Source of the DNA: Romanomermis culicivorax
Lineage: Eukaryota; Nematoda; Enoplea; Mermithida; Mermithidae
DNA: 64,000 nucleotides
Reading direction: 5' to 3'
Assembly (NCBI GenBank): GCA_963922205.1
Contig: CAWUHX010000091.1
Location: 1 to 64,000 of the forward strand
The position numbers and the translations under genes were made by a program. Positions 1-64,000 of the stretch are shown here, piece after piece. The notes under the pieces were generated by a model. It searched no databases and was not told the DNA's origin. It saw only the letters and a list, made by a program, of their open reading frames with translations. Numbering within the stretch: position 1 is the first letter of the stretch; each line of letters starts with the position of its first letter.

Positions 1-710
1 TAGCTTTTTGCACTTGTTAATGAAGTCAGTTCAGTATCTTGATACTAGAACCAGATAATAAGAAGCATAGGAAGAAAATGTGCTGAAAGTGACATCAAAA
101 GTTATATTCTGCTGGACCAGTTTTTTACTTTTTTGTGTATAAACTGTAAACAACCTATCATAAGCAAAAAATTGGACCAATGAAAAATATTTTGTCTCAA
201 AATTTACTAGCTGGATTGGCCAAAAGTTGAATGAGCTTTTACTCTTTTAACCTAAGGATCTCACCTTCCATAGGAATCATATTTTGTTTAACTGTGATGG
301 ATCAATACATATCGATGGTTGCACTAGGAAGATGGAAAAGATTTTGGAAATCTTCAAATATTTCTACAAAAAATGCATGATCTACTTTCATAAATAATCA
401 TAGTATGCTTGACCAAGCATCACATAAATAGTATATATAATAAATAAAACCTTGAATTCGTAGTATTTTTTGAAATGCTGATTAATTATAAGCATGGCGC
501 AAGCATAAGCATTTTGACACACATTGGCATCATAAAAATGTTCCAGATTTATATGTCATTACTATAGATCATGTGATCCTGCACTATAGAATATGTGATC
601 CATGCCACTTATTGACGGAGAAAACACTGAGCCATCATTCTGAGATTATCAACTACTTCCCCTAAGACCAACAGTTTTAAGGAAAACCTGTTGATATTTC
701 TTGCCAATGT
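1..710. other. AT-rich DNA, no gene seen
   Basis: I see no exon with plausible splice signals and no clear repeat structure here. It lies directly left of a decayed transposon-like gene. It could be intron of the gene whose last exon is at 4302-4444, whose earlier exons are not visible in the window. Confidence 0.4.
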
Positions 711-714
711 GTGA

Positions 715-1431
715 TTACTTATCAAAATAGTCAGTATCCAACAAATCACTTTCAAGCTCTAAATGAGAATCATAGAATGCAGGGTCTTCCAATGCATCTT
801 CATCTTCACACACTTTATCCACATTTTCTTCAACATAATAAGTATCAATGTCATTACGTCTGCGGGCTGCCTCTCGAGACCAGAAACTTTGTATCTGCTG
901 GGGCGTCAGGAAATCATCCTTGCTAAAAATATTACCACGTTGCATCTCTTGGGCAATAATGCTGGAATCAAACTTCTATCGTCTAGCAATGCTCTCTTCA
1001 AACTTTGACAGGAGAAAGCGTCTTTGATTTGGTTTTAATGGATAACAAGGGTGATTCTTCCTCAATGCCCATCCTTTGGCCATTGGTTCAGATATTTCAT
1101 TTTCATAGAATCCTTGCAATGCTTCTTGCATCTCAGGCATTTCAGGTATTAATCTAACTGATTCGAGATGGTCACTGTAGCTTTGTATTGCAGCATCCTT
1201 GAGGCTAACACCCTGAGGTGCCAACTGATGTCGGTCACCTAGAAGATGGTGTAGCAGGTTTTCATGCCTTGCAAATGACATAATGCAACCCTCTTCTGGA
1301 CAACTGAACATATTGTCTTGGCTTAAATCAGCCTGGGCTGGTTCCGTAGCATGTTCATTCTCTGGGATTTGGGTGTTGCATTTCTGTTGTGTATCTTTTG
1401 ATGGTATCTTCGGTTCAATCCAAAAATTCAA
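715..1431 (-). pseudogene. C2H2-finger C-terminal half of a transposon-like protein, inverted copy with one nonsense codon
   Basis: Read on the minus strand, one frame runs from 1431 to a TAA at 715-717, broken by a single TAG at 976-978. The sister copy at 2719-3208 has CAG (Gln) there, so one C-to-T change explains the break. In order it encodes a linker, a C2H2-like finger (CPEEGC, then the HHLLGDRH histidines), the segment MAKGWALRKN, a conserved helix NQRRFLLSKFEE, and a C-terminal block DFLTPQQIQSFW. From memory, this order matches an uncharacterised family common in cnidarian, mollusc and echinoderm genomes, which I would not expect in a nematode. There is no upstream start: the copy begins at a rearrangement breakpoint near 1428. 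It is a non-functional fragment. Confidence 0.7.
939..1428. repeat. Left arm of a 490 bp inverted duplication
   Basis: This segment is the reverse complement of 2719-3208. The arms have the same length with no indel that I can see, and both stop sharply (GGATTGAACC side at one end, GAGATGCAAC at the other). Roughly 16 of about 150 codons differ. Confidence 0.8.
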
Positions 1432-2112
1432 AGATCAGGTTTCTTGGTTTGGAAAACGTGGAATACCCGGACATGTAAGTTATGTTCTTATGTCAGTAGA
1501 TGGACAGCTCCAGTACCGCATTTACGTACATGTTTTTGACCCTATGAAGCAGAACAGCAATGCAGTTCTTGGAATAGTTATGGACACACTAAAGCGAATT
1601 CGATCTGAAAAGTCATTCATCAACACAGCCTTCTATCGATCAGATAATCCAGCCTGTTATCATAGTGCATCAACCCTGCTTGCCTTGCCAGTGATTTGCA
1701 AACTGACTGGTATTAAGATACTGCAATGGGATTTCAGTGAACCTCAGCATGGAAAGGGTGCTTGTGATCCAATAGCAGCATTGGTGGAACATCAGGTATG
1801 CTTGTATGTTGATGAAAATAACAAATGCACAAATGCAGAAGAATTTGTGAGGTGTGCATCTTCTTATCAGGGTACCAAAGGCACTTCATTGATCTATAGC
1901 AAATTAACAACATCAAATGCTGTGCTTCAGAAGTTGCCTAGTGTAAATTCATATTCAAACTTTTTGTTTGAGTTGAATGCTATAAGTGCTTGGCATGCTT
2001 ATAAAATTGGCACTGGGAAGATCGTATCAGTTAATAAAGAGAACAAGAAAACCATTGTCCCATCACAGGAAACACTGCTTGTGTATCATGAAAATCAGCT
2101 AGCTACATCAGC
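1429..2112 (+). pseudogene. GKGxCD (DDE/RNase H-like?) domain of the same transposon-like protein
   Basis: An open frame begins at the breakpoint and runs to about 2112, where SINE sequence enters. Recognisable blocks in order are WFGKRGIPGH, YVHVFDP, AFYRSDNPACYHSAS, WDFSEPQHGKGACD and ISAWHAYKIGTGK. From memory these are the conserved blocks of the family whose C-terminal half is encoded at 715-1431 and 2695-3222. The spaced acidic residues and the HGKGACD motif suggest a DDE/RNase H-like nuclease, but I cannot confirm the fold. The frame continues past 2112 only into SINE codons and stops at 2137. Together with the plus copy at 2695-3222 it looks like one ancestral gene split by SINE insertion. 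Confidence 0.65.
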
Positions 2113-2540
2113 CATGCTAGTGACACGTAATGGGTAAATGCGTTGCCAAACACTGTTCGAAAAATAATGCTCGACCGGGATTTGAACCTGGGTCTCTGTG
2201 ACTATAGTGCAGCGTTCTTCCGATTGAACTACCAAGCCAGTGTTGCAATAGTTACGAAGGCGTGATGTACGGCCGTGCGACACGTGACATTCCCCCCCTT
2301 GAAAGAAGGACGACCTCGTCCGTTGAAGATGCAGGTTCTGTGGCCCACCAATGTGGGACCAATCCAAGCCTCGCCATGACACGTAATGGGTAAATGCGTT
2401 GCCATCGTAACCATCGCCAAACACTGTTCGAAAATTAATGCTCGACCAGGATTCGAACCCGGGTCTCTGTGACAATAGTGCAGCGTTCTTCCGATTGAAC
2501 TACCGAGCCAGTGTTGCGATTCTACGAAGGGGTGATGTAC
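2113..2540 (-). mobile_element. Two tandem tRNA-derived SINE-like units
   Basis: Two direct repeats of about 150 bp start about 265 bp apart (near 2113 and 2378). They share ACACGTAATGGGTAAATGCG and a minus-strand tRNA-like segment (2169-2238 and 2440-2509). In the second unit the acceptor, D and T arms pair well and GGTTCGAATCC fits a B box. The anticodon stem has two mismatches, so these are tRNA-derived rather than tRNA genes. They sit exactly where the transposon-like frame is interrupted. Confidence 0.65.
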
Positions 2541-2694
2541 ACCGGGTCATAGCGTGCACTTCCACCAACTGCACAGTCCTGCATCACCTAAGCAAGTGCA
2601 GCAGTGCCCGTCACAAATATTTGAGTGTGGGGCCTTGACTTGTGCATGAAACATCAAGTCTACGGGTTCAGAGGAAAACGCAGGATGGCAGCGT

Positions 2695-3222
2695 GTGCGC
2701 ATCATGACACTAGGAAGCAATTTTTGGATTGAACCGAAGATACCATCAAAAGATACACAACAGATATGCAACACCCAAATCCCAGAGAATGAAGATGCTA
2801 TGGAACCAGCCCAGGCTGATTTAAGCCCAGACAATATGTTCAGTTCTCCAGAAGAGGGTTGCATTATGTCATTTGCAAGGCATGGAAACCTGCTACGCCA
2901 TCTTCTAGGAGACCGACATCAGTTGGCACCTCAGCCTGTTAGCCTCAAGGATGCTTCAATACAAAGCTACAGTGGCCATCTCGAATCAGTTAGATTAACA
3001 CCTGAAATGCCTGAGATGCAAGAAGCATTGCAAGGACTCTATGAAAATGAAATATCTGAACCAATGGCCAAAGGATGGGCATTGAGGAAGAATCGCCCTT
3101 GTTATCCATTAAAACCAAATCAAAGATGCTTTCTCCTGTCAAAGTTTGAAGAGGGCATTGCTAGACGACAGAAGTTGGATTCCAACATTATTGCTCAAGA
3201 GATGCAACAGCATTGCAGGTGA
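2695..3222 (+). pseudogene. C2H2-finger C-terminal half, direct-orientation copy, truncated
   Basis: The frame is open from about 2650 (the first usable start is the GTG at 2695) to TGA at 3220-3222. It encodes the same segments as the inverted copy at 715-1431. Two lesions show decay. The first finger cysteine is serine (FSSPEEGC instead of FSCPEEGC). The conserved C-terminal block after QEMQ is missing because homology ends at 3208. The Gln that is a stop in the other copy is intact here. It lies downstream of, and in the same orientation as, the GKGxCD domain, in the order expected for the family. Confidence 0.65.
2719..3208. repeat. Right arm of the 490 bp inverted duplication
   Basis: This is the reverse complement of 939-1428. 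About 1.3 kb separates the arms and holds the GKGxCD domain and the SINE units. Confidence 0.8.
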
Positions 3223-4301
3223 AGGTGCTCGGGAGTGCCTCTAAGCAAGATTTTTCTTTATTTTTGCTTCCAATTTTTGACTGTTCAAACTTTCTTGCAG
3301 AGTGTAAAATGTCTGCTTGTGAAACGATTAATACATCAAACTATAGTCTGTTAGTTATTTGATAATTTTACGGTATGGGTAATAAATATATCACAAGGGG
3401 TAGACAAGGGCCACCTGGCAAATACAAAGATTTCTACGAAATTTTCATGAGTATGCCTTCTTCAGAGCAGTGCAGCTCCCAAAACGGTACAAAAATTTTG
3501 ATGAAAATTTAACCAAAGCTGTAAAAATGGATGGGCTACAATATAGGAAAATAAAATTCTGCGGCTTCCAATGGGAAAGTGCTTGAGAGTGCCCATAAAC
3601 GAAATTTTTTCAATTTTGACAGCTCATTTTTGACACTTTAAACTTTATGAAAAAGTGTAATATGCAATTATTTACTGTAAATAATACATCAAAAGAGAGC
3701 TTATTCTCTCCTCTACAAAATGAATATTCATCCATCAAATAAGATTAAACATCTCGAAATATCGCTTGCCTAGCAAGACCACTGAACAATGCAAAAAAAT
3801 CATCAATTTTCAGACTTTGGCATACTGTAGTGATACGAATTTTTGTTCACAAGCAAAACGAATGGTACCATGAAACTCAGCGCACGAAACTACCCAAAAT
3901 ATCTGATTTTGAGGTATGATTAATTTTCAACTTATCATAGGGAAAGTAGAACGTCTCAGAAATCGTGTCTTAAATATAATTCTACCTTTCGAACGGTAGC
4001 ATATGAATCCAGTCAAACTTTACCCGTAGCTCGTTCAAAAACTAAAGACACGAGTGTATCACTTTGAATATAAGTTTTGAATACGTATGCACTCGAATAA
4101 CATTACTCATTACAAAAATTTTATCGTTTGAATACGCGTCTCAAAGTTTTTATAAATTAAGAATTCAGATTTAGACCAACTTCTGCAAGCTAATATCCGC
4201 TCTAGGTTGTTGTCAATCTCTACTACGGGAGTATTTTCAAATTTTTATGTCCAAAATGTCATTTATCATCCTGAATGGCTTTCAATCAAAGTAATCTTCA
4301 G
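3223..4301. other. AT-rich DNA, no exon seen
   Basis: No convincing exon or repeat boundary is visible. If the exon at 4302 has upstream exons left of the window, this stretch is intron. Confidence 0.35.
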
Positions 4302-4444
4302 CCGGTGATTCGTACGTCAACCACATTTTGGTCAATATAATCGTTGTGGTCGTATCGTTTATCTTGCTCGCAATGTGCCTATTAATCGTACGATACAAAA
4401 AATATAGATCGAGAAGTACAATTAAATCCGAAATGGAAGTTTGA
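4302..4444 (+). CDS. Last exon of a single-pass membrane protein
   Basis: The acceptor is AATCTTCAG just before 4302, and the frame (entered after one base from the previous exon) runs 47 codons to TGA at 4442-4444. The peptide has a short lead (GDSYVNHI), a strong membrane segment of about 24 residues (from LVNIIVVVVSFI to MCLLIV) and a basic cytoplasmic tail (RYKKYRSRS...EMEV). This is the C-terminal end typical of a type I membrane protein. I do not recognise the family. No earlier exon is visible, so it should lie left of the window or be too small to spot. A lone pseudo-exon is possible but unlikely given the membrane segment with its stop-transfer tail. Confidence 0.5.
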
Positions 4445-4555
4445 TTTTCAAAGTGTCATTTTATTTTTAGGGCGCGAAAAAACTCAATCTTTATCAATCT
4501 CGCCCGTAAAATTCGACAGCAAGTCCGCTCAGAAAAAAAGTTAGTTGAATCTTCT

Positions 4556-6074
4556 GGGCCCGGTTTCACCACAAAACTCCGTATTGATAGTGAAATGTCT
4601 GAGTTACGAGTCCCGTGTTAAGAGAGCTATGAATAGTCGTCTCACCAAAAATCAGAGTTTACGAGCAAGAAATTACGAGTCTAGGGGTGCTACGAGTGGT
4701 CGTTTCACCAAAAAAGAAAGTTTATGAGCACGGGCCCACGAGTTATGAGTGTTACGAGCGACGGTTTTTCATAATTTACGACTGTTCAGTTTCACCAAAT
4801 GGGTTACCCATCATTATGATGATGGAAGGACTCGTAAATTTGATGAGATTTTCACGGACCAAAAGTGGGTCCGTAGGACTCGTAGCTTAGTGATGTTTGA
4901 GCCTTTTTGTCATTTATTTTTTTGTCAACCCAACAAAAAAACGATAATTTGGATATTTTTCCGAAATTACTGCATTTTGGGTTAAAAACAAGCATTTTGA
5001 CATTTTTCTGAAAAACCCCAAAAAAATAAAATTTTTTAGGGAAAAACCAATATGTCCATAGGATTGCCCATGCAAAATAACCCTCCCTCCTCTGCCACCT
5101 CCCTCTGGTAAAAACCAAGGGCGTCCTCTGCCAGCAAACCATGACCTCATAAATCCAATTTGAAGGGTTCCCGTATATAATATATAAAGGGGTGGAGGAA
5201 CGCCTCTGATTGGCTAGTTTCAGAAATGTGCTACCCATCTTGATTTTATTCAAGACGGGTCTTGATTTTTTTCAGGGTAGGATCTTGATTTTTTTTCAAG
5301 ATGTTATTTTATTTTTTTTCGAGATGCCATCATGCCATCTTGATTTTTTTTCAAGATTATCATGAGAAAAATGCGATGCACTTGAAGGAAAGTCGAACAT
5401 TGAAAAACTCTCACATCTTGAGTTTTTTGCGATGCATCTGGAAACTTTCACGAAGCATCTTGAAATTTTTGTGATGCATCTTTAAAAACATGTTGTGCAT
5501 CATGTTCGGAGGTAAAATTTTTTTTCAGGTGGTAACAAATTTTTTCAAGTAGTAACACATTTTTTCAAGTATTAACGAGTTTTTTCAAGTGGCCCTTCTT
5601 TCATTCCGTACAAATGATTAACAAAAATGAATACTCTGGAAAGATCTACAAATTTTTTGCATTTTTCGGATGTTTTTAATAAAATTAACTTATCTTCACA
5701 ATAAATTTAGAAAGTTTCTGATTGAGAAAATTTCTTCAAGATTTGATGAAATTTCGGAATAACTTAGAAATTAATAATTTTCAGAACAAATTTCCCAATC
5801 CAATTACAACATCCAATTATAAAAACATTAAGAATTCCCGTATAACGACCGCCAAAAAACACCCCATTAAATGATCATTTTACGAGTCCTACGGAAATCC
5901 TGGTGAAACACTCTTACTACGGACTCCTAACTCAAGGCACGTCACTCCTAATTTGTTGTCCGTCGCCCGTAGATTGTAGCTCGTCATCCGTAGCACGAGT
6001 GAAGCTGGTGAAACTGATTAACTCCTACAATTCGACACTAGTAGCACTCGTAATTTTGTGGTGAAACCGGGCCC
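4556..6074. mobile_element. Fold-back element FB1 (word TTACGAGT / TTTCACCAAA)
   Basis: The ends are a perfect 21 bp inverted repeat beginning GGGCCCGGTTTCACCACA (4556-4576 and 6054-6074). Inside each end is an array of loosely repeated TTACGAGT and TTTCACCA words: 4577-4880 in one orientation, 5875-6053 in the other. The middle is low-complexity T-rich DNA with no credible transposase. No clear target-site duplication is visible. Confidence 0.75.
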
Positions 6075-6192
6075 TGTTTCTTTCACGATCAAAATTACGC
6101 GAGACTTCGGAAATTGGAAAAAAACATCGCAATGTAATTTTTCGATTGTTAAGGATAATGTTTTTAAAAATTAGCCACAAGAAAATGTTATA

Positions 6193-6350
6193 GGGCTTCC
6201 TGGGTGGCGCCGGAGCTGTCCCACCACTGACCAATGTTGAGGTAGGTGTGACCAGCCGACCACGACTCAACGAAAAAGGTCCGGTTCGAAACCCGGGGAT
6301 TGACTGGAACACAATCCTACAGGTGGAATGTTGTATGTTACAATACAACA
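6193..6350 (+). mobile_element. SINE-C copy 1
   Basis: A GC-rich unit with a B-box-like GGTTCGAAACC at about 6282 and a conserved tail (GGTGGAATGTTGTATGTTAC). It is about 75% similar by eye to copies at 29734, 63590 and 63795. It lies 118 bp beyond the end of FB1. Confidence 0.6.
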
Positions 6351-7606
6351 AAAACTCCCATATCACATTTTTTGAGTTCAATGTCTATTTTGTGATGTTT
6401 TTGTGAATTTGAAAATTTCTAAAATGTGACAGAATTCTTGATGTCTGTTAACTGATTATGTGATTGGAGTTATAAATTTTTATGTTATTCATATAAATTT
6501 TCTCATCAAATTAGTTTCATTTCCTTTTTTCAGTTTTTAAACTATAGTGACATGGATACGATCAACTGGGCATGTAATTTGTATGAAACCATCAATTTGC
6601 ATAATGTTCGTAATTTATATCTTAAATAAAAGTCAATGTAAGGAAGTGATCCTTACATCATTTATCTCTTGTTTTTAATTTGTTTTCCTTTCTTCACATT
6701 CTTGGATTTTCTGTTTTTTCCTACTTTTTCATTCATAATATATATATATATATATCACTTTCAAGTTTTATAACTCGCGAACTGTGTGACACATTAGACT
6801 TGTGGGTGGAATAAGTATGCCATCATACAAGAGTGTCAAAATGGGACTTGGTGTTAATTAATAAAGAGAATGAAAGGACCTAATCAGCTACTCCCTAATT
6901 CACCTAATCAGGCTGAAACTTTAGGTAGAAATAGTGTACAACAGTTCGGTCAATCCCAATCTCAACAAATGATCAACTGCTTTCGTTCTAAAGAACTGCA
7001 GGTGATCTGATAACTCTCTGAGCTCAGGTAAGTTCCAATCAACGGGCAAAACTGAGAAGTCAGGCCGAGAATTGAGTTGTAAATGTAGACTTGCACACAG
7101 GGTGGTACTCCAGACATCTGGGTCCTAACCTGCGTTCTCTCCACTGCAAGAATATCGAATAATGTCCGGGTGCAGGACTTTGTATTTTGGCGAGAATTCT
7201 CCACAAATCCGCAATCAATAAATTATAATAATTGGCCGGTCTGGCGGCCGATTTTCTTTAATAAAAATAAAACACACAAAGAATGACCAAAAACGTAGAC
7301 CAACGGGCCTTTTATGCGAGTCGTCTATGCAAATCGGCGTCGAGACGGGTTGACTTTGGCTAATTTGCACAACCGTGAGATAGACTATGTCCATCCCTGA
7401 CAACAGCTACAGTTTGGGTAACATGAACCTGAACCACCAACAGAAGTTCCGTGATTTACATATGATCAAGGGGGTGCCCCAGGGTACCTCCTTATATTGA
7501 GATAGAACTAAAATCTGACCTTGATATTTATCATTATCAGCAATACACGGCCCATCTTAATAGTAACAGTGGAATAGCTGTTCTCTGATTGTGAGTAAAG
7601 CAGCAA
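6351..7606. other. Intergenic DNA with a (TA)n run
   Basis: A short (TA)n tract lies at about 6738-6755. Between about 6940 and 7405 the base composition is more balanced and could be an old transposon remnant. No exon with good splice sites is seen. Confidence 0.35.
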
Positions 7607-7748
7607 TTATACTTCACGACACGGCCACGGTCATGGCAGCCTTGACCAATCGAATTTCAGTGCACGTGATGTGCAACCAATCATATTCCACGTAGATTTT
7701 TCCTGGCGCCGTCTACTTGGTCACGACTGTCGTGCCGTGAAGTATAAA
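7607..7748. mobile_element. Small GC-rich palindromic MITE
   Basis: The ends form an inverted repeat: TATACTTCACGACACG at the left, and TATACTTCACGGCACG reading inward from the right. The body (TTTCAGTGCACGTGATG, CCAATCATA) reappears in degenerate form at about 46385-46450. Confidence 0.6.
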
Positions 7749-7824
7749 TGAGGTTTAAAGGTGCATCTATACTTCAACAGACGCAATTGATTTTCTCTTG
7801 AAGCATTGGAGCAATTTTAGTATA

Positions 7825-8566
7825 CATGGTGAGCCAAAAAAAAGGCGACCGATACTGAATTTTATAGCTTCCGAGCGGGTGAAGCTTTTTAAATGCGATT
7901 TCCTGTCATCGATAGATAAAACATCTGGCATAAACGCTGCAAAATTTCAGCCAGATTTTTTGAATATTGACTGACTAAAATCAAAAATACTAAATGTCGA
8001 TTTTTTTGCTAGTAAATATTTAAAAATTTACAGAATCAACATGTTTCACGGCAGAAAAGTTCAATAAATCCAATCATAAGAACCATATAACAGCTGGAAA
8101 CTACAAGAGAGCCGCTTTAGTGTGTCCTACTTTCCGTTTCATCAATAATTTTTTTCGATCTGGTCAATGACAGAGTTGATTTTGCTTTAATTTTGCTTTT
8201 TTTCAATTTCATAACAAAAGCTCTTGATTTTGGAGAAATTTTAATCATATTGAAACAAGAAGTTGCTGACTTTAAATTACGCGTAACCTACAAATCTGGG
8301 TGATTTTTAAAGTATTGTTGTGTGTAAACAGCCTTACAAAACTTTTTTTCACAATAGGACAACTTTTACTTTCATTTCACAACTGAAAAATGATTACTTT
8401 TACTAAATTTCTGTTTGTACAGTAACCATAAACGCTAGGAGCATAAAATTTGGTTCTCATAACAAAGATAAACAGGGCATTCTAACGCAGCAATCAGCAT
8501 TATAAAACTTTCATCCGTTCGAAGGTTATGGAAGTCAACACCGGTCGCTTTTTTTGGCTCACCCTG
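7825..8566. mobile_element. Mariner-like non-autonomous element
   Basis: The inverted repeats are about 70 bp, starting CATGGTGAGCCAAAAA on the left and CAGGGTGAGCCAAAAA on the right. Both continue through GCGACCGNTNNTGA and a conserved CGANCGGNTGAA segment. This end sequence is typical of Tc1/mariner elements. A TA precedes the left end. The roughly 600 bp interior has no long frame, so no transposase is encoded. Confidence 0.75.
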
Positions 8567-9313
8567 TTTACTAAACGTTTGTACTGAACTAGGGTTGCAC
8601 AAAAAGATTTCTGAACCATACGTTCGTGTTTTCAATTTCACTGTTACAGAAGAACATAACGAAATCTTCGCAGAGCCGTTTATCCGTGTCAAAAGACACG
8701 AATCGATTTTGCTGTTTCATTCTATTAATCCCTTTTCAAAACTTGTCCTGATGCATTGCTCGCTCCTTGAGTGTAAGGATCGGGCCAACCCTAAAATCCT
8801 ACTAATGCCTCCGCCGGGAAGGGTTTTAGAATGGTATATATTTTCTTGGGATTTAGGGAATCTAGGGAATCAAGGGAATTTAGAGAATACACGATCAGAC
8901 GTTGCTGTTTTTTTACTTTTATACAATTCATAACCTATATTTTAATAGCTAAAGTTCATGGTTGACAATTTACAAGTAACACCGATTTCTGCCTCACTCG
9001 AAATAAAAGTTTGTTTCTAGGTAGCTTGTTCATTAGGAAACTAAAGCGTGCATGTATATTACTGAAGCTACCTCGCTTGGATAGAATTTCACCAGGATGT
9101 ATGAAACTGCTGAAACAAGCAACAAAGTTGCAAATGCCCTATGACTGTAGCAGAGCAAGGTCAGTTGGCCTTGACCTAAAAAGAAAACTTTTTGCATGGT
9201 AGAAATGAGCTTATCGTTAGTTTCTCGGAATATTGGACCGACCACTGACTTAAATCATATTATATGCTAGCTTTGCATACCAATAAACCGATATAGCTCA
9301 TGTAAAACTTGAT

Positions 9314-9503
9314 AGCCAGGTTAACTAAAGAAAGTCAGTCGACCTCGATAGTATGCAAATGACAAAAATGCGTCAGTTGACCTCAAAAGAATGCTAACAA
9401 AGCAAGAGCCAGGTTAACTAAAGAAAGTCAGCCGACCTCGATAGTATGCAAATGACAAAAAATACGTCAGTTGACCTCAGAAAAATGCTTACAAAGAGCC
9501 AGG
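9314..9503. repeat. 95 bp tandem duplication inside FB2
   Basis: Two adjacent units starting GAGCCAGGTTAACTAAAGAA differ at only a few positions. Each carries CGTCAGTTGACCTC and GTATGCAAATGAC. Confidence 0.8.
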
Positions 9504-9639
9504 CTATTCGGAATTCCATTACCTTCTCTTGACTTGAATGTAGCTCATACTGGTAAACTTCGAGTATTTTCGTGATGACCTTTCCGTTTTCTCGCACTTT
9601 CTAAATTCGTGGTTTGTTGTGTCCATTCGTTTGCTTAAA

Positions 9640-9777
9640 ATGTCGTCGAAAAACAAGGAGAAACTTTCTCCCGAGTTTTGCTTTGCTACTTATGTAAAAG
9701 CTTTCCTCGAAAGGATTGATTTTGCAAAATTATTTGATTCAGACCAAGTAATATTGCTGCTATCAATTCAGCAATAA
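9640..9777 (+). CDS. Short coding-like frame inside FB2 (possible captured first exon)
   Basis: ATG at 9640 opens a 45-codon frame whose composition looks coding (MSSKNKEKLSPEFC..., then a helix-like AFLERIDFAKLF). A possible donor CAA|GTAATA follows codon 36 at 9747. A GC-richer leader precedes it. No second exon is visible before the FB2 word array begins near 9880. I do not recognise the peptide. It could be the first exon of a gene caught in the element, a remnant of its own coding region, or chance. Confidence 0.25.
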   Translation: MSSKNKEKLSPEFCFATYVKAFLERIDFAKLFDSDQVILLLSIQQ

Positions 9778-10232
9778 CAGGACCTTTGCTCATCAGTGAT
9801 AATTTCGTGAATTTCTTACATTGGTAAAATTCAAATGATTACAAAGATTCTTTAACTTTCCATGCTTTCTTAAATTGATTAGAACCTTTAAATTCACTTG
9901 ATGTCTTAAATTTCCTTGACTCCCTAAATTCCCTAGGTTCCTTAAGTTACCCTGATTAGTTCCCTTGATTCCCTAAATTCCCTAAGTTCCCTTGATTCCC
10001 TAACTTCCCTAGATTCCCTAAATTCCCTAGATTCCCTAGATTCCCTAAATTCCCTAGATTCCCTAAATTCCCTAGATTCCTTAAGTTCCATTGATTCCCT
10101 AAATTCCCTTGATTCCCTAGATTCCTTAAGTTCCTTTGTTCCCTAAATTCCGTAACTTTCCTAGATTCCTTAAATTACATGGTTTATATTCCTTATCATC
10201 TGATTGTATTAGTAGGAATCTACGGTTGGGCC

Positions 10233-11112
10233 TAAGGATCCCTCGCTACCTCATTATGACGTAATGTTTTCGTGACAAGATCAAAAATTGATGAGCAAGC
10301 TTCCCGTTATTCCTCAGAATGCCGCTTGAAGGCGCCTAAAATCTCATCACCCGGAGGGGCATTTTCAGGATGTCTCTGCTATAGGCAGTCACTTCTCTGC
10401 TTTGCTCGATCTAACTTAATTAGAGGTCTATTAAATGGGATTCTAGATTGATTGAGTTCCCATCAACAGCATTTTTATCGATCATTCGATTGAACCAATA
10501 TAGCAACTGCGTGGAGAAAGATTTAATTATTGTTAGGTGGGTTACTATGGTGATCCGGAAAAATAAAGGAATCTAAAGCTAATTAGATAAAAGTGAAACT
10601 GCGCTGCGTGTATGTATCTACTAATCAACCTTATTTTCATATTTTTCTGTAAAATTTGATGGGATTTTTTATGCATGCATTTTTTTGCCCGGACAGGTGT
10701 TCGGGCGAAGATAGTAAATAATGCCTCCTTATCTGTGACAGCTGCCATGCATTTATACTGTAAGCAGAAGCTCCCTTATTGTATCGATTGCATCTGTCCG
10801 TGTATATTATGCATATTATATGGGTCAGCTTTAGACCCAGAGTCTTGAAAGACCTATTTCTCTCATTTCTCTCTACAGAATGATTGCAGATTTCGTCTAG
10901 CAGCTTAGAAAACTTTCGGGAAGTATTCTCGTCTTCTGAGAATAATGATACAGCACATATGTGTGTGTGTGTTGAAATGCTTCGTATGCAAATGAGCTTC
11001 GTTTCGTAGATCGTATACACTGTTCATTTCAACCTGCACACAAAAATCTGATTCATTATTCACAGGCATCTGCAACTAAGGGCAACGCACAACTCAACGT
11101 TCATTTTTACAG
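10233..11112. other. Presumed promoter/5' region of the G-gamma gene
   Basis: No exon is assigned. A (GT)n run is at about 10960-10972. On the minus strand at 10840-10960 there is a coding-looking frame (SEDENTSRKFSKLLDE) without a matching donor; I do not call it. Confidence 0.3.
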
Positions 11113-11152
11113 GTTTTTATTGCGTGCGATACGAGTCAGATCAGTGATAAAG
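11113..11152 (+). other. Candidate 5' untranslated exon of the G-gamma gene
   Basis: A 40-base segment is bounded by a good acceptor (CATTTTTACAG) and a good donor (AAAG|GTGAGT). The next acceptor (CAATTTTAG) lies 10 bases before the ATG at 11246. That acceptor could also receive a trans-spliced leader. Confidence 0.4.
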
Positions 11153-11245
11153 GTGAGTTATATCGTATGTGATTCATTTCCTAGGCACGCACAGCCTTAT
11201 TTAGTGTGGTCTGTTGTTTTTTCGCTCAATTTTAGTTAAAATCGT

Positions 11246-14200
11246 ATGTCTAAGGGAGGATCGTCGGCACAAATGGAAGCTTTGAAAACGCAAATTGAAC
11301 AATTGAGAATGGAGGCCAGCATTCCGAGGAAGAGAATATCGGAAGTTTCGAAAGAGTAAGTAGGCAAAGTGATAAAATTCTAATGTGGCCCTTGAAAGGA
11401 AATGATAGATTCAACAGAACCCAATTTGTTTCTAAGCAGGTAGTGATCCCAACACATGCCTCATACAACTATAGCCTATTTACTTCGAAATGATAGACAT
11501 GTTTATCCACTCTTGATCTAATTTGAACTGAATTTTGACACCTAGGTATTTCTCGAAAAAATTCTGACCGTTTATGGGAGGAAATTTTCCCCTGTTTTGT
11601 TTACCGCTCACGAACCAGAAATTTTCTCCCTTCACTACAGAAAAATAAGCTTTATTAGTTTTTCGTTGTTGAATTTACTTCCATGGGATCGCTGCATCCA
11701 TCATTTCAAAATAAATGGAGTATCGTCAAGTTATTGCAGTCAAACTGTGTATTCTGGCATCCTCTTCGTTTCTGCACTCATTGGTTCAATATCAATCGAT
11801 ATGCATTTTTACGACCAAGTAGAAAAAATCCTGCTTTCACTTAATACTTTACAGTAATCAGAATAATAACTTTTCAGTTTTTTTACTTGTTCCTATTTTT
11901 TATGGGCCATTTGCGCTAGTGGGCTCATTCGCTGTTATGGATTATTCGCGCTTTTGAACCCCAACCTATTCAACCAAGTATTTTTTGAGTAAAAGAACAG
12001 TGAAACCTTCGTGTTAACGAGTTTGAGGGGAATACACATTTTTAGTCATTTTTCAATTTGCAAGCATTTTATAAACAACAGTCTATATTTAAAATTAAAA
12101 TCTGAATCTCACATTTTTCTCCAAGTTTAGCCAACCAAACAGCCCACGATTTGTCTCTCGAATTGCCCCGTGTTTTCCCACACACTTTAGCCCGCCATTT
12201 GCCCCAAGCCCATCTTTCGTCATTCCGCCAGTTTAATTTATGACGAGCCTCAGCTGGGTAGAAAAAATCAGAAAAAACAGTGACGACGTGTAGCACAAAT
12301 TCTAATAAAGATTCACAACGCAGGTTTTTAACTTGCATTTTATACAAAGTGGTCGAAGCTTACTTGGAAAAAATAGACAATAGTAGTGACATTTTCGGTG
12401 TTTTACGGATTGCGTCGCAACTTGGCGCCCGTCTCACTTTAGCTTCCATGTATTTTCAGAGCCCGTCTAACTTTGACGCCTTGTATCACCTTGGCGTCCA
12501 TCTTACATTTGTGTCCATCTCACTTTGGCGCCCGTAGCGATTCAAATTTTACGCGCAGCTTTACATTACCATAATGACTGTGAATAGCTCAGGCCCTTTT
12601 GAGTGACCTAGGCCTATGCTTAAGCCTGCATAAGCCTAAGCCTAAGCTTAAGCCTAAGCTTAAGCCTAAGCTTAAGCCTAAGCTTAAGCCTAAGCTTAAG
12701 CCTAAGCTTAAGCCTAAGCTTAAGCCTAAGCTTAAGCCTAAGCTTAAGCCTAAGCTTGAGCTTAACTAAGCCTAAGCCTAAGCCTAGGCCAAAGCCAAGG
12801 CCAACATTTATCGTGCCAAATATGATCTTCTTCAACATTGTTCTGGCCTAGAAAATGAAGAATTTCGCTGTTCTTCCATTTGGAATTGATCATTAATTAC
12901 CATATGTAAAATAGTTATAAGGAAAGTCATAAGGAAAGTTTGAGACGGGCGCCAGAGTAAGACTACTGTTTTTGGCGCATAAATTTATAACCATGAGGAA
13001 ATCCTCAGAAGCATAGGAAAAAACATTGTCAGATGAACGGCTATACAAAATCAGTATTATATTCGATTCATTATGGAATGATCGATGCTGCGAGGTTGCG
13101 GCCAAACTTTTATTCAAAATTATGGAAGGTTCGTTGACTCAACCTTCGTGATACAATGTTCTTGATGATCACTCTTTTCAATTATTTCTAGATTATTGAA
13201 AAAGATTTCTTGACCTCTAGTAAAGCTGTGTTTGCCGAAACTCCGTCCCCTGCATCCATAATTTCAAAATGAATGGAGCCTGCTTACGCGACTGCCTTTT
13301 TTCTCAGATTTACTGTAGCAGCCAGCAATACACCTTAAAAAAAGAAAATGTTGACATATGATGCACGGTCATCATCAACTTTGGTGTTCTTTGAACTTTT
13401 TTGCATTCTAGGACCCATTTGAAAATGAACAGACTATAGTTTACTGTTGTAGAAAAACAGAGAAGTTCATGTATTCTAAATTATTTGCTGTTATACCATC
13501 TTGCTTCAATTTTGACTAACAACCTTTCGTGAATGTCCAAATATGAATAATTTCTAAACTCACTCTCTGTTTGAGGATTCTCCTCATCGAGCTCGTATCA
13601 CCCACTCAGCCTGTTCATTTTCAACGCAACTTTGAAGCTTAGCTTCCCAAGTTTTCTGCTATATTATAAAGCCTTATTTCACATGCACTTCAAAACGTCG
13701 CGCGAAAAAGTTCGATTTTCGATACCGACTAATTGGAGTTTGACGCTAATTTCTCTACGGGTTCAATTGATATCACGAGTTCCACTTTATACATTATTCG
13801 GATTGGAGTGCTGCTGTTCCGAGTTCAAATAATCATTTCAACGTTCAGTATTTCTCATTAAACTTTGGTAAATGAGACGCAACTAAAATTAAATTGAATT
13901 GTCTAATGCTCGCAAAGGAATATGTTGAGAAAGAGCTTTGCTAATTAACTATTCACGCGTACAAAATCCAAGACCGTGAAAAATGTTTCTTTGAAAACGA
14001 AATCAAATTTTCCCAAATGCACAAATTATATTACAGATCTACTCAGATTGTTCGCTGCTTTAGCGCCAATAAATTTTTTGCCATACAGAGAGTGTCAAAA
14101 ATACGATAAATTCCTTTTAATTGTTCAGAAGTAATACTAAAAATTACATATTTGTCCAGGTTAACCGAAAATAAGTTTTGAATTCATAGGGGTGAAAACA

Positions 14201-17139
14201 ATGAAAAAAATCATCTTCCTTCGAAAAGCACTGTACTTCATTCAATTTGAAATGGTCGATGCAGCGGTCGGAATTTTGAAAAATGCAGCCTTACTAGAGA
14301 TCAGGCAATCAATGTCCACAATCTGGAAATCCTTGAAATGAGTGATCATCAAGGACTCTGCATAATTAAAGAAAAATTGATTGAATAGAGTCAACGGGCC
14401 CTCCATAAAAGTGAATAAAAATTTAGATGCGACCTCTCCGCATCGATCATTTCAAAATTCATGAAGTATAGTCAATTGGATGTGGATTCAATTTATTTGG
14501 GAGAGACTCCAAGTGTAAATTATTGAATCATACTTGTCAAAGTGAATTCGATAATCCACAGTAACCTGAGTGATGTTACACCGACAATTTTTCCATAAGG
14601 TTTATTTACACTAAAATTTGCATAAATAGGCTGAACAATCGAAAGTATACCTATAACTGATCTCAGGAACTATTATATATTTGGACAAGAGGAAAATCAC
14701 GTCCGACAAAACTGTTAATGTAAGGAAATTTTCTCAGAGCAAAAAAATCTGATGTCGCCATTTTCGATCTGTGAGCTCTTGAACTCTATCGAAGTTTAGA
14801 ACTGCGTACTTCATGGGGTATTAAACATGAACGCTTCTCTAATAGACATTATTGTAACGCTCGATTTCTAATGCACGTTTAGCCTCTTTGAAAATTTAAT
14901 CCTTTGCTGAAGTCGGATATAGGCGAACTCACCACCAGGATTTTTTTTTGGTTTGAAACAAGCCAAATTGCTCCTAGGCCTAAATCTATGGGAGCCAAAT
15001 TTAAATTTTAGGAGCCAAAACCTTTAAATGAAAAATATCGAAGTATAGATTTGTAACGCACAGTTGAATCTAATTAAATTATATTGACAACAAGAATAGA
15101 ATGATCGTAGTCGGGCAAATTAATTGCTGAAAAGAAAAGAAAATCATTGGTGGCGTGGTAGCGACAGCCTATAATATACTTGGACCTTCAAAGTTCGCAC
15201 CCTGTTTAAAGCCGTCCGCAAGTGAGATGCAGACGTCCACAAGTGAGACCCAGCTGGAGTGAGACGCTGCCATCTACAAGTGAGACGCAGCCGTCCGCGG
15301 GTGAGACGCTCCGCAGGTGAAGCACAGCCGTCCGCTAGTAAAATGCATACGTCCGCATGCGAGACGCAGCCGTATACAAGCGAGACGCAGCTGGCCGCAA
15401 GCGAGACGCAGTCATCTGCATTCAATACGCAACCACCCGCAAGCAATACGCAGCCGCCGCGAGTGAGACGCAGCTGTCCGCAAGTGAGACACAGCCGTTC
15501 GTTAGTGAGACGTAGTCATCCACAAATGAGATTCTGCAATTCGCAAGTGGACGTGACTCCCTATTAGGGCTTAAGCGGTATGCTCGTTGGCCGATTAAAA
15601 TAATCGTTCATTACGTTCAATCACCGATTATGTAATCGTCGATTTAACATATAATCGCGGATTAGAATTATACAATCAACGATTAAAAGTGCTGCTGTTG
15701 CAAATTTTGCTAGATTTTATACAAGAAACATATTTTTGCAACTGTTCCTACAGAACAACTTACTCCTATTGAATTTTTATTTTTGTGATGGTCACATCGA
15801 GATCGACGGATCGGGCAACGCCATCAGTTTTGTTCAGATATTTTTCAAGCATCGCAATTATACTCCATCCATTTTGAAGTATAGATTTGGGTGGGTTGAG
15901 TTGGAAATTGGCAGGTTGCAGTTTGTATGTTGTGGGTCACAAATTCTTCCTTTGGGTGAAAATCATGTTTTCTGACCATAAAATGTTGGCTGAGAGGTAG
16001 ATAGTTTGGATTTTTTAATTTTATCATTCCTCCATACTTGAGCGAAGTCAGCAACTGGCATCATTTCACATAATTTTTATTCAGAAAAATTTTACTATAG
16101 TTGATACAATGCTAGGAGATGTACAAAATGCATAAAGCTGCAGAATATACTTTTTCACGGATATGGAAAATTTTTTAATGAGGAAGAGTGAAAATCAAAT
16201 ATTAAAAAACTGGATTTTTTAAACTCTCATCCAGTTCTCAAAAATTAAGTTCACCTCTTTTTTTAGCTTGGCAAATATTTAAGCAAGTACATTTTCTTTT
16301 TCTGTCCCATCTAGTTTGAATATACATTTACTTTAAATCTAAAATTGTATGAGAAAAACAACTCACTAACATAAATATATAAATCAAAATTTTTAGGAGT
16401 CAAATGGCTCCTAGACCTAAAATTTCAGGAGCCATTTCTAACGCTTACTACAATAAACCACATTTATGCAAATTTTAGTGTAGATGTTACCTATATGGGA
16501 GACAAAAATAAGTGAAACATTGCTCGCATGCCTATAGGATCAAGTAAATGATTTTTATATTCATAATGTTAGCAATGGTGTCATACTTACTACCAGTCTT
16601 ACGGTTGATCAAGCATTTTGATCTATTCCTTAGGGGATACTAAGGATCCTCCTCCCAGTTCATGTATGATCATGACCCCTATGCACCGTGATTTACGTTA
16701 ATTGATGAAAATCAGCGAATTTTATCAACACTTTATGAGGCATCACGATGCCCCAAATGTTTATCCTAAACTGATAATCCCTGTATAGATTTGTCGTTAA
16801 TAGTTTTACGTATAGTATACATTAGTTAATATGCTAAAAACGTAGATGCATGTGGTTTCGCATCTCTTGTCTCAAATTTTCCGCAATATTGCAAGACACA
16901 CTGGGCTTCTAGACAACAGGCTATCGACAGTTTAATGTTTCGTTCTGATTTCCCACTCCAGTTTTTTGGAAAAATCCTTAAGAAGAACTTTTATTCTGAT
17001 CACAGTGATTTTTATTTTATTGGCATATTTCAGCTTAATTGATTATTGCGAAAAAAATCGAGCCAACGACGTGCTGATAACCGGTGTCGCCGATTCACAC
17101 AACCCGTTCCAAGAGAAAAAGTCGTGTGTCATACTGTAG
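11246..17139 (+). CDS. Heterotrimeric G-protein gamma subunit (two exons: 11246-11355, 17034-17139)
   Basis: Encodes a 71-residue G-gamma, the small subunit that pairs with G-beta and is anchored to membranes by a C-terminal prenyl group. Exon 1 (36 codons plus 2 bases) gives the N-terminal amphipathic helix ([16 protein letters not shown]) that forms a coiled coil with G-beta. It ends at the donor GA|GTAAGT. Exon 2 follows the acceptor GGCATATTTCAG, and the split codon reads Asp. It carries the conserved LIDYCEKN and NPFQEKK segments and the CaaX box CVIL, whose final Leu predicts geranylgeranylation. Length, helix and CaaX box all fit the family. The 5.7 kb intron holds several repeats. AATAAA lies about 85 bases after the stop (17222). 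Which worm gpc paralogue it matches I cannot say. Confidence 0.88.
11356..12360. other. G-gamma intron 1, left part
   Basis: The segment at 11685-11725 carries the end word of the CTATA-type MITEs (GCATCCATCATTTCAAAAT). At 11905-12240 there are loosely repeated GCCATTTGC and GCCC words on both sides, possibly a decayed word-array element. No other exon is seen. Confidence 0.35.
12400..12970. mobile_element. Fold-back element FB3 (word GGCGCCCGTCTCACTTT) with a TTAGGC-like core
   Basis: At 12419-12540 the word CTTTGGCGCCCGTCTCA recurs about five times with drift. A reversed copy (GAGACGGGCGCCAGAGTAAG) lies at 12941-12960. Between them is the hexamer tract described separately. Outer limits are approximate. 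Confidence 0.5.
12612..12800. repeat. Alternating TTAGGC/TTAAGC hexamer tract
   Basis: About 170 bp of (AAGCCT AAGCTT)n, the complement of alternating TTAGGC and TTAAGC. A short pure TTAGGC-type run (CCTAAGCCTAAGCC) lies near 12770-12785. TTAGGC is the nematode telomere unit, so this looks like an interstitial, partly mutated telomeric array. Confidence 0.75.
13067..13285 (+). mobile_element. CTATA-type MITE, subfamily B1, copy 1
   Basis: Inverted ends carry TTCATTATGGAATGATCGATG on the left and, reversed, CTCCATTCATTTTGAAATTA on the right. The interior (CTTGATGATCACTC, CCTCTAGTAAAG) is matched in reverse at 14228-14475. Confidence 0.65.
14228..14475 (-). mobile_element. CTATA-type MITE, subfamily B1, copy 2
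   Basis: Inverted ends: TACTTCATTCAATTTGAAAT on the left and CTATACTTCATGAATTTTGA reading inward from the right, both continuing into TCGATGC. The interior is the reverse complement of copy 1 with moderate divergence. Confidence 0.65.
15195..15560. repeat. Minisatellite of about 21 bp (GTGAGACGCAGCCGTCCGCA)
   Basis: About seventeen tandem, imperfect units run across this segment. The unit resembles the reversed FB3 word (GAGACGGGCGCCAAAGTG). No spacers, so it is not a CRISPR array. Confidence 0.8.
15580..15690. repeat. TAATCG/CGATTA word cluster
   Basis: At least seven copies of CGATTA or TAATCG in both orientations within about 110 bp, next to the minisatellite. This looks like another short-word array. 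Confidence 0.55.
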
Positions 17140-17599
17140 CCCCGATGAAAATAATCAAACTTTGGTGGATAGAATCCCGGATAGGCTAAAACAGAGGATC
17201 AAAACTTCTGACATGTAAACTAATAAAGGATATTTTACTTTCGCATTTATTATTTTGTATTCTGTCACTTTTCTATATCTATCTTTTTCTTGGATTTTCT
17301 ATAATTTTTGGGAATACAGACGAATCAGACTTGTACAACTTTATCAAGAATTATAATAGATGATAGATAATACATATGTTATATCGTCGTTGGTTATACA
17401 ATACAGCTTAAGTTACTTTTCATACGTTGTGTCTTGTTTTTCATCAGATCGATTACTAATAAATTAATATTCATGGAAAGTAGTTATACACCATTTTATG
17501 GCTCATAGGTTGTTCCTCACGATTTATTTGATATACTCAAAGCCGGGCGAGTGATCGATGTTTGATTATGCAAGTTACAGGCCATGCTGATTATGGCAG

Positions 17600-18470
17600 C
17601 TGCATTTGAGGAAATTCCTAAAAATTCTACAATGAAAAATGCGAAAACAAATTGGAAAAATATGAATAAATTGATAGTGGTTAAGAAAGACGAAAAAGAG
17701 GGAAAAAAAGAAGAAAAAGAGGAAAAGGGTCAACAAAAACGTGGGAGGAACGAGTAAAATCTGAAAACGCAAAAACAAAAATGAAAACTATTAACAGCTG
17801 CCCGCAGAAGCACAAAAATACAAAATGAGACAGTAGAAGCATTATGGAAAGCGAACAAAAACTGACTACGAAATGACAGTAATAAGATGAATGTACACAA
17901 CTCGACGGAAATAGTGATCAAAACACAAAAAATGCAGAAACAGAACTGAAGTAATACAAACAAAAATAGCAGAAAAATGCAGTAAAACTAAAAGATCCAA
18001 GGAACAGAACAAAAGTAATATCAAAGAAAAAAGAACAAAAAAGTAGAAACCAGAAAAGAAAAAATATAAAAAACAAAAGTTAACAGAACCATTGTGACGA
18101 TGCATAAAGGATGCAGTAGTGCATTTTTCTCCGAATCCTTAGACTTGATGTTGAGAATTCAAGTCACGGACTTTGACTTGTAATTTTTGGTGCATTCGAT
18201 GGCGAGAAAAGTTACACCAGAGTTGAGAAAAATAAATAAGCCGGGATAAAAAGAGAAGTGAATTAGCAGAAAAATAGTAACGAAAGAAAAATTGTAGAAG
18301 TAACTGCATCAACGAAGGAATAGTAGCTTAAGTGAGACCTGAATTAAGACCACAAAAATAAAGGAGAAACAACCACAGAAATAAATAAATACAACAATAA
18401 AAAGCTGGAAAAATAACCAAACATAAGGAGAGAGACAGTAGGAGAGACGCAACAGAGGAAGCAAAACCGT
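17600..18470. repeat. Strand-asymmetric A/purine-rich tract
   Basis: Nearly 900 bp in which T is scarce and A plus G dominate (for example GAAAAAGAGGGAAAAAAAGA). The tract stops at the left end of FB4 and resumes at its right end (20789-20900), so FB4 appears to be inserted into it. The same texture recurs at 52930-53880. Confidence 0.6.
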
Positions 18471-20788
18471 GGCCCAATTGCTCGACTTCAACCTTAACTA
18501 AAATGGCTGTAAAAGCCCAAATTTAAGGTTGATTTTGTTGTTCGACTTTAACCTTAAAGTCCAAAGAGAGCCTTAACGCAAACATTGAGAGCTAAGGCTA
18601 GCCTTAGCAAAGATAACCTTAAGATAGCGTTAAAAATCTGTTGCTCAACTCGAACCTTAAACTTACCTTAAGGAACCGTTAAGGCTTCACTAAGGCTGGC
18701 ATTAGAAAAAAATCTATCATTAAAGTAATCATTAAAAAATGAAAATATGTACAATTAAATGGCTCATAAAAACGAATGGCATGAACACTTCTAATCTCAT
18801 CCATTCAGAATAATTTTATTGTAATGTTTTCAAACTGAAAGTGCTCACTCTTGAAAGTTGTAGTGGTTTTCAAATCAATACACTACGAGTATATTATGTA
18901 TTATTGTGTGAAATGGAATACTTGTCTTCCAGAAAGTTTGTTCACATAGCTCTTTGACGTAGACGCTCGTATGCATACATTTGAGAAGAATCAAGGAATT
19001 ATAATATGACAATCGAAGTTTAGTTCTCAATAAGTTTTCATGTTTGTCATATTGTGCATATATAACAAATTTTGAAGTTATTACTACATACAGTAAGGTC
19101 ACTAAGTAATATACGGGATTTGATGCGGATGTAGAAATGTATTCATAGATTTAGCCGATTTCTGGATAAAAACTATTCGTAAATGTTCTCAGCTGTTCCC
19201 GGATTGTGTGATAATATCAGATAATAAACAATACTTTTAGTATGAAAAAATTACTGTATACCGTCTGTTCAATTCGAAATAACTTTTGTAATATTGTTAA
19301 GTGAACCTATCTTGTATGTTAAATTTACCACAGTTTATTAGTTTATTTTTGAAGCACATATTTATTGTGCAGGATGTTCATCTCCAGTCGAAAGAAAAAG
19401 ATTATGACGAATTCTTACTCTGAAGATTATAACAACTGAATTGATGGACATTCATACTGTCAAACGTATTATCGAGGACAGTTGGTTTGCCAAAAAGTGA
19501 ATTCGATTCGGAAGTAGAAAGTTCTAGGCATGTGATGTTGTTGTTAGTAAACCTCGGTGCACAATTTATTGATTTTTGGTTTTTCGCTGGTGCTTAGTGT
19601 TGCAGCCGTTCGAGATTAGGACTGCATGAAAAAATGGACAACGGGAATGTCGGGGTGGAGGTGCGGTTGGGATAAGGAGATACAACCATGGCGTCGCGTT
19701 GGACGGGAAAGTGAATGAAGAAGATAACAACGACGATTCGGGAATGGGACAAAGACGACCCTGACAAATGGAAAGTACAAAAATCTGAGACTGGAAAAGG
19801 TGAGCTCAAGATTTATTCCGAATAAAAATGTTTGATGAAGTTACTGTTGTTGTCGTGTAAATTGAATGAAAGACCAAAAAGATGTGAACAAGCCTTGATA
19901 GCTTCAAGGAGATGCACGGTAACCAAGTTAAAGATTATCTTGTGTACAGGCATGACTATTTTGAAAAACAAGGAGAAAAAACGATCAGGGCTTGTAAAAG
20001 GTGAAAAACCAATGTAAGAAAACGTGCGGCTTATATACAAAATAATACACAATAAAACTCGAAAACGAAAAAATCTATATCTTGAAATTTTGCCGAATCT
20101 TTGTTTTTCAGTGTAAAATTGCAACAACGACAGGACGTATGATGCATATTGATCAGCAATTTAGGTTTTCTCGTGAGTCTTTATGGATAAATTTATCAAT
20201 TTTTTCTTTCCTCAATTTTCTCGTCATTAAGATGACGTAGGGAATACAAACAGTGAGTCATGGACGTAGGAAGATATCGCTCAAGAACAAAAAAAAGTTC
20301 CGAGGGTAGTTTTTCTGTTGGTTTACGGACAGCTTTCGGACACTATTATAGATTGAATTCAAATGCCATAATTCAAATATAACTAAAATCAACATTTTCC
20401 ACAGCTTAGATATCAGTTAATCGTCTTTCCCCTTTGTTATGGTAGCTTTCGACCTGCTTTAAGAAATCGGCCTTAACGCAACCAAAGAGCTGAAAGTGGA
20501 GAAACAGAAAAATCTTAACTCTACCTTATGTTGTTCAGATGTGCTAAAAGTCCATATCCAGCAGCCCGATATTTTTAAGGTTTCATTATGTTCGCCTTCC
20601 TTAATGGTCGCGTTACTGTATAAGTCGAGAAATTAATCTTAAAAATAAACCGTAGGCGAGTCTTAATGGTCGTTAAAGTTGAAAGTCAAGCAACATGATT
20701 TTTAAACGCAGCCATCAATAAAGGTTCGCATGAGGCAAACTTCAACGTTAAGGTCATCTTTACTGAAGTTCAAGTCGAGCAACCGGGC
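18471..20788. mobile_element. Fold-back element FB4 (word AACCTTAA)
   Basis: Ends: GGCCCAATTGCTCGACTT on the left and GCCCGGTTGCTCGACTT reading inward from the right. Arrays of AACCTTAA / TTAAGG words lie at 18490-18690 and 20450-20760. The 1.7 kb core holds several short coding-looking frames (near 19371-19500 and 19600-19820), none with a complete exon structure or a recognisable domain. Confidence 0.65.
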
Positions 20789-22379
20789 TGGAAGAAAAAA
20801 GTTTAAAAAGGTAAAAAATGGAAAGACTAATAAAACTAAAAGTGAGGGGATCCGAAGAATAGAAAGAAGAGAAAAACGAAAAAAGGAAACGATGTGGAGA
20901 AGTAAATCGAATATACCAAATCCTTGCACAATCAACCAAATCAATTACTGTATGACTATAATCATTAATTTATGATGTTAACAGACAGTAAGCGTGCGCC
21001 AGAAATGTAATTGACATGAAATGTTGATCCATGCCCACACCCTCACTACAGTATACTCCGCCAACAGAGAGAACAGATTGTCAGCGAAAAAAATTTTTGA
21101 GGTAATATTGACTACCTATACCTTACATAAATCGCACTTGACCAACAACGGCTGTGTAGGCCGAAGAAAGCGTGCCGAACATTGAGAACCGGTAATTAAT
21201 ATTGTTTAGGCCATAATATCGAGAATAAGAAACCTATTAATTTGTGGTTGGTCCGATACTCTTAAGAATTTAGTTTTTCAGAAACGATCATACGATTCCA
21301 GGACAAAACATTCAGGGTGATGCTCTGTATGCCAGAATCATGTAAACGTCTTGGGTAACTCTATCTTGGGTAACTCTATAGATAAGGATTGGGTTATTTC
21401 TCATTTTTTGTTTATTGATGACTACGAGGAAAGTTTACATGACGTCTTCAAGATGATCTTGGATAGTATTGCATCGAAGAAATAAAAATACTGCTTATTT
21501 TTTCTAGGAATGGTGGACACTTTGCTGACGTGTAGTATTTTTGAATTGGTTTCTTCACTACTTTTTACTCAAATTTCTATTGTTACTTTATTTTTTGATT
21601 CATTACTAAAGCATTTATCGACATATTTAATAAACGCAGTTATTCTCGATTTAATTATCACAGACATTATTTCTAGGTTAAAATTAGGATGTGCTGAAAC
21701 GGTTAATAAATTTCCTAGGCGAATCGATGAATATCAAATGGGTAAATCGTCTCATACTTTTTAAAAGTTCCTGTTTGTAAGGTGCATCCATACAATTATG
21801 ACCAGGATCAAAAATGTTTTAATAGCAGGCACTTTTAACAGTAAGTGAACAGAATAAATAGAAAATATGGGATTGACGCATACAATGAAAACAGTGTTCT
21901 GTACCATGAATCTTTACATTGATCACACCTGATATGCATTGTCCTTGAAAACAGGTCACATGAAAACACTGCAGCGAAAACTAATGATTCCGGTATGTGG
22001 TATTAAATTTCCACATTGTTAATTTTTTCACGTCCGAGAAAATTTAAGGTTAATTCAGTTAGACTCGGAAAATATTGAAAAAGTTGTAATCGACTTCGAT
22101 TCGGAACCTTGGACGATTTTGAACTTTCCAAAATATTGACAAGATGCAAATCCAATGCCTAAAATGAAAAGTGCAATCGATTCCATAAGCTAGGAATTCA
22201 CTTTTACAGTAAAATGAGTAAAAATAAAATGAACCATTGAATTTTCAGGAAAGTTTTAATAATAACTGATACCAAACATGACGGAATATTGTGAAATAAA
22301 CATATACAAACAGATACTCTAAATACGAGTAGAATATTTTGACTCCCCAAGAAGCTAAATTCGAACCTTCCATCCTTAC
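20789..22379. other. Intergenic or intron, unassigned
   Basis: The purine-rich tract continues to about 20900. A strong acceptor (TTAGTTTTTCAG) at 21281 is followed by two open frames of 20-24 codons in different phases, so no exon is called. If the exon at 22380-22503 is real, its downstream exons should be here on the minus strand, but I cannot pick them out. Confidence 0.3.
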
Positions 22380-22503
22380 CAGGGAGTTGTTTTTTTATTT
22401 GTTTCGATTTTCTGTCTCGCCCTTTTCTAGCTGAGTGGGTAACACGGAACAACAAAGACAAAAGACCAAGTATTGCCACACAAATTATATCCAACGTACT
22501 CAT
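22380..22503 (-). CDS. Candidate first exon of a secreted protein
   Basis: ATG at 22503 starts MSTLDIICVAILGLLSLL, a good signal peptide with likely cleavage after THSA (about residue 25). A strongly basic stretch follows (RKGRDRKSKQIKKQ). A canonical donor CTG|GTAAGG ends the exon at 22380 in phase 1. It is divergent from the bHLH gene, with 284 bp between the two ATGs, so they could share a control region. I found no second exon and do not recognise the protein. Confidence 0.4.
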
Positions 22504-22666
22504 GCGTTAATATTTCATAGACCCACATTTCCTCACTGAACTATTACAATATCCAGTACTTGTGTGCTCGCAGTGCACAGTTCATTTTGTAACTCCGCCC
22601 ACTTAACCACTACTTTCACAGTCTGCAAAAAAACGGAGTGCCACTAGAACCTCACTGTTTATTGGG

Positions 22667-22674
22667 TATAAATT
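22667..22674 (+). promoter_or_regulatory. TATA box of the bHLH gene
   Basis: TATAAATT lies about 120 bases before the bHLH ATG (22788), which would place transcription start near 22697-22700. Position and context fit a core promoter; there is no direct evidence of use. Confidence 0.45.
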
Positions 22675-22787
22675 CGGACATTCTTTTCCACTTTGTTACT
22701 CCCGTGCCTTCGTGTGTTATCCGAATTTTTGGATTCTACAGATATCATACATTTTGTGCCATCGATCTTCAATAGAAACTATCCTAA

Positions 22788-24267
22788 ATGGCCGATTCAT
22801 CGTCTTACATCCGTTTGCAGTCACCGCAAAAATGGGCGCCGATTTCCGAAGCCAATTCTATGGTCGAAGATTGGGTTGTTTCGACCCTAAATTTCGAAGA
22901 CCGAGAGCACCACCAGCGGCACCAAAGTTATTCCTTAGATTCTTCGAATTGCAGAATAAAAGCCAATAACTTTTTGGACCAAACGATGGCGCCTTTGACC
23001 AGTGGTCAGGCGAATTTGGACGGCGGAAACTTTACGTGGGGCGACTATGCGAGCACGTCCTACAGGTAGGTGCAGATTTTTGGTGCTGGAAAATTGTTCC
23101 CAGAGACAAAACATTAGGTTTTAGCTTCAAATCCTTCGAATTGGAAGTTTCATTTTTTCTGCTTTAAACCGCTGAAAATAGGATATCAATCGGTAGACGA
23201 TCTCGAGAACTACGTACAGTCACCTCCTAAATTCATGCATCTTTCTTTTTGACAAAGTTATGAGGTTTCAAGAGAAAGATATAATCTGATATGATTTTTC
23301 GATGACAGTAAGCTTAAACTAAAAGGTACGAAACAGTAGAATGTACTTTAAGATAAATCTGACCTAGCTCATAATGCCTTGTATTCCTAGACGCGCTGGA
23401 TATGCTCATAGCAATAATCACTTTTGAATTTAATTAAAATCATAGATTCTTGTGGAATTTTCAAAAAATTCTGAACCTTTAAAGTAACGTTATATTCCGG
23501 ATACAGTGCGCCTTACTCCCAAAAATCTTGGCTTTTCAATGCAACAAATTTATGATTCGTTGTTCAAAAATACAAGTTCTTATACAGTCAATATTGTTTT
23601 AAGAATTTGAAATTAAAAATTGTGTCTCTCCTTTATTGTGCTAATTGTAGATACGTGGAACTGCAATCTTTGAGAGAACATTTTCACTCTCCTGACTATT
23701 TATATTTATTTATTTTCAAAGCTTGCTGATATTTTGTCCCCTGGGAGATTTAATAAAAATCGTCATTCTGTTCTCGTTTCCTATTTTTATTTTTTTTCTT
23801 CCTTTGTTATCTCATTTCAGTTTGTCACTACAATTTTTTGCTCAATTTTCCTTCTATACATTTCATGTTTCAGAAATAGTATAAATCCGCCACCATTAAT
23901 TCCCGCTCCTATGGTGTCTTCGCCATTTTCGACTCAGACCACTACTCCGTCATCGGCTTCTAAAAAAATCAAACATTGCCCCAAATCAACAACCAACGGT
24001 AAAGATTCGTTGCGAAAAACGGCGTCTGTCAGCGCCTCGACCCCGGCCGCCCGCCAATACAAAACGCCGACCCTGACCGTCTTACGCGAGAGGCGCAAAG
24101 CGGCCAATGCACGAGAACGTAAACGTATGACCGGCCTGAACGACGCCTTCGATACCCTGCGCACCCACCTGCCCCCATTGGACAACGGTCGCAAGTTGTC
24201 CAAATACGAAACGTTGCAAATGGCCCAAACTTATATAAACGAATTGACCAGAATTTTGGACATGTAA
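22788..24267 (+). CDS. lin-32: Atonal/LIN-32-type bHLH transcription factor (exons 22788-23065, 23874-24267)
   Basis: A 223-residue protein. Exon 1 (92 codons plus 2 bases) is Ser/Gln-rich and acidic with no known domain, and ends at the donor AG|GTAGGT. Exon 2 follows CATGTTTCAG, and the split codon reads Arg. The bHLH domain fills the C-terminal quarter: basic region [13 protein letters not shown], helix 1 [13 protein letters not shown], a short loop, and helix 2 [20 protein letters not shown]. The protein stops three residues later, as in Atonal, whose bHLH is C-terminal. The basic-region NARER and the LSKxETLQMAQ signature place it in the Atonal group, whose worm member LIN-32 drives sensory-neuron fate. 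It should bind E-boxes with an E/Daughterless-type partner. NeuroD- or neurogenin-group membership is the main alternative. Confidence 0.85.
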
Positions 24268-26300
24268 AAACGATGAACGACGGACGGTTTGTAGAACGTA
24301 CAACACAATTTTTATACTTTTGTGATATGTATGGTTAGGGCGACAGGATGTCCTGGAAAAAGATTTTCTTGGTTTAGCTAGATTTTCGAGAAAAAAATTT
24401 GAGTGATGAATGGGGACTCCATTATCTTTGATTAAGTTTGGATAACATTAATGCTGTTCTCCTGAAGCGTGCAATTTTTAGTTTCAAAATTTAGTAACTT
24501 CTTGGAAACATCAGGGCGTGCTGGAGGATAAACTTTGGTGTTGATGACGCCCAGTATATATTCACTTTTGATTCTTCAGATTTCAATTTACAGTCTAGAT
24601 AAGATCAGCATAGATACAAGCGTCATGCAAAAATCAACAAAGGTACAAATAGTAAAACGAAATAATTAGCAAAGCTAACAAAGCACAATATTTTTTTGTA
24701 TGACGAAAAAATGATGTTTCTTGATTCTATCTTTGATCTAGTGCCAATGTTCCCCTCGAACCAGACTGAGGAAGTCAACAAGTTTAGCAGGAAATCTGCT
24801 ATTGGACGTACTTTTTATGATACATACACATGCATTGAGTTCATGATCCAACATTTGAATATGATAACTTGAAACTACTTTCACCTGCGTCCTATCCATT
24901 TATTTTTCTAATATTTCGCCTTTTACCGACTTTTTGTTTATAACATCTATTTTTATCCTTTAATTATTTTTGCACCGATTTTCGATTCTAAATCGCGACG
25001 ACGAAATTTTGTCAAATATCGATATTTATTCTACTTCAGTGATTTTTTTGTGCATTATTGTGCCTTACTCATTTTTGCTTTTTTCTGACGATCAAATAAA
25101 ACAATCGACTATTGTATATTTTTTCCTACAAGTGACCTCAAGTACCATACATAGTTGGTTAATTAACAATTAATTAATAACTTCTTCTTTGTTGGTCAAA
25201 GAAAAATTCACAGCGTGAAAATATTTATAGACGATGGTATTCCCTGTACAAAATCCAATCTTGCGTGGGTGGAAAATCGCATTTTCGGCCATTGTTTCGC
25301 GTGACAATACGCGGCGACCGTTGCGGGTCTTTAGGGCCAACCCGGCTCCCGACCGGGTGCCAGTTATTCCACCCGTCGCTAATTATTACCTTGGTTGGCC
25401 ACATTTTTCACTGTGTGCCAGAATTCGTTGCACAATGTACCAAAAATGAAGAAAGAAAAATAGGTCGGAGCCTGTACCAGTTTTTTCTTCACTCTCTGCT
25501 ACCTCACACGTATAATTTGGCGCCTTTCCGTTTGAACTCGACGGGGTTCCTTGACTTTCTTCTTTGTAACCGACCAACCGAAAAATTTGCGGTTTTTCGG
25601 ACTGCGGGTTATTTAGTATGCACGTTATGCCATTTTTTCATTCATAAAATTTTGTCAATGATTACTATTTTCAAATGAACACTAAATTATAATGTTGAGG
25701 AAAGTTTGTTTCGCATGACGAAAAAAACAGTGAATGAGAACTTGCCCATTATACACCCACACCGTTGTGAAAATATAGAATCAGGACAATGTGATGCTTT
25801 TCTCGATGAAGACGTAAATTGTTTTGTACAACTCGCTTTTTATGACGTTGATTTTATAAGAAGACACTCCAGTTTTGTAACTACGGTAAAAGAAACCCGA
25901 AAGTATTTATGGCAGTTAATGTCCACTGTAAACACTGATGTCACTTTATTATTGGTAGGGCTATCGACAGTGTTTCAAACTGTTATCTCATGTGTTTGTT
26001 CAAAACTCGTTCATCTAAAAATTTCTTCAATACCGACGATCATTACAGAGTATACAGAATTTGTTCGCAAGTTGCTTATCCGCTAGTTGAATGCGTTAAA
26101 ATTTCATGCAAATATACTAAATACCAGATTGTCATCCATTGAAAAATCGATTTCTGTAGCTGCTCTGCAGATCAGTAGTTAATAAACTTCCAGAGTCCAG
26201 ATTTTTTTGTCAAATTTGTGCAATCTTTTTTTTAGCTTCTTGGAACAAGTCTAAAGCTGAATTAGCAAAGAATCCGATGAATGAATCTGATTCGGAAGTT
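24268..26300. other. Downstream of lin-32; a GC-rich island at 25230-25600
   Basis: Most of it is AT-rich. At 25260-25440 the DNA is clearly GC-richer (including a CCCGGCTCCCGACCGGG hairpin) and has open frames on both strands. One minus-strand frame ends at a usable donor (CAAG|GTAATA), but its acceptor is poor. It could be an exon or a regulatory island. Confidence 0.3.
25706..26086 (+). CDS. Unrecognised 126-codon open frame
   Basis: An uninterrupted frame in AT-rich DNA, unusually long for this window. Composition is plausible (acidic CDAFLDEDVNCF, then hydrophobic TDVTLLLVGLSTVF). No domain, signal peptide or homology that I know. The second ATG (codon 4) may be the better start. It may be real, a transposon remnant or chance. 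Confidence 0.25.
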   Translation: MFRMTKKTVNENLPIIHPHRCENIESGQCDAFLDEDVNCFVQLAFYDVDFIRRHSSFVTTVKETRKYLWQLMSTVNTDVTLLLVGLSTVFQTVISCVCSKLVHLKISSIPTIITEYTEFVRKLLIR

Positions 26301-26306
26301 TACTTA

Positions 26307-26468
26307 CAGTCTGATTATTTATAAAATGCGTACAAATTAAAAAAAAATTACAAAAATAAGTACTGTCTTCAAAATCGTTTGCACGATCTTTTTGTGGTAG
26401 CTATATGTGACGTTAGTACTTGCCTTTCGTTTCCATTTTTTAGAGGAATTTTAAGAAAAAACAGATTA
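26307..26468 (+). mobile_element. MITE-A, decayed short copy
   Basis: Left end CAGTCTG...TTATAAAATGCG and right end AATTTTAAGAAAAACAGATTAT match the family ends. About 80 bp of the interior is missing, but TACTGTC..CAAAATCGTTT remains. Confidence 0.5.
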
Positions 26469-26827
26469 TGCCCTTGACACCGTGTTCTAAGCATGCAAAC
26501 ATGGCACAGCGAACGGAATGCACTGCAAATCTGAAAACTAATTATGTTGATTAGGCGAACTTTTACTATCATATTCTGTCATTTTGTTTTATTATTCTTC
26601 CGTCGACTCTATTGAGTAATCACTTTGTTTTCTTAGGTTTTTCTATTTATTCCTTTTTCTCTAGTTTAATAATTTGTTAATGCACTTCCTTTTCACTCTA
26701 GATCACCTTGCGCATCCTTATATACTCTTAAATTCTATAGCATCTGTCGAAAGCTGCAAAAGTTGTAAGAACTATTTTTCGAAAATTGCATTTGATAGTC
26801 AATCTCTGCTGATACTACTAACATTAT

Positions 26828-27057
26828 TATAGTCTGTTTTTTATAAAATGCGTCCAAATAGGGAAGTGACACAAATCAGTAATGTCGTCAAAATCGTTTA
26901 CATAAGGCTCTTACCGGAAAATTTTTCACTCGAAAAATTGTTAATAGTATGCTCAGAAATCTCCAGTTATGATATATTGCTTATCAGAAAATCGTGAAAA
27001 TCTTAAATATTACTTGCTCTCTACATTTAGAGGCATTTCAAGAAAAACAGATTATAG
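26828..27057 (+). mobile_element. MITE-A copy 1
   Basis: The inverted ends TATAGTCTGTTTTTTATAAA and TATAATCTGTTTTTCTTGAA (reversed right end) both lead into ATGC-type sequence. Interior landmarks CAGTAATGTCGTCAAAATCG and GAAAATCGTGAAAATCTTAA are shared with the other copies. Confidence 0.75.
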
Positions 27058-29733
27058 GAGCACAATAGTGTTATAACCCATCTTAAGTGAACTACTCCAT
27101 CCTTTTTTCAACCAATAAGTTACTTTTCCGAAACCATGCAGTCCTACTGTAATCAAATAGATTCCGTCATGACTGCTGGTATAAGTAGTCCATGCACCGT
27201 CTGACCTTTGATTTTTTTATACTATGCACAAAAAACTACTACGTTAACTCCATTATGGCTGCCCAGTGAAAAACAAACGGTCTATCTTACTCAAGCTTAT
27301 CACGGTTATGTCAGTCAATGTGTCGTCCAACGGTTGGATGACATTCCGTAATTCCCCATAAAGAATCAAGATATGAGAGATAATTTCTTACTGTAGGTCG
27401 ATCGACCGGGCGCCACACTTACGTGTTTTGTGCCCCTAGGCCATAAAATTGTCCAAAATGCGCTGGGTTGAAAAAATTAACAAGATTTTTACAGTAACCC
27501 TTCTCCGGTGCACCATTACTGCATGTACTGTTATTTTCAAGTACTGCAGTCGCGTGCGACCTTCACATTCTAGTGTACAAGAGTATCGATGGTCGGTCGA
27601 TACGGGTTTTGAAGATTTTTTGCGAAATCTATCTATCATTCGGTTTTATAGGCTCGTGTTGATGTCAAAAATAACGGGAGAATGGTATACGTATGTGCAC
27701 CGTGAGGAGAAAATAGAATCCAAATTACAGAAATTATTACCCAATCTATCAAAGTTCTAATGGTTTGACCAGTATGCCACCTAGAACGTTGAGACAGGTG
27801 AGGAATTTGATGATAACGCTTGTGAAAAATACGCGTTAAATCTGATGCTGCAAAGAGAGAAAAATAAAGAAACAAAAATTACTGTAAAATGCCGAACCAA
27901 ACAGGAATTAGTCATATGAAATATTTTTATCAAATCACTGCTGCATTCAAAAGTTATGTCAAATCAAGAATATTCGTGATTGTGTAAGAAATGAACACTA
28001 ATCGTCATCGAAAAGTTTTTATTACCCCATCGAATGATGTATTGCGTGCTCTATATAAAATAAGGAGATAGCAGATCACTTCCAAAATCAGATTCTTAGA
28101 AATTCTTCGATTTTTTGTGTTTAGTCTTTAAAATATAGGATAGATAAGTTTTAAAAAAGTGAACATTTCGAATCCAAACTTAAATTTGTTCTTTGGGCAG
28201 ATGTGTGCTAAAGTATCACTATTCCATATTATCGAACGAATTAACAATCGGAATATAGTTTCAACCACCTTGTTCAAGATGCAATTTTCTATTTATTTGC
28301 AAATTTTATTTTACCGTTCAAGTTTAAAGTAATTTACGTGAATAACTTATGTTTTACTGTAGCTACCTCGATGTATCAGCGTCACATGTGCGGCGAAATT
28401 CGGCATCGAATCAGTATTTTTAAACAGAAGCCAGCCAAAAATATCGTCAAAACCGACGCCAAACGATTAATGAAAAAAAGTTAATGTCAACAGTTTTTGC
28501 GACAGAGAGATGCCCTGCAAAAAATGGCGCTAAAACTCATGATCTGAATCAGTCAACATTTTTTAAGGTGAAGATAATTATCAAAATTGGAAGACTAGAC
28601 TAAAATTACCAGAAAAAAGTTCGATGTTTTTTCTCCCAATCTGTATTAGAGGCTTTTTATAATCGTTGTTTTCTAAAATTTATCATAAACTTTCTCAATC
28701 CACGGTTTTTTTGCGATCATACCACTTCTCTAGTGATTTGTCTCCGAGTTTTCACCCTCACAAATTACAGAAGAGGTAAGGAGATTTTCAATAGTGTTCA
28801 AAGAGGCGCCACATGTGCATTATTCACTGTTTTAACACTTGCGCTAAAAAGGGATTATTCCTTACTTCATTAATTAACGTTCTAGACGTTTCTAAAAACG
28901 GCAGCCTTTTGGCGGCTTATCTCCAAAAGAAAATTTATGACGTACAAATGCGGTGGCCACCTTCATTTATTGTCTTTATGCAAATTAATGAGTCTCTTTC
29001 GTGCGTATACCAATGTTCGACAATCAATAAATTCACGCTCTATCAAACACCGACTTGCCCTGCAGGCCTTGTTGTGTGATACTCATATAACGACCAACTT
29101 TCTCCGCGAAAACAGCGTTCATTCTACCATATCATGCAACATTGACTTCGATAATTCTACCGCCAGCAAAGTTGACAATTTTGGAATTTATGCAGACACC
29201 GAAACCAGTCTTTCAGAGATAAGGAAATACACTTTTCAGTATCAAACCTTGCTGGCCTTATCGAGTCAACATGTGAGGTATCTTTTGTTATGTCGACAAT
29301 ATATCATTGAATTGAATTGTGTTTATACAGTAAATATAAACATGCATTGTTAAACATCGTTATACGGGGGTGATACTTTGGCGAAATGAATGTTACAGAA
29401 CATAATGTGCTCGAATGAACATCACATTACTGTGATGTACAAGGTGGTACACTTGAGAAACGGGAATTATTTAAGAACACAAATGAAATGGAATCACATG
29501 TTATCACGATTTGACTTGAATCAAATCGGTATTCTATTTTTAATGCGACGCTAAAAATAATTACGTATCTGACATATAAATCCAGCATACGCGTCTGAAT
29601 GTTTTGAATTGAGGTTAAAAATGGGATCTGATTTGAAGTGAGCCAATGTTGTAATGGAAAAAGTATACATTCAATTAATATGAACAAAATCCAGGTCACT
29701 AAAATCGTTATGAAAACCTCTTTCGATTGTTGA
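27058..29733. other. Unassigned AT-rich region with scattered open frames
   Basis: Open frames at 27220-27355, 27449-27760 and 28813-29353 (all +) have somewhat coding-like composition but no domain, and no splice signals that chain them. They could be remnants of an old element or exons of an unknown gene. No clear repeat ends are visible. Confidence 0.3.
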
Positions 29734-29896
29734 AGGGCTTACTGGGTGGCGCTGTAGCTGTCCCACCATTGGCCAATGTCGGGGTAGATGTAACCATCCC
29801 GATCAGGTCTCAACAAAAATGGCCGGGTTCGGGAGCCGTGGATTGGCTAAAACATCAATCCTACGGGTGGAATGTTGTATGTTACCATACAACCCG
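29734..29896 (+). mobile_element. SINE-C copy 2
   Basis: It matches copy 1 along its length (GGCTTACTGGGTGGCGC, GTCCCACCATTGGCCAATG, ATCCTACGGGTGGAATGTTG). It ends directly where the FB5 word array begins. Confidence 0.65.
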
Positions 29897-29899
29897 ATT

Positions 29900-30620
29900 T
29901 CGTTGTGTCCCCTTACCCCGACCATCCCGTTAGCCCGACTGTCCTTTTATCCCGACCATCCCTTTATCCCGACCATCCCGTTAACCCGACTAATGCATTA
30001 AATTCCCGATATTCCGACTAATGCAAAATTTCATGAAAGGCTCATCTTTTATAATAATCCCGTTACCCCGAGTGTTGTTTTTTGCAAGTCTGTATTGACG
30101 TTGTAATTTGGAACTTACAGATTTACATACTTTAGTGCAGAACAAAATTAATGAATTGATTATGAAAAATGATATTACAGGTACTACAACGTTTCTGATT
30201 CATTTATTTTTCATATAATTCAGACCAAATCAAAAAAAAATAAATACGGCCTTCAGCCTAATTACTGTATATGAGTTGTTTGTTACTTTTGAGCATGGAT
30301 TTCTGTGACTAGTGAGTAGGCATATATTTTTCCTTTAAAATTTTCCTTAGGCTTAGGCTTAGGGTACAGCAGCTGCGCCCCAAGGGCGCAGCGCTGTTGA
30401 GGCTCTTCCAAATGAAGTTGTTAGTTAAAATAGTATCAAGGGAGTCGGGGTAACGGTACGGTCGGGGTAAAGGGACGATCGGGGTAAAGGGACGATCGGG
30501 ATAAAGGGATTTTTTGTATTTCACTTTTAACATTAGTCGAGGTAAGGGGATAGTCGGGGTAACGGGATGGTCGGGGTAAAGGGATGGTCGGGATAAAAGG
30601 ATGGTCGGGGTATCGACACA
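29900..30620. mobile_element. Fold-back element FB5 (word CCCGACCATCCCGTTACC)
   Basis: The left array (29905-30010) repeats CCCGACCATCCCTTTATC; the right array (30430-30615) repeats the complement (GGTCGGGGTAACGGGA). Outer ends TGTGTCCCCTTACCCCGACC and, reversed, TGTGTCGATACCCCGACC are similar. The core includes a TTAGGC run (30345-30364) and a perfect 9 bp stem, GCTGCGCCC-CAA-GGGCGCAGC, at 30371-30391. Confidence 0.7.
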
Positions 30621-30628
30621 CAATCCAC

Positions 30629-31660
30629 GATTTGATAACCCTTTTTTTGATTCAGGGTTATAAAATACTTTTGTAAGATTCTCAGATTGACATAATTAGA
30701 CAGATTATGGAGAGTGTGTTGGGAGTAAGAACTAAAAAGCATTCTGTCGCTGTTCAAAAATTCAAAAATCATATTCTCGCTGTACAATAAATTCCAAAGA
30801 TCTGCGTATAAGCGCCGTTAACGCAATCCAAGAGGGCCAAGGAGGATAAACAGCAGACATTATATAATCGTATGAATTACTAGCGCATCAAATCTTCGAA
30901 CGATTTCGAAATATCTGAATATAAATGTTTGCCCCATAGGCGTTTCTGAAATTGAACGCAGTCGCTTGGGTTATGAAAATAATGAAAACTTTTTAGATGT
31001 TTGTGGTAATCTGCAGATTGTTATTTAAAAAAGATTTGAGCAATAGAATCCTATATATTGGACATCAGTTGATTTCAATCACACTCCTGTTGAGCAGCCA
31101 TGCATTTTTAACAAAAGCCGATTTTGAGTAATTGACGAAGTCAACAAGGTGCACCGAAAAAAATTAGTTTCCATAACCTGTCTGTCTGTTGCTCATGCCA
31201 TATACAAATACTGCACACTTCTGTTTCGTTATGAAAAAGCCAAAGTGGTTTAATATTAGTGTGCTACAATTCTGGACATGAAGAATACGAACTTTTATTC
31301 GAAAAAGGCATCATAGCGCAGGTTTAAAGAATAAAAATCTATTGAAATTTACATCGGAGTGACCTTAATTCGTGTTTCGTTTTTCCTGCGAAGGAGGCCA
31401 TAGGACAGCTGTTACAATGATGATACATACCTTTAAGTCCATTGATCAGTCTACATTAGAGTCGACTAGGAAAATTCTTAAGGCATTTACTGTCGAGGAA
31501 TATTTACAGTAACACTGTACCAAGTGGAAAATGTTTGTTATTTTTTTCGAATCCCGTGATCGAACTGTGATAGAATCTGCTTATCAGATTTTGAAATAAA
31601 CTATAGTCATAAAAAATCGGCCTTATAGTCATGAACCGCTTTAAGGCCGCACCTATGCCT
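30629..31660. other. Intergenic DNA, no gene seen
   Basis: This is the 3' side of the Ly-6 gene. A 32-codon minus-strand frame near 30762-30860 looks mildly coding, but no exon structure supports it. Confidence 0.35.
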
Positions 31661-34600
31661 TCAACACGAAAAAGTAGACGAAAATGTGAGCCAAAAAGAA
31701 AATATACAAACGTAAAATATCACCCAATGAAAACTTGATCTATTATTGAACCACCCGGCTCTATTTAAGCTTAAAGATCCATTGCAACCGTCCGAAAAGC
31801 AGGTACAAATTAAAATTTGATTTACGGCATTTTTCCCATTCGACGCCGGATCATCGTCGTCCGTTATACTGGTTTGCGAGTGATGGTGAGATTTTAAGAA
31901 AAAATTTCTATTCACATCATTCGACGTCAACGACGACAGCGACGCCGATGATCTAGACTGCATGGCCAAATTCTTGTGCCTATGGATTTGATCTCGTTTT
32001 TTGTTATGCAACTGTAGAACATCCTGTTTATTGTAATAATGGCAAGAGTCTCTGTGAATCCATTTGTACCACCGGACTATGGTTTGATTGAAACCGTGAA
32101 TCAACATTTTATCATAACAGCCTCGTATGTGACCAGTGAAAGACATACCTGTAAAGCAGACTTTTGTACAAGTGAAAAGTAGACTTTTGTACAATTGACA
32201 ACGCTAATCAGAATCTTTTTAAAGACAGGACTAAACAAGATGGTCGAAAAATGGCCGTCCCAAAAAGCTTGTGATACCACAGCCAGAATGACCAAAGTTG
32301 GTTTGCTTAAAACTTTCCTGCTGTAATGATTTACGTTGAAATTTCATTCCCATAGTTGAAGTAATCGTTGAGCTATACTTATTTACCGTAATCCACGACT
32401 TCTTGATGATCATTTCGTACAATTAAAATTAAAAAACGCTGAAAAGTATTGAGATATTCGACTAACGTGAGACACATAATTACTAAGAGAGCGCTTTGTG
32501 ATCAGATAGAACACTGAAGACAATTTTTCCTGATGAGTTTCGGCATCACAAAAAGATTTTTCTGAATAAAAAATCTGTATCGTAGGTCTTTCACAAATCG
32601 ATTTTAATGATCTGCGGAAAATTTCAATTTCCTATTTGTCTCTCTGCGTCTTTGCGCCAAGGCTCATTTGAAACTAAATAATAAACTATAGATCTAAAAT
32701 TATTTCTAATCGATTTTGATCATGAGAGAAGTCGTTTTTGATTATCATGAGCGAAGTGGCTGTGTTTAGTAAAATTTACAATTTTTCGAAACCTTAATAT
32801 TACTAGAGAACTACATAGTATTCCAGGAATTTGATTCACCCAGTTGAACTCCGTTGAGCTAAATCCACTGTAGGCGACCATCTGAATATATATATTGAAT
32901 ATTCCCATACCTCATACTACAGTCTTTTTCCTCGGAGAAAGATGTTCATGCAAATAATTTACAATAAACAAATGACAAAAAAGCGTATGGGGGCACCTTT
33001 TTTCCCAGGTTGAGCGTAATGGTTCTAACTGTTACACCCGAGAAAAAAATTGCAGTCAATCCGAAAAAAATACAGTCAACCCGAAAGAAATTGAGAAAAA
33101 AGATTTCAGCCTACGATGCAAGCTATTGTCTGTTCAACGATTTTACGAATTTTGCTTTCTGAGGCTCATTTCAAAATGAATGAACTATAGACCTGCAGTC
33201 TGTTTTTTATAAAATGCTTCCAAATAGAAAAGTGACACAAATCAGTACTGTCAACAAAATGGTTTAAATAGAGCTCTACCGTAAAATTTTGTACTCTAAA
33301 AATCACTAAAGGTGAGATCGGTATGCTGACAAATTTCCAGTCCAATATGATATATTGTTCATCAGGAAATCGTGAAAATCTGAAATACTACTTGCTTTCC
33401 ACTTTCATTATTAAGAAGCATTTCAAGAAAAACAGACTATATTTCATCATGCAATTTACTCGAATTTCATATGCTATATCAGTCAAACTGGCTTCAAGAA
33501 CTGGAGTGCAGCTGGAAGGTGGAACTTCAAAAAAACACACGTATGTAATATCCATTGAGTCTTCTGATGCCAAAAATAAGTGATTAATTCTAACGTGATA
33601 AAACCAAAATTGTATCCTTCATAAATTCGTTGTATCTCTTGTATTTATTAAAATTATTACAGGAAACATGGTCTATTTCTGTATTAGGAATTAATATTTG
33701 TTAAAAAGACTTATTGTCACTATTGCCCGAATCAATTTTTTTGCAGTTCTAAGCCATCGTTCATTCTGTATTATGGATAAAACATGGCATACAATTTTTT
33801 GGAACAATGATCTTTCCGCAACATTGATAAGGCGCGAAATCTACATCATTATCAGGGATACTAATGCACTTAATTAATCAAAGTTCACGGTCACTGTTTG
33901 TTGCAAAATTGGAAAGTAGTTCATACCAATGATTAATTTATTTCGCAACTGTCATGTTCCAAAAAAGTATACATGAGTTCGTGATTTTTGTCTGTACTCT
34001 GTTCTTTTATTGAACAATGTTCGCGAATTACAATCGAAAGGAAACTCAATGTGTATGAATATTGTTGTTCTGGAAACAGGTTCTTTTCCAAATCTCGAAA
34101 TCAAAGTTAAGACCCAAGACATTGGATTCTACCGACAAATCAAACAATTTCCTCAGAATACCGGTTCCAGAGCATGAACGTGTAGTACAAAATTTTCTAA
34201 ACAATGAATAATCGGAGCGAACAATTTTTTATGGAAATCAAAAGAAGCCTATGTCAACATGGGGAAATCATACTCGAAACAAAAGGTACAACTTATTCAT
34301 TTATTGGCATTTTTTGTTTCAAACAAGTCAGTGTTACTCCTAGGAAAATGGTTTCTCGAACGACAGTGTTAACTCTTGCCTTATTGATTGTTGCATGCTG
34401 CTTTTCGAATACGGCGGCAGAGGTAAGATTTCGAATGACAGGCACTCAGGGCAAAAAAACTTCTTATGTATTCCCTACATTAACAATCGCCCACTGGCGT
34501 CTCAGATGCTGAATCATTTATTGATCAAACTGTGGTTCAATACACTTCGGTTTGCAACATGGAAAAACATATAACTTACGAGAATAATGTGAAAACTTTG

Positions 34601-37600
34601 GATGTCATGCAGCCATCTAGTTGATTGGGAGAACATTTTTTGGTTATAACTTTGTGGATCTCATCCTAAATCATATTTATGTCTAGAAACTTGCTCAATA
34701 TAAAAAATATGGATTCTAACGCACGGTTGGGTAGCATGGTGTTTTGACTCCTTAGTGTAACTATACTCCATTCATTTCGAAATGATCGATGCAGCGATCC
34801 TATGAAAGTAAGGTCAATACAAAAAACTAGTAAACTTATTACTGTGAGCAATTTTAAAAAAATTCCGTTGAGGAGCCACAAACAGAGTAGCTGTAAATTT
34901 TCATCAGTAACTTGGTTTAGTGCTCAGAATTTCTGGAGGTGTAATTAGGTAACGGCGCAGTTCTGTTTGAATCGATAATGGCTAGGAATGATGTTTTATC
35001 AATGATTTTGGCTTTTCCCATTTCTCATGAATAAATTTCGTGTTTTTCAACAATATTGAGTTTTCTACTAAGTAAAAATTGCGAATCAAATCGAACGTAT
35101 TTTCTGGCTTTCGCTGCTTCTAAATTAACTCGGCTATAGGCGCATGAAATTTTTCAACAAATTTTATGATTCGAGATATGATCGAAATGTAGACCAAATA
35201 GTTTTACAACTTTTTCATCCTAAATCTCACTCTTTGAATATAATTCATCATGCAAATGAACGAAAAATTTCCAAGACACCCTTCTCTGAAACAACTTGTT
35301 CGGAGTTGTATAATTAAGAGCAAATTTTTCAGGCTTTGGGAAAAGTCTTTGAAAAAATTCACACAACGTTTTGTGTCACTCACTAGGATGTAAAAGAAAT
35401 ATGAAAACGTCCTGATATGAGTCAGATAATTGATATAAATATTGACTGAACTCAAAAATTAGAGGAAAAAAGTAAGGAAAGAACGAGAAACAAAGAAAGT
35501 GAATAAATAAAAGTTTGTGGTGGACATGTGAACCCCTAAAGAAAAATAATCCGATGAATTTTATCATATCAATTAGTATTAAAGATCCCAGATTTATGAT
35601 CATGATATCATGATTTGATAATTTTGGGTCATATTTTTATCTGGATTTGGGTAAAAATTCGAAATATATTTGGGATTTTGGACCGCAAATAGCCCGGCAC
35701 TTTTCCGCAGGAATACTTTTACAGAGACTCAATAAGTATGACTAATCCTTGTACTATATTTCTATAGGCCTACTATGTTGGCAATGCTTTTGGAGGTTAC
35801 GGATACGGCTTTCCCGTTTACGGCGCCTACGGGTACGGCGGTCTGGGCTACTATGGGAATGCTTATTATCCGTGGAGAAAGAAGCGAGATACAAGGCAGC
35901 CGGAGGGGACGTCGCTCGCAGATCAGAATAACCCAAAATTCGGAAGATTTTTCAAATAAGGTCCATTCCGCAGGTTTACTTCACATTAATTAGAGTAGAA
36001 CTTTCATCATGTTCTTATTAAAAATAAAGACAAAAAACATAGGGTCATACTTCGAAGATGATTTCAATAGAATCACGCGAGAGAATTTTTGAAAGTTTAG
36101 TAGTCCTTACCTTTGAGAGGTCAGTTCAATAAACAATGAAGATAGTATGCCACCGTTCAGTCGAAAATATTATCAGAAATATTAGACCCAGAAACTCAGC
36201 TTAAAGTTTTTTCATTCTGATCTAATTTGAGCAAACATTAATTTCCAGACTAACAGTTCTCAGAAATGCTCGGTCTAAATCTTTAATCAGTTGACCGTTT
36301 GCGAGCCATACGTACCTAAAATTTCTGTCTCTTCTTGCATGCTTATGCATATACTGTTGCATTCGACCAAAGGCAAATTTATGCGGCTTTTTTTCGGGTC
36401 GTTGCAATGGTCCGTGAAATTCATCGGCCTCGCGAAAACTTGATACAATGCCAACGAGAAGTAGTGTTCATAGGAGCCGGACATACAACTGTAGCATCTT
36501 ATCGAGTCTGAAAAAGTGAAAAATTTTCTGAGAAAGCTTGCTCGCCCAACTGGTAGTTGTTCAGAGGTTTTGTTTTGCCGTAGCATCTGCAGTTCTACGC
36601 CATAATCTCGGAGAGATTTATTAGGTTAACTTGGAGTTAGTTATCAAGTTTTCAGCCGTGGAAATCCTCTTGATTATAGCAATATGCACAAAGATAATAG
36701 ACCATAAAGATTACGTATTACGTAAGATTACGTACACGTATTAAATACTGAAATATAGATGATTCTGAAAAATACTTGCAATTACTGAAAAATGGTTAAA
36801 AATACTGAAAATACTGCTTATCACACTGCAATTAGTTTTCAACACGATAATTTTTTATAAAAAGATTCTACGGTAGAAGCTTTGGACTATTTTGAAAACA
36901 ATTTTTATTATTGTAATTTTTACTTTAGACGTATTTAATTTTGAAAAACAATAGCTGGTTTTGATCCTGGAAAAATGTAGGAGCATTCGGTGATGATATA
37001 ATGAAATGCATGACTAAATCCTATCCAGAATATTTACTTAAATTGTCGAGTTTACAGTCAAAATTAAATGATAATTTTTCATCTTATCGATTTGGCTCAC
37101 CGAGAAAGCCTTTGAAAAGACAAATTGGATCAACAGCAGCGATAACACTGCAGTAGTCAGAAACACCTAAAGTAAGACATTATTGATTAGAATTTTATGA
37201 ACACCACATTTTTTAATACGTGAGCTACCAAAAGGCTGTGATTAACCCTGTAGGCCTTGTTCAACTCATATTTAATAGAGCAGAAAACGGGTGGATTAGG
37301 TTACCAGAGAAACAAAGTTCAAAAGTTATATCATGAATAGCCGGATATAGCAAACATGGTGCATCTCTCACCCACCTACATTAGTCCTTTGTTCAGTAAA
37401 ATTTTTGCATGAACATTTCTGCAAATGATGATTGAGTAAAAGTATTAAACTGATAAAATTTAATCCAACGTCGAACATTGTCAATCTGTCGTTGTCACCA
37501 TTCGCCGACGTGCCGCCTTTAGCCATAATTCTATTATTTTCTCTTTACCAACATTACAGAATCTAACAGTATGAGCAACGGGTGGAGATCACAAAAAAAG

Positions 37601-40600
37601 AGAAGTGAAGTGGTTTTTTCCATACATTTCCGTTCACAAACCGCAGGGTCGTAAAAGTGTGCGCTCAAAAATCTGACGGTCGATCGGGCGAATATTCAAA
37701 TGAGCTCAATATAACGTCGAGTATCTCCGTTAGTATAATCGTGTGTCAAGAAAGTCATAAAAGATGTGAAAAAGCCGAGACTCAGGTGCAGATAGGGCGT
37801 AAAATGCTTGGTTGGAGACAAAAAAATCTGTGCGCATATTAAGATGCTCTTGGTCATAAAGATAAGGAGGAGAGCAAAATTAAGGGGCGAGAACGAGTCT
37901 CAAAAAATGACGCCGCGACCATAAGAAAACAAACCAAGCTAAAGCCTCGGGCGCTTTAATATCCACATGTATGTAATGTTTTATAATTCAATTTCGCCAT
38001 TTTGAAGAAAACGGATTTTAGCATCAATCATAACCTACGTTACATGGGAGAAGGTTAGCTTCTTCTAAAAAGCTGCTCATCTAAAAATAATATCCGAGCA
38101 GCACCAGAGCATACAACACCCCGAAAAGCAGCTTAAATAGCATGTTTGAGCCTAATTTGTTACGTTTATGCAAATTGGATCAGAATTAAGCCTCGTGAAT
38201 GATGAATACTGGTCATCTGTGTGCGTATTTTATACCCTCAGCTAATGTGGAGAAAGGCCGAAAAAGGGAAGTCATACTTTCTTCCTTTAGTGACCCCCGA
38301 CACTATAATCTTACTGCTGAAAGATTAAGAAAGTCGATAAGTTTCCTTCAATGAAACGCCTTTCAAAATACATGGTGCTTTAAAAGTGTTAAATCAATAT
38401 TGCGTGGTAATGGTCGGCTCACATCATCGCATCCCTATACAGTTGATTAGACATAGTTGCTCAAAAATAACATCGCGCTCAGCATGAACTTCATTCTTTA
38501 ATAACTGTAGATCAAAATGATAAAGTTTCATCTTTCGGATAAAATAAATTTTGTTAGGACTAAGATACGATTATCACACACAACGTAGAAAACCAGTGTG
38601 AATAGTTGTGCGCTTCGGAATTGAGTTTTATTTTTCACCGTTACGTCGATTAGGCATTATTAAATGTAATTGCTCATAACCAGACCACTTACATGTTCGA
38701 TGGAAATGATCGACTCTGATCAATCTGTGCCGTTAGTTTACTTTTTGAGTAAATCAGCATTCAGAGGGAATTACATTACATAAAGCATCGTTGAACACAC
38801 GGCTGAATAACAAAAATCATTTACTCTTATGACATTTTTTTCACGAAAATTTGCTTTGGGCTTTAGCCGCTTTCGAAGATATAGTCAAAATGAATATTAC
38901 ATGGATGTTAAACGAGGTATATTAATACCCGGGAAACTTTCATCAGAAATTGGAAACTCGGAATCATTTTTTGTTTATACCGTATCTAGTCGGTAGAATT
39001 CTTGATTCATGATCGACTACTGTACAAATCAATTATTTCTTATCGTGAGTATGTTTTGCATAAAAACTGAATCAGAGAATCAAGAAACACTGATAGGTTC
39101 CATTATGTCAATATCAGAACTAAAAAAAGACAAAGATCTGACCCAGTCTTTTCTGAAATCTGACTGCCACTTTGGAATAATCAAAATACGTTGTAAATTA
39201 AAAGTATGACCTGGAAAAACTGGTATTTACAGATAAATTTTGTAGTTGGCAGGCAATGATAGAGATTAAAAACTGAATTTTAGATTTACTCTTGCTAGCA
39301 AATATATAGGACTTAGATTAGTGAATGGCTTTAGCTCTGAGCATCAGGGGAATAATGGTTCAATTCTGAGCTTTTTCCAGAAACGTAAAATGATTGATAT
39401 GGCGAAGTAATGTTTGGTACAATAGAGATGTGCTATTTGCGGCTTTCAATACGTGAAGACCAAGTAATATGATCAAATCTGAATTAGTTAGTTATATGTA
39501 TGCAGGGACCGGTCGCTATGAACAATATTACAGTTCTGAGAAGATTCTGACAAAAATTTCCAATGCGTCTGTGAATGATGTTATAAACTATACGAGAACT
39601 TGTCATTCTTAACCACGATTATACTAACTTTATTACAAATTTAGTCACCTAGAGTCTGTTTTTTACAAAATGCTTCCAAATAAAAGAGTGACACAAATCA
39701 GTACTGTCGTCAAAATCGTTTACATACAGCTCCACAAATTTCCAGTCCTATATACTATATTGTTTGTCAGAAAATCGTGAAAATCTGAAATACTACTTGC
39801 TTTCCACTTTCATTATTTGGAAGCATTTCAACATGAACAGGCTATACAAAGCATCATTACTGCAACATTACTCACTCTACCAGAGGCTTCCGAGCGCATT
39901 GTAACGTGTGTTATTTCTGATTTTCCATCAGTACAAAAAAATCTTACTGCCAATACTGCAAAATAAAGGGCGTACAGAAAACTTAATTCATGCTGACTCA
40001 AATATATTGAAAGAGAGAAGTTTTATTAGTCACATTAGCGGGACATATTTGCCAACTTGGTGTTTTTTTGTGGAAATATTCTCAAGCTAGAAAATTTTGA
40101 GAAGTTCATTAGAACGATTGCAAAATATACATATTAAGCGGGAATCATACACCTTTCAATAGTCTGTTCCTCTTGAAATGCTTCTATTGCAAATTAAAAT
40201 TGTAAAACAAGTAACCCTCTCATATTTTGATGATTTTCTTCTAAGCAATATTTCATGTAGCACTGTACGATTTGTTGAATAAGAATTTCACAGTGAAAAT
40301 GTCGTGTAAATAAATTTGAACAGTTCTGATTTTTACTTTTTTATTTAATTTACAAGCATTTTGTTAAAACCAACTGTAATCTATTCTACACCCGATTGCA
40401 CTACACGACGAGTTATAGAGCAGATATGTTCTTTCACGTAGATGTGGATGGACATCTTACCGTCAGAATTCAAAAAAATTGTATACATCAATATTAATGC
40501 CATGCAAAAAACTTCTTTCTTTCCCCTGATACTCCCTACTAATTTAATCACACTGAGAGACGTAATGAAATGATTAAAACAAAATGATTTTTTCCGCTCT

Positions 40601-42770
40601 AGAAAAACTCGAGTCATATTATGTACATATTCCGATAGTTCTTACACAACGTGGTATGAATCCTGATATCATCAACCACAACTGAAAGCTCGCTGACAGA
40701 AAATTAGTTCATCTCATCAAGAAGAAGCTTGAAAAAGTAAGAATGTTTTTTTTCCGCCTATACCTACGCCCGGCTTTGTAAAGATCCGCTAACAAAAAAA
40801 TATGTACATAAAAAATGGTAATATTGAGTTTTTCGGTAATTCAATATAGAAATCTTTGGGTCGCTCTTCGAGAATCACAGTTCAAAGTCTCTAGAGAATA
40901 TCTAGAGCCAGAAAATGTCGATAATCACCAAGATTCGGCTCGATCTAGAATTTTCATACAGTTGGTTCCAACATTCAAACATCGGTTAAATGCGAAAATT
41001 TTTTATTCATGATCATTATGAGTTAGCGATACTTCTTCTTATATCCATACGACTTTACAGATCAAAATTGAGCTTGATAGTTATCAGCTGAATAAATCAT
41101 GGAAAATTCGCATTTATAGTATGTTTTTAATAAAATGCTTCCAAATGGAAAAGTGACAGAAATCAGTACTGTCGTCAAAATCGTTTACATAGAGCTGTTA
41201 CCGTAAAATTTTTCACTCGAAAAATTGCTAAAGGTGAGGGCAGTATGGGGACAAATTTTCAGTCCTATATGATATTTCGTTTATCAGAAAATCGTGAAAA
41301 TCTGAAATACTACTTGCTTTCCATTTCCATTATTTAGAAGCATTTCAAAAAAACAGACTATAGTATGTAGCTAAGAGGGTTAAAACTAAATGACAACTGA
41401 CAGGTGAACTTCGGATATACTGAACCTTCTTACGCACGCGCCATAATTACGGTAAGTTACACATTTCTAGAGTCCTGACGCTTCTAAACTCGCAAACTCA
41501 AAAGATTCGTAGTAATTAAATCAGTACTTGTGAAATTTTACATACTGGAGAGACGACGATGCCTGAAACTGAATTTTGAATAGGAATCGAATTCCCACAA
41601 ACAATGATAAATACTGTAGGCAGAAGTTTTTTTCTTCTACCACTAATACTGCTTTCTCAATTAGTTTTGCTCAGCTAAATGAATTTGAATATTGCAAATT
41701 CATTTTTGTGTGATTTTTTGCAACAGATTTTGGCGCGATGAAAATGTCGACGAAACGTTTCTGTTGAACGGGTTCAGTTTTTTGCTATACAGTTGATTGG
41801 GGATAAGATACAGTACCATTAACAGAATGTCCAGACATACTGTTGATGAACGATGAGGAAAATTAATTCTATTTAGTTTTACCGCAACAATATAGCCTTG
41901 CCTTTGCTTGTCGACTCGACACCTGGCCTATCTTACTGATTGTCAAATAGATGTCAGTTGTACATCAAGGATCAAAACTAGGGCAGGAGACCACGATCAA
42001 TTGTCAGTTACAGAAAACCATATTAAAATACCAAAAACGCCCCGTATTTGAAATTGTATAATAAAAATAAGAAATGTGTATGAAGTTATAGCCTAAGAGA
42101 CCATTTTCCTGGTGATCAAAGCTTTTTGGTGATTCTAGTCAAAGATAAACACAATTATTCAAAGTTTATAATGTATCATGATGTCAAAAGACGACAAATA
42201 TCTTTTTTTTCAAAAAATTTGTTTCAACAAATTGCGCAATGAATACTACAGTGAGGCGTCTATGCTCTACTCTGATTTCAAAAAATGCTCTACATTGAAC
42301 TGTAGATTGAATGACTAAAAAACAAGAACTATTTTAGTTTCACAGAAGAAGATACAATGCATCACCACTCATCGAAATCTCATATCGACGACCAAGTGGT
42401 GCCAAAACATTGAGCTCATTATGCAGCGAATAAATTAGCATAAGCACTCTTCAATTAAATCATGTATTTACTGTATATAAGCATTCAATATCATTCCGAA
42501 AACCCATTATCAATTTCCAAGTGTCTATTGAATTAAAAAGGGCTCACACCAACGCACATGTTGGTGTTGGAGGGGAAAAGCGCCTTTCCACGAATCGCAA
42601 AAAAGTTTTTATTATCCGCTGCACTTACGTTTCAAAGAAGAACCGTCCATTCCACGGTAATCCGAACACTGGGCCTGTTCGTTGGAAAAAATCCACAAAA
42701 ATAGTAAAAATTTAATTAATTTTCCGGCAAAAATACTCCAAGTTGTCGAAAATATCCATTTTGAATACAT
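31661..42770 (-). CDS. Ly-6/LU-domain surface protein, ODR-2-like (exons 42770-42629, 36507-36316, 32148-31661)
   Basis: A 273-residue protein from three exons whose phases all agree (phase 1 at both introns). Exon 1 gives a hydrophobic signal segment (KFLLFLWIFS). Exon 2 starts the LU domain (IRCYSC, NFTDHCN, VECNSICI). Exon 3 continues it (IRGCYDKML, TIVRWYKWIHRDSC) and ends it with ICTCFSDGCN. Ten cysteines in this spacing, ending CxCxxxxCN, are the three-finger LU pattern. A hydrophobic C-terminus (FHWVIFYVCIFSFWLTF) suggests a GPI-anchor signal, so it probably sits outside the plasma membrane. Between cysteines 7 and 8 there is an unusually long insert of about 78 residues, His/Ser/Asp-rich. 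It resembles worm ODR-2/HOT proteins. Introns of 4.2 and 6.1 kb carry MITEs and a nested gene. Confidence 0.8.
33195..33441 (+). mobile_element. MITE-A copy 2 (in the Ly-6 intron)
   Basis: Left end CAGTCTGTTTTTTATAAAAT, right end AAGCATTTCAAGAAAAACAG then ACTATA. The interior landmarks TCAGTACTGTCAACAAAAT and GGTGAGATCGGTATGCTGAC are present. Confidence 0.75.
34348..35959 (+). CDS. Secreted Gly/Tyr-rich peptide precursor (exons 34348-34422, 35768-35959)
   Basis: An 88-residue precursor. Exon 1 (25 codons) is a signal peptide (MVSRTTVLTLALLIVACCFS), ending at the donor GAG|GTAAGA in phase 0. Exon 2 follows TATTTCTATAG and stays in phase. It starts AYYVGNAFGGYGYGFPVYGA and continues Gly/Tyr-rich to YYPWRKKRD, where RKKR is a likely furin/kexin site. 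A polar tail (DTRQPEGTSLADQ...GRFFK) follows. AATAAA lies about 65 bases after the stop. The design resembles nematode GY-rich antimicrobial or neuropeptide-like precursors, but a cuticle or gland protein is also possible. The gene lies wholly in intron 2 of the Ly-6 gene on the opposite strand. An in-frame ATG at 34204 exists, but starting at 34348 gives the proper signal peptide. Confidence 0.75.
34761..35138 (+). mobile_element. CTATA-type MITE, subfamily B2, copy 1
   Basis: It starts CTATACTCCATTCATTTCGA and runs through ATGATCGATGCAGCG to CTATAG at 35133-35138. The interior (GTAACTTGGTTTAGTG, TTTGGCTTTTCCCATT, AAGTAAAAATTG) is shared with 49921-50296. It lies inside the intron of the nested peptide gene. 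Confidence 0.65.
39651..39845 (+). mobile_element. MITE-A copy 3 (internally deleted, in the Ly-6 intron)
   Basis: It starts AGAGTCTGTTTTTTACAAAA and ends AAGCATTTCAACATGAACAG. About 50 bp after TCGTTTACATACAGCTC are missing compared with copies 2 and 4. Confidence 0.7.
41115..41362 (+). mobile_element. MITE-A copy 4 (in the Ly-6 intron)
   Basis: Left end TATAGTATGTTTTTAATAAA, right end AAAAAACAGACTATA, with the full interior including GCTAAAGGTGAGGGCAGTAT. Confidence 0.75.
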
Positions 42771-42874
42771 TGTATGCAAATTAGTTGCGAAAGAGCATTC
42801 TTCTAGATTGGTTATTGCTCTCACCGCCGACGCCGAATCTGGGCTCTACCTATTAGGTTAACATATCCTAAAGA

Positions 42875-42880
42875 TATAAA
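42875..42880 (+). promoter_or_regulatory. Possible TATA box of the 42945 gene
   Basis: TATAAA is 65 bases upstream of the ATG at 42945. The Ly-6 start codon lies 174 bp away on the other strand, so the interval may act as a divergent promoter. Confidence 0.35.
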
Positions 42881-42944
42881 ATGAGAGGAGCAAACACTAT
42901 TCTTCATTCTGTCTAGCTCTAGAAGAACACAAGAAAACATTAAA

Positions 42945-43091
42945 ATGATTACAGTTCAAAACAAAAAGACGACCACCACCAAAAAAGACAGGAAAAAGAA
43001 TCAATTTAGCCCGAAGTCCCGCGGGTACCGTTTGGCCGCGAAAATCGGCCTTGATTCGGGATTTCGGGAGTTCTTCAATACAGAGGTTTTG
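42945..43091 (+). CDS. Candidate first coding exon, unknown protein
   Basis: 49 codons from ATG to the donor TTTTG|GTAAAT, in phase 0. The peptide begins Lys/Thr-rich (NKKTTTTKKDRKK) and continues SPKSRGYRLAAKIG and FREFFNTEVL in GC-richer DNA than its surroundings. A TATA box sits upstream. It is divergent from the Ly-6 gene. No following exon could be chosen and I do not recognise the protein. Confidence 0.4.
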
Positions 43092-44270
43092 GTAAATGGA
43101 ATTTTTCTTGATTTTATTACCAAATGGGAAATACAGAAATGCAGGGAAAAGACGTAAATGGCGAACAAAGCGAGATTGTTTCAGAGTAGAATAAAACGAG
43201 AAGTTTACCCGCATAACGATCATGTTAGTGAAGAGACTGAAAGAAAAATATGGCAAGTAAAATAATCCTCATGTTGTAAGGGCTAGAATTATCTTCTCAA
43301 ATGACTCTGAAACTGGATTGACGACAAGTTAATGAAAATATAGAACGAGATTAAGAATGTCTCCAAATAATAAGTACATCCAACGGCTAGACATTCGAAT
43401 CTTTATAAAACGCATTCTTCCTGTTCAACTTACTCCCTGTTTTTTCGACAACCATGAATAAAGGAAGCAAGGTGAAAAATGTCAAGACGACGAGAAAAGA
43501 AAAAATGATCTGCAAAAACAGAAGACCATTTCATACTGTAGTTTGGCGCTTTCTCCCGTTCTATACACTGGGCATTAAATTTTAATTTCTTGATGAATAA
43601 GAGGGAGCTTGTAGCATATGTATATCGACAACAGTATTGTGTATGATCAATAATTTCCTGTAAAAAAAGTCGTAGTATCTCATCACGTTGAGAGTGTGAT
43701 TCTAAAATTGTGGAATATCCTTTCATCGTTTATCTTATTTTACCGGCGTGTGGAAAGAGTGAAATAACATCAATCTACAAAATCATATTTCGCATGTATA
43801 TTGAGCAGTTTTATGATATCTTGACGACTTTATTGCTGCAATTATTGTGGGGATCTTTCTCGACAAAACTTTTGGACGAGATTGATCTGATAAACAATTT
43901 ATTAACTTGTGGTCGAAGAAAAATTGTCTATGTAAAAGTGCTGATATGAAAGATCAGGTTCCATAAGACCATCATGAAAAACTCGGAAAAGAAAGATAGT
44001 TTGGTTCATTCATTGTATGAAACATGACAAAAAACTTTTGACAATGACTCAGTGCAATTTGCTATATCTTCGAGCGGAACGTTTTGTTTTACTCGCTGTT
44101 AGATTGTTGTTTGTTCCAAGTTATGTCAACAATTCGCAACTTGTGCCGAAGTCCAGTTGAGGAGCAGCAGGTGTTTGACGAATTTCCTTCTAAAAGCGGT
44201 GTTTTGACACAAAAATCAGCTTATTACAGTTTTTTATAACTTGCACACGTGAAAAAATATCATTTAGAGC
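43092..44270. other. Unassigned; possible small exon at 44123-44239
   Basis: A 38-codon frame from ATG 44123 (MSTIRNLCRSPVEEQQVF...) has coding-like composition. It does not join in phase to the 42945 exon, so it is left uncalled. Confidence 0.25.
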
Positions 44271-44519
44271 TATAGTTTGTTTTTTATAGAATGCTCCCAA
44301 ATAGAAAATTGACACAAATCATTACTGTCGTCAAAATCGTTTACATAAAGCTCTTACCGTGAAATTTTTTACTCGGAAAATTTTTCAAGGTGAGGACAGT
44401 ACGCTTACAAATTTTCAGTCCTATATGGTATATCGTTTATCAGAAAATCGTGAAAATCTGAAATACTACTTGCTTTTCACTTTCATTATTTAGAAGCATT
44501 TCAAGAAAAACAGACTATA
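44271..44519 (+). mobile_element. MITE-A copy 5
   Basis: Left end TATAGTTTGTTTTTTATAGA, right end AAGCATTTCAAGAAAAACAG then ACTATA, with a full interior. Confidence 0.75.
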
Positions 44520-45052
44520 CGTTCATTTATCGACTTTCGTTTGAAATCTCAAAGCAAATCCGTGGAAATGAAGTCAGAATGAAAAATCTTATCTGAATGA
44601 TTCGACCGAGTTTCATAATGCAATTATTTCAAAGCACTTTCTTGTCTGAGGTTGTCGATTGAGCTGAGCTCACTGTGGTCTGCAATCAACCGTAAAACAA
44701 ATGGCACAATTTCATTAAGGAAAACAAAAAACAGGACTGAGGGGTCATCTTTGTAGCTTTTCTTGAACCTCCCTTCCATCTCTAATCTCTACATAATCAA
44801 ACTCAATTTATTGGATTTTTAAAAACGTATGACAATAAATTATTTCAGCAATTCTGATGTGAACATTTTTTGCTTAGTCAGTTACGAGTACATTTCAAAA
44901 ACTAGTCTTCGAACTTTGGATTTCAAATTTTACGAATCATTTATCAGCGCTTTTGAAGCTCATTGGACGAATTTTTGTCCGGGGTGCAAACAAATACCAT
45001 CAGTAAAAATACCTTCTTCGATAGTCTATGAACACAGTTAAAAATGTAATCA

Positions 45053-46330
45053 CTTTTCAGCGTTGTACTTCGATTCTCCGACTGCTTCGATTCTCCGACT
45101 GTGTTTATTTTTCGACTGTTGCTATTATCCGACCAGTTCGATTCTCCGACTATCTCGATTTTTCGACTGTTGTGATTGTTCGACTGTTTCGTTTCTTCGA
45201 CTATGAATCGTTTGTTTCGGTTTTCGATTGTTCGACTTCTTCGAATGTCCGATTACACTATACACTTACCTAATGTTTTTCGTTTGTTAGGTTTTAATCA
45301 ATTGTCAAAATTATTGTCAAACAAAAGTTGTCAAAATTAATCCTTTTGAGTAAAAATCGGCAATTTTTATCAAAGATCATAGAATATTAATCGGAAATCA
45401 TGAAATCTTAAAATTTTTGATGAATCTTAAAAAAACTGCAATTAAATTTTTAAAAATAAAAATTTTAAATTATAGAGATTTGAAAAACATGTTGAATTTT
45501 AATGAAAACATTCAAAAATGTTGAATTTTTACCGAAAAATTTTCAAAATTCTGAACCAAAAACGCCAAAATTTTTTTTGCTCAGAACTTCAAAAATTTAA
45601 AATTTTCTTGAAATTTAAAAAATCTCGAAATACAATAAATTTAAAAAATTTTAAATTTCTAAAATTTCAAAAATTAGAAAATTCAATACCTCGAACATAT
45701 TAAAATTTTAAAAAATTTCTAAAATTTCAAAATTTAAAATATTTCAAAATTCAAAAAATTTCAAAATTCAAAAAATTTCAAAATTTGAAGAAATTTACAA
45801 AAATTAAAGAATTTTAAAATTTCAAAAAACTTCGACATTTAAAAAGTTTCCCAATTTGAAAACTTTCCAAATTTGAAAAATTTCAAAATTCAAAAAATTT
45901 CAAAATTTGAATTATTAGAAAATTTATAATGAAAAATTTGAAGAAAAGTAATTTTAAAAACCTGATTTTTATATCTTTTTTGATGCAATAATCATGAATT
46001 TTCATCAAAAATTGTTGAAATTATTCGCCCCGGTAGGCAAAATGTATGTCTATTTAATGCTCCAATTAATCGGCTATTGAGAATCTGGTCGAGGAATCGA
46101 GCCAGTCGAGGAAATGGTACTTAAAAGCAGTCGAACAATCGATAAAATCGAAGTATCGGCACCAGTCGAAGAATCGAAATAGTCGAAGAAACACAACAAG
46201 ACGACCATTCTATTTTTAGTATTTTTGCATAGGTCGGAGAAATGACACAGTCGAAGAACCGACATGGTCGAAGAATCGAAACAGTCGGAGAAACGACATG
46301 GTCGGAGAAACGCCTCACAATTCTTTTCAG
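45053..46330. mobile_element. Fold-back element FB6 (word CGATTCTCCGACTG) with an A/T core
   Basis: The left array (45060-45255) repeats TTCGATTCTCCGACTG and the right array (46085-46310) its complement (CAGTCGAAGAATCGAAA). The core at 45370-45960 is almost pure A/T made of AAATTTCAAAATTT units. Outer ends are not sharply defined. Confidence 0.65.
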
Positions 46331-47244
46331 CGGCCAATTAAAGGGAAAGTGTCGCACGTGCGCTTCAGCATCTTTAAGGCCCATACTCTGTGCCAGGCCG
46401 AGGTCACGGCGGACGTGACAAATCAGATTTCAGTGCACCAATCATAATCGATATTGATTTTTTGTGAACTTTTGAAACAATTTTGAATTTTCAGAGCTTT
46501 TATTGAACAGATCTCTCCTTTATGCTGCATGATGGGTATCCTATAGAACCATAATGACTTTTGGGTTTCATACCATTAACAAAGCAAAATATGCTCACGA
46601 GACAACTCCTTGAAGTAGATCATGAATGTTGAAAAATCCAAGAGAGTTTGACAAAATGATTATGAATGCAATACATAAATTATTTCGTGTTTCGCTATAT
46701 CACTGCCCGACTAACCATATCATCTATATTAATACAACTCGAATTTGGAATATACAGAACTATATTATTATCTACAGATAATTGCGCAGTTATACTTCCA
46801 TCAAGATTTTTAATATTCTACAGCTCAACAATTCTTAAAAAATACACATCATATAACATGTACGAAGCTACAGTTTCCAACGCGAAAGAGACACCTAGAA
46901 CCACGTTAGAGATCTTGAGAGGAATATTCATCATCCATGTTTGCCGACATATCAAGCATCAGCAGAGAAAAAGTTCAAAACTGACGACAATAGGAAAAAG
47001 AAAATGACCGTAATTATGATCTTTCTACTACACCATCGGTGTATACGCATACATTGCTTCTAGCATTTTCTAGGCTAACAATTTTTCGACTAGTCGCCAA
47101 ATAACAGTCATTTGGTATCACATTTGCCGGTTACTACAGTAAACTATGTGTAGATTTGACGTCTAGTCTAGTGAGAGAAAATTAAAAAGGTTCATTTAGT
47201 GTACAATGGTGTGGGATGGGACAGTTCGGATACATCATACAAAC
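46331..47244. other. Unassigned; includes a relative of the 7607 MITE
   Basis: Segment 46385-46450 resembles the body of the 7607-7748 MITE (TTTCAGTGCACCAATCATA). A 113-codon plus frame (46666-47007) has no recognisable feature. Confidence 0.3.
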
Positions 47245-47316
47245 CTTCACCGTCGATGAGTCTTCAACTTCCTGACCGGTCCATTTACTTTTCGACTTCT
47301 TGGATCGGAGAAACAT
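47245..47316 (-). CDS. Candidate short exon, unknown protein
   Basis: 24 codons from ATG 47316 to the donor AAG|GTTTGT in phase 0, in GC-richer DNA: MFLRSKKSKSKWTGQEVEDS and on to STVK. The frame stays open for eight more codons upstream, with a weak acceptor (GTGTGCAG), so it may be internal rather than first. Composition strongly suggests coding. No partner exon was found downstream on this strand. Confidence 0.35.
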
Positions 47317-48500
47317 CCGATGACCAACGGAAGTGTGCTGCACACGTACAAGTCAATTAGTGTCTGTTACAATTAAATCTGCATATTATATATGCAAATC
47401 GACCCGCACAAACAAGATTTTTCTAATGCATCATTTTTATGCGATGTGACGATAAGCTAGCGTCTCATCAGTTTTTCTCCCTCCAAAGACTAATGGACTG
47501 CGCCGGAAAACTGAGCATTGTTAGTTACTACTCTCCTCTAGCCACCTCACTATTCTAAAATAAAATTAATGACGGGACTGCCGACCCCTCAGAAATTCAA
47601 TCACGAAACGGCACACCACACACAATGCTTAACTGTTTAGAGCCATGATGTTCATTTGCTTGTTTTTTATGCAAATCAAGTCACTACGCACACTTCTTTT
47701 GACTAATGAAGCAGAGTGCGGTGCGAAATTATGTGAGAGACAAAAACGACTGGTCATGAACAAACAGAAAGAAAATCTTGTCGGAGAAAATATGCTCATT
47801 CATCGAGTTCGAGAAATTTCCCGAAGTCGATGCAAAAGTTTAAAATTTCTACCTATGGCTAATCTAACATTTCCGATAACTTTTGGATGGCGATTTCATA
47901 ATTTAAAAATTTTCTATCGAAAGTGTGATTCAAAATAACAATCAAACTAATTGGAGTATTTTTTTTCGGCAATATTTTTTTAAGTTGAAGTTTCTGGGGA
48001 TTTTAAATCCAAGAGGTGAATAGCTATGTAAAAGTAATCCTGATGAGAAATCTGTGACACGGAAAGTATTACTTAACGAGGTTTACATAGTTACATATTG
48101 CTCCCTTGTTCTGTTTCCGAAAATTTCGCTACACTTTCGAACATAAAACAGCTGCTGTGAGTGCTGTTTATCGTAACATACTCATTTAAAGCGGCAAAAT
48201 ATACAAGGTTCTACGATTTTTCGAGTGCACATCGTAAAAGATTGGATATGATAGATTCTATAACTGATGGGGACATCTCTAGTCGGCCGTAGTTCACATG
48301 TCGCAAAATACCCCTTCAATGTTTTTCTATCGATTCACAAGCTATTTCAACCAAGCAAATTTCATTTTGACGGCTCTAAATAAATGATTTGGTCTAATGA
48401 TGCTTCATTTTTTGTATTAAGTTGATTGATCATAAGACTGTACAGGCAAACATTATTTGGAATGCATCCGAATAAAGTTGCTCAACAGCTCTAATATCCC
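47317..48500. other. Unassigned intergenic
   Basis: A 97-codon plus frame at 47645-47938 has a Cys/Arg/Lys-rich middle but no family I can name. No clear repeats are seen. Confidence 0.3.
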
Positions 48501-48512
48501 GATACGACACTT

Positions 48513-49283
48513 AAGTCCTATTCAAAAATGAAATTGCCGATTGTCACTATTCCTAGGATTTAACCAGCGACAATCGTGATGCGTCGAGCAATTTTTTCTT
48601 CCTATGCTAAGCATGTAAAAAATAATCGGCGACAGTCCTGAAAAATAGAACATTTTGCCGAATTTCACCAAGAACTCCTAGGATTAAAATCAGCGACAGT
48701 CGCCGATTTTCGGCGACAAAAATCCTAGGATTTTTTCACTTCTGAATTGGTAGAATCGGAAACAGTCGCAAATGAAATTTCCGCGGAATGGGCGACAGTC
48801 GGCAACGATCCGCGACAGTCGGCAACGATTCGCGACAGTCGGTGGCAATCGGCGACAGTCGGAGATTTATAAAAATTTATTAATAATTTGGAGAATCCAG
48901 AACGTCATTTTATCCAGTATTCGGGGAATCGGGACGCTCGGGTAATAGAGACTAATGCATTGTTCGTAGAGACGGGTATTTTATTCATCATTCGGGGAAT
49001 CAGGGCCTTCGGGGAATAGAGGCTTTCGGGGAAACGGGACATTCGGGGGAAATGGATGCTCGGAAAGTAAGGACAATCAAAAAACTAACCACATTTTTGG
49101 GAAAGCGAGTATAGACATTCCCCTAACAAAAAACAAAATAAGGTTGCACTTGAAAGTAACCAAACAATTTTCTTCCCACACACGTGGATTGTATTGGCGA
49201 GAGTCGGCGACAGCCGATGACAGTCGGCGACAATCGGCAACAAGAATCCAAGGAGTTTTTCACTGGCTTTACCCTTCTGAATC
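48513..49283. mobile_element. Fold-back element FB7a (word GGCGACAGTCGGCAAC)
   Basis: Left end AAGTCCTATTCAAAAATGAA; arrays of GGCGACAGTC at 48590-48870 and 49195-49245. ATCCTAGGATT palindromes and TTCACTTCTGAATT end words lie between. A second word set (ATTCGGGGAATCGGGAC) occupies 48900-49075, suggesting a nested element. Confidence 0.6.
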
Positions 49284-49920
49284 ATTAAGTTCTCACTTTA
49301 AGTTTCAAAATTCAGACCCATTGTTCAATCGAATCGAAAATTATTAAGTGAATTGATGCTTGCAAGTCATCCTTGTAAGTTTGTAAAGGTGGAGAAAAAC
49401 AAGTTGCTATCTCACACTTTGATTAAATGCCAGTAGCGAATATATTCTTTCACACAAGAGAAATACTTTAATTTATGGAAACATTTCACAAGACGCGTAG
49501 ATATTCAGCCTCGGGATCAACTCTAAAAACCGCAGTTTTCGCTTATCCTCGGACTTTTCGAGATTTCACCATTGATCAACGTCATGAAAATGCACCAAAT
49601 TTATTGAAAGCAATTTAGTAAAAATCTAGCAGCAAAAAAAGCAAAAAAGCGGAATGCAGTCAAGTGGAAAAACAAAATTAGATCATGAAATAAAAAAATT
49701 AGAGACGAAGAAAAAATGTCGGGGGTTCGAGTATGAAAGCCGCAAATACAGAATTCGAGGAAATAAATTCACTGGAAACAGTGACTAAAATAGCAAAGTT
49801 TGGGCTACTATAGCTAACTTGGTTAGTCTCATGAAAAAAGTTTTAAGGCATAGCAAGTGGCCTTTATTCAGGCCGCGAAACAAGTGGTTATATGAGATTT
49901 TTAACAAATATTTGTTTTAT

Positions 49921-50296
49921 ATTTTATTTATTTTAAAATGATCGATGCAGCAATCCCATGAAGTATGTTCGATGCGAAAAAACTAGTGAGGTCATTACAT
50001 TAATCAATGAAAGAATTTTTTCTTCGGTGAGTGGCAAACAGAACAGCTGAAAATGTCCTTTAATAACTTGGTGAAGTGGTCAAAAAATAGTAGCACGCAT
50101 CAAGTATTGACGCTATTCTGTCCAAATCGGCAGTGGATAAGCATAACGTTTTTTTCATGATTTTGGCATTTCCCATTCTCATGAAGGAATTTAGCGTTTT
50201 TCTACAGTATATAGTTTCCCACTAAGTGAAAATTGTGTATCAAGTTGAACCAATTTTTTTTCGCTACGTCTATGATTTGAAGTAAGTGGGCTATAG
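49921..50296 (+). mobile_element. CTATA-type MITE, subfamily B2, copy 2
   Basis: It starts near TTTTAAAATGATCGATGCAG and ends at CTATAG (50291-50296). It is co-linear with 34761-35138 (AAAAAACTAGT, AATAACTTGGTGAAGTG, TTTTGGCATTTCCCATT). Confidence 0.65.
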
Positions 50297-50454
50297 TTCT
50301 TAACAAATCTTACGGGCATTCAAGACTGATTGTAAAAATTTATTGCGTTATGACATACTCATATTTGATTAGTACAAGAAAAATGTTGAAGTTGATATAG
50401 ACCACGATGCATTTGGAATTCTAGAGACATTAATCATCAGAACATAAATCCAGA

Positions 50455-50575
50455 TTTAAACTCACTCTGAGACCTAGTTTTACCAAAGATACTTAAGCTC
50501 CAGCTCTGCTGCAACTTAAGCTATGGCTTAACTCTGTGAGTAACATTACCGTCACGATGCAGCTCAGCAAAAATG
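50455..50575. mobile_element. Fragment of an FB9-type element
   Basis: AGTTTTACCAAAGATACTTA is followed by AGCTCCAGCTCTGCTGCAAC and further AGCTTAAGC-like words. It matches the left end of FB9; the right end is absent. Confidence 0.55.
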
Positions 50576-51322
50576 TTCATAAAAAATTTCTGTGAACCAA
50601 CAGTATCAATTTTCGTTTTTTCTCCGTACACAAATTCAATAAAAAACAGTTTATAGCCGACAGAGCAATTTTTTTAGGTCGTTGAAGAAATGCCCATAAG
50701 ACCTATGACATCTTCTCAATTGAAACTTATTCCATCTAAAATTATGAGATAAGTAATGCAATCCTAAAATTTTACTTGATAATATAGCGTTTCGGAAAAT
50801 TGTTTCTCAGAAATGTTATCATCATGATCCACATACAAATATGAATTATAAATTTCCATTATTACCTTTGATCATGTAAATTTTCATTGATCAAAGTAGA
50901 ATCTTTGATGTCATCGTTTTAGTAAAGATCAGCTTTATAGAATATATGCTTATACTAGTAGTTACGCAGTGTGACAAAGAAATGATGTTGAATGGAATAA
51001 ATGGATTGCCGCGCCATTGAACTCTACGAGTTTTGCATGAAACAGATGGCATTTTTTATTCTAACCTTTACAAAACACCATTCACGGCTCACAGAATGGC
51101 AAATGAGGTATCTCGTAACAGAATAATCGTTGCCAGGCATTTCTCCGACGATGTCCGGAAATCATTCTTCTTGATTAAAAATTGGATCATTGTTTTCGAA
51201 ACGTGATTCTATATCTTAGAAAAGTGTGTTTTTTGCTCAATTCATCAGTTAGCTGACTTTCAGATAAAGCTCATTTCTCTTTACTGTTCAGTTAGTAAGG
51301 AAAATCAGTTTTCCGTAAACTG
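50576..51322. other. No feature seen
   Basis: AT-rich DNA between two fold-back pieces, with no exon or repeat end that I can support. Confidence 0.35.
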
Positions 51323-51491
51323 AAGCCCTATTCAGAAGTGAAAAATCCTAGGATTTTTGTCGGCGACAGTCGGCGACTCTATGGAATGAATAGGCAATTT
51401 GCAGAACGCCCAATTCAGAAGTGAAAAAATCTTAGGATTTTTGTCGCTGACAATCGGCAACAGTCGGTGACTGCGCTTCTGAATTTGGCTT
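51323..51491. mobile_element. Fold-back element FB7b, 169 bp
   Basis: Ends AAGCCCTATTCAGAAGTGA and, reversed, AAGCCAAATTCAGAAGCGC. The inside is almost only the GGCGACAGTCGGCGAC word and ATCCTAGGATT. It is the smallest complete member of the FB7 family here. Confidence 0.7.
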
Positions 51492-52613
51492 TACGTGTTG
51501 TTTGGTAATGCAGCATGCTGATTCCGCGCAGAATCTTGAATTATGCAGCAGCAATATGTAAAAAATTTTCGAAATCAACAGATATTTTTCTGGACACTTG
51601 TGTAGCGGATGACGAAAAGCGCTATAGTCTTGCCTTTTGATCAAAAATTACAAGTTTTATTAAAAGTACTGTAATTAATTGTATATGATCAGCTTTTGGA
51701 GAAAATGAATGTTGCGTATGTCTAAGAATCAATTGCAGCAGAAAATGTTTTTTTCCGTAATCCTTTCTACAAAAACGTGGAACAAAAACATTTCGAGCTT
51801 GATCATTAGAATTTTGCTTTTAATTGGTGTTAATTTTTTTCAGATCTGTTTTCCGTGCATTTTATTCTGCTTTTTAGCCTCTTCCAAAGTTAATTGTTAC
51901 AGTATGCTCACGTTTTTCTTTTCACTACCGTTCATTCTTCACTGTGTAATTTTTTTTTGTTTTGCTTCCATTATGTCTTGGCTTGCTGCTCTCGCTACTT
52001 CTATCGCTTCATTTGTTAAATAGTTGATTTACAACTTGTAGCTCATTCTTTTTACCATATTTCGCTCATTCCTTCATTAATATGTATTGTTCAAATTCCT
52101 GATTTCGTTGATTAGATTTTTTAATTATCAGTTACTCTATTCCTTTTGATTTCTCCCTGGATGTGCTATAACTGCATTTGTGAATCATAAAAACAGACAC
52201 CGGACTATTTATTCCTTATCAATCCAAAGCTTTTTGATGGCTAAACGCGAGCGTTTGGAAGAAAAGCAATGTCAAGCGGAAAAAATCAAAATTTTTGCAA
52301 AAATTTCGCATTAGAAGAAATCTTGATTCATAAATAAATGTACAAAAAGTGGCTAAGTGTAAAATTTTTTGAACAAACACGACTAGAATTTTCTCGCAAT
52401 GACGATAAAAAACAAAAATGCTAAAAAATACAATAAGCCCAATAGTCGAGTACATAACGTTCAAATTTGAGCCGAAAAAGATTTTTACAAAGAAAGAATG
52501 CTAACGATTGGTTGTTCTTTCTTCATTTGAAAAATTTGTTAAAAATTTATGCAAATTTAGGCCCAAAAGGTAACGACCGCACCAAAAAACTTGTTTGCTA
52601 TGAGCCGCCCATT
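51492..52613. other. 3' flank of unc-87
   Basis: T-rich DNA with a hydrophobic-looking but low-complexity plus frame (51709-52023). No gene is supported. Confidence 0.35.
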
Positions 52614-55600
52614 TCACCACAAACGGCGCAAATAATTGCCTTTGACGTCACGGGGCATGCCCATGCCCGTCATGCCCGATTGGCTGGCGAATTTTTCAGC
52701 GCCTGTCCAGAATGGCACGTCAGGTTTGCGAGGCAAATCTTCGGGCAATTCGCCATGCGTGTCGTCGATGAAGGACGTGTATACCTGGCGCGGAGCGCCG
52801 AAGGCAGTTTTTCCGGCTTGACTGTCGCCCCAATTGATACCCATTTGGTAGGGTATGAGGCCCTGGCTCTTACGGTCTTGAACCTGGAAATAATTGCGAA
52901 ACTGTGATCCTTCAATTCATGGAATGTTGTCATTCCAGACATGGAAGAAAGATACGAATAAGACAACTGACATATCGCGGAGAAAATCTGACAACGAAGG
53001 ACAACAAGATATTACAAGAAATAAATGAAAAAAGTAGAAAGGTGAAAAACAACAATAAAAAGACATTTTACTGCGAGAATATAACACAGAAGATGCAAAC
53101 GTCACGAGGAAAAGGACTAAGACATGAAGGAATAATTTAAGTATACGGAAGATATAAGGCAAAAAATGAGCAAACAAAAAATAAAACGTCAAAAACAGGC
53201 AAGAGGAAACCAAAAAACGGAAAAAGCATATTCGAGTAGGACGGAATGACTAAACTGAGGGATAAATTTGTGACCGAATATGAGAATAAAAGGCACGCTA
53301 ATAGAGAAGGGAATAGAAAAATATAGTAAGCAGAACAAAAGAAGAAAAGAAACATAAAAAACAAATAACACAACAGAGGCACTAGACTAATCACTTAAAT
53401 AGAAAACGTGAAATGTGCAGGAATCAACTTTAATGAACACACTATGAAGTAAAGCAGTACACAACAACAAAAAAAGAAAAAACATCGAAAAAGTGGAAAA
53501 CTAATAAACAAACGAGGATATAACGTAGAAAAGAAAGGTTAACATTAATAAAATACATAAGAAATACAGAAAAGTGATTTTACGCTCACTAATTTCCGAG
53601 AATTTGAAAAGACATAGGGTAAAAACCGAAATTTTTTCCAGGTTGAAGTGAAGATATAAAATGAGGAATTTAAAAATAAGAAATGAGCAGAGGAAAAAAA
53701 ACGTGATGAGCAATGGAAGACAGATTAAGACGTAAGATTTGTAGAAAGCTTGAAGAACTTGACATAGAAATGAAAGAAAAAGAGTGATTATAGAAACAAA
53801 ACACATTCGAATGAACATAAAAATCATGAAAACAAATTAAATAAATGATGACTGAACATACGAATAGGTCACGAATCGAACCCAAATCAGAGAGATAACC
53901 AGAAACTAAAAATCAGTCAACTCAATAATTGAGAGCCTACATTTTTGCATCATAAAACTTACTTTCAAGAGAGCATTGGTAGTATTCCTAGGCATGCCGA
54001 AACCAGTCATACCCGCCTGACTAGCGCCCTCCTTGTAACCGGTAGTCTGTCTCGAAATGGAAGACTCGTCGTGCGGTATCTCTCCTCGTTGGGTGTCCTT
54101 ATATTTTGTGATGTTGTGTCTTGGCATGCCTATACCGGTCATGCCTGCTTGACTGGCGAATTTATTGGTGCCCATTTGCAGGTGGATGAATCCTGTAAGA
54201 CGAAACAATATTCACGTTCATAAAAACTATTATAGGGTGTTTCGAAAAGCGCTCGCCTACATGGTCCAATGTTCAGAATGCACGCACTGATGGAACACTC
54301 CTAAAAGAGAACTAACCGCTGATTCTTGTAGTGTTACACGTATTGTTATTTTTTGAAGCAGGTCAAAAGAATTTCGAAGAACCCACTATGAGATAATCTA
54401 ATATCGAAACTTAAATATTTAACGTCTCCATCTACAATGATATCACTTTTGGTCGGCTTCAATCAGATCTCGCGATGATGATGAAAATTTCAAAAACTGT
54501 AAATTTTGTAATTGGAATCAACAGCCGCAATTAAACGGTTTTAGGTTGTATTGCAAAACGACGCCAAAAGTCAGTGGTTCGCAATGCACTAGTATACCTC
54601 AACAGTTATAGTATCTATGTAAGTTAAATATCAGAGCCATAAATATCAGTTGATCGGCTAGTTGACGAGGGTATTACAAACATTTTATTGATTACATTCC
54701 GGACAACCATGTATACGTCGACAAAAACCATTCTCAATGTATGCAAGGTGTGCAAGGCAGGTTGCAATTTTCACTACAGTAAATCATTCCTATAAAAATG
54801 ATTACAACCTTTTTACATTGCTTTTCTATTTTCCTATCCGATGAGAAAACTTTTATCGCTTTTACCTTGGCTGTTTGGGTCTTGGTTAGGGTTATACCGA
54901 CCAAGCACCGATCGAGGCATACCGAAACCGGTCATGCCGGCTTGACTGCACAATTTGTTTGTACCGGATTGTAGTCGGATAATACCTTCGGATGCTTTGG
55001 CTTTTTCTTCAGGTGGTTCTGGGAGACTGCCGGCGCCCTTACAGTGCTGCATGACATCTCTAGGAGTACCTGAAATTATATTTGCAAGTACATCGATCGT
55101 CATGATTGATGAAAATCATAAATGATTAATAAACGAAACTATAACACTTGTGTGATGATATAACACTACTGACGGCTAAAATTTTGAAATCACATGACGA
55201 TAGAGATATATCAAGTTTGTTTTCTTCGAAAAACTACAGAAGGTGATTTTCAGAATGTTCGTTTTCTGTGTTTTTACCTATGCCAGTCATGCCTTTCTGG
55301 CTGGCGTGCTTATTCGTGCCCATTTGAAGGGAAACCGTTTCCTTCATTTTGGCCAATTTGGTTTCGTCTTCGATAGGTTTCAAGTTTGTGCATTTGGTGT
55401 GATCTAAAACGTCCCTTGGTCTACCGAAACCGGTCATGCCCCTTTGCGAATCGTATTTGTTTGTGCCGCTTTGGTGTCTGCGAAAAAAATTGATTTGAGA
55501 GAATCTTGATTGATTTGGCATCGAAGAAACCCGTAGGCAAAATAACGATTCAAGAATATTTACTGTATTTAGCATGTTTCGCTCATTGAACATTGAACAG

Positions 55601-56508
55601 TATGAAATCATGAGTTCGAAGTTTAGAATTCTGGGAGACGGATTGGGAGACGGATCAGGATCTGTGGCAAATGAACATCACAAATTGAATTCGGATCTCG
55701 ATCCTCTTTATAATTATTCAATTGAAACTGATTCTGCGTACTCGAATACAGTCGCAATGAATTAAGTGTGCTCGTGAAAGATAAAAAGATTTTGTTTTCT
55801 ATTTCTGTTCAATAGAGATCTGGATTAATGGAACAACTGGCATAAAATTTTGATCACTGTATAGATTTTTAGACTCTCAGATCAGGAACTTTTCTGATGG
55901 CATGCTTTTAGTTCATGCCCAACTGTAAAATTTTCTGAAATAAGGTCAGTCTATTCTGCATATGCAGGACATATATTTCTTCCATAAAACATGTGGAAAA
56001 AACCATAAAACACTATACTATAGTGAGTTTTCACTTTGACTGATGATTCTTCTCTGTATACAAGTATTTGGAATTTTTAGGTAGTAATCTTTTGCACCAG
56101 AAAATTGTACTGCACGATTATGATCTGAAAATGCATGGATGGATATTTGCACTACACATGCTTCTGATTCAGGCCAAGCTTTGAGCTGGAAATCTACGCT
56201 CATTTCGGTTTACTGTACTTCTTGACTTTTCGCAATAACATGATGCCCGACTTTCTTCTACTAAATTTTCTCTCTAATATCTAAATTGACAACTATTCCT
56301 TCACGGCTCAAGTTTGGACGCCTATCACACACCTGATTATGCCTTCGCTGAGCATCAGTTTTTCCTTGGGTAGTGCGCTGGGCTTGCCGGCCGAAAACAT
56401 GACGTCGAACGGTTTACTAGCCGCATGGTCAGCTTTTTTGTGGGCCGAATAATGATGACTTTGGTCGTCCAATTCGGAAGTTTGATGTTCTGTTTCTTCG
56501 TCGGACAT
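52614..56508 (-). CDS. unc-87: UNC-87-type protein with seven calponin-like repeats (five exons)
   Basis: The exons are 56508-56333, 55477-55278, 55069-54866, 54192-53963 and 52883-52614. Total 1080 nt, 359 residues, and every junction keeps phase. The N-terminus (MSDEETEHQTSELDDQSHHY) is polar. Seven CLIK repeats of the form GTNKxASQxGMTGxGxPR follow: two in exon 2, one in exon 3, two in exon 4 and two in exon 5. Repeat 6 is the most divergent (GINWGDSQAGKTAFGAPR). There is no calponin-homology domain. Seven repeats without a CH domain is the layout of nematode UNC-87, which binds and bundles actin in body-wall muscle thin filaments; the length fits its short isoform. A possible leader acceptor (AAATTTAG) lies about 20 bases before the ATG. 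Intron 4 is strongly pyrimidine-rich on the sense strand. Confidence 0.92.
52930..53880. repeat. Strand-asymmetric purine-rich tract in unc-87 intron 4
   Basis: About 950 bp where the plus strand is A/G-rich and poor in T and C (GAAGAAAAGAAACATAAAAA and similar). The transcript of unc-87 is therefore U/C-rich here. It has the same texture as 17600-18470, without an obvious repeat unit. Confidence 0.55.
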
Positions 56509-57383
56509 GATTAAAAAGAAATTCTCCTAAATTTTAGGCTCAAAATTTGACACCTTCAAAAAAATGACGCAAGTGATTATCAGAATTTAAAAGCAAAAAA
56601 TTTGCCAAATGTATTCAATGGTTTGATACCGGACCCGAGGTTGTTGGTTGAGTAAGTCTATAGATTAAATATCGAACCCAAAAGACGCATGCTTTAATGT
56701 GCAACATTGTCCTGAGTCTACGTAGTGCTAATAGGAATTTCAATGGTCAAAAATCAATGGATATAATTTCCGGCGGCTACTGAGAAATCCCGGGGCTGGC
56801 CAAGAAGGGCCCTTGTTTGATGAGAACAGTGCCCTCCATAAGATGCGGATATGTGCACTACTGGCTCGTGACAAAAAATATAAAATACAAGTTAGTGTAG
56901 GACGTGAAGTTTTCAGAAAAAAGGCAAGTTGAAACACATAATAGGACTGCATTTTATTAACTTTAAAATGAGACTTAGAACGCCGAAAAAATGCTTTTGC
57001 AGATGAAAAACCCCCGGTGCATGTGGACGTCTTTTTCTCTCAAGTTTTTGGCGTATCTGCTACAGTCAATTTTCTAAAAAAAGGTATCTGAGTCTAGGTT
57101 TTTTCTTCTTAAACATCTTTTGGCGTTCAAAGTGTTATTCGTAAAAGAGGAACTACACTAAAAATTTTATGACCAATAGCAAAACTTAATGGACAAGTGG
57201 TCGGCGGTCAAGTGTGCAAAAATCACTTGAACTCGATTTTGTCAGACAAAAAAAAACGTTTGTTGTGAGATATAGTTCAGACGCATCGTGCAGATATTAT
57301 ATACCATATAAATGTCATAATCTAGCGAGTGAAACTCTTTAGATTTAACGTAAATTTTCTTCAAACGAGTTTAAGTTTTCCAG
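56509..57383. other. 5' flank of unc-87
   Basis: A GC-richer patch at 56770-56860 has open frames on both strands but no splice pair. It might hold the promoter or an alternative first exon of unc-87. Confidence 0.3.
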
Positions 57384-57511
57384 ACAGGTTGATAACTACT
57401 ACACGAAAAGTTATAAACAAATTCATATGCGGTCGACAAGCGTCCAAAAAATTTCTCAGACACTCGGGTGACCGTTGTCCATTTCAGGCCGATGTTAGTC
57501 TCGATAATTAA
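57384..57511 (+). CDS. Candidate last exon, unknown protein
   Basis: Acceptor GTTTAAGTTTTCCAG, entered in phase 1, then 42 codons to TAA at 57509-57511: a basic peptide (RLITTTRKVINKFICGRQAS, then KKFLRHSGDRCPF). No upstream exon was found on this strand and no family is known. It could be chance. Confidence 0.2.
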
Positions 57512-58914
57512 TGAGTATTAACTATAGTTTATAGCACAGATTTGGTGAAAATATGTTGCATATAGCACTCAATTTTCTGAATGAAAGAGTCAAAAATAGA
57601 GCGAGAATTTTGTTCCAAGACATAAAAGAAAAGCAAAAACGCTGGCTAAAAAGTTATCTAATTTCCTAGTTTTAGCTTTAAAAATTGGGGAACGAATACA
57701 TGTAAGCTTAAAAATTCGAGGAACAACTCGGAATTTAGGAAAATGCAGTGTGTTTCTTCGGCCTGCAGCGAATCTAAATCACTAAAAACTTTGTTCGAAC
57801 GTGTCCTGTGGGGAAATACGCAACGTAAAATTCTACCCTATTCTTTCAAGTTTTTGCGCTCCCCCGAAGCTTTTTCTTGCAGCCAATTGCTCGGCAAAGA
57901 GCAAAATTTCTAGAATTCGATAACAGCAGAGAAGCTGGCCATAATTTTTACCTTGTTTTTTGGAATGCACTCTTCCCTCCTCCACCAAAAAGATCCACAT
58001 TTCAGGCGATGGAATGAGTAGAAAGAGTGACGAAGAACATTCCTGCGTTTTATATCCTTTATTGATGATGACATCATTTTTTATTGGTTGCATATTGTTG
58101 CACAGAATATCAAAAAATTCGAAAAATAAAGTAATTTGAGAAAAAGCAAAAGAAATCTTGGATTAGACATAACTTGTGCATACAAGTGGATACGAATGAA
58201 AATTAAAAATATCATTTTTGTCGAAGAGCATGTTGATGCAAATCTAACTCTTTGGCTATACGGCTAAGCAGGATAAAGAAAAATATGTGTTTGAAGCATC
58301 TTTAAAACATAAAAAAATTGTTCGCAGAATTATTGCTTTATCGTTCTCCCTCACTCGTTGATGAAATTATCATGGCGATATTAATCCAGTGGTATTTTTC
58401 TTTAAAAATTTATTATATCACACAATATTTTCTGATAAAAATTACGTAAAACTAGAAAACATGAAAAATAGCAGTCCCTGCCAAAAGCAATGCTACACGT
58501 CGTGATCTTTACTACAGCGCAGTTGCAGATTGTTTATCGGAATCGACGAATCGACCGATGGAGACGACCTAGCCAATATGGAATTGTCCCGATAATCTCT
58601 ATCGACGTACTTATATCTGAAATGATACGAAGTTTATTGGTCGATATCTCTGCAGCTTATTCTAATTTTGTAATTCCTTATTCGTGCTCTTAGTTACATT
58701 TCTATACGATATGATTAAAAATCCACTTTTTGAGTCACATAATTTTCGTATGGATGAGTATTTTTCACTGCAGTATATTCTCTTTAACCTGTATCATTTA
58801 CCATACGTTCTAAGAAATATTACATCAATCTGCATAATCATGTTTATACTACACGGAGACATGACTTGGAATGATACTACTCCTGAATTTTTGGAAGATG
58901 AAATTTGTTGAAGG
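57512..58914. other. Unassigned
   Basis: The last exon of the peptide transporter should lie on the minus strand somewhere between here and 59407. I could not identify it. Plus-strand frames at 58490-58911 have no recognisable features. Confidence 0.3.
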
Positions 58915-59090
58915 CTGCTGCTTTTCAAAATGCTTCTAAAAATGAATCCGAAAAGCAAGTACCATTTCATATTTTTGTAATTTTCTGCTCATAGAGCTGC
59001 AAATTTGCAATCGAGTTTGCAAATTTGCACGTCAGTACTCATTTCTGTTGTTCTTAAACTAAGCTTTTTATGAAGAATAGACTATTGTTT
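58915..59090 (-). mobile_element. MITE-A, diverged inverted relative
   Basis: TTTCAAAATGCTTCTAAAAA and AAAGCAAGTACCATTTCATA correspond to the reversed right half of MITE-A, and TTTTATGAAGAATAGACTAT to its other end. Confidence 0.45.
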
Positions 59091-59407
59091 TCTATGTATT
59101 GAACGATGAGAAACAAAAAGAATATTTTTAATATCGATGACTTCCTTATTTGTAATGAAGATCAGAACGATATTGAAATGCTTTTGAATAATGAAACTGG
59201 AAACTAAATACTGTCTCATATTTAAACGAGTTTTTTCTTATTCACGTGTGATATCGGATTCACCATTTGTTACAACTTTTTGGGTAAAAACTCTATAGTA
59301 AGCTTTACAGAAACTAAAAGATAGTAGCAATTTTTATCCAGACCCTCTAATGATTTGAGATGTGGAAACTTCTGTTGAACATAATGCTTTTTTGACTTCT
59401 ACTTCAC

Positions 59408-62400
59408 CTATAGGCAAGGAATGTGAAGATGCTAATTACGACGACCATCAACGATGCGTAAACGAAAAATTCCGTTGCTGGTCGAAACAAATGTGTTCCG
59501 GAGATAATCATGTCTAAAACATTGCCCGCGGCCACGGTCAACAGCCATATGGCTTGGAGTACGGATTTCATGCTAGGCGACGCTTGCGAATAAGAAAACT
59601 CCAAACCGGATATGGAAAACAACAGTTCGCCTACCGTTATCAGTACGAATTGCGGCATTTGCCAGAAAATGTTGACCTCGTTCGGGTGAATAAGGTTGAA
59701 CTGCAAGCAACATGAAAGAGCGATTAAAAAATCGAAGTTAATCCAGAAGAAGGCTCCCAGGTGCACTCAGAGCATTGGAGCAACATCATCGCAATGTAGG
59801 CAGAACGCCGAATACTTTCTTGTCTATAGACAATCTTGAATGAATTCTTCACTCAACATTTACGTAAGTGTCTCTGATACCTTGAAGTATCACAATTTCT
59901 GTATTATACTTTTTCTTTTTGATGCTGACTGCATCTCGCATATGAAACAAAAAGTTTGGAAGTTTTTTCATCACTCAACATAATTGAATCTTCTATAGTT
60001 AAACTCTCACGAAAGTGATTTCCGAAGTCACCACTTATTTCCGAAGTACAAATCAGTTAGAATTTCATAGAGCATAGGCTATAGTATTACACGGTAGCAG
60101 GTGATGATTTCTGATGAAGTAGTACGGCTATATAACACACTAGTTTATTAGAAAATGCCCCGATGGGACAGAAAAAAGAAGAATATACTTGCTTGGATAG
60201 TTGCCAAGCTAAAAAAAATAAGTGAACTAGATTTTTGAGAACTTGGGTTAGAGTTGGAAAAAATTCACTCTCGTTATATTGGATTTTCATTCTTTCTCAA
60301 AATAAATTTTCCATGACTGTGAAAAAGTATATTCTGCAGCTTCGTGCATTTTGTCCTTCCCCTGGCATCAACTACAGTAAAATTTTTCTATATGCACATG
60401 ACTTCAAATGTAAAGAAATGGTAAACCAATAGCATTCTAACTCCCGACCGATTCAAAACTCCTGCATCTCACACTAGCAGAAAAATAGTGAGGGAGGCAT
60501 ATTATAGTCATTTTCAAAACTATAAAGAAACCTGAGGTTGGTTGCACTAACCCAACATGAGGATAACCTCAACATCGGGATTAAATTGATGATCTTCAAT
60601 TTGAGCCAGATTATTTTCTTCCAGTGCACAAACAATACTCACTTCAGGATAACTAATACTGAGGTTTAAGTTCGAGTTTGGGAATTGCAGACATTTTTAT
60701 ATTTATTTGCTTTAGAAATAAGACAATTATGCGAAAATTTTAGTGCAACCCGACAGCTCGAGCTAGGGATAATCTCGACATTGAGCTCGTTATAATCCTG
60801 ATGACATTCAAATTATACCGAACTTGAGATCGGACCGAGTCGCCTTTTTGTTCGAGATTATCTTGAGCTCGAGTTTAGACCTGCTTAGTGCTACTGGGCC
60901 TTGGTTACAGTCATTGGGCACCGATCTGCAAATGGGAGAACAGGGTACAGTGCGCGAGTTCTTTGAAAGCAAGACGGGAGCAACAGGGATGGGTGAAATT
61001 GCTTCCCGTCTGCAATTCTGCTTAAAGCGCCCATTCTGGAAATTTCAGTCTAAATTCAAAAACTGTGAATGATGCCATTTTGTTGAATAGTTAAATAGAA
61101 GAGAATAAATTTGTTTATAGCTTGTAATCAGTAGAACATACGGAGTGAATTCTATACAATAATGAGTGAATTAAACATATCTTGCACAATCGATTTAGTT
61201 CTAAGAAGACTTTGTTCTGTAGCTTTTTCTAAAAAAACTGAGTGGGATTTCATGTGTCACTTTCCCAGACTTGATTCCTGTTACGCTTGTTCACACTCGG
61301 GATTTTTTTTGTGTAACGTGACCACATTCATTGAATTCCGCGTGGTCCAAAACCCCATGCCCCAAATAATCACGAAAATACGCTTGTTTACACCCGAGAT
61401 AATTTTTCGTGTAAAATGACCGCGTCCATTGAATTTCCCATGATCGAAAACTCTTACACCCTTAAAATCTCAATAAAAATCTCAATAATAAAATGTCAAT
61501 AATTGAAACTGCAAAAAATTCTGGCACCGTAGTGCATTATGCTGCAAAAAAACAATTTTTTTGTAAGCCGTAAGTTAATTTAACAAAATTGCCGAATTTT
61601 GCGGTTCCCGGCACTTTGGGCCACCCTATAATTGAATTGAGGCCATATTTTAAAAAAATTAAAAATCGCACATGAAATTCCACCCCCCCCCCCAAGATGC
61701 TTAGGCCGAAGTATGGAGCTTGGATATGGCACACCCATTGCGGAGCCTGGTGGAACTGGGAGCCCTTAAAAAGTACGTTTTTTGCATATTTTTGGGGCCC
61801 CACCGAGCACCACTTGCAGATCGAGGCGAAATGACAAAAGGCACCCCATAGTTTGCCCCTATGCCCGAAATTATGAAAAAACCCGATGTTCTAGCTGTTA
61901 CCGTTTTTTTAAATTTTTGCGGGTACACCTACCCATTTTCCTATAGCTAGAATGGCAGGCTTTACAGGACTATACGGGCATATAAGTGCCCACCTTATAT
62001 GAGAGGCGCTCTTCGCGTGCTTTTTACCGCCTAGTGGAGGTCACACTCCACAAGCTGGCGTCTGCCTGACAAGCAGGACTTGATCGGCTACCTACCTCAT
62101 AATGAAATAGGCCCACCTCCTCATTCGTCGCACTATCGCCAACATGCTAACTGGGCTGAGTAGACCCCGGCAAGCAGCGTTCCAAGTTCGCCTACAGAAT
62201 TTATCTACCCCAAGAGGATGAAAGGCTGTGTCTGCCCGGGCCAGCTACCAGAAATTCAATTTCGGGTTACACCCGGAATCGAACCTGGTTCTTGAGACTA
62301 GCAGTCAGAGGCGATAACCACTAGACCAAGACGGCCCCCTCTTACCGTTTTGGCTCTAGGGGGAGGGCCATGAAATTTTGGGGCCAAGTATATTATAGGT

Positions 62401-62958
62401 TGACGCTATCGCGCCACCTATGATGACTGCGCCAATGCTCAATCTAAAAAATAGTGGCTAAATCAACTCAGTGGACGAAATGATACAGTGGCTGAAATTA
62501 TATGGTACACAATCAAACTGTGACACTGTCCGTCGAAACTCACTTCACTGTATGAACTATTCTCCATAATAACGAATAAATCCACGGCTCCGGTCCTCGA
62601 TACTACGTCTTTTATTGTAACATTCCGGCAACTGCCAATAACGCAAAAATTTAAATAGAACCGAAAAATATTCGACCCAAAAATCGGCGGCCTCAACTGA
62701 ACGATTGCGGCTTCGTTTTTTGGATCAATATTATAAGAATCGACGAAATTTCGACCCCGCCACACTTCTAACGTAGAATTTTGTGTCGATTTCGAAAATG
62801 ACGGATGCAGAAGTACAAAAGCAGTGCTGTTGCCTCCTTCCGACTTTTGGACAGTGTACGATAATTTAGTCCAATATTGAGCATCCGGCCAAGTGGAGAT
62901 TATGAGACCATTTTTATGTGAAACATTAGTGTCGTTCGAATTGTTGGAGAAAGACAAC
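59408..62958 (-). CDS. Proton-coupled oligopeptide transporter SLC15/PEPT, 3' part (exons 62958-62544, 59700-59408)
   Basis: Two exons joined in phase 0. The first (138 codons) lies in the large extracellular loop: it has many N-glycosylation sites (NNS, NDT, NST, NVT, NSS), no membrane segment, and ends [14 protein letters not shown] near the expected loop end. The second holds the last three membrane helices with the family signature [19 protein letters not shown], preceded by [19 protein letters not shown] and followed by [20 protein letters not shown]. It ends at the donor TATAG|GTGAAG, so at least one short terminal exon is missing. The PEPT signature makes the family secure. These proteins import di- and tripeptides with protons, in worms mainly at the intestinal apical membrane. 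The first nine helices are upstream, beyond the right edge of the window. Confidence 0.82.
60534..60902. mobile_element. Fold-back element FB8 (word GGATAACCTC / TCGAGATTATC)
   Basis: Left end GGTTGGTTGCACTAACCC; reversed right end GGCCCAGTAGCACTAAGCAG. A third terminus-like copy (TCGGGTTGCACTA, reversed) is at 60741-60755, so two nested versions are possible. It lies within the transporter intron. Confidence 0.55.
60903..61072 (+). other. GC-richer segment with an open frame
   Basis: The plus frame reads [17 protein letters not shown] then [13 protein letters not shown]. It faintly recalls a calponin-like repeat, but key residues (GTNK, GMTG) are absent. I leave it uncalled. Confidence 0.25.
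61288..61456. repeat. 95 bp tandem duplication
   Basis: Two units containing TTCACACTCGGGATTTTTTT / TTTACACCCGAGATAATTTT and CATTGAATTCC / CATTGAATTTCC lie head to tail. Confidence 0.55.
61898..62351 (-). mobile_element. tRNA-derived SINE-D with target-site duplication
   Basis: The minus-strand head (about 62267-62340) has an A box (TGGTCTAGTGGTTAT) and a B box (GGTTCGATTCC). It is followed by a 330 bp GC-rich body and an A-rich tail at the left end. TTACCGTTTT flanks it on both sides (61898-61907, 62342-62351) as a 10 bp target-site duplication. It lies in the transporter intron. Confidence 0.7.
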
Positions 62959-63021
62959 CTGAAAAATATAACATTTCAATAGCGGCTGACACAGTTCACA
63001 TAAAGTGAAAGTAAAACTCCT

Positions 63022-63390
63022 AGGGTCGGTTTCATCAAAGAGACTTAAGCTCCAGCTGAGCCGCAGCTTAAGCTGTAGCTTAACTCTATATTTTATACCA
63101 TTGCCGTTAAGCTGCAGCTTAGCTGTAGCTTAGCTCATACGCACAAAACATATTGGGAAAGTTAAGCTGTGCTGAGCTGCACCTTAACGACAATGTTATA
63201 ATATACACAATTAAGCTACAGCTCAACTGCAGCTTAGCTTTCTAGATGTTTAGTGTGCATGAGTTAAGCTACAGCTGAGCTGAAGCTTAACGACAATGGT
63301 ATAACATATTGAGTTTAAGCTACAGCTGAGCTTGCTACAGCTGAGCTTAAGCTCAGCTGTAGCTTAAGTCTCTTTGATTGAACCGGCCCT
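63022..63390. mobile_element. Fold-back element FB9 (word AGCTTAAGCTACAGCTGAGC)
   Basis: The 40 bp ends match at 36 positions: AGGGTCGGTTTCATCAAAGA on the left and AGGGCCGGTTCAATCAAAGA reversed from the right. The interior is almost wholly overlapping AGCTTAAGC/AGCTGAGC words, so the whole 369 bp can fold on itself. Confidence 0.8.
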
Positions 63391-63589
63391 TGCTTTATTC
63401 CAGGATCTAGTGCACAACTTGTGCAAAAAATTCGATGCACAGTGTTCCATAAGTTTTGTGCATTTCAGGATGGTTGCAGTCATATTGAAGTCTATAAAAT
63501 TCAGACACTGTTTCCAACGAACTTTGTCGACATGGAAATGAAATTTTAGGGTTTGGTCTGCCAAAATTTCGTTTTTGTCTGGTCCTCCT

Positions 63590-63742
63590 CGAGCTTTTGG
63601 GCCGGAGCTCTCCAACCATCGGCCAATGTAGGACTAGGCGTGATCATCCCGACCACAGCTCAACAAAAATTGTCGGGTTTGGAAACAGTGTACTGGAAGA
63701 AACACCAGTCCTAGGGATGGAATGTGTATGTTAGCATATGGA
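63590..63742 (+). mobile_element. SINE-C copy 3
   Basis: GGCCAATGTAGG, CAACAAAAATTGTCGGGTTT and GGGATGGAATGTGTATGTTA match the family. It lies 200 bp beyond FB9. Confidence 0.55.
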
Positions 63743-63794
63743 GGCCTTCCCCTCTCAGCAATAAGGTTTCCCTGGTACAGCCACCAATGTTGGT

Positions 63795-63950
63795 GGAACT
63801 CCTGGGTACTGTCTTAGCTCTCACCATTGGCAACAAATGTTCGAGTGGGTATAAAGACTCAAAATAAATGCCCGGGTTTGGAGCTACTAAATCGGAGAAA
63901 CATCAATCCTAAAATGTGGAATGTGCATGGTTGAATTGTGGCAGGCTCAT
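63795..63950 (+). mobile_element. SINE-C copy 4
   Basis: A more diverged copy (CTCCTGGGTACTGTC, CTCACCATTGGCAACAAATG, GTGGAATGTGCATGGTTGAA) directly after copy 3. Confidence 0.5.
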
Positions 63951-64000
63951 TCCGGGTAACGTTTTTTGTATAACTACAGCGGAAGCCCATTGTTTCGATA

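What the first reader, a model, noticed from the sequence alone, without database searches (positions are those of the whole stretch)
4556..63390. A set of fold-back elements sharing one terminus but each carrying its own subterminal word array
Five structures (FB1, FB4, FB7b, FB8, FB9), and probably FB2, end in variants of GGCCC(G/A)(G/T)TT: GGGCCCGGTTTCACC, GCCCGGTTGCTCGACTT, GCCCTATTCAGAAG, GGCCCAGTAGCACTAA, GGGCCGGTTCAATCAAA and GGGCCAACC. Just inside, each has inverted arrays of a short word that differs completely between families (TTACGAGT, AACCTTAA, GGCGACAGTC, GATAATCTCGA, AGCTTAAGC, TTCCCTAGA). This looks like one transposition machinery recognising a fixed tip while family-specific subterminal words amplify and turn over. 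The tip recalls ISL2EU/PHIS-type DNA transposons, but that link is from memory. I know of no described nematode system with this range of arrays.
Basis: partly seen in the sequence, partly recalled or inferred. Interest (0 to 1): 0.8.

Follow-up and report, generated by a model that had tools for sequence, protein, structure and literature searches.

The report
Transposon families sharing one tip
Several families of jumping DNA in this worm genome end in the same short sequence but carry different arrays of short words just inside it, probably docking sites for each family's own helper protein; three of the six structures first proposed fit this pattern.

Summary
Partly confirmed. Genome-wide the tip CWG|GGCCCGGTT occurs 274 times against 9 for the reversed pattern, in front of clearly different inner words. 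FB1, FB9 and FB4 belong to families with this tip. FB1 copies show CWG duplications. Paralogous empty sites with a single CWG exist for 3 of 19 elements examined. In family D, 24 of 26 end pairs carry the same W. One complete 3.9-kb element with this tip holds a DDE_Tnp_4 transposase and a Myb/SANT-like gene, the latter just below Pfam's cut-off. The system is a two-gene PIF/Harbinger-like (PHIS) group, NuwaI-type by its CWG duplication, not ISL2EU. Three proposed members fail: FB2 has 8-bp duplications, FB7b has TWA duplications and another tip, and FB8's "tip" lies inside a longer repeat. Inferred mechanism: the machinery acts at the shared tip, while the family's Myb/SANT protein binds its own words. 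A paper reports such binding to a 9-bp subterminal motif for zebrafish Harbinger3_DR (PMC9710019, passages). The words are not all unrelated: five resemble xCCTTxx (post hoc).

The parts
4554..4556 (.). FB1 left target duplication CTG
4557..6073 (.). FB1, non-autonomous CWG-type element, 1517 bp, tip GGCCCGGTTTCACCACAAAA, words ACTCGTA and GGTGAAAC
6074..6076 (.). FB1 right target duplication CTG
18471..20788 (.). FB4, decayed member of the ACCTTAA family (same tip and words at L070 and L110); own duplication not recognisable
63023..63389 (.). FB9, decayed member of the AGCTTAA family; flanks CTA (63020-63022) and TTG (63390-63392), each one change from CTG
29728..29819 (+). paralogous empty site (82% over 92 bp, single CTG) for the FB1 insertion held in L047; only 16 bp lie left of the junction
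6193..6276 (+). second paralogous empty site for the same insertion (79% over 85 positions, 9 bp left of the junction)
8782..10232 (.). FB2: not a member; separate family with 8-bp duplications TAAGGATC at 8774-8781 and 10233-10240 and TTCCCTA words
51321..51490 (.). FB7b right part: not a member; family with TWA duplications and tip AGCCCWATTCAGAAG (this locus holds several partial copies, 48600-51490)
60534..60901 (.). FB8: membership not shown; its GGCCC 'tip' at 60897-60901 is internal to a larger high-copy repeat, though exact-tip elements L089 and L082 carry a similar GAGATAATC word

Best explanation
FB1, FB9 and FB4 are mostly non-autonomous copies of cut-and-paste transposons of the PHIS superfamily (PIF/Harbinger-like) that insert into CWG (preferring CCWGG) and duplicate it. 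Shown here: the shared tip, the CWG duplication, the inverted words near both ends, and one full element with a DDE_Tnp_4 transposase and a convergent Myb/SANT-like gene. Inferred: excision and joining happen at the shared tip by the transposase, whereas the Myb/SANT protein binds the family's subterminal words and brings the transposase to the ends, so that the tip stays fixed while words and their binding protein diverge together. Arrays change length by gain and loss of word-bearing units (a 70-bp unit is repeated in L057 but not in L053).
For: Tip 137+137 against 4+5. FB1 tip 52+54 against 0; 54 of 58 unique FB1 tips have C at -2 and 54 of 58 have A/T at -1 without this being asked for, and 9 of 15 FB1 pairs have an identical CWG (some of the 15 are duplicated loci). 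37 of 90 unique tips have an inverted partner with at most 4 of 16 mismatches followed by CWG, against 0 of 90 for a composition-matched control, and 33 of the 37 have the same W (two ends of one element can both count). Family D: 24 of 26 pairs have the same W, and neighbours within 12 kb face inward 28 to 1 (first 100 of 109 places). Empty sites. L099: 3927 bp, CTG/CTG, DDE_Tnp_4 50.0 and 41.9 bits, Myb_DNA-bind_5 20.2 bits. L028, an FB1 left end running into a decayed DDE_Tnp_4 gene, 25.9 bits. GGTGAAAC inverted between the two arms in 16 of 16 FB1 copies listed. 58 of the 150 Myb hits lie within 2.1 kb of a DDE hit, all convergent. Papers: CWG group NuwaI with DDE and Myb/SANT genes (PMC4482050, passages and section 7); Myb-like protein binding a 9-bp subterminal motif (PMC9710019, passages).
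Against: No binding was or could be tested. The Myb match of L099 is below Pfam's cut-off (20.2 against 21.7). Only one intact-looking two-gene element with the exact tip was seen, and the L028 gene is a relic without close copies. 6 of 15 FB1 pairs do not have identical CWG, and the 10.3-kb family D element that contains the best DDE hit has unmatched W. 18 of 109 unique tips fell in no word family. A paper passage says that the transposase of characterised PIF/Harbinger elements lacks an obvious DNA-binding domain (PMC2836001), so the tip may not be read by the transposase alone. NuwaI TIRs are said usually to start GGG; here the base after GG is C.
Confidence: 0.65

Rival explanations
1. 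The word arrays have no role in transposition: they are minisatellites that grow by slippage or unequal exchange inside the ends of CWG-type PHIS elements and hitch-hike with them.
For: Unit number varies between copies (L057 against L053; one unit present or absent among the D tips). Other 17-bp arrays in the window carry no such tip.
Against: In every family with a full-length copy examined (A, D and F) words sit near both ends and, for the FB1 word GGTGAAAC, always inverted between them; different families carry comparable arrays at the same place inside the tip; five words share a core.
Confidence: 0.22
2. The words are targets of an element-encoded anti-silencing or regulatory protein, as for VANC proteins of Arabidopsis VANDAL elements, not transpososome sites.
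For: PMC5735166 (abstract and one section read) describes targets that form tandem repeats and vary between related elements.
Against: VANC motifs are described there also in introns and upstream regions, whereas here the FB1 words sit in the two arms and are nearly absent from the middle of the 1.3-1.7 kb copies. The second gene seen here is Myb/SANT-like, not VANC-like.
Confidence: 0.1
3. The shared tip is convergence on a short GC-rich end or chance, and the families have unrelated machineries.
For: FB2, FB7b and FB8 show that GC-rich ends of this look arise in unrelated elements.
Against: 274 against 9 in the reversed control; the same CWG duplication rule in families A, B, D, E and F where pairs were found; DDE_Tnp_4 genes in A and F.
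Confidence: 0.03

Closest known systems
NuwaI group of the PHIS superfamily (PMC4482050; passages and section 7 read)
   Same: CWG target duplication; DDE transposase plus a Myb/SANT gene in an element of about 4 kb; TIR begins GG
   Different: The passages and section read list NuwaI in bony fish, a beetle, a crustacean, a mollusc and an anthozoan, not in nematodes; TIRs are said usually to start GGG; family-specific word arrays are not mentioned in what I read
PIF/Harbinger, Harbinger3_DR of zebrafish (PMC9710019, PMC2836001; passages)
   Same: Two genes; Myb-like protein reported to bind a 9-bp subterminal motif and to bring the transposase to nucleus and ends
   Different: One motif in one element, not many families with one tip and different arrays; the typical PIF/Harbinger target is AT-rich, not CWG
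CACTA transposons (PMC8978399, passages)
   Same: Conserved tip, subterminal arrays of 10-20-bp units, 3-bp duplication, second gene
   Different: Other transposase and tip; plant elements in that paper
VANDAL/VANC of Arabidopsis (PMC5735166; abstract and section on tandem repeats)
   Same: Short element-specific motifs that form tandem repeats and turn over together with the protein that reads them
   Different: Protein and role differ (anti-silencing); motifs also in introns and upstream regions
ISL2EU (PMC4482050, passages)
   Same: Same PHIS superfamily
   Different: AT duplication, THAP and YqaJ domains; neither the AT target nor these domains were seen here

Membership tests
PHIS superfamily | DDE transposase of DDE_Tnp_4 type | tested here: met
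   L099 50.0 and 41.9 bits, L028 25.9 bits, cut-off 24.8
NuwaI (PHIS) | CWG target duplication | tested here: met
   window FB1 CTG/CTG
NuwaI (PHIS) | second gene with Myb/SANT domain | tested here: inconclusive
   L099 PF13873 E=5.7e-4, 20.2 bits against cut-off 21.7; one element only
NuwaI (PHIS) | TIR usually starting GGG | tested here: inconclusive
   with a CWG duplication the TIR starts GGC; if only W is counted as duplicated it starts GGG
NuwaI (PHIS) | position in the Nuwa clade of the transposase tree | not tested
   no reference transposases of the group were at hand
ISL2EU | AT target duplication | tested here: not met
   CWG in FB1 and family D
PIF/Harbinger sensu stricto (3-bp TWA target, from memory; AT-rich per PMC4482050) | TWA duplication | tested here: not met
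   not met for FB1; FB7b family tips do show TWA, its transposase was not looked for
hAT or another 8-bp superfamily, for FB2 | 8-bp target duplication | tested here: met
hAT or another 8-bp superfamily, for FB2 | transposase of that superfamily | not tested
   FB2 is therefore not filed under any superfamily

The most novel reading that the evidence does not exclude
The words are a natural mutational series: the main words of families B to F (AGCTTAA, ACCTTAA, ACCTTCG, CCCTTCG, CCCTTTG) can be ordered so that neighbours differ by one or two bases, as if one ancestral Myb/SANT protein and its array had diverged stepwise in one genome while the tip and the CWG target stayed fixed. The genome would then hold a ready-made record of protein-DNA co-divergence in a transposon. 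Families A and H do not fit the series.
Probability: 0.25. Interest if true: 0.72.

Novelty: new variant of a known kind. Interest (0 to 1): 0.5.

Why it matters
It separates two layers of end recognition in Harbinger-like transposons inside one genome: a tip and target that stay fixed, and an inner code that changes between families. If the inner words are binding sites of the second protein, cross-mobilisation between families, and why these elements need two proteins, become directly testable.

Tried and rejected
ISL2EU was rejected on the target (CWG, not AT). FB2, FB7b and FB8 were removed from the set after looking at other copies. An FB8 reading with CTG/TTG flanks that I held for a while was dropped when the outer flank proved conserved. 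The 10.3-kb family D span C136:479813-490131 holds the best DDE_Tnp_4 hit, but its two W differ and its DDE gene could be a nested insertion, so it is not used as the family's autonomous copy. The FB1 copy L028 has only a left end and a relic gene; the tip 14.4 kb away has CAG where the left has CTG, so I do not claim a 14.4-kb element. A transposase tree was not made for want of references. Two genome searches did not complete: pattern CWGGGCCCAGTT and the L099 transposase as protein query. The word-similarity test is post hoc: I chose the words and their frames; shuffled words reached the observed mean 0 of 5000 times for five words and 36 of 5000 for seven. One search listed 19 of 20 loci (L086 failed its position filter); one search used 96 of the 154 DDE matches and 58 of the 150 Myb matches, typed because they lay near each other, so '58 of 58' there is by selection and only 58 of 150 is a count. 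One search returned nothing because of an error in my pattern and was replaced. Literature: the tip string was looked for in the library (20 papers hold one of four strings, the 10 listed are on other subjects by title; the other 10 were not seen); others (3 papers; 8 papers) gave no account of such elements in nematodes by title and abstract start.
Full report
Question. I tested each structure on other copies in the same genome, which is held as G000 (359 Mb, 595 contigs).

FB1. The 15-bp tip GGGCCCGGTTTCACC occurs 52+54 times, the reversed pattern 0+0. Copies were fetched. Flanks read CCW|GGGCCC...GGGCCC|WGG. Over 58 unique tips C stands at -2 in 54 and A/T at -1 in 54, while positions further out are mixed apart from a preference for C at -3 (35 of 58). 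So the duplication is CWG, the TIR GGCCCGGTTTCACC, the preferred site CCWGG. Of 15 pairs with exact tips, 9 have an identical CWG and 6 do not; some of the 15 look like duplicated loci. The window copy has CTG on both sides.

One tip, many words. The pattern CWGGGCCCGGTT gave 137+137 matches against 4+5 in the control; with A, C or G as next base, 45+42 against 3+3. From the listed places 30 loci, 20 more of 3.4 kb and 20 short windows were read, besides the FB1 tips. Among 109 unique tips I distinguish by inner sequence 58 of type A (FB1, ACTCGTA), 9 of type B (FB9, AGCTTAA), 2 of type C (FB4, ACCTTAA), 10 of type D (ACCTTCG), 7 of type E (CCCTTC), 1 each of F (CACTTTG/CCCTTTG) and G, 3 of H (GATAATC, like FB8), and 18 others. 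Word counts in the first 130 bp are high for the own word and near zero for the others; type E's and H's arrays are weak. The sample is biased towards FB1, because its tip was searched first.

Are these ends of transposons? For 90 unique tips the locus was searched for an inverted partner followed by CWG: 37 have one with at most 4 mismatches in 16, against 0 for a control of the same composition, and 33 of the 37 have the same W. Seven of the 37 are not FB1: one of type B with CAG/CAG and one with CTG/CTG, two of D, one of E, one of F, all matched, and one of H, unmatched. For family D the pattern CWGGGCYSRGTTGCACAACT gave 56+53 matches against 0. Among the first 100 places neighbours within 12 kb face inward 28 times and outward once; 24 of 26 pairs with defined W match (binomial p 5e-6). 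Of 19 elements with matched duplications whose flanks I joined, three match an uninterrupted paralogue holding a single CWG: L084 (D) against L083 (82% over 142 bp) and L093; L042 (FB1) against L054 (83% over 58 bp); L047 (FB1) against the window at 29728-29819 and 6193-6276, where only 16 and 9 bp lie left of the junction.

Which superfamily? L028 starts as an FB1 end and runs into a broken gene with a DDE_Tnp_4 match of 25.9 bits (cut-off 24.8) and a sub-threshold HTH_Tnp_4 match. It has no close copy: apart from itself the best of 79 matches are 50-55% identical. L099 (C64:652344-656270, 3927 bp, CTG/CTG; coordinates) carries CTTTG words near both ends, a DDE_Tnp_4 transposase in two pieces (50.0 and 41.9 bits) and, convergent to it, a Myb/SANT-like gene whose match of 20.2 bits lies just under the cut-off of 21.7. 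L109 looks like a duplicate of the same insertion. In the genome PF13359 gave 154 matches with 150 of 460 candidates scored, PF13873 150 matches with 150 of 497 scored; 58 of the 150 lie within 2.1 kb of a PF13359 match, all convergent. Most of these are not next to an exact tip in the listed places, so the CWG-tip elements are a minority of the PHIS elements here, or their tips vary. The FB1 and L099 catalytic stretches are 31% identical over 52 aa: one kind of machinery, not one enzyme. CWG duplication, DDE and Myb/SANT genes are the features given for NuwaI (PMC4482050), which in what I read was listed in five animal groups without nematodes.

The members that fail. FB2: six pairs, five exact 8-bp duplications and one 7 of 8. 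FB7b: 557+520 matches within 3 mismatches; 20 fetched ends show TWA|AGCCC. FB8: 540+605 matches within one mismatch against 5+4; 20 copies share the bases outside GGCCC, each of 8 positions identical in 18-20, and 5 copies plus the window share longer outer sequence in two versions. FB8's own end is therefore unknown; the exact-tip loci L089 and L082 with a similar word leave open that FB8 descends from such an element.

The words. In FB1 the word GGTGAAAC is reverse in the left 450 bp and forward in the right 450 bp in 16 of 16 listed copies; ACTCGTA is enriched in both arms and rare in the middle. In family D, L057 repeats a 70-bp unit with words at 41, 111, 181 and 251, while L053 does not; a shorter unit is present or absent among the short D tips. 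So arrays do change, but within FB1 they are fairly stable. The main words of B to F share xCCTTxx-like letters more than shuffled words do (0 of 5000; 36 of 5000 when A and H are included). This test is post hoc.

Mechanism. Shown: tip, target, inverted words, two genes in one element. Inferred: words are sites of the Myb/SANT protein. The basis is the report that the Myb-like protein of Harbinger3_DR recognises a 9-bp subterminal motif (PMC9710019, passages) and that ORF1 protein positions the transposase (PMC2836001, passages). The latter also says that the transposase lacks an obvious binding domain, so what reads the shared tip is open.

Verdict. A real pattern, found from a window in which it was barely visible, with three of six members right. 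It is a new variant of a known kind: CWG-type PHIS elements whose families keep one tip and differ in an amplified inner code.

Noticed in passing
29908-30623 and 45069-46312: Two further fold-backs with inverted arrays of 17-bp units (TCGGGGTAAAGGGACGA and GTCGGAGAAACGACACA types); their ends were not determined and no GGCCCRGTT tip is there.
   Followed up: no
939-1428 and 2719-3208: Inverted repeat of 490 bp, 96% complementary, 1290 bp apart, with open frames on its arms that match no Pfam family.
   Followed up: partly
12607-12796: Array of TAAGCTTAAGCC-type units, 93% matches, near but not part of the FB structures.
   Followed up: no
50482-50570: Fragment resembling an FB9 end (ACCAAAGATACTTAAGCTCCAGCT) inside the FB7b region.
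   Followed up: no
52614-55677 (- strand): Calponin-repeat gene (PF00402 in three exons scanned); also HLH at 23674-24267, PTR2 at 59404-59766 and a C. elegans Ly-6-related domain at 31661-32203.
   Followed up: partly
L074-L078: Five places on one contig (C14) with identical tip and identical 6-bp flank: a repeated segment carrying a GATAATC/CTCGAG-type end.
   Followed up: no
60897-60901 and L150-L174: The FB8 repeat has over 1100 near-matches and two different outer sequences; its real boundary and mode of spread are unknown.
   Followed up: partly
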